Part shown: piece by piece, positions 1 through 64,000 of the stretch
How the letters are laid out: each line of letters opens with the position of its first letter
Numbering within the stretch: the first letter of the stretch is position 1
Assembly (NCBI GenBank): GCA_963924555.1
Contig: OZ004591.1
Location: forward strand, 4,402,001-4,466,000
From: Crambe crambe
Taxonomy: Eukaryota; Porifera; Demospongiae; Poecilosclerida; Crambeidae
Reading direction: 5' to 3'
DNA: 64,000 bases
Notes under the pieces: generated by a model
What the model saw: the letters and a program-made list of their open reading frames with translations, nothing else
What the model was told of the DNA's origin: nothing
Database searches by the model: none
Position numbers and translations under genes: made by a program

Positions 1-2176
1 ATGTGTTTAAATATATACCTGTACACAACACTTGAACAGGACAGCTGAGATGAGTGAAGTATAAACACATGTCTATTGTTTGATGGAGCACATTTGGAAT
101 ACTCTCTCACAGTTCAGGTGACTGAGGTATCGAGATTGTCACTCAGTAAATCACATTCCCTTACTTCTTTCCACTTCCTTGAGTCTAGATCCAATATCCA
201 CACATCACTTAGTGCCACATTATTAGCATCACGTCCCCCAGTCATTAAAAGTTTAGGATTGTCTCCACCATAGCCCAAACAGACTGCAACATGAGTACTT
301 CTTCCCACTGGACGAGGTATTCCTTCCTGATGGTCAAGTTTACTCCAGTGCTGCATAAAGGTACACAATAGGGAGAAAATCTATCAATCAAACAATTGTA
401 TGGAGGATAGTTATGGCACTTATTATTACCAAAAATGGCACATTTTAATCCTTATTATTCATCCATACATCTCACCATAGTAGTCAAGTCTATGATAAAT
501 GCATCATTGCTCCTCCCTATACCAGTGTGGTAACCCCCAAACAACACTGCACGGTGGCCATCAATCATGGTAAAGGAGAAACCAGCACAGGGAGGTGGCC
601 TTGTCCCACTGACAGTAGGGGAGGACCATGTACCTGCAATGGATTCATAGAAATATCTGTTACATGTAACTGAGTCTTGTACAGATCATGAAATGAAGTA
701 TTACTTCATCATGCATAATTGTTACAGAACTATGACACTGATGAAGTTTTAGGACTGCATCTTTATAGTGAAATCTTCCAGAACTAACAGGTATGGAAGG
801 AGGTGTCTGGTCAAACTCTTACAATTGACTTATTCTGAATATCAACTTTTTTCTTGGTATTTACATCATGTGATATCATGGAAGGGCTATAGCCTCGTAT
901 TCTGGCCTATTTTTTAGGCCTAGGTACGAGGCTAGGAAGGGGTATGGAATTTTGCATGAGGATTGTACTGTTAGTACTATGTCATAGTCAGTGAGGTATA
1001 GATAAGATGCAATGGAATGTGATACATTGCAATAGCTAACTAGTTATAAACTGCAATGGATTTGCCATCTATAAAGACAGTCTCCTATTAATAAACAGAT
1101 TCCTGTCTCAAGCAACCTACATAAGTAAAATATCGACCCACTTGATATGATATTATGTCTGTTGTTTTTAAATTTATGAGATGTCAGGATACGACAGACT
1201 AAAAGCCTTACAAGCTTCAAAATCAGCATAGTGACTTAGATCTGGATAGAAGTATGATTGATGGCCGTTTCAACCACTGCAAAGGAGACAGGCAAGCGTT
1301 AGGGATACAAGACTGAAAGCCTGCATGCAAGCTTCAAGTAACTTGGAATACGCATGCGCAATGTAATAATTAAGAACTGATCCAGTATGCTGGATCATGG
1401 AGTCACCAGACCCTTCGGTCTTATTGCGCGAGGGGCGGCTATGCCAGACTATAGTTCTTGAAGTGGCTGGTGTGATTTAGAACAAGCTGGTAACATGTAT
1501 ATCCCAGTTAAGAAGTGAATGTGTGATATTAATGATTATATGGGCATGGCCTTAAATAGATCCCATCATGTTTTTAAACTTTTCCCCAGTACCTAAAATC
1601 TTCAGATTTTTCTTTCTGTGCACTTTGTGTGAGACCACAATAATAATGATGTCCCTCACCTTTTTTGAGGTCAAAGGTGTGCATCTCGTTAGTACACCCA
1701 CTTCCATCAGTACGATTATCTTTTCTTACAAAATCTGCTCCTGACTGGGTGGGGCCTGATGGGATGCCATACCCACCAAACAGTACACATATTTCTCCCC
1801 ACACAACCATACCATGACCCCATTTCTTCATTGGACTGTCAGTACTGTGTGGTGCCAATTCCCTCCATGATGACGTCCTAGTGTTGAACTCATATAGAGA
1901 TCCATAATATGACTGCCCATCAAGCCCTCCATACGTGTAGATGATATGTCCTGAAGATGCACAGGCACCATAGTAGCACCAAGGGGGAGGGTCTCCTTTA
2001 GTTGTCTTTCTTGTCCAAGTCTCAAGGTAGGAATCGAAACTCTCGATGGACACTATCTTTTCCCCTCTACTCGTTGAAAAATCTTCAGTACATCCTCCCC
2101 ACATATAGATCTGTCCATCGACGGAAGAAAAGGAGGGAGCGATTCGAGGAGAGGGCTCGTAGAGAGGCACTGCCAT
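1..2176 (-). CDS. Kelch-repeat protein, 5' part (paralogue 'A0'), truncated by window edge
   Basis: This is the N-terminal half of a kelch beta-propeller protein of the family seen four more times in this window. The start ATG is at 2176 (MAVPLYEPSPR). Exons with GT-AG borders are 2176-1660, 633-476 and 350-165, and the gene continues off the left edge. Kelch signatures visible are QIYMWGG (with a Cys after GG), IIYTYGGLDG, CVLFGGYGIPSG and LLMTGGRDANN, each followed by a W-containing strand (SSWREL, RKWKE). Exon sizes (517, 158, 186) match the paralogues. Family knowledge says kelch propellers bind proteins. The C-terminal effector of this copy is outside the window, so it could be a kinase or Death type. 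No frame damage is seen in the visible exons. Confidence 0.8.
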
Positions 2177-2236
2177 TTCGCTTGAGCCCCACCCACCCAC
2201 AGCACCTCGAAACCACACCTATCGCTAAAAGCACTG

Positions 2237-5200
2237 CCCCGCCCCCTTGTACAGACTTTTATATTTTTGCACACAAATCAACTAGAAAAGGAGACAGAAC
2301 AATACAATTGCTAAGTCATACGTTGCAGACACATGTCCACACATCGAAGGCCGCTATCTCTGCAGGAATAGACCCAAGGCATTATATGGCTGTCTTTAAT
2401 AATGCGTGAGAGGGTCATTGGTATTCAGCACTATGAATAATACAAAACTGTGGAGGGTTGAGGGGGTATCATGCTACCTAGGTGCAGAGAGACTGAGAGT
2501 TAGAGGGAGGTGTCAGCATAGACAACAACCACTGTTGCATGGAGTAGCTATACATGAAACCAATTTGGTGAGTGTGCAAGTAGCAATCAAATGTTTCCCA
2601 GTACCTCCACCCTAGCTTTGACTTCAGTATAAAATGCTCCCATTTTCAGTATCTTACCATGAATTTCAGTATTTCAGCCATTATTTTATAAGTAGCTAAT
2701 GGTAATATAAATGTGTATAGCTAGTAAATTTCAGTATTTTTGAAAACTCTTTGGTCATATTTCAATAAAAATACTGATGAATCAGTATAGTTGGAGGCTC
2801 TGCAAGAAGTGGAAAGGACATCAGTCTCAGTAATATTCTGATCTCTCAAACACCTCCTCAGTTGGAAATTGATGTCCCACCTCCCAATCTCTTCCCAATA
2901 TCAGGACGCCTGCCCCCTCACCTCCTCCATATACATAGCTACCACCTTCACTCTAAGTGACTCTTCTTCGTGTAGGGTTAGTCAGTATAGCAGTTTCTAT
3001 GAACATCTAATTATGCGGCCTCCCTACATCACTGCCTCCCACCAAGCTGTCATGTCAGTGTAGCTAAGAGTTTTCTGTTTGGTTTAGGCAGTGATGTAGG
3101 GATCATTATTGAAGGCAGCATATTTTTATTGTTTGTTCACAGGAACTGCTATACAGACTAACCGTACATGGCCTTTTTACTTAGCATTCCTACGTATAAG
3201 GCAAAACAAACGTAGCTCACACTCATGATCAATCTATCAATGAACTTTAAGATTCCTAGGAAGTAGAATTAACACCGAAGTAAATGCTATGACTCTTACT
3301 GCATTGGAGCTGAATTGAATGCATGCATTGGAACTGTAATCCTATTCCTTAGCTAGCTATCTGTAGAATCTAATTAAGGGAGAATAATATACATAATTAT
3401 CATAAAAAGGGTAAGTGTACTAGTTCTATAGCTGTACAAACCTGAGCCACGCAGGGTTGCCATAGAAAGTTGGCACCACCAGGCAGCAGCATAGCTACTG
3501 TGTGTCTTCTTCCAAGATACAATTAGGTCATAATAATGCATAGCATGGCTACATGGTGTTTTTGGTTTCGTGGAAATTGACTGGGTAAAAACAGATAGCT
3601 ATTGTATCCCATTTTATATAGCTTGCTATTGTAAATATGCTTTGGTGCATTACACTGATAACTTATAAATGTACAACTTCAGTTGCCACTTAATGCATGT
3701 CAATCACCTAAATAAGGCCATATGTTATCCCGGCACATGGGTTGCCTTGTTCTCAGGCTCTCAGTGCGGGAACATTTCCCACTTCACTGGGAGCCTGCAT
3801 GGGAATGAGGCTATATGTCCACATGGGATGCATGCATGGGCATTATATGTAGGTAGATATCAAAAGCATTGTAGTGATGGATAGAAGTGATGTTGGTGAT
3901 GGAATGTTGTATCCTACCACCACATTGCAGTTGAATAACGGTTCTATTGTTTGCTATTAAGAGCGGACAACAGTAAAACAAAATAAAAGGCTTCTAGCTA
4001 AAATCAAATCATCGATTCTGTTCAGTGCTAAGAGAGCTATATAGAGTATTAGGCCGGTCAAACTCCATATCAGTATATAGCTATTCCTCTCCCTTCATTC
4101 CAATAGCTGCATTCCCTGCATTCACTTCATTCCCTTCATTCCATATTCATTCCAGTACCTATTCCATTCCACTTGTAATTTAAAATCAGTCCACACTCAC
4201 AGGAGAAGTTGGGATTCTTTAGCTTTTGGGGTCACCTGTCAATATTTGACACCTGTGGCTGTGACAGTGCATCAAAAAATATTCTGCAATAAATATCAGG
4301 TATGAATCTACCTGGAACCCTACAGTTACATTGGTCTAGTCTCAAGACAGAACCTATCATAGTCACATGCTAAGTCAGTATCACACTGGAACTCAACTTA
4401 ATGCTGTGTATCTGCTGCATTGGAACTAGAGTGAATGCTATGACTCTTTAGTTTTAGCTACTGCATTGCAGTTAGACTTACTACCATGCACGCATTGGAA
4501 CTGGAATTCTCTTAGTCTATATAGTTAGAATGAATGCAATAATCTAGCTAGTGCATTAAATTTTGATCTGGAATGAAATGAATGAAGAGTTTCTTAGCTA
4601 CATTTGAGTGGAAGCTTGCTCTATCATTAGCTAGCTCTATCATTAGCTAGCTAGGAGTTTCTGTAGACAGGAAAAAATCATAATAAAGTACACAAGTGTA
4701 AAGTATTACAAGCCTGAGCCATGCAGGGTTGCCACAAAAAAATAATTGTAATATCAAGTTGGCAATAGCATAGCTAGCTAGCTACTGTGTGTCTTTTTCC
4801 AAGAATTTATAACTAACTAGCTAACTGTATAATGGTATGCATGGCTTCATGGAGTTTTGGTTTTCGTGGAAATCAGTAGAAATACTATTGTATCCTATTT
4901 AGTTTCTCGAACATGCATGCTTTGATAGCTACTTCTCTGTTACTGATAATACTATAATTAGAGCTAAATGTACAACTTCAGTTGTCACTTCATGGCAATC
5001 ACCTAAGGCTGCACGTGGGCGATTCATATGTTTTTGTTTTCTTGGAAATTTGACAGACCCGTAGAAATAGATTGCGTCTTGCTACATCTCAAATTTCTCT
5101 AACATGCTTTGATGTTTCTCTATTACTGATAACTTAGTTAGCTATAATTAGCTAATTTAAGTTGCCATTAATTTTTATGGCAATCACCTAAGGCTGCATG

Positions 5201-8100
5201 TGGGCATATTAAGTTTGATATGCATGACATGGCTTCATAATGTTTTGGTTTTCGTGGAAATCGACAGACCCAGCTAGATTACATAACTTGCTATAATGTA
5301 TTTCTCAAAAGATGCCTCTCTATATGGAGAACTGCATAACTTCAGTTGCCACTTTATGTTGATCACCTAAGGCTGTTGGTGTATAGCTAGCCAGGCTAAA
5401 GTGCATGTGACCAATAAACCACCTCAAATGATCCTCCCAACCCACTTATATGCAGGCATTCTACGTAGCTAGTTGTAAAGGTAGCTGGTAGTTTTAGCAG
5501 CTCACTAAATGACAGTTTATTGATAGTGTCAGGAGCTTCAGGTTCAGGCTCAAAAGCTATATTATTTCACTTGTCGATGTACATTCAGCCATCTTTCCCC
5601 TATGTCATAAAACTACCAACCCAGATTTTGCTGAGTCAATACTGACTATAGATGCAGCTGGATGTGTGCTTGCAAAGTGTATATATGTATACATGTTGTC
5701 AGCCACTAAAATTCTAACTATAATTATAGCTCTATTTATCTTATGTTCAGCACACCTTAAATTCTACCAATAATGCTCAAATGACCTAAAATTGCTCAAA
5801 AAAAAAAAAAAGCCAGCATGCATAAAAATTGCATGTGTAGCTAGTCAAGTTATACGTAACTATGCAGAAAAGTCCTGTCCATCAGACCTGTCAAGAAAAA
5901 AGATATTAAAGACTAGTTCTCTGGCATTTGCTATACACGTATAAGGTATACACATCAAAGCATTAGATATAACATTAATTGTGTGCATGAAAATTTCAGA
6001 ATAGCATTCTATTATGGGGAGCATGATAATTTCTAGTGCATGGATTGTACAGGCATTTCACAGGTATAATAGCCATTGCTACTGTCCTATGATAGCTCAA
6101 AATGAACTATCATCAGTATAGCTAATAGCTATAACTGGAAGAGACCCTTTTAGTGACTAGCTGTGTGCTTGACTTGACTACATAGTCATTATGATGGTGA
6201 CTTAATCAAATTCTTCTTTCTCTCTCACGATAGCTAATTGCTATAAGCTATAATTTCTTACCCTTCATGGTTATGTCAATAGTGCACTAGTGGTATGCTT
6301 GAGGTTAAATTAGTAAGAATAATTTTATTTGGCTATAGCAATGATATAAAGGCTACTTGCTATTATAATTATAATGGATATAGCTATGCACTTAACAGAA
6401 GCACACCAAATTTTATTTTTCTACGGACACCAGAGCATACACCATTCTCCTTATTGTGAATATGTGATAGTACTTGAAAAAGGTGTCTTATCAGTGCAAA
6501 ACATTAAAAGCTGTTTAATGCTTGATCTCCAATATGGCGACCTTTGGGGAGCACAAATCTAATGTTTAAGAGCTGCATTTTAGTTGCAAACAGCCAGCTA
6601 CGACATTTCTCTCCATTGACCTTTGAACCCAGATCCCCTAGCAGACTACATGATATTTCTGCTTCTGACCCTTTAATACATTCTATGGTTCAGTAACAAG
6701 TGATAACAAAAGTCCAATAATAGTTGCAATTCCAAGCATGCATGTTTTTTGCGATGCTACAATTGGAACCCACAGTGTGCTGTGGCCGGCAGTACTGTAG
6801 TCTTTCTCACATAATCTGGCTGTGTACATCCATAGAAAAAAATGGATTCCATGAGTTTTTCTCTTATGGTATACCTAGTATAATACACAGTCAGTTTGTG
6901 ATAGGTGCAGTTTTATGAATTAATCTTTTTTTTTTATTTTTAGCTACATGATAACACTTTCTTGCTGGGAAGCTAGCTAGCTATAGCTAAATCTAGTCTA
7001 TTTTGTATAGCTACCAGCAAATAATCAATCGAGTGTCTCTTCCCCCATATTTGTGCATTGCTCCGAGGCTACTATTATTATGAGGTATATGAGTTTTTTT
7101 TCTCTAATAAATTACATTGATTACATTGCAAGCAATGAGGTGGGCCAACTAGCCATTAGCTATTAAGGCCCCCTTGAAGGGAGTAGGTGTAAGAATGAGA
7201 GAGAAGAGGTAAGAAAAATAAGACTAATGAGACTGACTAAAACAAGTTTTCTATTGAATTTTATCACGTAAGCTGAGAGAAATAAGAAGTTTGAAACAAA
7301 CTTGTTCACAATTTAAAGGTAAAGTTACAATTTACAAGGTAAAGTTTACAAGGTAAAGTTTACTGAACTCTATAGGAAAACCTAGCTATTTGTAGTTCTG
7401 AGATTGAAGTTTGTTCCAATTTTGAAATGATTATGCTTGCTCACAATAGTTGACTAAGTGGCAAATGTATCACTTTTCTGGTTCTTTGCTCCACCAATTC
7501 AGTTTGTATCCCACCCAAGTGTGTCAGCTATGCAAGCTAGCAGGGTCAGGGCCTATCATCATTCAGCAGGGGAAAAAATTCATGCAAGGTAGCTCCCATA
7601 ACCACCATTCTGACACACTAGCTAGCTAATCCCTACTGTACTACTTCAGATAGAAATTCCAACTTCACTTCCAAAGGTTTTTGTGCCCATTTGTAGGACT
7701 CAGATTTCCATGGATGGTTGCCTGCATGAGTTGCATGGACCTGCTTCATTAGCCACACAGTAGCTATAGCCTATAATTATTATACCCTCCACAATTTTCT
7801 TTGTAGTCATCAAATATTAGTTTGGCCATAGCAGCAGTAGTTCCCATGACCATGCTTATGTTGTTTTGTGATTTTACTATCAGTGATGCTGCTTTAATTC
7901 TCTCTTACTCAGAAAGTGCATGATAAAATAACATTTGATGTATTTTAGGGTGCATTTTAAAAATTTACAAATTGCACTGCACATAAATAATTTGAATGTG
8001 TAGCAATAAAATAAATTGCTCAATAATTTTTGACTGCTAGAACTTTGTGTCAAATTTGAAAGTATAAAAAAAGTGAACATCATTAGCTAACTAACTATGA
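2237..8100. other. Gene-free AT-rich intergenic region
   Basis: I see no ORF with recognisable domains or a convincing splice structure on either strand. The DNA is AT-rich, full of AGCTAGCT/TAGCTA motifs, with a short CATTCC-rich run near 4085-4170, poly-A near 5797-5812, and the diverged repeats described separately (about 3540-5390). It separates the A0 gene start (2176) from the 3' end of the kelch-Death gene (8107). Confidence 0.6.
3540..5390. repeat. Diverged tandem repeat family, unit roughly 180-250 bp, at least four copies
   Basis: Copies are recognised by a shared order of motifs: a TGGTTTTCGTGGAAAT-like string, then TATTGTATCC/ATTGCGTC, then CATGCTTTGATG with CTGATAACT, then CAACTTCAGTTGCCACT and CAATCACCTAAGGC. 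They start near 3550, 4850, 5025 and 5220. A second shared string (CTGAGCCAYGCAGGGTTGCCA ... GCTACTGTGTGTCTT) occurs at about 3442 and 4715. The copies are diverged by indels and have no coding content. Confidence 0.65.
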
Positions 8101-8106
8101 AGTGTA

Positions 8107-11100
8107 TCATGTGCAGTATTTTGTGGTGAGTGAAGTTGCTAGACTTGGATTGAATAGTCTCACAGCATCTATGATGGCTTTCCATGTTGGGGGAGGGTCC
8201 ACTGTCTTCAGCCACATTTCAAGAACCTCGATGAGAGCTGCTTTGTCTTCCTTTGTCTTGAATGTGTCGAGTTCTCCTGACTTCAGCTGCAACTGGATAC
8301 CAATGAACCTCCACTCACTGGCCACTGTAGTGTAGAGTTCACTTGTGAGGTCTTTGAGAGTTGGTTTTTGCAGGAGTAGGTTTTGTGAAGGAATTGATGA
8401 TGACTGAAAGGTGTATCCAGGAGGTGTGGCCATTGTAACTTGAGAATCTATTAATGTGAAGATCAGCCATGATCTCATGGGAATCCCCCATGGTACCTCA
8501 ACATCAAGAACTCCCATAACTATGTTAGTCATAATTATCCCAGCATTCCAAGTTTTTTATATTAAAGTTTGTGATATTTAGCTATATATACCATAGAGGC
8601 TCTAGGAGTATAGCTCAGTGTTTGTACTTACTAATTCGTTCAGAAGATTGAGCAGTGCTGGCCCCAGTCTGTGAAAAGCATAATAATGATTAAGATAGGA
8701 ACTATGATAAAAAAAAATCTCAACATTCATAGCTACAACTGGTAGCTATGGATCAGTCATAATAAAGAAGACTTACATTAGGTGCTGATGCTACTGGGGA
8801 AATCCCTGGTTGGTTTCCAGATAATGGCAGAGATTGCACTGGAGGCAATACTAATAAAAAAAATTACATCGATATCAACTGCAAGTGGATTTTTATCTAT
8901 CTATATATATCTTTATCATGGCATGCCATAGCTATAGTTGACATTACCATGAGATGAAATACACAGTACAAAGTAAGTGTAAGGTTCCTCAGCACCAAGA
9001 AGGTCAATGCTGTGTCTCAGATCAGATCTGTGACATCAAGAGGTAAGGCATCCTGGGGTAAGTGGAGCTTGAAGCCATAATCCTTCAAAGTGAAACTGAG
9101 AGTTTCTCCTCTGTAAGCAAACGAGGTTGATCCAATCACGTCCATTCCTCTCACATACTCTAATTGTTATACAAACATGATGGACATAATAATGTGGATT
9201 AGCTCTCATATTATCAGCATTCTATATTTACCATTCACTGAAGCACACATATTGGAAACTGTAGTCTGAGTTGCAATGGAATCAGTGGAAACTGAAGACT
9301 GAGTTGCCATGAAATCTGAAGATATAATTATTATAACTAACATTGATCTCACAATAGAGTAAGGAACAAGGTGCAATGAATTGATTACTAACTCAGCTAT
9401 ACACACTCTATTTCAGCTTCACCTAATTTCCTTCTTTGTTTCTCTGCTATCCTGTGCTTCCCTGGCATGTTGATCAGAAAATTGGCATAACTTAAGTACA
9501 TGCAGGGCAGAAAATTCTGACCGTTCAATACGTCTGACCCATAAGTTATACTCAGGCCTACCCACTATGCCTGCTCTCTGCTTTTATAGCAGCCATCTTC
9601 TTTGCATCTGTAGCTCTCTCCTCAGCTGTGTGCACTCTTCTTTCAGTTTCGCTGCCTCTGTGACTCGTTCAGTAGTTATTTATGCTTATGTCTACTAATA
9701 AGTTGGTCAACGGCTGATTGACCAAGTTTATAATTTGGCAGTATCCTCTCTGATCATAATTATTTCCCAGCAGAAATATTAAGCTAACTACCTGTAGATA
9801 TTCTCTCTGCTTCCATGACTCTCTCTTTAGCTCTTCTTTCAATTTCTGCAATCCTCCTCGTAGCTTCTCTTGCTTGTTGTTCAACTACTTTTGTTCGTCG
9901 ATTAGACTCTATACAGGGAAGGCAATGAGTTTTGATGATTGTTACAACTATGGATGTAGCTAGCATTGTATATAACTACATTATTGTAGTGATCTTATTG
10001 TAGTGATCCAGCTATACCTGCTGATAATCTCCTCTCTGCTTCTGTAGCTCTCTCCTCAGCTATGTGCACTCTCCTTTCAGCTTCACACACATGATTGGAT
10101 TCTATTAGGATTGGGGGTCACAGAAGTCTTCCCTACTGTATACACACATTACTATATACCTGCTGACACTCTCCTCTCAGCTTTCCTGACTCTCTCTTCC
10201 AGATCCTTCATTTTCTTTCTGATTCTCTCATTTGTCCCTCTCTGGCTGTTGTCAGCTACATCTGTCAGCACCCACTCTCCAGTGAGAGACTGCAACTCTG
10301 CAAGATAACAGATGATATAGTCTGTGAACTGTGACTGCGAAAATTGGAAAACCATGGATCTGGAAATTTCTGACCAATCACTAAATAAAACTTTTGACCA
10401 ATCACTAAATAATACTTTTGACCAATCACTAAATAAAATGTCTGACCTATCACTAATAGCTACCCTGTATTACAATTGAACTCAGATTTGAGAATAACTA
10501 TAGTCCATATTGACTCAATTAATGCTATAGCTACACATGCATTATTTTAAGCATGAGTCGATAGTATTAGAGTCTCTCTTTAATGAGAGCTGATCTATTG
10601 GTAGTACGTACAAACTTACCAAATCGTAGCACAGTGGTCTTGGCTGATTTCTTGTAGTCATCAGTAGTCATGCAACTCTTTGACCACTCACCAAGCATGA
10701 CAACTTCTGTAACTCCTGGACTGATAGTAGAGGCAGCAGCACAATGGCAAAACATTGACTGCAGACTTGGAACTTGGACCTGCACATCAAATATACACAC
10801 ATGATTAAGAATTAGATCATGAACATGTGGGGGCTGAATTCATGAGTAGATATCGCTATGGCAATGTGTCCTATAGCTAGCTATGGAAGCACCTGTATAA
10901 AATGGGTGGACCTATAGTAGTGATTCCGGAAGCTAGACCTGCCCACATATAACTAGCTCTATCTCAGAGATCAATCAACACATGAACGCTTAACTCATAT
11001 CCAGCAGCAGCTTAATAAATATACTAACTACTCAAACACCAAATGAACCAGTGTGTTATGTTCACAGTTAGCGCCATTATTTTTTAGTTCTATGGAGATT

Positions 11101-12650
11101 TATATGAGGAAAACGGTAAATCTGTATAACATCTATGTGCTTCACCTGTTCCTTGGTTAACCCATACCAGCAGGTAGGCCTTGTTATAAGCTAGCTAGTG
11201 ATACCTAAACATCAAGCGCTTCTATAACCGTCAGGCTGCGCTGGCCGGCCAAAGTTTCAGGAAATGTATGGCTTCCGGAATCGCTACCTATAGCTATCAG
11301 TTACCTCTTTCCACTTCCCTGAGTCTAGATCCAACATCCATACATCACTTAGTCTCATATTCTTAGAGTTAAGTCCCCCAATCACTAACAGTTTAGGATT
11401 GTCCCTACCATAGCCCAAACAGACTGCAACATGATAATATCTTGCCACTGGACAAGGTACTCCTTCCTGATGGGTAAGTTTTCGCCAGTACTACACAAAT
11501 TTACAATATAATATTACAGTGATACAATATCTGACATGTAAGGACAAAGGTGTGGTAGCTATGCTGACTAATCACAAATAAATCTGGTCTCCCATCACTG
11601 CATGGTTATCCTCCCAGACTAAATTTTCTGTCACTATTGGTCCAGCCATATGCATGCATGCATGCATGCATGTGCAGACACATTAATAATGTGCATACTT
11701 ATTATTGTACCATCTGTTAATGAGCAGCAGCTAGCTATGACAAAGAGAACATCTCTGATAATTGCTAAACTAGTCCAATTGGTGCACAGAAGAATAAGGA
11801 TACTTTGGTAGTTGAGATTATGAAGATTGAGATGGTGCAGGGGAATGTATAATAACCTTGTTAGATATTCAATTTTGGAAAAAAATCTAAAGATCCCAGA
11901 ACATCATCATCTCACCATAGTAGTCAAGTCTATGATGTAGACATCATTGCTCTTCCTCTTTCCACTGTGGTAACCTCCAAACAACACTGCATGATTGTCG
12001 TCCATCATAGTGAAGGAGAAATCAGAACAGGGTGGAGGCCTCGTCCCACTGACTATAGGGGAGGACCATGTACCTGCAAAGATGTATGGAAAACCTAGCC
12101 TGTACATGTATCTTAAGGTAAATGATCCCCCACCTTTTTTGAGGTCAAAGATGTGCATCTCATTAGTCCACCAACTACCATTAATTCGACTATTATTTCT
12201 TACAAATTCTACTCCTGATTGGATGGGACCTGATGGGATGCCATACCCTCCAAACAATACACATTTCTCTCCACAAACAGCCATATCATGACCCCATTTC
12301 TTCATTGGACTGTTAGCACAGTGTGGTGCCAATTCCCTCCACGATGACGTCCTAGTGTTGAACTCATAAAGAGATCCATAACGTGCCTGTCCATCAGTCC
12401 CTCCATACGTGTAAATATTATGTCCTGAAGATGCACAGGCACCACGGTAGAGCCAAAGGGGAGGGTCGCCTTCAGTTGTCTCACTTGTCCAAGACTCAAG
12501 GTAGCAATCAAAAGTCTCGATGGAAACCATCTTTTTCCCTCTTAACATAGAGAAATCTTCAGTACGTCCTCCCCACATATAGATCTGTCCATCTACGGCA
12601 GAAATGAAGGGAGCAAATCGAGGAGAGGGCTCGTCGAAGTGCACTGACAT
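8107..12650 (-). CDS. Kelch / coiled-coil / ZU5-like / Death-domain protein (gene A)
   Basis: Start ATG at 12650 (MSVHFDEPSPR). Exons: 12650-12134, 12073-11916, 11490-11305, 10779-10620 (kelch); 10297-10160 (linker ELQSLTGEWVLTD); 10101-10018 and 9908-9792 (EAERR-type coiled coil); then 9315-9233, about 9157-8945, 8850-8777, 8671-8633 and a last exon ending at the stop at 8107. The last exon carries a Death domain: LTSELYTTVASEW, then IGIQL, EVLEMWLK and PTWKAIIDAVR, the usual W/L/WL/TW pattern. The exon near 9150 resembles the start of a ZU5 domain (GETLSFTLKDYGFKL then LPQDALP); this call is tentative. Death domains mediate homotypic assembly of signalling complexes. Odd points: a doubled GATCT at about 9028 breaks the frame inside the ZU5-like exon, and a coiled-coil exon remnant at 9600-9670 lacks an acceptor. 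The 3' half may therefore be decaying or mis-assembled. The neighbours carry a kinase in the same position. Confidence 0.7.
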
Positions 12651-12851
12651 TTTGCTCGAGCCCCACCCACTGACCTACCTTTTGCTCGAGCCCCACCCAC
12701 TTTGTAAACCTTAAACAGCTTCCTGTTTACACCCACTTTTTAAAAAGAACTCATAGCTACTTAGCTAAAAGAAATTTTTTTGTGAACATTTGTTTAGTTC
12801 ATTCAAACAAAAGTTGGGTACTGTACTTCATGCATCTTCAAGTCCACCCAG

Positions 12852-13496
12852 GTGTCTGAATTCACTGGACTGGACTACTGGACTGGACTACTGGACTGGA
12901 CTACTGGAATGGACTACTGGACTGGATTACTGGAATGGACTACTGGAATGGACTACTGGAATGGACTACTGGACTGACCATTCACCTTAAACTTGACATC
13001 ATAGACTGGAAGTCAACCAAGTTACATTAGTACTTTTGTTTAACACTTAAAGTGGTAGCTCGTACATGCCACAGACCCTGGTACATGTGAGACTATAGAA
13101 GTGCATATCAAAGATAAACATCTACACTAAGGGGTTGTGTCCCTAGGGAGTCCTGATTTGGAGCCCCCCTCTGTATCAACCTGTGTCCAACTATGTAGTA
13201 TCAAATTTGGCTAGCTCTTATACAAGTAGATTCTATGGGCCTTACCTTTATTTTGTGCAAGACAACAGAGGTATGGAAGATGAAATTACTAGTGTAGCTA
13301 TTAGTAATTTCTGCAATTACTAAATACTAGCTAGAGACTAGCTATTAGTTTTAGTGCTTTGATGTACAAGAGTCTGTGACTAGCACTTGCATAGTAGTGG
13401 TGTTAAAAAATTACTAGTGCAGCTACCAGTAGTTACTGCCCAGTATTTAATAGGTGAAAGGTCAGTCCAGTAGTCCAGTCCAGTGAATTCAGACAC
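12852..13496. mobile_element. 645-bp element with ~34-bp terminal inverted repeats inserted in the kinase relic
   Basis: The left end GTGTCTGAATTCACTGGACT (12852 onward) is the reverse complement of the right end around 13463-13496. The match continues through GGACTACTGGACT, about 34 bp in all. CCAG flanks both ends (12848-12851 and 13497-13500), a likely target-site duplication; the intact paralogues read CCACCCAGTGCTGG across the empty site. There is no transposase ORF, so this is a non-autonomous (MITE-like) element. Confidence 0.7.
12864..12976. repeat. Minisatellite GGACTACTGGA(C/A)T
   Basis: Around nine imperfect head-to-tail units of TGGACTAC(TGGACT/TGGAAT) expand the inner part of the left inverted repeat of the element at 12852-13496. 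The right end has only about two units, so expansion happened on one arm only. Confidence 0.8.
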
Positions 13497-13880
13497 CCAG
13501 TCTACCCAGTGCTGGAAGCTATCAACTTCTCACGAGTTGAGGCTTCAGGGAACTCCTCAGCTCTCCTCTCTGGCTATCTGGTTGTTATTCTAAATCTTCT
13601 CTGCTTAACTTATTTGAGTTCTTCTCTCAGCTTCTGCAGCTCTCCTTTCTATTTTTCAGACCTTCTCTCAGCCTCCCTTGCTCTTTTGGCTTCTCTCAAG
13701 CCTAGAGTGCATTGAGACCACTCACTGCAGTGACTCCACTTACATACATAGCTACACCATATTTTTCTTTCTTTCTACAGAAATTCGTAGCTAGCTATAG
13801 AGCCAGCTTCCACTCAAATGTAAAACACTCCTCATCTATTTCATTCCAGATCAAAATTTAATGTAGCTACTAAAGAATAT

Positions 13881-14290
13881 AGGATCATCATAGGAGGCGG
13901 AAGGTGGGGGCTGGAGGGGCTAGAGCCCCCCCAATATTCAGAAGGTGGGGGCTGAGCCCCCTCAAAAATGATGGATTATGACATCACAAGTGTAACTGAA
14001 ATAGTTTGCTGCTGTTGTTGTTTTTTTTTTTTGTTTTTTTTTGTTGTTTTTGTTTGTATTTTTAGGCAGCTTGAAAGTATTTAGTTAGCTAACAAGCTAT
14101 AATATTCAGTGGGAATTGAGACATCACCCTAGAACCTCAGAGAATGCACCAGATCCAATCCAATGAGGCTTAAAATCCATCTTGGGGGAGCATGCCCACA
14201 GACCCCCTAGAAGGCACGCTATGTAGTGTGGTCACTATTATATTACACTCAGCCCCCCCAAAATAGATGACCTTCCTCCCCCTATGATCA
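13881..14290. mobile_element. MITE-like element with terminal inverted repeats
   Basis: The left end GATCATCATAGGAGGCGGAAGGT (from about 13881) is matched, inverted, by ACCTTCCTCCCCCTATGATCA at the right end (about 14266-14290). The inside holds GGGGGCT...AGCCCCC palindromes and a poly-T/TTG run at 14016-14060. No coding potential. Confidence 0.55.
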
Positions 14291-14539
14291 TTGCATTCTG
14301 TAGACTGAAGAGAGTTCATGTCTTTCCCTGTAGAATTCAATCGATGAACCTAAGCAGGAGACCATGAGATCGAGTCCCAACAGTGAGGGCTTGTAAGCGT
14401 AACACATACCCACCAGAACTTGTCTTTATCTCCCAAGTATTAGTGATGTTAAATGTGACCTGAGATCCCACTCACCTGACCTTCATTCCCAAACTTTGTA
14501 TGTAATATATTTACTGTGTTACGTACAAGTCACTGCTTT
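14291..14539. other. Spacer with partial duplicate of MCM7 N-terminal exon flank
   Basis: No gene. The string CACATACCCACCAGAACTT followed by TATCTCCCAAGTATTAGTGATG (about 14402-14510) repeats the end of the adjacent MCM7 exon and its intron (14610-14740). The same partial duplication precedes MCM7 copies 2 and 3 (29940-30050 and 39860-39970), so it predates the array. Confidence 0.55.
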
Positions 14540-17499
<2,960 letters not shown>

Positions 17500-17663
17500 C
17501 ACATGGATAGGCAGACATTATGAACGTTATAAAGCTTCCAGTTACACCAACTTTTTAAAAGAAACATTTTGAAATAACTTTGTTGATAAAAATAATATTA
17601 ACTTTCAAAACCTATACATAAAAACAACTAAACTAACTTTTTTTGTGTGTATGTGTTCAGAGT

Positions 17664-20600
17664 TCACTCGAATGTTTGGATATTGACCAGGAGTTCAGCA
17701 GCTGAGGGTCTGTTGTCTTTGTCTTGCTGAATGCATCGTCGGATCAAGTCCACCCAGTGCTGGTCTTGGATGGATGCTATCAACCGCTCGTGAGCTGAGA
17801 CTTCAGGGAATTGACAAGTGCACATCTCGACAAGGAGCACCCCAAAACTGAAGATGTCCATCTTGGGGGACTGGAGGGAAGGGTTGTGTGCCTCTGGGGC
17901 GGCATACACAGGAGAACCTGGTCCCACAGTCTGCAGTTGCTGCTGGAAGTTGACTGAACCATAATCGGTGACTTTAGCTCTCCAGTGATTGGAAGGTAGA
18001 GGCTCAAGGAGGACATTGGCACTGCTGATGTCGCGATGAACGATTGGGTCTGGCTGTATCAGGTGGAGATAGTTGAGGGCTCTGGCCACATCTAAACTGA
18101 TGGAAGTCAGTTGACGTGCTGACATGTGGAAATCTTCCTTCTCCATTTCTCTCCTCAAACTAGTTGGCATTAGCTCCATCAATATCACCATGCCTTCATC
18201 CATGCAGGCTCCAATAAACAGCACCAAATTAGGATGTCGGATTCTGGAAGCCATGTCCATCTCTCGCATGAAGAGATCTTGGTAGTAGCCAGTCCTGATG
18301 GACTTGTAAAGCATCTTGGCAGCAACTTTGACTCCTCTGAATCTTGCAACCTTCACTTCTCCCCAGCCTCCTCCTCCCAAACTCTCTTCTGTGATGTCTA
18401 TTTCTCTCCTCTGCACCACCCAATGCCTCTCATTACCTCTGCTTTCTGCCTCCCTCGTATGCTGCTGCTCAGCTTGTTGAGTAGCTCGCTCATCAACTTC
18501 ATGCGCTCTTCTTTCTGCTTCATGCATTCTTCTCTCTGCTTCAGTAGCTCGCTCTTCAACCATGTGCACTCTCCTTTCAGCTTCACGTGTTCTCATCTCA
18601 GCTTCTGTAACCCTCTGCTCTGCTTCTTTTATATGTTGTTCAGATGCTTGTGCTTCCTTGGCTCGATCAGACTCTATAAATGCACCATGAAGATTAAAAT
18701 GAAGAAAAAAGCTACATCCTTATACCCAGAAATAAGAAATGGAGGGTTTGTCTAAAGTGATTTGCAGCCAGCCTCATTCCCAGGCCCTTTACCTCCAATT
18801 CAGTTATGTATAGGGGACGAAGCTAATTTACAGCCATTCTTTTCTACTTTCTATTCCTTAAAAAGCAACTTCTTATACCAAAAATAATCAGAGGATATAA
18901 TTCATAATGACGCTTTCTAAATTGTAATTTGTTGAAAATTCTAATTATTTAGCTAGAAGCCTTAATTTTCTACTTCCCTGACGTCAGACATACCTGCCAA
19001 TACTCTTTCCTCAGCTATGTGCAGTCTTTTTTCAGCTTCTCTGACTCGTTCAGCTGCTTGTACCTCCCTTGCTAGTTGATCAGACTCTGAAAGCAAATTT
19101 AAGAATAATTAAGTATGTTGCCTCTTTGAATACTGATTCAAATATTTGACCAATGAGATATTAGTTTCATTCTTATATGGGGTAAGGGTTATACCTGCAG
19201 ATCTTCTCCTCTCTGCTTCTATAGCAGCCCTCTTCTCTGCTTCTGCAGATCTCTCCTCAGCTGTGTGCATTCTTCTTTCAGCTTCACGTCCTCTCCTTTC
19301 TGCTTCTGTGACTCGTTCTTCAGCTAACCGTGCTCTTTCTTCCACTTCCGCAATCATATTCTCTGCTTCTTTAGCTCGTTGCTCAGCTGTTCGTGCTCTT
19401 TCTGTTTCCCTGGCTATTTGTTCTATAGGTCAACCATATAACAAGTGAATAATATAGCATCAATGTCAATAGTAAATCTACAAATATTGGTCAATGAGTA
19501 TATAACTACTCTCTCTCATTGATAGGAGAATTTAATTGGCCAGCATGAAGCTACATAATTATACAGAAAAATGATTCTACATACAAAGTACTTACCATTT
19601 GATATTCTCTCTGCTTCTGTAGCTCTTTCCTCAGCTGTGTGCAGCCTCCTTTCAGTATCACCAGACCTCCTCTCTGCTTCCCTTGCTCGTTGTTCAGCTT
19701 CACGCGCTCTTCTCTCTGCCTCTGTGACTCGATTTAACTCTACAGAGGAAGATGATAATCAGCTACAACAATGATGTCTAGGATACTGAGTCCATGCAGC
19801 TACCTGTTGATAATCTCCTCTCTGCTTCTGTAGCTCTCTCCTCAGCTATGTGCACTCTCCTTTCAGCTTCACGCACATGATTGGATTCTATTAGGAGAAA
19901 TGCAGTAATGAGTTATTAGAGTTATTTAGCTACACCTAACCATACCTGCTGACATTCTCCTCTCAGTGACTCTTTCTTCAAGATCCCTCACTATTTTATC
20001 CCTTCCAACCACATCCACTGGTCTTGCTGCTACTGCACTCTGCATTTGACTCATCTTCACCATTTTCTCCCTGATCCTCTCACTTGTCCCTCGCTGGCTG
20101 TTGTCAGCTACATCTGTCAGCACCCATTCTCCAGTGAGAGACTGCAACTCTGCAAGACAACAAAAATAATAGCATTGTGAAGCTGAAACTGCACCCTATT
20201 AGGAGACTAATCATTGTGAACACGACATCCTGATCAACATGACAGGTTGATGTTACAGTATCATCATAACTCTGTATATAATCTGCTATCATTCACTATC
20301 TGAGCAATTGAATAGTACTATGAGCTACTTTACATTGATGTTTCTGAAGGAATGCAGATATTCTTCATTCTAGTGATCTGATCTACAGGCAACATTGATT
20401 AGCTGTTCAGCGATTGAGCTGATCATGACTCATTGTGTATTCAGTTAATGGATGCAGTGAGTAAATCTGACTCTCAGGTGATATGAATCCATCCAGACAG
20501 TTACATAACTATGTACATATAGGAAACTGTAATTTTTACCACAAAGCACTTACACTTAGTGACAAAATGCTGTACAGTCATGTTTGCCTATTGCATTAAT

Positions 20601-22820
20601 GCACATGCTGGACACTACTAATCATGACAGACCACCTGGTGAATTTAGAGTGTAGACCTAGATGAGTCATGAGCTATAAATAACTAGAACTAGTTATAAA
20701 GAGTTAAATAAGTACATGTCAAAATTAACATTGCACTTTGTCCTAGTAGTATAATAAAAGGAGCCTCACCAAATCGTAGCACAGTGGTCATGGACAACTT
20801 CTTGAAGTCATTGTCAGTCTTATAATTCTTTGGCCACTCAGGACTACCACCAAACATGACAACCTCTGTCACTCCTGGACTGATAGTAGAGGCAGCACCA
20901 CCATGCATATATCTAGACTGGAGACTTGGAACTTGGACCTGCACATCATGCATGTGTTTAAATATACACCTGTACACAACATTTGAACAGGACAGCTGAG
21001 CTGAGTGGATATCAGCTACAGCAAAGTATGGATACATGTCTATTGTTTGATGGAGCACGTTTGGAATACTCTCATCATTATGACACAGTTCAGGTGAGGT
21101 ATTGAGCTTGTCACTCAGGAAATCACATTTCACTTACCTCTTTCCATTTCCTTGAGTCTAGATCCAATATCCACATATCACTTAGTGCCACATTATTAGC
21201 ATCAAGTCCCCCAGTCACTAAAAGTTTAGGGTTGTTTCCACGATAGCCCAAACAGACTGCAACATGGTAATTTCTTTCCACTGGACGAGGTATTCCTTCC
21301 TGATGGTCAAGTTTACTCCAGTGCTGCATAAAGGTACACAATAGGGAGAAAAATCTATCAATCAAACAATTGTATGGAGGATAGCTATGGCACTTATTAT
21401 TACCAAAAATGGCACATTTTAATCCTTATTATTCATCCATACATCTTACCATAGTGGTCAAGTCTAAGATAAATGCATCATTACTCTTCCCTATACCAGG
21501 CTGGTAACCCCCAAATAACACTGCACGGTGGCCATCAATCATGGTAAAGGAGAAACCAGAACAGGGAGGTGGCCTTGTCCCACTGACATTTGGGGAGGAC
21601 CATGTACCTGCAATGGATTCATAGAAATATCTGTTACGTGGTAACTGAGTCTTAAATGGAGTACAGTATGTACAGATCATGAAATGAAGTATTACTTCAT
21701 CATGTGTCATTGTTACAGAACTATGACACTGATGAAGTTTTAGGACTGCATCTTTATAGTGAGATCTTCCAGAACTAACAGGTATAGAGGGAAGGAGGTG
21801 TCTGATCGAACTCTTACAATTGACTTGTTCTGGCCTGGGTACGAGGCTAGGAAGGGCTATGGAATTTTGCATGAGGATTGTACTGTTAGCATTATGTCAT
21901 AGTCAGTGAGGTATAGATAAGATGCAATGGAATGTGATACATTGCAATAGCTAACTAGTTATAAACTGCAATGGATTTGCCATCTATAAAGACAGTCTCC
22001 TATAGATAAATAGATCCCTGTCTCAAACAACCTATCACTACATGATATGATATGCCTTATGTTTAGCTGAAGTTCTTGAAGTGGCTGGTGTGACTTAGAA
22101 CAAGCTGGTAACATGTATATCCCAGTTAAGAAGTGAATGTGTGATATTATTAATCATACTCAAGTGATGTCTGCTCCCTGCCTTGAATAGGTCCCATCAT
22201 GTTTTAAACTTTTCCCCAGTAGCTAAAACCTTCACATTTTTCAGTGAATATTTCTATGCATTTATTGTTTGAGAACACAATAATAATGATGCTCCCTCAC
22301 CTTTTTTGAGGTCAAAGGTGTGCATCTCATTAGTCCACCCATATCCTTTAGTACCGGTATGTCTTACAAAGTCTGCTCCTGACTGGGTGGGACCTGATGG
22401 GATGCCATGCCCACCAAACAATACACATTTCTCTCCCCACACAACCATACCACAGTTCTTCTTCATTGGCTTCATTGGACTGTCAGCACTGTGTGGTGCC
22501 AATTCCCTCCATGATGACGTCCTAGTTCTGAACTCATATAGAGATCCATAATATGACTGTCCATCATTCCCTCCATACATGTATATGTTATGTCCTGAAG
22601 ATGCACAGGCACCACTGTAGAGCCAAGGAGGAGGATCTCCTTTAGTTGTCTTTCTAGTCCAAGTCTCAAGGTAGGGATCGAAACTCTCAATGGACACTAT
22701 CTTTTTCCCTTTACTGGTAGAAAAATCTTCAGTACGTCCTCCCCACATATAGATCTGTCCATCAACGGAAGAAAAGTAGGGATCGAATCGAGGAGAGGGC
22801 TCGTAGAGAGGCACTGCCAT
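17664..22820 (-). CDS. Kelch / coiled-coil / protein kinase (gene B, 931 aa model)
   Basis: Start ATG at 22820 (MAVPLYEPSPR). Exons: 22820-22301, 21607-21450, 21323-21138, 20938-20770 (kelch propeller), 20149-19946 (linker), five coiled-coil cassettes or parts (19887-19804, 19739-19596, 19422-19195, 19086-18994, start of last exon), and 18673-17664 (coiled coil plus kinase). The exon sum is 2796 nt, exactly 932 codons. Kinase landmarks: GGGGWGEV glycine loop, VAAKML lysine, MREMDMASRIRHPN helix C, IVHRDISSANVLL catalytic loop, DYG in place of DFG, YAAPEAH, IFSFGVLLVEM. The fold is of TKL/tyrosine-kinase-like type. All catalytic residues except the DFG Phe are present, so it is probably active. 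It has the longest coiled coil of the family here. The kelch front likely senses or binds a partner and the coiled coil oligomerises; that is inference. Confidence 0.85.
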
Positions 22821-22866
22821 TTTGCACGAGCCCCACCCACCTATCTAGAATGTCACGCCCACAGCA

Positions 22867-22872
22867 TTTATA
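22867..22872 (-). promoter_or_regulatory. TATA box of kelch-kinase B
   Basis: TATAAA in the context TTGTATAAATGCTG, whose near end is 46 nt before the ATG. The same motif at the same distance is kept in genes C and D. The LTR element is inserted about 50 bp further upstream. Confidence 0.5.
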
Positions 22873-22924
22873 CAATGTAGCTAGAACTAAAATTAATAAA
22901 AAGACTGTCAAGATCAAGACAGGA

Positions 22925-23088
22925 TGTGGTAAACTAGAATGTACGCCAACTGCACGCTTAGAACAAGAACATTAAAAACTGATTATTCTGACAGAAATAG
23001 ACTAGTTATATAAAGAAACCATAAAACACTGGTGACGTAATACTACGTAGCTACATGATACAAAATTACTAATAGTTAGTCCATAACA
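22925..23088 (-). repeat. 3' LTR (164 bp)
   Basis: Direct repeat of 27041-27194. It differs from the other LTR by a 10-bp indel (AAATTACTAA near 23063) and about two base changes (AACACTGG against AAACCGG), so insertion is fairly recent. Confidence 0.92.
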
Positions 23089-23116
23089 CTTCCCCCTCGT
23101 TAGGGTGGAACATAAG

Positions 23117-24420
23117 TTAGTAACGATCAGGAGGTTGACGATTCCTTGTTGAACGTCTCAATGGCGGAGGAGGAGGTGGTGGTGGTGGTGGTGGATCAGG
23201 TGTAAAATTGGGAAGCAAGTAAGCAGGCGTGTCTGACTGTGTCGGTGCTGAAATCTCAGGTGAACAAGACTTTCGTTCAGAATCGTGTTGTTCTCGTCCT
23301 CTGATACTATCAACGTGACGACGCCACTTGATTTCCTTGGAATCAGACAATTCCAACTCATAAGAGAGTGGTCCAGTAACTTTAACAATGGAAGCAGGAA
23401 TCCACTTTGGAAGACCAGAAAAATTTTCTGCATAAACAAGATCACCAACTTGGAATGTCCGTAAGGGTCGTTTAGTGTCATGAGATTCCTTTTGCTTTTC
23501 TTGATGTGATTCCACACGTGTAGCGATACTTGGATATAATAAGTCTAGACGAGAACGAAGACGTCTTCCCATTAACATTTCACAGGGAGGAATTCCTGTA
23601 ACAGTGTGGGGGGTGACACGATAGTTGAATAAAAATTTTGAGAGCCTTTCTTGGACAGAACATCCAGAAATTCATCGAAGTGCTTGCTTAAAAGTTTGAA
23701 CAGCTCTCTCTGCTAAGCCGTTTGTGGAAGGATGGTATGGCGCTGATGTTATGTGCCGAATACCATTTCGAGCCATAAAAGTCCTGAATTCAGCACTTGT
23801 GAATGTTGGTCCATTGTCACTGACAAGCTTTTGTGGAATTCCATGATTAGCGAAAATGATCCTCAACTTTTCAATTGTTTTTGAAGCTGTTATAGATGAC
23901 ATAATTTGAACATTCACCCATTTTGAATAAGAATCCACAACTACATTTCTCCAAGAAAAGGTCCTGCAAAATCAACATGGATACGGGGACCATGGTTGAC
24001 TAGGCCATTCCCAAGGGTGGAGAGGTGCAACTGGTGGTGAGGGACGAGATTCCTGGCAATTTTTGCACTTTTTGACCATGTCAACTATGTCAGCATCCAC
24101 TCCTGGCCACCAAAGGTAGCTGCGGGCAAGCGATTTCATTTTACTTGCTCTTGGGTGTGTTTCATGCAATTCATCCAAAACTGCATTCCTGCCTTGCTGA
24201 GGAACCACAACCCTTGATCCCCAAAGGATGCATCCATCTTGTACGGTGAGTTCCTGTGATTTGGATCTGTAAGGTTTAAATTCTCTAGGAAGTTCTGTGT
24301 CTGGCCATCCCGAGAGAATATATCTTCGGACTTTTGCGAGAGTGGGGTCTTTGTTGATCCATGAACGGATATTGGCAGATGAAATGGCTGTACCAGCAAG
24401 ATGGTGAATTAGCTGTACAA
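23117..24420 (-). pseudogene. Integrase region of the LTR element, broken
   Basis: Zinc-binding N-terminal region (HETHPRASKMKSLARSYLWWPG then CKNCQESRP, 24040-24160), the catalytic core (first Asp in VDFAGP near 23975, second in VSDNGPTFTS near 23815, Glu in NGLAERAVQTF near 23710), and a C-terminal segment (VGDLVYAENF, LSYELEL) ending in a proline run and stop at 23117. Frame shifts near 24425, 23990 and 23955 and a TGA near 23672 prevent a single product. Confidence 0.85.
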
Positions 24421-25767
24421 CGTCAGCAGGGAGCCATCATTCGCTGTCGTAACAGATTGTGGTAGTCGACTGAGTGCATCAGCGTTGTTAAGCGTTTTCC
24501 CAGCTTGGTACCTGATGCTATAATGATATGATGACAAGGTGAGTGCCCATCTTTGGATTCTGGCCGAAGCCATTTGTGGTACGCCCTTCTTTTCGCTAAA
24601 AAGGTAGGATAACGGTTGGTGGTCGGACTGAATGATGAAATGGCGACCATAAATATAGTTATGGAATTTCCCAACTCCAAACAAAATGGCTAGACCTTTT
24701 TCTAGCTGAGAATAACGTTTTTCAGCTACATTAAGAGTACGTGAGACATATGCAATTGGTCGTTCTTCTCCATCAGGCATTATGTGGGATAATACAGCTC
24801 CAAGACCGTAAGCTGAAGCATCACACGCCAAGACTAGTGGTTTCAAACTATCATAATGAACAAGTAATGAATTGGTCAGTAAAGCCTCCTTTGCCAGCTG
24901 AAAAGCTTCTTCCTGCTCGTTACCCCAAACCCAAGTAGCTTTTTTACACAAGAGACTATATAACAGTTTGAGCTGAGCGGACAGACTGGACAAAAATTTG
25001 CTATAAGTTATCATGCCTAAGAATGAACGGAGTTCAGAAACATTCCTAGGATGAGGGGCTTCTCTGATTGCCTTAACTTTTTCTTGTGTCGGATGCAATC
25101 CCTTTGCATCAATTATATGGCCAAGGTACTCAATTTTATCAAGCATGAACGAGCATTTGGACTTGTTCAGTTTGAGTCCAGCTGAATTAAGTCGGTTTAA
25201 AACGGCATCCAAGTTACATAAATGCTCTTCATGCGTAGATCCCGTGACTAAGATGTCATCTAGGTAAACAGATATACCCTTAAGACCTTTTAAGAGTGAT
25301 TCAATGGTCTGCTGAAAAATAGCAGGGGCGGAAGATACCCCAAATGGCAATCTGTTATACCTGAAAAGTCCCTTATGGGTATTAATGGTGACCAGTTCCT
25401 TGGGTGACTCATCCAGGGGTAATTGCAGGTAAGCATTAGACATATCTAGTTTTGAGAATACTCTGCCACCAGATAAATCAGAAAATAACTCTTCAACACG
25501 AGGGAGGGGGTATGTCTGAACTTGGCATGCTTGATTAATAGTTACTTTATAATCTCCACATACTCTGAGAGAGCCATCTTTCTTTAATACCGGTACGATG
25601 GGGGCAGCCCATTTTGAAAATTTAACTGGGGCAATAATTCCTAAACTTTCCAAATGGTTCAGTTCAGATTCCACCTTAGCCTTTAGTACATAAGGGACAG
25701 AACGAGGACGAAAAAACTTGGGTGTGGCATGACTATCCACAGGTAAATTAACTGTCATTCCTTGCAT
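24409..25767 (-). CDS. Reverse transcriptase / RNase H of the LTR element
   Basis: One open frame of 452 codons. RT motifs: VCGDYKVTINQ, FSKLDMSNAYLQL, NRLPFGVSSAPAIFQ and the catalytic YLDDILV. RNase H follows with LACDASAYGLGAVL and QSDHQPLSYLF. The order and spacing are those of Ty3/Gypsy pol. The ATG at 25767 is internal; the natural product would be part of a gag-pol polyprotein. The upstream gag-protease frame differs and overlaps, apparently after a frameshift near 25840. Confidence 0.93.
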   Translation of the reverse strand: MQGMTVNLPVDSHATPKFFRPRSVPYVLKAKVESELNHLESLGIIAPVKFSKWAAPIVPVLKKDGSLRVCGDYKVTINQACQVQTYPLPRVEELFSDLSGGRVFSKLDMSNAYLQLPLDESPKELVTINTHKGLFRYNRLPFGVSSAPAIFQQTIESLLKGLKGISVYLDDILVTGSTHEEHLCNLDAVLNRLNSAGLKLNKSKCSFMLDKIEYLGHIIDAKGLHPTQEKVKAIREAPHPRNVSELRSFLGMITYSKFLSSLSAQLKLLYSLLCKKATWVWGNEQEEAFQLAKEALLTNSLLVHYDSLKPLVLACDASAYGLGAVLSHIMPDGEERPIAYVSRTLNVAEKRYSQLEKGLAILFGVGKFHNYIYGRHFIIQSDHQPLSYLFSEKKGVPQMASARIQRWALTLSSYHYSIRYQAGKTLNNADALSRLPQSVTTANDGSLLTLYS

Positions 25768-27013
25768 ACATCCCAGTTTCCCATCAAAAACTGTACTATG
25801 TTTGCATAAGATTTCCTCAAGCTGCTTTGAAGTTTGCAGCTGGTTTTTATATTAGTGGAATCTAATGAGATGCCTAGGTGACCAAGCCAATCCCTGCCCA
25901 TTAAATTGGGTCCCTCCCCAGACACCACCTGTGCACACAAATTAACCTCAGTGGTACCATATCTCACTTTGACCTTTGCTGCACCCAGAATTTCTATCTT
26001 TTCCCCAGTATACGTCTGTAGTCGAACACTGGATGCCAGAAGTGGAGAGAGAGTACTTTGTTGGGCGATATCCTGATATGTTTGATAGTTGATAACCGAA
26101 ACAGATGCTCCCGTGTCCAACTCCATTGTCACTGGGACATCATTTAGTGAAACCTCCATAGTTATGGGATTGTTACTGCCATCCTTAATTGCATACAGCT
26201 GATAAGGTAGGTCCTCCTCTATGTTATCCTCCTGTACGAAATGGGTTTTCTTTGAATCGGTGTCGGGGGCCTTTTTGGGATTCTTACTGTCTTTATTTTT
26301 GGCTGCTGCCCTGCAGACTCGAACAATGTGTCCCTTCTTCTTACAATAACGACAAATGGCCTCTTTAAATTTACAGGTTGGAGCTAAATGGCTACCACCA
26401 CAGCGATAACATACCACAGGGGTGTCCTTGAAGGTACTTTTGGGGGTCTTACCACTTGCAGCATAATGGAGCTTGGGAGGGGGTTCTGTGAAAACTGCTC
26501 CAGATCCGTTCTTGATCTGTCTGGAATTCTTCTCAGCTGCCTCTATGGATTTTGCGAGTTCAAGTGCTTTGTCGTACGTTAAATCCTTTTCGGCCAATAA
26601 CTTCTTCTGTATGCCGTCGTGCTGAACTCCGCAGACGAGCCTATCTCGAATCATATCACTAATTGAGTCACCAAAACCGTAATCTTGAGCTATCTCTCTT
26701 AGAGCTGTAACATATGTAACGATTGACTCCTGGGGTGCTCGCATACGAGTGTTAAACTTGTATCGTTGTACGATCTGCGACGGTTTAGGTTCATAATAAT
26801 CTTTCACCAATTCGACCAAATTATCGAAAGTAGTAGTGTTCAACTCGGCTTCTGGCTTAAGGTTACAGAACAACCGGAGAGAAGAATCGAACGCTTCTTA
26901 TTGTCATCATTAACATCGTTCGCAATGAAATAATGGCGAAGTCTTGCAATAATATAGAGCGACCAGGATTCGGACGCCGGATTGAACGGGTTGAAAACTC
27001 CATGAGTAGCCAT
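25755..27013 (-). pseudogene. Gag-protease region of the LTR element, frameshifted
   Basis: Gag begins at the ATG at 27013 (MATHGVFNPFNP) just inside the primer site. A frame change near 26885 separates it from the 372-codon frame 26873-25755. That frame holds the capsid-like region, two zinc knuckles (CYRCGGSHLAPTC and CRYCKKKGHIVRVC, about 26310-26420) and a retropepsin site LDTGASVSV (about 26110). Confidence 0.85.
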
Positions 27014-27040
27014 TGCTTCGAGTTTGTCCTCGTCGCCAGA

Positions 27041-27194
27041 TGTGGTAAACTAGAATGTACGCCAACTGCACGCTTAGAACAAGAACATTAAAAACTGATT
27101 ATTCTGACAGAAATAGACTAGTTATATAAAGAAACCATAAAAAACCGGTGACGTAATACTACGTAGCTACATGATACATAGTTAGTCCATAACA
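27041..27194 (-). repeat. 5' LTR (154 bp)
   Basis: Partner of the LTR at 22925-23088. It is followed on the plus strand by the duplicated target CAGGA and then by the last SEC24 exon sequence. Confidence 0.92.
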
Positions 27195-27934
27195 CAGGAT
27201 CTCTTTGATTTCATGATGGATCTGGCACAGAAAGTCTATATAAGCGACTCCTTCCCACTGCCCTGCCCCCTTGTCCTCCTTTAGGAGTCTTCTGAAGAAT
27301 ATCTCACTCTTATCCTTTTGTTTGCACACTACCAACTAGAAAAGGAGATAGATATAAAATTGCTAAGTCAAATACATGAATCATACATTATCAAGGGAAA
27401 ATTTGCTGCCAATAATTTGACACAAACTTTTTAGCTTTGTTATGTACATCAAACCATACACTTCTGACTTGCTCACCTTCAGGCAGTGTTGCCTTGAGGC
27501 CTGGAGCTGGTCCAAAACACCCCTCACCCGAAAGGACAAAGGATTGTCCAGTACAGGGAGAGCATGCTAAACAACAAAGAATTCCACAATCCACATGACC
27601 TGATAAGACACAAGATGTGGGTTCTCACAATTTCAGTATTGATCTGAGCTAGTGAGGGTACACCAAACACCTTCTGGACAGAGTCGGCTGTCCTATCCAC
27701 ATCACCATCACCAGACCATTCTCTATATGAATATACAACCATACATAATTCACATTATAAGTCACACCACCAAACAAGGTAAATACAGCGGAAGCTCCAT
27801 AAAGGATACTCCAAATTAGGACAAACCTCTCAAACTCAAGAAAGGACAATCTAAAAGTACCTCTGTATATGAAATAACTTCCAAAAGAGGACAACCTCTC
27901 TACAAAGGGGTCCTAAGTGTGTCCATTAGTCCAC

Positions 27935-27965
<31 letters not shown>

Positions 27966-29840
27966 TGTATGTATGTATGTATGTATGTATGTATGTATGT
28001 ATGTATGTATGCATGCATGCATGCATGCATGTATGTATGTATGTATGTATGTATGTATGTATGTATGTATGTATGTGGGGGTCAGTACTTGTAAGTACTA
28101 TAGATCAGCGCCTCCCCGTGGTGACCCCTGGGCAGTTGTTACTTGTGACAGCTGGCTGAAGCTGATAAAAAGCACTTTTGGTTGTACTTGTTTTGAACAC
28201 TGGATGCCGAATGATGGCATCACTCAATTCTCGTCAAGAGTGCTCTCCTGTGGAGGCATTGCACACCTCTCAGGGTGGGAGATCTTTTGGTGTACGTAGA
28301 GCAGGTCAAGTGCAGAATTCTGATGTGTGGGTTCTAGCTTCATGGAAACATTGTTAGATGTGGAAGGGCCAACTGCTAGGCAGAGGTGGTTTGGCTCTCC
28401 ATACATGTCATGGGAGCTAGAGAGGAGGTGGAAAAATGCTTTGACCATGCTGCCCTAAGGGCTTGCATGACAGTGAAACGGCAGCAATACAGAAGAAGAA
28501 GATGTATGTATGTATGTATGTATGCATGTATGTATGTATGTATGTATGTATGTATGTATGTATGTATGCATGCATTATGTCTAGAGCTTACCAAACCAGT
28601 TTTTGCCCTGTACATCTCATTAGAGGAGGAAGACCCTTCTCATTAGTATCTAGATCATGCTATACATAGTCATAGCAATAATGATCAGAGAGGAACTTGT
28701 AAGCATGGAAACCCCTTACCAAAGCAAACATCCTTGGATAAATGAAAGGACCCACTAAGTTAGTGGACATGTTCAAAAGACAGTGCATCATCCAACACTT
28801 CTCGTCAATACTCACAATGGGAGCTGAGGAAATAAAATAACCACTGATCACAAAACATCAGCAAAATGGAGTCTATCATTAGGTGTGAGCCTAATATGCT
28901 AGCATAATTGAGCACAATAGCAATGCTAGCATATTTGGAAAAATAGCAAGTAGAGTTCCTATGCATGCAGTGCAGGCAATTCTTCAAAGGTCAAGATAAC
29001 TATTAATGCTCCAAAACTTCCTTTTGGGGCTCAATCAGCTCTGGAAAGTACTACTTGTACAACTGTCTCGTATCAATCATCAATCCATAAAGTTATCACA
29101 TGTACTCACTGACTCATAAAAATTAATCTGTAACTATATTAGACTTTTTGGCTTTGTTTAAAGAACCAAAATTGTGGGTATAACTTGAGCATAATGGGAG
29201 TAGTAGTCAATCATAGTTTTATGGTTGACAAGGGTGCATTAATTAGATTGTCTCTCAGATATGCCCACACTCACAGATACCTACAGATATTAAAGATGTA
29301 AAAGGGCCACTTCTGTATAGCAGCCATTTCTCCCCGCAGCTCCATTCCAGAGCGAACCACTGGCTCCAACACTCTTGTTGGATGAAAAGATATCAGGAAG
29401 CTGAGACAGCAAACTGAACCAAAAAATAGAGCGAGTTAGCTTGAGAGAGAGAAAGAAAAATGATAAAAATTTTTTTGACATGAATTGGAAAAATAGGTAA
29501 TCAACTTTACAAGGTTCAGGCAGAGCTTGTAAGTCCAGGATTAAACTCTATTTCATAACCAGCATTCTCACAGCATACTAGATATAGAGCCCAACCAACC
29601 ATTCAGTATTAATTTTAGATACCAAATATCAATACATGTAGGTAGAAAAACATGGCCCCACTGGCTACCGACTACTCTCACCTCTGTCAATACTCCCTTT
29701 CACATTGTAGAACTGGATCACTCGGTCGTACGTCACAAACCCTACTTGAATGGGGGAGCTCCCTTCATAGTGGCACTGCATCAGTTAAATAATATGTTTT
29801 ACTATCAATATCAACATAGTTTCCCTTCCTATTAGCACAA
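27195..29840 (-). pseudogene. SEC24 3' fragment, copy 1
   Basis: Matches the 3' half of the SEC24 gene at 47.0-51.2 kb. The last exon (27195-27305, VAYIDFLCQIH), the VRGVLDQLQ exon (27480-27600), the SVQKVFGVPSLAQINTE exon (27630-27760), the CWMMHCLLNMS exon (28690-28820) and LLSQLPDIFSSNK (29350-29420) are kept. A 10-bp deletion after WIGQ shifts the frame (about 27690). About 2 kb is missing between TATAGCAG and CCATTTCTCC (junction near 29325), removing several exons. No 5' exons are present. An LTR element truncates its 3' end. Confidence 0.92.
27914..28570 (+). mobile_element. LINE endonuclease fragment flanked by (ATGT)n, in SEC24 fragment 1
   Basis: Between two ATGT microsatellites (27936-28076 and 28500-28570) lies about 420 bp whose plus strand contains a WVLAS...TLLDVEG segment, the start of a non-LTR retrotransposon endonuclease. 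Here 11 bp in the middle (ATGTGAGAACA-like, see 38236) are missing. The functional SEC24 intron has only a short ATGT run at this place. Confidence 0.6.
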
Positions 29841-30095
29841 AGCAACAAAGGAATGTTTACTAAAAAAATTTTGATCGTGATCGTGAGTTGGCTGAAGCAA
29901 TCATAAAGAACACTCGTCTCTAGCAAGAAGGAGATACAGCTCCAAGAGACCCCCAGGAACACATACCCACCAGAACTTGTCTTTATCTCCCAAGTATTAG
30001 TGATGTTAAATGTGACCTGAGATCCCACTCACCTGACCTTCATTCCCAAGCCTTGTATGTATTATATACTGTGTTACGTACAAGTCACTGCAAAG

Positions 30096-33048
<2,953 letters not shown>

Positions 33049-33201
33049 CACATGGATAGGCAAACATTGTGAACGTTATAAAGCTTCCTGTTACACCAAC
33101 TTTTTAAAAAGAAACATTTTGAAATAACTTTGTCGATAAAAATAATATCCTATACATGAAAACAACTAAACTAATTTTTTGTGTGTGTATGTGTTCATAG
33201 T

Positions 33202-36200
33202 TCACTCAAATGTTTGGATATTGTCCAGGAGTTCAGCAGCTGAGGGTCTGTTGTCTTTGTCTTGCTGAATGCATCGTCGGATCAAGTCCACCCAGTGCTG
33301 GTCTTGGATGGATGCTATCAACCTCTCACGAGCTGAGACTTCAGGGAATCGACAAGTGCACATCTCGACAAGGAGCACCCCAAAACTGAAGATGTCCATC
33401 TTGGGGGACTGGAGGGAAGGGTTGTGTGCCTCTGGGGCAGCATACACAGGAGAACCTGGTCCCACAGTCTGCAGTTGCTGCTGGAAGTTGACTGAGCCAT
33501 AATCGGTGACTTTAGCTCTCCAGCGATTGGAAGGCAGAGGTTCGAGGAGGACATTGGCACTGCTGATGTCGCGATGCACGATCGGGTCTGGCTGTATCAG
33601 GTGGAGGTAGTTGAGGGCTTTGGCCACATCTAGAGCTACAGTGATGGTGAAATTGGCTGGCAAATTCTTCTGCTTCAGCTGTTGTCGTAGATTGGTGGGC
33701 ATCAATTCAGTGAGAATCACCATCTCTTCTTGCAGTGAAGCTCCAATGAACTGCACTAGATTGGGGTGGCGAAGTTTCGATGCCATGTTCATCTCTCGTA
33801 TGAAGAGATCATGGTAATACTCGTACTGCAGTTCCTTGTAAAGGAGTTTTGCAGCTACTCTGGTCCCTCTGAACTTTGCAACCATCACCTCTCCCCAACC
33901 TCCTCCACCCAAACTCTCTCTCGTGATGATAATTTCATCTCTCTGCACCACCCAATGCCTCTCCTCCTCAGCTCTCCTCTCTGGCTGTCTGCTTTGCTGT
34001 AAGGACATTCTCAATCTTCTCTCAGCTTCTGTAGCTCGTCTCTCTGCTTCTGCAGCTCGTCTCTCAGCCTCCCTTGCTTGCTGTTCAGCTGCTTGTCTTC
34101 TTTCTGCTTCCCTGGCTCGATGATTGGACTCTACAGGGGAAGGCAATGAATTTTATAATGGATGTCTACAGGGTTCTATCTACTGGCTTCCCCCCCCCCC
34201 TATTTTTTTGTAGGCTACTCCTTTTGGTGATCCTGTAGTCACCAAAGGGAGTAATTAAGGACTAATTTGGGATACTTCAGAATAGTAAGTATTTTTGGCT
34301 TAGCGCGGGAAGGAACACATCCCCCAGCTTCAGCTATGTGCACTATCCCTTCAGCTATTAGAGATTATTATACCTGTTGACACTCTCCTCTCAGCTTCCC
34401 TGACTCTTTCTCCTTGGTCCCTCACCACTTGGTTCATCTTCACCATTTTCTCCCTGATCCTCTCACTTGTCCCTCTTTGGCTGTTGTCAGCTACATCTGT
34501 CAGCACCCACTCTCCAGTGAGGGACTGCAACTCTGCAAGATAACAAAAATTGTGAAGCATCAAAATTATGAACACAACCTTCTGATCAACATGAATCTGC
34601 TATCTGAGCAATTGAATAGTACTACGAGCTACTTTCCTTCAATGTTGCTAAAGGAATGCAGATATTTTTCATTCTAGTGATCTGATCTACAGGCAACATT
34701 GATTAGCTGTTCAGCTGATCATGACTCATTGTGCATTCATGCAGTGAGTAAAGCTGACTCTCAGGTGATATGATATGAATCATAACTATGTACATGTAGG
34801 AAACTGTAATTTTTACCACAAAGCACTTACAAAATGCTGTACAGTCAATCATGTTTGCCTATTGCATTAATGGATATGCTGGACACTACTAATCATGACA
34901 GACCACCTGGTGAATTTAGAGTGTAGACCTAGATGAGTCATGAGTTATAAATAACTAGAACTAGTTATAAAGAGTTAAATAAGTACATGTCAAAATTAAC
35001 ATTGCACTTTGTCCTAGTAGTATAATAAAAGGAGCCTCACCAAATCGTAGCACAGTGGTCATGGACAACTTCTTGAGGTCATCAAGAGTCTTATTCTTTG
35101 GCCACTCAGGACTACCACCAAACATGACAACCTCTGTCACTCCTGGACTGATAGTAGAGGCAGCAGCACAATGCCGGAATCTAGACTGAAGTCTTGAAAC
35201 ATGGACCTGCACATCATGCATGTGTTTAAATATACACCTGTGCACAACATTTGAACAGGACAGCTGAGCTGAGTGGATATCAGCTACAGCAAAGTATGGA
35301 CACATGTCTATTGTTGGATGGAGCACGTTTGGAATACTCTCATCATTATGACACAGTTCAGGTGAGGTATTGAGCTTGTCACTCAGTAAATCACATTCAC
35401 TTACCTCTTTCCACTTCCTTGAGTCTAGATCCAATATCCACACATCACTTAGTGTCACACCATTAGCATCATATCCCCCAGTCACTAAAAGTTTAGGGTT
35501 GTCCCCACCATAGCCCAAACAGACTGCAACATGAGAATTTCTTGCCACTGGATGAGGTACTCCTTCCTGATGGTCAAGTTTACTCCAGTGCTGCATAAAG
35601 GTACACAGGGAGAAAAATCTATCAATCAAACAATTGTATGGAGGATAGCTATGGCACTTATTATTACAAAAAATGGCACATTTTAATCCTTATTATTCAT
35701 CCATACATCTCACCATAGTGGTCAAGTCTAAGATAAATGCATCATTACTCCTCCCTATACCAGGCTGGTAACCCCCAAACAACACTGCATGGTGGCCATC
35801 AATCATGGTAAAGGAGAAACCAGCACAGGGAGGTGGCCTTGTCCCACTGACAGTAGGGGAGGACCATGTACCTGCAATGGATTCATAGAAATATCTGTTA
35901 CGTAGTAACTGAGTCTTAAATGGAGTACAGTATGTACAGATCATGAAATGAAGTATTACTTCATCATGTGTAATTGTTACAGAACTATGACACTGATAAA
36001 GTTTTAGGACTGCATCTTTATAGTGAGATCTTCCAGAACTAACAGGTATAGAGGGAAGGAGGTGTCTGGTCAAACTCTTACAATTGACTTGTTCTGGCCT
36101 GGGTACGAGGCTAGGAAGGGCTATGGAATTTTGCATGAGGATTGTACTGTTAGCATTATGTCATAGTCAGTGAGGTATAGATAAGATGCAATGGAATGTG

Positions 36201-37072
36201 ATACATTGCAATAGCTAACTAGTTATAAACTGCAATGGATTTGCCATCCATAAAGACAGTCTCCTATAGATAAACAGATCCCTGTCTCAAACAACCTATC
36301 ACTACATGATATGATACGCCTTATGTTTAGCTGAAGTTCTTGAAGTGGCTGGTGCGACTTAGAACAAGCCGGTAACATGTATATCCCAGTTAAGAAGTGA
36401 ATGTGTGATATTATTAATCATACTCAAGTGATGTCTGCTCCCTGCCTTGAATAGGTCCCATCATGTTTTAAACTTTTCCCCAGTAGCTAAAACCTTCACA
36501 TTTTTCAGTGAATATTTCTATGCATTTATTGTTTGAGAACACAACAATAATGATGCTCCCTCACCTTTTTTGAGGTCAAAGGTGTGCATCTCATTAGTCC
36601 ACCCATATCCTGCAGTATGTCTTACAAAGTCTGCTCCTGACTGGGTGGGGCCTGATGGGATGCCACACCCACCAAACAATACACATTTCTCTCCCCACAC
36701 AACCATACCACAATACACCTTCTTCATTGGACTGTCAGCACTGTGTGGTGCCAATTCCCTCCATGATGACGTCCTAGTGTTGAACTCATATAGAGATCCA
36801 TAATATGACTGTCCATCATACCCTCCATACATGTATATGTTATATCCTGAAGATGTACAGGCACCACTGTAGAGCCAAGGAGGAGGATCTCCTTTAGTTG
36901 TCTTTCTAGTCCAAGTCTCAAGGTAGGGATCGAAACTCTCAATGGACACTATCTTTTTCTCTTTACTGGTAGAAAAATCTTCAGTAAGTCCTCCCCACAT
37001 ATAGGTCTGTCCATCGACGGAAGAAAAGTAGGGATTGAATCGAGGAGAGGGCTCGTAGAGAGGCACTGCCAT
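33202..37072 (-). CDS. Kelch / coiled-coil / protein kinase (gene C, 701 aa model)
   Basis: Start ATG at 37072. Exons: 37072-36565, 35871-35714, 35590-35405, 35206-35041 (kelch), 34532-34374 (linker), 34130-33202 (short coiled coil plus kinase). The sum of 2106 nt gives 702 codons. Kinase: GGGGWGEVMVAKF, VAAKLLYKE, IREMNMASKLRHPN, IVHRDISSANVLL, TDYG, YAAPEAH. The N-lobe differs strongly from B and D (LQYEYYHDLF, TELMPTNLRQQLKQK), whereas the C-lobe from ALNYLHLIQPD on is almost identical, so the exon is a mosaic. The coiled coil is reduced to one cassette. The intron 34131-34373 carries a C-tract and a small hairpin (CTCCTTTTGGTGA/TCACCAAAGGGAG). Confidence 0.87.
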
Positions 37073-37117
37073 TTTGCACGAGCCCACCCACCTATCTAGA
37101 ATGTCACGCCCACAGCA

Positions 37118-37123
37118 TTTATA
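37118..37123 (-). promoter_or_regulatory. TATA box of kelch-kinase C
   Basis: TATAAA 46 nt before the ATG, same context and spacing as genes B and D. Confidence 0.5.
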
Positions 37124-37173
37124 CAATGTAGCTATAATAACTAAAATTAATAAAAAGACAGTCAAGATCAAGA

Positions 37174-37914
37174 CAGGATCTCTTTGATTTCACGATGGAT
37201 CTGGCACAGAAAGTCTATATAAGTGACTCCTTCCCACTGCCCTGCCCCCTTGTCCTCCTTTAGGAGTCTTCTGAAGAATATCTCACTCTTATCCTTTTGT
37301 TTGCACACTACCAACTAGAAAAGGAGATAGATATAAAATTGCTAAGTCAAATACATGAATCATACCATTATCAAGGGGAAATTTGCTGCCAATAATTTGA
37401 CATAAACTTTTTAGCTTTGTTATGTACATCAAACCATACACTTCTGACTTGCTCACCTTCAGGCAGTGTTGCCTTGAGGCCTGGAGCTGGTCCAAAACAC
37501 CCCTCACCCGAAAGGACAAAGGATTGTCCAGTGCAGGGAGAGCATGCTAAACAACAAAGAATTCCACAATCCACATGACCTGATAAGACACAAGATGTGG
37601 GTACTCACAATTTCAGTATTGATCTGAGCTAGTGAGGGTACACCAAACACCTTCTGAACAGAGTCGGCTGTCCTATCCACATCACCATCACCAGACCATT
37701 CTCTATACGAATATACAACCATACATAATTCACATTATAAGCCACACCACCAAACAAGGTAAATACAGTGGAAGCTCCATGAAGGACACTCCAAATTAGG
37801 ACAAACCTCTCAAACTCAAGAAAGGACAATCTAAAAGTACCTCTGTATATGAAATAACTTCCAAAAGAGGACAACCTCTCTACAAAGGGGTCCTAAGTGT
37901 GCCCATTAGTCCAC

Positions 37915-37945
<31 letters not shown>

Positions 37946-39760
37946 TGTATGTATGTATGTATGTGGGGGTCAGTACTTGTAAGTACTATAGATCAGTGCC
38001 TCCCCGTGGTGACCCCTGGGCAGTTGTTACTTGTGACAGCTGGCTGAAGCTGATAAAAAGCACTTTTGGTTGTACTTGTTTTGAACACTGGATGCCAAAT
38101 GATGGCATCACTCAATTCTCGTCAAGAATGCTCTCCTGTGGAGGCTTTGCACACCTCTCAGGGTGGGAGATCTTTTGGTGTACGTAGAGCAGGTCAAGTG
38201 CAGAATTCTGATGTGTGGGTTCTAGCTTCATGGAATGTGAGAACATTGTTAGATGTGGAAGGGCCAACTGCTAGGCAGAGGTGGTTTGGCTCTCCATACA
38301 TGTCATGGGAGCTAGAGAGGAGGTGGAAAAATACTTTGACCTTGCTGCCCTAAGGGCTTGCATGACAGTGAAACGGCAGCAATACAGAAGAAGAAGATGT
38401 ATGTATGTATGTATGTATGCATGTATGTATGTATGTATGTATGCATGTATGTATGTATGTATGTATGTATGTATGTATGTATGCATGCATTATGTCTAGA
38501 GCTTACCAAACCAGTTTTTGCCCTGTACATCTCATTAGAGGAGGAAGACCCTTCTCATTAGTATCTAGATCATGCTATACATAGTCATAGCAATAATGAT
38601 CAGAGAGGAACTTGTAAGCATGGAAACCCCTTACCAAAGCAAACATCCTTGGATAAATGAAAGGACCCACTAAGTTAGTGGACATGTTCAAAAGACAGTG
38701 CATCATCCAACACTTCTCGTCAATACTCACAATGGGAGCTGAGGAAATAAAATAACCACTGATCACAAAACATCAGCAAAATGGAGTCTATCATTAGGTG
38801 TGAGCCTAATATGCTAGCATAATTGAGCACAATAGCAATGCTAGCATATTTGGAAAAATAGCAAGTAGAGTTCCTATGCATGCAGTGCAGGCAATTCTTC
38901 AAAGGTCAAGATAACTATTAATGCTCCAAAACTTCCTTTTGGGGCTCAATCAGCTCTGGAAAGTACTACTTGTACAACTGTCTCGTATCAATCATCAATC
39001 CATAAAGTTATCACATGTACTCACTGACTCATAAAAATTAATCTGTAACTATATTAGACTTTTTGGCTTTGTTTAAAGAACCAAAATTGTGGGTATAACT
39101 TGAGCATAATGGGAGTAGTAGTCAATCATAGTTTTATGGTTGACAAGGGTGCATTAATTAGATTGTCTCTCAGATATGCCCACACTCACAGATACCTACA
39201 GATATTAAAGATGTAAAAGGGCCACTTCTGTATAGCAGCCATTTCTCCCCGCAGCTCCATTCCAGAGCGAACCACTGGCTCCAACACTCTTGTTGGATGA
39301 AAAGATATCAGGAAGCTGAGACAGCAAACTGAACCAAAAAATAGAGCGAGTTAGCTTGAGAGAGAGAAAGAAAAATGATAAAAATATTTTTGACATGAAT
39401 TGGAAAAATAGGTAATCAACTTTACAAGGTTCAGGCAGAGCTTGTAAGTCCAGGATTAAACTCTATTTCATAACCAGCATTCTCACAGCATACTAGATAT
39501 AGAGCCCAACCAACCATTCAGTATTAATTTTAGATACCAAATATCAATACATGTAGGTAGAAAAACATGGTCCCACTGGCTACCGACTACTCTCACCTCT
39601 ATCAATACTCCCTTTCACATTGTAGAACTGGATCACTCGGTCGTACGTCACAAACCCTACTTGAATGGGGGAGCTCCCTTCATAGTGGCACTGCATCAGT
39701 TAAATAATATGTTTTACTATCAATATCAACATAGTTTCCCTTCCTATTAGCACAAAGCAA
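37174..39760 (-). pseudogene. SEC24 3' fragment, copy 2
   Basis: Same content and same lesions as copy 1: the 10-bp deletion after WIGQ, the ~2-kb internal deletion and the LINE insertion. Here the last exon runs on uninterrupted into the kelch-kinase C promoter region; the stop TGA lies just before the spacer. Both fragments therefore descend from one already broken copy. Confidence 0.92.
37914..38490 (+). mobile_element. LINE endonuclease fragment flanked by (ATGT)n, in SEC24 fragment 2
   Basis: The plus strand encodes WVLASWNVRTLLDVEGPTA (38212-38270), the typical start of a non-LTR retrotransposon endonuclease. It is truncated and followed by AALRACMTVKRQQYR-like sequence and an ATGT/ATGC microsatellite (38395-38490). 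A leading ATGT run is at 37916-37962. Confidence 0.65.
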
Positions 39761-40010
39761 CAAAGGAATGTTTACTAAAAAAATTTTGATCGTGATCGTG
39801 AGTTGGCTGAAGCAATCATAAAGAACACTCGTCTCTAGCAAGAAGGAGATACAGCTCCAAGAGACCCCCAGGAACACATACCCACCAGAACTTGTCTTTA
39901 TCTCCCAAGTATTAGTGATGTTAAATGTGACCTGAGATCCCACTCACCTGACCTTCATTCCCAAGCCTTGTATGTATTATATACTGTGTTACGTACAAGT
40001 CACTGCAAAG

Positions 40011-42921
<2,911 letters not shown>

Positions 42922-43076
42922 CACATGGATAGGCAGACATTGTGAACGTGATAAAGCGTCCTGTTACACCAACTTTTTAAAAGAAATAACTTTGTCAATA
43001 AAAATACTGTTAACTTTCAAAACCTATACATAAAAAACAACTAAACTAACTTTTTCTGTGTGTATGTGTTCAGAGT

Positions 43077-46000
43077 TCACTGGAATGTTTGGATATTGTC
43101 CAGGAGTTCAGCAGCTGAGGGTCTGTTGTCTTTGTCTTGCTGAATGCATCGTCGGATCAAGTCCACCCAGTGCTGGTCTTGGATGGATGCTATCAACCTC
43201 TCACGAGCTGAGACTTCAGGGAATCGACAAGTGCACATCTCGACAAGGAGCACCCCAAAACTGAAGATATCCATCTTGGGGGACTGGAGGGAAGGGTTGT
43301 GTGCCTCTGGGGCAGCATACACAGGAGAACCTGGTCCCACAGTCTGCAGTTGCTGCTGGAAGTTGACTGAGCCATAATCGGTGACTTTTGCTCTCCAGCA
43401 ATCAGAAGGCAGAGGCTCAAGGAGGACGTTGGCACTGCTGATGTCGCGATGGACAATGGGGTCTGGCTGTATCAGGTGGAGGTAGTTGAGGGCTCTGGCC
43501 ACATCTAAGCTGATGGAAGTCAGTTGATGTGCTGACATGTGGAAATCTACCTTCTCCATTTCTTTCCTCAAACTAGTTGGCATTAGCTCCATCAATATTA
43601 CCATGCCTTCATCCATGCAGGCTCCAATAAACAGCACCAAGTTAGGATGTCGAATTCTGGAAGCCATGTTCATTTCTCGTACGAATAGAGATTGGTAGTA
43701 GCCAGTCCTGATGGACTTGTAAAGCATCTTGGCAGCAACTTTGATTCCTCTGAATCTTGCAACCTTCACTTCTCCCCAGCCTCCTCCTCCCAAATTCTCT
43801 TCTGTTAAGTCAATTTCTCTTCTTTGCACCACCCAATGCCTCTCATCACCTCTTCTCTCTGCCTCCCTTGCACACTGTTCAGCTTGTTGTGCTCTACTTT
43901 CTGCTTCTGTAGCTCTCTCCTCAGCTGTGAGCAGCCTTCTTTCAGTATCACCAAACCTCCTCTCTACTTCCCTTGCTCGTTGTTCAGCTTCATGTGCTCT
44001 TCTCTCTGCCTCTGTGACTCGATTGGACTCTACAGAGGAAGATGATAATTACAACAATGATAATTACAACTAGCCATACCTGCTGACACTCTCCTCTCAG
44101 CTTCCCTGACTCTTTCTTCCAGATCCCTCACCACTTGGCTTATCTTCACCATTTTCTCCCTGATCCTCTCACTCGTCCCTCGCTGGCTGTTGTCAGCTAC
44201 ATCTGTCAGCACCCACTCTCCAGTGAGAGACTCCAACTCTGCAAGACAAAAAAAAAAAAAGCATTAAGCTGGGACTGCCTCTTAGGAAAAATTTCTGACA
44301 AATCATTGAAAATATGAACATGACCTTCTGATCAACATGACCTTCTGATCAACATAACATGTTGATGTTACAGTATCATCATAACTTTGTATATAATCTG
44401 CTATCATTCACTATCTGAGCAATTGAATAGTACTACGAGCTACTTTCCTTCAATGTTGCTAAAGGAATGCAGATATTCTTCATTCTAGTGATCTGATCTA
44501 CAGGCAACATTGATTAGCTGTTCAGTGAGTGAGCTGATCATGACTCATTGTGTATTCAGTTAATGGATGCAATGAGTAAAGCTGACTCTCAGGTGATATG
44601 AATCCATCCAGACAGTTACATAACTATGTACATGTTGGGAACTGTAATTTACCACAAAGCACTTACACTTACTGACAAAATGCTGTACAGTCAATCATGT
44701 TTGCCTATTGCATTAATGCACATGCTGGACACTATTAATCATGACAGATCACCTGGTGAATTTAGAGTGTAGACCTAGATGAGTCATGAGCTATAAATAA
44801 CTAGAACTAGTTATAAAGAGTTAAATAAGTACATGTCAAAATTAACATTGCACTTTGTCCTAGTAGTATAATAAAAGGAGCCTCACCAAATCGTAGCACA
44901 GTGGTCATGGACAACTTCTTGAGGTCATCATCAGTCTTATAATTCTTTGGCCACTCAGGACTACCACCAAACATGACAACCTCTGTCACTCCTGGACTGA
45001 TAGTAGAGGCAGCAGCACAATGCAAAAATCTAGACTGGAGACTTGGAACTTGGACCTGCACATCATGCATGTGTTTAAATATACACCTGTACACAACATT
45101 TGAACAGGACAGCTGAGCTGAGTGGATATCAGCTACAGCAAAGTATGGACACATGTCTATTGTTGGATGGAGCACGTTTGGAATACTCTCATCATTATGA
45201 CGCAGTTCAGGTGAGGTATTGAGCCTGTCACTCAGTAAATTCACTTACCTCTTTCCACTTCCTTGAGTCTAGATCCAATATCCACACATCACTTAGTGTC
45301 ACATTATTAGCATCACGTCCCCCAGTCACTAAAAGTTTAGGGTTGTCCCCACCATAGCCCAAACAGACTGCAACATGAGAACTTCTTTTCACTGGACGAG
45401 GTACTCCTTCCTGATGGTCAAGTTTACTCCAGTGCTGCATAAAGGTACACAATAGGGAGAAAAATCTATCAATCAAACAATTGTATGGAGGATAGCTATG
45501 GCACTTATTATTACAAAAAATGGCACATTTTAATCCTTATTATTCATCCATACATCTCACCATAGTGGTCAAGTCTAAGATAAATGCATCATTATTCATC
45601 CCTATACCAGGCTGGTAACCCCCAAATAACACTGCACGGTGGCCATCAATCATGGTAAAGGAGAAAGCAGAACAGGGAGGTGGCCTTGTCCCACTGACAT
45701 TTGGGGAGGACCATGTACCTGCAATGGATTCATAGAAATATCTGTTACATAGTAACTGAGTCTTAAATGGAGTACAGTATGTACAGATCATGAAATGAAG
45801 TATTACTTCATCATGTGTAATTATTACAGAACTATGACACTGATGAAGTTTTAGGACTGCATCTTTATAGTGAGATCTTCCAGAACTAACAGGTATGGAA
45901 GGAGGTGTCTGGTCGAACTCTTACAATTGACTTGTTCTGGCCTGCTGGGTACAAGGCTAGGAAGGGCTATGGAATTTTGCATGAGGATTGTACTGTTAGT

Positions 46001-46918
46001 ACTATGTCATAGTCAGTGAGGTATAGATAAGATGCAATGGAATGTGATACATTGCAATAGTTAACTAGTTATAAACTGCAATGGATTTGTCATCCATAAA
46101 GACAGTCTCCTATAGATAAACAGATCCCTGTCTCAAACAACCTATCACTACATGATATGATACGCCTTATGTTTAGCTGAAGTTCTTGAAGTGGCTGGTG
46201 TGACTTAGAACAAGCCGGTAACATGTATATCCCAGTTAAGAAGTGAATGTGTGATATTATTAATCATACTCAAGTGATGTCTGCTCCCTGCCTTGAATAG
46301 GTCCCATCATGTTTTAAACTTTTCCCCAGTAGCTAAAACCTTCACATTTTTCAGTGAATATTTCTATGCATTTATTGTTTGAGAACACAATAATAATGAT
46401 GCTCCCTCACCTTTTTTGAGGTCAAAGGTGTGCATCTCATTAGTCCACCCAAATCCTTTAGTATCTCTTACAAAGTCTGCTCCTGACTGGGTGGGGCCTG
46501 ATGGGATGCTATACCCACCAAACAATACACATTTCTCTCCCCACACAACCATACCACAATACACCTTCTTCATTGGACTGTCAGCACTGTGTGGTGCCAA
46601 TTCCCTCCATGATGACGTCCTAGTGCTGAACTCATATAGAGATCCATAATATGACTGTCCATCACTCCCTCCATACATGTATATGTTATGTCCTGAAGAT
46701 GCACAGGCACCACTGTAGAGCCAAGGAGGAGGATCTCCTTTAGTTGTCTTTCTAGTCCAAGTCTCAAGGTAGGGATCGAAACTCTCAATGGACACTATCT
46801 TTTTCCCTTTACTGGTAGAAAAATCGTCAGTACGTCCTCCCCACATATAGATCTGTCCATCGACGGAAGAAAAGTAGGGATTGAATCGAGGAGAGGGCTC
46901 GTAGAGAGGCACTGCCAT
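43077..46918 (-). CDS. Kelch / coiled-coil / protein kinase (gene D, 710 aa model)
   Basis: Start ATG at 46918. Exons: 46918-46411, 45718-45561, 45434-45249, 45055-44887 (kelch), 44238-44080 (linker), 44029-43077 (coiled coil plus kinase). The sum of 2133 nt gives 711 codons. The propeller shows QIYMWGGRTDD, NIYMYGGSDG, CVLFGGYS, AVLFGGYQ, LLVTGGRD and VVMFGGSPEW. Kinase landmarks match gene B almost residue for residue (MLYKSIRTGYYQSLF, IGACMDEGMVILMELMP, HRDISSANVLL, TDYG). The coiled coil is one merged cassette. The gene lies 95 bp downstream of the SEC24 stop on the same strand, and its 3' end converges on MCM7 copy 3 (155 bp). Confidence 0.88.
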
Positions 46919-46963
46919 TTTGCACGAGCCCACCCACCTATCTAGAATGTCACGCCCACAGCA

Positions 46964-46969
46964 TTTATA
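46964..46969 (-). promoter_or_regulatory. TATA box of kelch-kinase D
   Basis: TATAAA 46 nt before the ATG, within the 95-bp gap after the SEC24 stop codon. The conserved position in three paralogues supports a real core promoter. Confidence 0.5.
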
Positions 46970-47013
46970 CAATGTAGCTATAATAACTAAAATTAATAAA
47001 AAGACTGTCAAGA

Positions 47014-54041
<7,028 letters not shown>

Positions 54042-54340
54042 TGTTCTCCGACTAAGAAAAAGCAGGTACACAGAAGAGAAAACTCTAATTAGAATAACAT
54101 GGCTACAATTTTTAACATCATAATTCTCACCTTAGAATATTGAAAAGACGTTAAAAGAACTTTATTGAAGAATAGCACTATCTGTAAACCTAAAACTAAT
54201 CCAAGAACAAAAGCTTTTAGTCATGAGTAGTAGAGTCCACGAGTACGATATGACGTCACGCCAGTCACATGACATGACGTGTCAATACTGCATCAAGAAT
54301 TCTAATTCCTGCACACCATAATAATTTCTTCTAGTTTGGA
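54042..54340. promoter_or_regulatory. Head-to-head SEC24/FIBP promoter region with CRE-like sites
   Basis: 299 bp separate the two divergent start codons. The segment holds a palindromic TGACGTCA (54251-54258) and TGACGTG (54275-54281), with GTCACATGAC between. TGACGTCA is the CREB/ATF site; TGACGTG is the core of UPR-type (ATF6/XBP1) elements. No TATA box is evident. 5'UTR sequence of both genes must also lie here. Confidence 0.55.
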
Positions 54341-55483
54341 ATGTCCCGTCAGTCTCAGACCGGTCTGAGTATATTAGTGAGTGAACCAGCTGATCCTGAC
54401 CTGGACACTTTTTCTCTGTGGCTCAAGGGCTATGAAGTGCAAGAGGCAGCTTCCATAAGGGAAAAAAATGAATCGACCAGCATCAAAGGATTTTATAAGG
54501 ACTACCAGCACCTGCTTTTGAGTGAAACACAAGACCAGTTCAGAATGTTTAATCTTTTGCAACCTTATCTGCAGTTGCCACAAACTTTGATGAATCAGCA
54601 TATTTTCCAGCTGTCCCAGTCAGCAAAAAGGTCCCTGATAGAGTCCTACTATTCCTTTGATGAAACTGTAGTTAGGGAATTTCTAGGGAAGAAATTGAGC
54701 ACAAAGAATAGAAAAGATTTGGATCATATAAGTGAAAAGACTGGAATATCTCTAAAGAGCTGTCAGCGTCAGTTTGACAACATAAAACAGGTTCTACGGG
54801 TTGTGGACGATCATGAAGGTTCTTTAGTTGAAAATATAAAGCAACATTTCATTTTACCAGATGAACCTGCACGGATTTATTCATCAGTAGTTTTCATGAG
54901 TGCAAACAGGTTTGAAACCAACAAGAAAAAGCTGTCTTCGTTCTCATTCTCAGATTTTACGCTCTGTGCGAGTGAAATGATAGACCATTGGACTGCAGGC
55001 TCAGAAGGTTCACATGCTGTTGATGATGATTTGGAACTGGACAGAGACTTTCTGCAAGACCTGCATGATCTCAAACTGAACATGCTCAGCAGGATCTGGA
55101 TTGATCGCCACCTCAGACTCGTAGTGAAGGACATGAAGAAAAGGAAACTCTCTGCTCCATTCATAAAAAGTGTGGAACAAAATCTTCGTAGTTTTTCCAA
55201 GGCTGTCACAGTTCTTGGGGCATCTCTTGTGCACAGCAAGGATTTAAAGGACTTTTTTGTGGATTTGGTTGAAGATGTGATTGAGCCATGTAGGTCATTT
55301 GGTTGGGACCACAGGGGAGTGGATGTGGTATTGTCCAGCATGGGAGGGACAGTGGCAGAGTGTGAACAAGGTCGTTCGAAGCAAACTGGCCGTCCAACAG
55401 CACAGGAGAAGCCATGGAGTGTTACTTATAATCGATACTTAGACACACTGAAAAAATGCATTTCAATTCTTTATCATAGCTAG
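54341..55483 (+). CDS. FIBP: FIBP (acidic FGF intracellular-binding protein), intronless
   Basis: A single 380-codon exon. Start ATG at 54341 in TTTGGAATGTCC, 300 bp from the divergent SEC24 start. Family-typical blocks: LWLKGYEVQEA near residue 27, LIESYYSFDETVVREFLGKK around 105-125, the strongly conserved DLDHISEKTGISLKSCQRQF (about 127-146) and NIKQHFILPDEPAR, NRFETNKKKL (about 190), SFSDFTLCASEMIDHW, LDRDFLQDLHDLK, DLKDFFVDLVEDVIEPC (about 305) and the terminal YLDTLKKCISILYHS. Length is close to vertebrate FIBP. FIBP is an intracellular protein linked to FGF1 and mitogenic signalling; the molecular role is poorly defined. TTCTTCTAG just before the ATG could be the acceptor of a 5'UTR intron. 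Confidence 0.93.
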   Translation: MSRQSQTGLSILVSEPADPDLDTFSLWLKGYEVQEAASIREKNESTSIKGFYKDYQHLLLSETQDQFRMFNLLQPYLQLPQTLMNQHIFQLSQSAKRSLIESYYSFDETVVREFLGKKLSTKNRKDLDHISEKTGISLKSCQRQFDNIKQVLRVVDDHEGSLVENIKQHFILPDEPARIYSSVVFMSANRFETNKKKLSSFSFSDFTLCASEMIDHWTAGSEGSHAVDDDLELDRDFLQDLHDLKLNMLSRIWIDRHLRLVVKDMKKRKLSAPFIKSVEQNLRSFSKAVTVLGASLVHSKDLKDFFVDLVEDVIEPCRSFGWDHRGVDVVLSSMGGTVAECEQGRSKQTGRPTAQEKPWSVTYNRYLDTLKKCISILYHS

Positions 55484-55530
55484 AATTTTCACTTGATTGT
55501 ACATATTAATGTGCTTATTATTATGCTTGC

Positions 55531-55536
55531 AATAAA
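55531..55536 (+). terminator. Poly(A) signal of FIBP
   Basis: AATAAA 48 nt after the FIBP stop, in an AT-rich 3' flank. Confidence 0.7.
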
Positions 55537-55735
55537 TATATGTAATCTCATAGGTATATAATTATAGTACATTAAGTGTATGGATGTACTGTAATCTCAC
55601 TTTGGTATATAGTAAGTGTATTACATAGCTAAGCTTAAGTCTGAACAGACTACAATGCTTATAGCTGTGTGGATGCTGTACAGATATACTATGACACTGG
55701 CTATCTAGCTAAAACTCGTACGTAAGTATTAAAAA
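55537..55735. other. Convergent spacer between FIBP and the GAREM-like gene
   Basis: AT-rich DNA between two converging 3' ends. No further gene or RNA seen. Confidence 0.6.
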
Positions 55736-58437
55736 TTATTTTTGATTTTCACATAATTTCAAAATCCTGAGCCTATGAAGTTTTGATGTGACTCCAAGCT
55801 CATTCGCAAGGGTATCTTCATCCAGGATCATGAACAGATCACCATCAATGGCTTCTCTGGTGAAGGCATCTTTATACTGATGCAATCCAATACTCTCCAA
55901 TACTTCAAGTACCTGCAAATAAATCATTAAAAAATTATTCCAACCCAAGTGATGGTTTAGAAAATAATTAAAATGGCAATCAATTCAATCACTATTATTA
56001 GCCTTAATAGCCGTAGCTTACAATATGTAGCCTCTGTACCAAGACTCAACTCTTGAGTTCATGTAACACATCTTATTGTATTACTACTTACATCAGTGGG
56101 ACTCATACCACTATATATGCGAGCAGTTGGCGATTTGAGGGAGGAAGCAACTTTTAAAGCATTCAATTCAGACTCTAAGATGGAGTGACGTGATCGAATA
56201 TCACTGACCTCTTCTATAAGTTTGGAAATAGTTTCTTGCATCTCATCAATCTGCTTTGCCATCATAACCACATCAGACTCTTTAGCATCCTTCAATGCAT
56301 TTTTCTGAGGCATGGAAGGGATTTTAGTTGATGGCATTGCAATGGAATTCTGCTGAGGAGTGTCATGGTGCTTCACAGAAAGAGAGGGCTGTGGATCAAT
56401 GCTATCGTAAACATCACTTGCAGGTGGTGGAAGAATAGGAGCCATTTCTTCATAGATATATGGCTTTGCTGCGGGAGGAGGTGGTGGAGGCTTATTCTTT
56501 TTCTTAACTATTGGTTTTGAACAAGAGTTTGTTTCAACTCCCGAGTCTTCCTTCATAGCAGTAGCTTGATCATGAAGGGCTTTCTTCACTTGATCCACTG
56601 CTGGCAATGGAACACTTCCCACAGCCGGTAATGGAACACCACTATTTAAACCAGGTTTGCGTGGTGGTAGAGAAAGCTGTGGTGATTTTATTTGCGGTGG
56701 TTTTGACCGTGTTGGTAATGGTGGCTGTACAGCTACAGTGTTAGCATCCTGAATGAGAGAATATACGCTAAAGGTGGTACTTAGCTATCTCTACTTACTG
56801 TCATCTTTTTATCATAATAAAAAAGCTAGCTACAATGTTTTATTACATATAGCTAATGCAAACACCAAGCTCATTTTCTGCATTTTTTCTGCTGCATGTT
56901 TATCTACACTGTGAAAACTAGCATTAAATGCACACTAAAATCTCCCAATACACACATTCTATAGGTATGCAGTAAGTGTACACTAAATTTTCACAGTGTA
57001 CTGAGTATACCAAGTTATTATAACTTTACAGTTTGTTTACTAGAACACTTTTAGTTTAATAGTGGCTAAGAGCTCTTCATTTACAGGGGTGTATCCACCA
57101 CTCAGGTTGGTCCGGTTTTCACCGGACCATTTTTATTATCCACACCTACAAAGCACCATGACTCAAGCAGATAAAATGTCCATCCATATACAAGCACACT
57201 GGACCACTCAAAATTCTGTGGTGGATACACCCCTGATTTATAGAGATATACAGTTACATAAGATTGGCTTAGCCTATACTGATTTTGTCCCCAATATGGC
57301 CAGTTGACAATGGCCCTGCACCAGTTCTTTCTAGCTTATAGCTCTCACCTTTATACCATTCTTTTTGACTGATGAATGATGAACCAGCTCATAATTAGAA
57401 GAAGGTTCCTTCGTTACAGCAAGTAGGGCCTGATACTGCTGTGGAGCAGACTTGGCTATTTCCTGCTTCTCTTTCTCCTTCCTGATCTCGGCCAAGAGCT
57501 GAGACTGTGTCATGTAATCGTCATCAGTACTAGCATCCACACAAGCTTGAATTCTTGAAGGGTTGTAGTCATTCAGCAGGTCTTGACTCTCTTTGCAAAG
57601 TCGCTGATATATTTCATCAGACTTGTCGGTCTTGAGGATGCTGAGGTTGATATTTATCCTGGTAGGTATATCGATGAATTTCACCTCCTTTTTTTTCTTG
57701 GCAGTGGGATTGTCACGATAAAGGCTCACAATAACTGACCGATGCATTTCTTCCCTTTCAATTGTTATAATGTTGGATACAAGTGTGAGAAGTAGAGATG
57801 AATCTTCACTTGGAAAAAATTGAGCTGAACAAGGGAGGACATTGGGGGCATTTTCAAGTAAGTCTGTCAGGTAGAGTCGAGTGGAAGTGGGATCAGTGGT
57901 GAATCCTGCATCACATTCTTTGGGCAATACTAGTTGCTTGTGAGACAACATGCTAAAAACTCTCAGTTCACTTTTGCTGCGTCCAAATTTAACTCTTGCA
58001 GAAACAACTTCCTTTATTATCAGTACTTCATTCTTATTGAGTGATAAGCCATCTGAATTGATGATATATTTATTCATGACAGCAACAACTTTCGGAAGTT
58101 TTTTTGCACTGAGCATATTCTCTACTGATTCATAAATTTTAAAGCCTTTGCTTTTCTTTTCATGAATTACACCAAACTTAGCAGCAGAGTTGACAGGGAT
58201 GTCGAATTCACCAACATCGCTCTTGATTACCACTACTCTTGTCTCTTTCACAAGGTGAGCAGAATACACTTCATCCACTCCAATGGTGGGGTCCTTTGCA
58301 TTTTCTGCCATGAACCCGTTCACTACTCGAAATCTGAAGGGGACATGCAGTGCATACCTGGCAGCCAGCTCGGAAAGATCCAACACCACAGAGCTGTGAG
58401 GTAACTCATCCTCAGCTTCTGAGCTTGAAACGGACAT
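55736..58437 (-). CDS. GAREM: GAREM-like CABIT-SAM adaptor protein (640 aa model)
   Basis: Exons 58437-57349, 56748-56092 and 55912-55736 sum to 1923 nt, exactly 641 codons. Start ATG at 58437 (MSVSSSEAEDELP). Residues about 15-300 form a CABIT-like region (LPHSSVVLDLSELAARYAL, PFRFRVVNG, a second half beginning EVVSARVKFGRSKSE). Exon 2 is proline-rich with SH3-ligand-like stretches (PPLPTRSKPP, LPPRKPG, KPPPPPPA), two EMAPIL/YIYEE tyrosine sites and a coiled coil (QIDEMQETISKLIEEVSDIRSR). The last exon is a SAM domain (VLEVLESIGLHQYKDAF ... GDLFMILDEDTLANELGV ... RLRILKLC). CABIT + proline-rich + C-terminal SAM is the GAREM layout; GAREM proteins link receptor tyrosine kinases to GRB2/ERK. 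THEMIS proteins lack SAM, so are a worse fit. Confidence 0.85.
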
Positions 58438-58928
58438 TTTAATATAGTTAGCTAGTCAGCTGCAGTTATGATAGCGAGTTCTGCAGAATTTCTTCCTCAG
58501 GAAGTGCCCAGCCTGTCAATCAATTACCGTGTACCTATACCTACGATCCCATTGAAAACTGATTCAGAATAAGTAGACACAGATAGGGGAAGGATTGTCT
58601 TCCTACTTTGACAATCATAGCTACCTAGAAATCTTTTGATACCTAAATCGTATATAGGTACTGGTATAAAACAGATGCCAGAAAAAGTATCCAGTATAAT
58701 TTTACTCAAGTGAGTGAGCTTTGTGTGGTTTAAATGACAAGAATGCAATAAATAATGTGAACTATATGGCTTCAAATCCAACACCCACTCTTTGTTGTCA
58801 TCCATGGTGAATGCACCCACCTCCTGCTTAATGCATCTCTAATACACTGCATCACTGAACAAATTTTACACTTACAGGTATATATAATTATATATAGCTA
58901 CATAGCTAGCTATAGCTGTGATTAAATT
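58438..58928. other. Intergenic spacer (GAREM-like promoter side / dehydrogenase 3' side)
   Basis: About 490 bp holding the 5' flank of the GAREM-like gene and the 3' flank of the dehydrogenase. Some short open frames but no domain match or conserved motif. Confidence 0.5.
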
Positions 58929-61900
58929 TTAATCAGTTGGTAAGAGTACTACTTTGATATTATTGCCATTGGTGACCATTTCTATGCCTTTTAGCACCTC
59001 AGACAACTTCAGTTTTTGAGTTATGATGTCCTGTATCAATAAAACCAGGGGGGAGGGTAGGGTGGGAAGCATATGGAGCATGCATGAAAATTATACCTCC
59101 ATTGGAAGTAACTTCCTTTCCAGCATCGAGATAGCAGTAGGGTAAGTCCTGGGACTGAGGTGGCCACCTTTAATGGTCAGTTCTGAAGTTCAAAAGGAGC
59201 TATGATTGTCCAATCCACACTTGTCTCCTTCCCAAAGACACCATATTCCACAAATCTCCCTCGTTTGATAAGCATTTTAAGCCTACACATATTTTTTTCT
59301 TTACTGAGACACAATAATAATTCGTACATTGTAACCTCCAATTACAAATCTCTCAATGAAGGACAATCTAAAAGTATACCCTTGTGTATACATCTATTCA
59401 AAATCATCTCTATAAGTGATAACCTCTCTAACTCTACAAAGGACAAAAGGCTAGGTCCCAAGTTCCACTGTGTAGCGCAGCATAAGATAATATTATAGTC
59501 CACAATGTACCCTTGTTTAACAGATTCTGGGTGCCCAGTGGCCTCAATGTAGACGTTGCAGCCATAGCTCTCAGTGAGGGCCTTCACCTCCTTCACTACA
59601 TCACACTTGCTGGGATTCAGCACCACATCTGCTCCACATTTGGTGGCAATCTCCATCTGTACAAGCAAACTCCTTCTAATCTGGACCCTTCAGCCATTAT
59701 TCTTTGCCCTGCAAATAGACATAGCTAAGCAGCTGGCTACCTTCCAGTCCAAAAGATCGAGAGCTATGAGCTTGCGGGGGTTCTTGAGTCTAGCTGCAGC
59801 CACCATGCCCAGTCCCAGGGGACCACACCCACTAATGACCACGACATCATCAGCCTGAATCTCTCCCAGTTTGACTGCATACACTGAGCATGCCAGTGGT
59901 TCAACAAATGCTCCTTGCCAGGCTGGAATACTTTTTGGCACCTGCAAAATGAATTAGCACATGCATGCTCACAATCATGGGCAGGGAGAAAAAGCGGAAT
60001 GGCGTAAATGGTGGAATGGGAGAAATGGCGGAATCCAAGGAAACCAAATGTAAAGCTAACTGACTGGTATACTGATATCAGAGAGAGCAATAGTTCTCTC
60101 TATGTAGGGATGACATGGATGGCTGCGCAAGCCACATATAGGCTAATATAAAAGTGAAATTCTAGTTCCCCCACTTAGACCTAACAAAAGCTACTGTGAA
60201 TGATTATCCAGCCTACTAGAGCCTACTACAAAGTGCAGACCAAGTTTCAGGACCAGGGAGCTTACTGTTTCAGAAATATGGCAAGCAAGTAAGTTGCTGG
60301 ATTCTACTTCTCTGTTGTTATCGTTATTATTATTCTTAGACAACCATATCTCTCGAGCTACAGGTGCAAGTGTCCTCCATTCATGATACATGATGCACAG
60401 AGCATGAGGAGGAATTCACGCAGTGTTGTTTGCAACCAAAACAAACACTGATATTACCTTGAATGAAGGTCACCCATAGACTCTTTCGAGGATTGATGAG
60501 TACAAAAGATCGTAGCTGGTAGGATTTGTCCAGAAATCATACAGGAAGCCCATTCCCCAGTCTCGGTTTGGTGATGCATATTACCATCTACATGTGATGT
60601 GCATTTGTTTAGTATGGCCACAGATTCACCCACAGACACATCTAATAATCCCTCATGAAATATAATTTCTGCTCTGCTGGAAAGTCATAAAGCCATTTTA
60701 CGTACTCTTGGAGTCAATATCTAATTATCAACAAGAATATGCTACATGTTATTAGATTATTGACTTTATTATTATTTTGATGAACACTCATAACATACGT
60801 AGCTACTAGTTATCATAATCCCTACAACCCTACCTTAAACCTTTACTTTTGGTTTCCTCCATTTCCGCCATTCCACTTTTCCTCCTTGCCCCATAATCAT
60901 GTGCTCACATGTGCATGCATGATGTGTGTGCATGTTGACGTTGCATATATAGATCAGGGTTTCATCTACTGGGGGGGGGGGGGGGGGAGGGAGGGGGAGG
61001 GAGGGAAGCTTCTCCCCCAAATGCTTCAGCTTCCCCCCCCCCCCAATTTTTTTTTTTAAGGTTTATATAGCTATACTTATTGAAAGAAATGTAATCCCCT
61101 CCCTAATAGAGTATTGGCATTTGTAAGAGAATTAGCCAACAATGAGTCCTCCAAAAATAAGTAAAATTTTCTTTTGCACTCCGCGTGGGAGAGGGCACAT
61201 CCCCCTCACCGTGGCCTATGGCCACGCGATCGGTGAGCTTCCCCCCCCCCCCCAAAGTGAAATTCCTAGACTGTAGATAGAACGATTAAGGGAGTTGGTA
61301 CCCACAACTTTGGTGGTTTTCGAAAATATTTCGTAGAACTTTTAGGCTTCATACTGCCTTCATACATGTCCCTAGAACCTTTTTTTACCACCAAAATGCA
61401 GCTTTTTTAAAGAGCTTTCCAATGGTCTATTTAAAAAACTCCTAAGTCCAACCATGACCGAGATAGCAAAAATATTGTACAACTGATATCTCAAAATATA
61501 TACATTTATAACCCTTCATACTGTTTACATGCCAAACACTACACAACGTATGAGGGAATTAGCTGTATCGACATGTGGTTGGAAGCTACTCAAGTGTGAA
61601 TGACCACCACTTAGTGGTATGTAAGCAGCTGATTTCCCTCATACATTGTGTAGTGTTTGGCATGTATTAAACACATGAAGGGTTATAAATGTATATATTT
61701 TGAGATATCAGTTGTACAATTTTCCAAAATATTTTTGCTATCTCGGTCATGGTTGGACTTAGGAGTTTTTTTAAATAGACCATTGGAAAGCTCTTTAAAA
61801 AAGCTGCATTTTGGTGGTAAAAAAAAGGTTCTAGGGGCATGTATGAAGCCTAGAAGTTCGACGAAATATTTTCGAAAACCACCAAAGTTGTGGGTACCAA

Positions 61901-63462
61901 CTCCCTTAATGTAAATGTACACAAGATAAATGTACATGGAGATAAGAGAATTTTTTGCTTATGATCAAGGCTTTTAGCTATTTCCTTTCATATCATAGAG
62001 CTACTTATTAATCCCAACAGTTGAGTTTACCTTATGAACAAGAGAACCTTTTGGGTACTTCATGTATGTTGCCATAGCACCTGCATGTGTTGTTAATGTG
62101 GTACTTTCTAGTAAACTGTAGCTAGTTAGTTACTTGCATAGCTTTTAATTTTATGCTACCTTGTGATTTCTGATGATAGCCAAAAACGTCGTGTGGAATA
62201 CCTAAGTGCATGAAGAGAAATTAAGGTACTATGAGGTCACATTTCCCTGCTTCAGCTCATGGACGTACAAATGTTGTAGTTTCCTTGCTTGCAGAAACGA
62301 CACTCCCAGCACGGGACAATGTTCTCTGCAGTGGCATGATCCCCCACCTCCAGACCATACTTCTCCCCAGCACCTGCATTCATGAAAAGACACAATTGAC
62401 ACAATTGAAACACCATGCAGTCTTAGTTATATCTGTTAATTGTTGTGATGGTTAGAGTGGATCGCAGGAAAATTCATTTATTCACTAGTTATATGGAGCA
62501 CACACAACTGTATGTTCCATTCTAGGGCTACATAGGACACTAATGCCCCCCCCCCCCCCCCTCTCCCCAATGCAGTGCTATCTAGTTCCCACCTGGTCCA
62601 AGTTTAACCACTTTCCCTATGAACTCGTGTCCAGGAGTGACTGGTGGCTGAATGTACTTGGGAAGTAAATCACTACCTGCAAACAAACATCATTAGAAGC
62701 ACGCTCCCTACTGACTGACCCCTGCAACCACTGACTCCTCAAATCACTGATTGATCTGTTCACTGATCCTTCGACTTATCTTGACTTATTAACCCCTCAA
62801 CTCACTCACTGACCCCAGTAATAAGCAGCTCCACCAAAGCATTTTGCATCTGACGAACACACACCAACTGCAAGTACTTTGACAAGGACTTCTTCCTCTG
62901 CAATGTCAGGGATAGGACACTCCTCCAGACGATAGTCACCTTTAAAGAGATAACCACACCCATACTATAGCTAGCCATGTCATATTCACTCTAATTACAG
63001 TGATACAAGCAAGTCTGGGGGTGTTGTGGAATGGAATAACACCATAGCCACTAGCTAGTGCACTGTAGAATGATTGGAACAAAATTTATATACCACTACA
63101 TACAAAAGTCTCAGCTATATAGCTACATAAGCCTGGGTACGAGGCTCATGTATGTGCACGTGTGCACAATACATCCGTAATCCTTTAATGATAGCACCTG
63201 TAGTTTTAGACCAGCTAACAGTGAGTGTCAGGCCTATTGTAGGTAGGTGTCAGACTGTAGTGTAGCTTAGGGCATTCTGATATAGTGCTATCTGAAATGA
63301 TGTACTATGTTGTCAAGAAAGGAGCATCCATACATTGTCTCTATAGCTAGCAGCTTCATAAATTATGATAGGAAATAAGGTTTAAACTCTCCTTCCACCA
63401 GCCATGCAAGGTAATGCTACAATTGACTAACCTGGAGCATAAACCTTTACACACTCCATCAT
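58929..63462 (-). CDS. Zinc-type medium-chain dehydrogenase (sorbitol/threonine dehydrogenase-like)
   Basis: NAD(P)-dependent polyol/alcohol dehydrogenase of the MDR superfamily. Start ATG at 63462 (MMECVKVYAPG). Exons in order: GDYRLEECPIPD ... VGVCSSDAKCFGG (near 62815-62940), PPVTPGHEFIGKVV (near 62595-62678), VGDHATAENIVPCWECRFC (structural-zinc cysteines, 62265-62372), IPHDVFGYHQKSQ, AMATYMKYPKGSLVH, a ~2.1-kb intron, VPKSIPAWQGAFVEPLACSV with the GCGPLGLG nucleotide-binding loop (59738-59944), CGADVVLNPSK (near 59520-59657), RFVEYGVFGKETSVDW (near 59200-59270), ELTIKGGHLSPRTYP (near 59098-59184), and IITQKLKLSEVLKGIE to the TAA at 58931-58929. The catalytic zinc ligands C (VGVCSSD), HE (GHEF) and E (VEPLACS) are present. 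Around 59184 the frame jumps between FELQ and ELTIKG: a two-base problem, either a real lesion or an assembly error. Confidence 0.82.
60965..61255. repeat. G- and C-homopolymer-rich repeat segment in dehydrogenase intron
   Basis: A G17-type run at about 60970-60987, C-runs at about 61034-61044 and 61240-61254, with GGGCACATCCCCCTCACC between. Similar C-tract and ACACATCCCCCAGCTTC sequence occurs at 34188-34335 in the kelch-kinase C intron, so this is probably a dispersed repeat. No coding content. Confidence 0.5.
61285..61910. mobile_element. 626-bp fold-back element with ~275-bp arms and TTAA ends (piggyBac-type MITE candidate)
   Basis: Left arm 61285-61559 and right arm about 61632-61910 are near-perfect inverted copies (GGGAGTTGGTACCCACAAC ... 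inverted at the far end), separated by about 72 bp. TTAA sits at both tips (ATTAAGGG and CCCTTAAT), as expected for TTAA target duplications of piggyBac elements. No transposase. It lies inside the long intron of the dehydrogenase gene. Confidence 0.8.
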
Positions 63463-63649
63463 TGTGTCAAAAGGTCAGAGGTAGATCAGCTGCTCTCCAA
63501 GATGAGCACACCAACCTAACCTCAAGCATTTAATCTATAAATCTTGTGGCTTTTATTACACACTTGAAATTTGAGGATAAAGTTAAAAACAACAAAAAAA
63601 AAAAAAACAAAAACAAAAATTAGACTAGAACTGAAGGAGGTTTTCAGAG
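63463..63649. other. Spacer between tandem dehydrogenase genes
   Basis: Under 200 bp, with a poly-A/AAACAAAAA run at about 63590-63620. It serves as the promoter side of the dehydrogenase and the 3' flank of its upstream paralogue. Confidence 0.6.
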
Positions 63650-63754
63650 TTACAAATCAGGAAGAAGCACCACTTTGATGGACTTAGTGCTGGTATTGAC
63701 CAACTCAATGCCTTCCACTATGTCTGTCATTTTCAGCTGATGAGTGATGATACT
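63650..63754 (-). CDS. Last exon of a second, tandem dehydrogenase paralogue (partial)
   Basis: After a CTCTGCAG acceptor the exon reads SIITHQLKMTDIVEGIEL ... IKVVLLPDL and stops at 63652-63650. It aligns directly with the last exon of the complete gene (DIITQKLKLSEVLKGIEM ... IKVVLLPTD). The rest of the gene lies beyond the right edge. Same strand, so the two are a head-to-tail pair. Confidence 0.8.
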   Translation of the reverse strand, partial: SIITHQLKMTDIVEGIELVNTSTKSIKVVLLPDL

Positions 63755-64000
63755 CTGCAGAGGAGAAAACAACTTAAGCTATAGCTATATATATCTTCGA
63801 TGGGGACTCCATGAAGTCTCTAGTCTCTATAATAATTATAGGGAGTATACAACAGTACTTTTTAAGTAGATTGTCTTTCGTCAATTAGAGGGTTGTCCTC
63901 TCTTTACCTATTATATCAGAGGTTACTTTAATTATTCGAGGACATGGTACATCTCTTATAAGGACGACCCAGTCAGAGATTTAGGTTGGTCTAGCAGCTT

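Follow-up and report, generated by a model that had tools for sequence, protein, structure and literature searches.

The cluster examined here lies in a 64,000-nucleotide window of the Crambe crambe genome (the whole stretch of DNA that was analysed). It raises the question of whether one kind of kelch front is joined to different C-terminal outputs and, if so, whether that front is fixed. The architecture of the clustered genes is a kelch propeller, a coiled coil and either a kinase or a Death-type output, and their parts are as follows.

10620–12650, minus strand: gene A kelch exons 12650–12134, 12073–11916, 11490–11305 and 10779–10620 (spliced alignment; Pfam kelch in exons 1 and 2).
9792–10297, minus strand: gene A linker exon 10297–10160 and coiled-coil exons 10101–10018 and 9908–9792 (spliced alignment).
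9566–9655, minus strand: gene A possible extra coiled-coil exon (frame open with or without it).
9232–9461, minus strand: gene A two short exons, 9461–9423 and 9315–9232, upstream of the ZU5 remnant.
8948–9159, minus strand: gene A ZU5-UPA exon remnant, with the ZU5 start and an in-frame stop (comparison with L031); deletion point near 9027, acceptor 9159 or 9157.
8777–8850, minus strand: gene A short exon (LPPVQSLPLSGNQPG...) (spliced alignment; splice sites checked).
8632–8668, minus strand: gene A short exon (TGASTAQSSERI) (spliced alignment; splice sites checked).
8107–8519, minus strand: gene A Death-domain exon including the stop codon (AG acceptor, open up to the stop).
20770–22820, minus strand: gene B kelch exons 22820–22301, 21607–21450, 21323–21138 and 20938–20770 (alignment; Pfam in exon 1).
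19109–20149, minus strand: gene B linker and coiled-coil exons, including 20149–20039, 19990–19946 and 19739–19596 and the open frame 19109–19429.
17667–18472, minus strand: gene B kinase exon in its aligned extent, the open frame continuing to 18719 (Pkinase E 2.2e-34).
34374–37072, minus strand: gene C kelch exons 37072–35041 (four, with introns between) and linker exon 34532–34374.
33205–34130, minus strand: gene C coiled-coil and kinase exon (Pkinase E 2.3e-33).
44080–46918, minus strand: gene D kelch exons 46918–46411, 45718–45561, 45434–45249 and 45055–44887, and linker 44238–44080.
43080–44029, minus strand: gene D coiled-coil and kinase exon (Pkinase E 2.2e-33).
165–2176, minus strand: gene E kelch exons 2176–1660, 633–476 and 350–165 (alignment), outside 8107–46918.

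Six GG doublets, read by eye, identify the front as a kelch propeller, together with Pfam matches above cut-off in A and B (PF24681 on kelch exon 1: 108.6 bits, E 3.8e-31 in A and 68.8 bits, E 5.4e-19 in B; cut-off 50). The four kelch exons of D were recognised by PDB search and those of C by alignment to D. As originally predicted, gene A shares its kelch exons, their phases (1,0,0,1) and its linker exon with B–D in spliced alignments, and the kelch exon sizes are near-equal (517/158/186/160 bases in A versus 508/158/186/169 in D). Tandemly duplicated units carry B, C and D, each an intact kelch–coiled-coil–kinase gene that aligns to a 710-residue model with no stop or frameshift; E and G are likewise open, and splice phases are conserved. 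No BTB domain was found in the window exons scanned by Pfam, and the 710-residue model begins at the kelch. The proteins of this family are probably intracellular, and no extracellular part was identified in it; in both C and D, however, the open frame contains a hydrophobic stretch 5' of the first ATG, which an upstream exon could use. Phase 1 is shared by the 3' ends of kelch exon 4, of the linker and of the coiled-coil exons and by the entry into the kinase exon or the Death tail, so that intronic recombination can fuse a front to either output in frame.

The prediction that B, C and D end in a kinase held, with Pkinase E values of 2e-34 to 2e-33. Active-kinase motifs (glycine loop, VAAK lysine, HRD...N, D(F/Y)G and APE) were read by eye in B, C, D, G and H, in all of which DYG replaces DFG. 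The remainder of gene E lies to the left of the window, in L049, where the catalytic HRD reads HRN, and this kinase is probably inactive. PDB searches placed CTR1, TAK1 and MLK4 at the top, followed by IRAK4 among others, including CSK; the best solved-structure matches (TAK1, MLK and plant CTR1) had E values of 4.5e-24 to 5e-21. Judged by these nearest structures, the kinases of B, C and D appear TKL-like. The kinase of the family is under constraint, with pN/pS of 0.235 and 0.304 within types.

Gene A had been described as ending in a Death domain preceded by a ZU5-like segment, and only the first part of this description found support. Taken alone, the FADD-like Death exon is a weak Pfam Death match (14.1–14.4 bits versus a cut-off of 22.6), but death domains of FADD are retrieved with the family profile (E 1.7e-4). 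The ZU5–UPA-type exon is a deleted stub: relative to L031, a related copy elsewhere in the genome, it lacks 867 bp, and it runs into a stop ahead of the Death exons whichever of the two acceptors is used. In its present form, gene A thus lacks coding capacity for a kelch-ZU5-Death protein, and we rejected it as a working gene of this kind. An intact ZU5-UPA-Death supramodule was likewise absent from A because of the deletion and stop; the exon is open in L031, L032 and L040. Kelch and Death can meet in one protein from gene A only by skipping of the stub, in which case the frame is open.

Elsewhere in the genome, the kelch–coiled-coil–ZU5–Death exon order was found again at L031 and L040, while L033 consists of an isolated Death-exon piece. 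The family is wider than first described: the Death tail occurs, in addition, behind frames that are Roc–COR-like (GTPase) or ankyrin-like. A P-loop frame lies 5' of ZU5 and Death in L034, L036 and L037, and L034, the sole relative scanned, has a COR-A-like stretch (20.7 bits versus a cut-off of 35.3). In L034, L036, L037 and L039 the propeller is seen only as a last-blade exon and a linker-like stretch because the upstream kelch exons 1–3 are unreadable. The profile searches suggested for checking the original prediction recovered kelch (A, B) and Pkinase (B, C, D), with the Death domain of A below cut-off and ZU5 matches weak (8 of 16 members, best E 2.7e-4). Pfam Death matched five of the 11 family members at E up to 1, the best at 3.2e-5. 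The UPA-like part is named by position and was matched by no model. PDB searches with the single-sequence ZU5-UPA stretch and with the Roc–COR-like frame returned nothing, and the ZU5 profile search gave one weak xylanase match only.

Are fronts and outputs exchanged? At L040 (C14:4.234 Mb), a kinase-type front switches inside an intron to the tail of A. Counting introns, this front matches B at 85–96% identity, and the tail is 93–99% identical to A; at the junction the B-type and A-type matches overlap by ~5 bp. Moreover, the fronts of C and D are 95.3% identical, whereas their kinase parts are 80.3% identical and their kinase N-lobes very different. The front tree and the kinase tree, each of five copies, were not in significant conflict (AU p 0.207 and 0.0998); it is therefore the divergence contrast between C and D and the L040 junction that carry the argument for exchange.

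This evidence must be weighed against a serious contender, to which we give somewhat less than an even chance: that only the kelch-kinase genes work, and that the kelch-ZU5-Death copies are decaying by-products of recombination, with no live swap in the cluster. All four compared ZU5–Death copies of A's kind (A, L031, L032 and L040) carry lesions. Besides the 867-bp deletion in A, these comprise a gap of 130 bp at the Death junction of L031 and L032 when compared with A, a 1-bp frameshift in kelch 1 of L031, and another of 1 bp in the L040 Death exon; in L032 no kelch was found. However, the L040 frameshift falls within a poly-A run and could be a sequencing error, the stub in A is skippable in frame, and the kelch and Death exons of A are open. 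Between A and L031 constraint persists, with omega of 0.22 for kelch and 0.24 for Death, both from small counts.

KLHDC2 is the kelch C-degron receptor of a CUL2 E3 ligase. Its seven ligand contacts served as our pocket map (PMC11377542). Six of these seven positions are variable in the family's kelch, compared with 72 of 333 elsewhere (p 7e-4); in a 25-position set extended by blade symmetry, and chosen after the variable columns had been seen, 19 are variable against 59 of 315 (p 6e-9). The X6 class of pocket positions showed no enrichment (1 of 6 variable). The signal is maximal at shift 0, and none of 20,000 random position sets equalled it. Pocket pN is 0.271, pooled about four times the intron divergence of 0.063, and the rest of the kelch has pN 0.043 and pS 0.057. 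Pocket replacement exceeded intron divergence in 14 of 15 copy pairs, which share ancestry (each p 2.4e-4 or less); the exceptional pair, E–F, has no pocket excess (p 0.44). Silent change is raised in pocket codons too (pS 0.19), and the pocket-only pN/pS is 1.41, with a bootstrap range of 0.71–3.72. Replacement focused on the pocket, together with a constrained kinase, favours a diversifying recognition receptor.

The original notion of a fixed front with a variable output therefore survives in its second half, through the L040 junction and the C/D contrast. A strictly fixed front was rejected: the predicted binding face is the fastest-changing part of the propeller. It is unlikely, in our estimate, that the kelch instead binds a host partner and that its pocket varies by relaxed constraint or post-duplication gene conversion rather than by selection for new ligands. 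Gene conversion has probably taken place within the cluster, and the whole-kelch pN/pS of 0.905 (0.62–1.35) is near neutral; relaxation alone, however, cannot surpass the neutral rate, as pocket replacement does in every pair other than E–F.

Taken together, we propose, with confidence only a little above even, a tandem recognition family with a kelch sensor, coiled-coil clustering and an exchangeable kinase or ZU5-UPA-Death output. First, a KLHDC2-like propeller with six GG blades would act as sensor, its pocket-forming residues diversified between copies. The coiled coil would then gather molecules together. Such clustering would activate the C-terminal TKL-like kinase in trans as one output, or recruit other death-fold proteins through the ZU5-UPA-Death tail as the other; recombination within phase-1 introns would join the front to either. 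The exon anatomy, the uninterrupted kinase-type frames, the L040 junction, the pocket-centred replacement beside constrained outputs and the lesions of the A-like ZU5-Death copies are observations; that the propeller binds a ligand, that the proteins oligomerise, that the kinase becomes active, where in the cell they reside and that they have an immune or self/non-self role, we infer. More tentatively, and as a proposal that we would sooner doubt than assert, the family may represent an NLR-like receptor design without NACHT or LRR, in which a kelch pocket under diversifying selection is paired anew, by intronic recombination, with phase-1-plugged TKL kinase, ZU5-Death or Roc–COR-like GTPase plus ZU5-Death outputs.

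Pathogen sensing is not the only role such a family could have. Tandem, recombining, diversifying receptors are typical of self/non-self (allo-) recognition as well, and our observations do not tell the two apart; known animal allorecognition receptors have an extracellular part, however, which this family lacks as far as identified, and we consider an allorecognition role improbable. That the chimera and some copies are assembly or phasing errors is very improbable: the L031 and L032 tails are near identical, 59 kb apart, but the kinase-type copies keep their frames intact despite differing at many sites, and the L040 junction is a single sharp intronic point behind a front unlike every copy compared.

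In expanded animal receptor families, the known sensors are mostly LRR, Ig or lectin. If our model is correct, they would be joined by a further class of sensor, a kelch propeller whose pocket is rewritten and whose outputs can be exchanged. Swaps of sensor and of output would be traceable base by base in such a family, and its ligand would be directly testable with the propellers of the recent copies B, C and D.

Among solved structures, KLHDC2 aligns once with the family kelch over residues 23–316 of 340 (E about 1e-20 in the PDB search); the dynein heavy-chain kelch scores level with it, but in shorter stretches. The KLHDC2 ligand pocket coincides with the variable kelch positions of the family. 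However, the carboxylate anchors Arg236, Arg241 and Ser269 correspond to Y or D, G, and S, N or Y in six kinase-type fronts (family positions 204, 209 and 240, the KLHDC2 241 position adjoining an alignment gap). A C-degron receptor of the KLHDC2 type was rejected for lack of this Arg/Arg/Ser set, and unlike KLHDC2 the family ends in a kinase or Death tail. The best solved-structure matches of its kinase are the animal TKL kinases TAK1 and MLK and plant CTR1, from which it differs by DYG for DFG and by the kelch and coiled coil ahead. ZU5-UPA-Death proteins include ankyrins, UNC5 and PIDD1; as in these, fronts that vary among members precede a ZU5-type exon, one more part and a Death exon, but here the fronts are kelch, Roc–COR-like or ankyrin-like, and the ZU5 matches are weak. 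Relatives L034, L036 and L037, with their P-loop frame before ZU5 and Death, resemble ROCO proteins such as DAPK1 and LRRK2 (PMC6337361). Unlike ROCOs, the family has kelch where LRR stands, and neither Roc nor COR was matched in the eight A–D exon frames scanned in the window. The word kelch is absent from the main text of Kaur et al. 2021 (PMC8195603), which describes Amphimedon Death/TRADD-N expansions; these are similar to our family in lineage-specific expansion, Death-fold parts, many domain combinations and a fast-evolving variable part. Exon shuffling and diversifying selection at the binding face are likewise combined in brown-algal LRR-ROC-COR proteins (PMC11378527).

The genome searched comprises 143 Mb in 119 contigs, with the window at C14:4402001-4466000. 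Genes B, C and D, the kelch–coiled-coil–kinase genes of the window, each aligned without stop or frameshift to one 710-residue model spliced from D's own exons. In all three, the kelch part occupies four exons, after which come a linker exon, coiled-coil sequence and the kinase; B holds extra coiled-coil sequence outside the model. A further copy, E, crosses the left window edge into the flanking region L049.

22820-17667, minus strand: gene B, aligned to the 710-residue model
37072-33205, minus strand: gene C, aligned to the 710-residue model
46918-43080, minus strand: gene D, source of the 710-residue model
165-2176, minus strand, and L049 8296-9987: copy E, kelch start at 2176

Copy F also lies in L049, while G and H stand upstream of the Death-tail copies in L032 and L031, respectively. 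F and H were covered in part, F without its output end, and F was classed as kinase-type from its front and coiled coil. Within the repeated units that carry B, C and D, kelch exons and introns are 94–95% identical in a megablast-type comparison and 91–95% identical in a second one. Other features of the window are as follows.

15786-16813, 32022-32345 and 41897-42220, plus strand: MCM gene pieces (MCM P-loop domain) riding in the kelch-kinase units
23117-26897, minus strand: retrotransposon pieces between B and C (gag-type protease, reverse transcriptase, RNase H; Ty3/gypsy-like by look)
27820-28299 and 37897-38187, plus strand: short tandem repeat with the in-frame reading MYVC, between duplicate units at both sites (by eye)
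36518-37189 and 46364-47035, minus strand: open frames of C and D, extending 5' of the first ATG into a 19-residue hydrophobic stretch that has no start codon
51279-51641, minus strand: Sec23/24-type zinc finger, ordinary neighbour
54335-55483, plus strand: FIBP homologue, ordinary neighbour
59342-59686, minus strand: zinc dehydrogenase piece, ordinary neighbour
61285-61910: stretch of roughly 625 bp, 85% matching its own reverse complement

Searches of the PDB with the kelch sequence returned KLHDC2 (E about 1e-20, spanning residues 23–316 of 340); dynein heavy chain scored level with it, but over shorter stretches. CTR1, TAK1 and MLK4 were the top PDB matches of the kinase, which reads DYG where DFG is expected, as LRRK2 likewise does. 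The kelch-kinase frame of copy E is open, and E is probably a pseudokinase because its catalytic HRD position reads HRN. The coiled coil was called by eye, Pfam tropomyosin matches being weak (E 0.002–0.012, under the cut-off). An 11-member profile of Death exons matched FADD in the PDB (E 1.7e-4), and Pfam Death was matched in 5 of the 11 members. Of 16 ZU5-type exons, eight matched with E no worse than 1, the best being 2.7e-4, and the ZU5 profile found no ZU5 structure in the PDB.

The original prediction gave gene A the same kelch exons and linker as B–D, followed by a ZU5-like segment and a Death domain. The common front is borne out, with kelch phases as in B–D and the linker and coiled-coil exons next.

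12650-12134, 12073-11916, 11490-11305 and 10779-10620, minus strand: kelch exons of gene A

The ZU5-like segment survives in part: it begins as a ZU5-type exon, and 867 bp, comprising the ZU5 core and the segment that follows it, are gone relative to the near twin in L031, so that the remaining stub reaches a stop whichever of two acceptors is used. With the stub (9159-8948) skipped, the kelch-to-Death chain is open, at 668 residues without, or 698 with, the exon-like stretch 9655-9566. As read from the sequence, A would be one kelch-Death protein only if the stub is skipped.

Exchange of output behind the kelch front, also proposed originally, is seen in base-level comparison of L040, another region with a close relative of A's Death exon. 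Reversed, its bases 300-4937 match B at 85–96%, introns included, with gaps, whereas its match to A over this front is confined to exon-sized pieces at 76–92%. From 4933 to the end it matches A or L031 at 93–99%, with gaps (98.9% and 98.4% in the pieces adjoining the junction), and the tail has no match in B. At the junction, B-type intron sequence changes to A-type around a common TAAG. Thus, a kinase-type front stands before A's Death tail in L040. C and D are 95.3% identical over fronts and introns versus 80.3% over the kinase part, with dS values of 0.020 for kelch, about 1.7 for the kinase N-lobe and 0.15 for the C-lobe. These contrasts in identity and dS indicate that front and kinase N-lobe have separate histories, by exchange or gene conversion; front and kinase trees of five copies showed no significant conflict.

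A's Death exon has at least 121 matches in the genome at E 0.001 or better, with 150 of 288 candidates scored. Matches at least 70% identical to it form 15 rows at 14 places, A among them. Examination of 10 kb at each of the 13 other close places and at five distant ones, together with both window flanks, revealed three architectures among the close relatives. The first, (a), is kelch-linker-coiled coil-ZU5-Death (A, L031 and L040); L032, with a linker and no kelch found, was grouped with it. The second, (b), starts with a kelch-last-blade exon (L034, L036, L037 and L039) and a linker-like stretch, and continues with a frame containing GVPGSGKTSL, at least two ZU5 exons and then Death. In the third, (c), seen in L041 and L043, ZU5 exons and Death come after long frames that look ankyrin-like by eye.

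L034 3832-6075, L036 3742-6048, L037 3814-6081 and L038 2133-4289: Roc/COR-like GTPase frames (GVPGSGKTSL), followed by multiple ZU5 exons and by the shared Death exon
L041 4830-9998 and L043 8187-9998, minus strand: ankyrin-like repeat frames of great length (judged by eye), 5' of this family's ZU5 and Death exons
L042 394-777, 1356-1715 and 5950-6318, minus strand: two or three death-fold-like exons near each other, the last by eye only

A kelch-like exon precedes the GTPase-like frames of L034, L036 and L037; in L038, which has the frame, ZU5 and Death, no kelch exon was found within the 2 kb examined. The frame is in pieces in L035 and L039, and its COR-A-like stretch in L034 scored E 4e-4 and 20.7 bits against a cut-off of 35.3. 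L042 has Death exons with no ZU5 seen, and L033 is a Death-exon piece only. All four (a) copies are damaged: A by its deletion, and both L031 and L032 by a gap of 130 bp at the Death junction when compared with A. L031 has a further 1-bp lesion in kelch 1. L040 has a 1-bp lesion in the Death exon, inside an A run, and by eye the frame of one coiled-coil exon is broken. Stops and shifts were flagged by the spliced aligner in the (b) and (c) tails; the breaks near query residue 205 are read as a small unmodelled intron.

Kelch-exon dN/dS ranges from 0.56 to 2.28 in pairs among the six copies B–G, with 35.5 replacement versus 4.5 silent changes between C and D, and kinase dN/dS from 0.15 to 0.36 across the 15 pairings among B, C, D, E, G and H. 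The seven KLHDC2 ligand contacts named in the available text of PMC11377542 (Arg236, Arg241, Ser269, Tyr163, Trp191, Trp270 and Lys147) were mapped to the kelch fronts through the PDB-search alignment. Six of the seven positions are variable, versus 72 of 333 others (p 7e-4). Extension of the contact classes to all blades, a set chosen after the variable columns had been viewed, gave 19/25 versus 59/315 (p 6e-9); the X6 class alone was not enriched (1/6). The same pattern holds at the 18 positions added to the seven from the literature (pN 0.274). Pooled over 15 non-independent pairs, pN is 0.271 in the pocket versus 0.043 in the remaining kelch (pS 0.057), and introns differ at 0.063. Moving the set by 1–10 residues in either direction lowered pN (next best 0.157), and random sets reached pocket pN in 0 of 20,000 draws for the extended set and in 16 of 20,000 when the strict seven were used. 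In 14 of the 15 pairs, pocket replacement exceeds intron difference with p no higher than 2.4e-4; the exception, E–F (p 0.44), has an intron divergence of 0.198, which may reflect poor alignment. As counter-evidence, silent change is also raised in pocket codons (pS 0.19), which puts pocket pN/pS at 1.41 (range 0.71–3.72). In these sequence comparisons, the better case for diversifying selection comes from pocket replacement outrunning intron divergence.

Based on these data, we propose a probable mode of action. A ligand would sit in the kelch pocket, the coiled coil would then cluster molecules, and clustering could activate the kinase in trans or recruit Death-fold partners. Phase-1 borders 3' of the propeller would let recombination within introns exchange the outputs (in copy H, the aligner set one junction to phase 0). 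The KLHDC2 carboxylate anchors are not present in the kelch fronts, and the KLHDC2 ligand class is therefore not transferable to them.

In the open-access literature, combining kelch and death domain with ZU5 and sponge returned two MACC1 reviews; combining them with coiled coil and Porifera returned nothing, and neither did kelch-kinase, kelch-protein kinase or kelch-death as a named phrase. For kelch, kinase and sponge or Amphimedon, no such family was among the matches listed (titles and abstract starts). Some kelch-motif genes decrease in two sponges after exposure to microbial molecules (PMC6208332), and kelch propellers are named among changing sponge families (PMC11000336), the available text of both giving no architecture. 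Kaur et al. 2021 (PMC8195603) describe 357 TRADD-N proteins of Amphimedon, the majority of which have Death-fold units together with variable ends. Brown-algal ROCO genes, according to the portion available of PMC11378527, combine exon shuffling with diversifying selection in the sensor. The kelch family is a new form within this exon-shuffled, diversifying-sensor kind.
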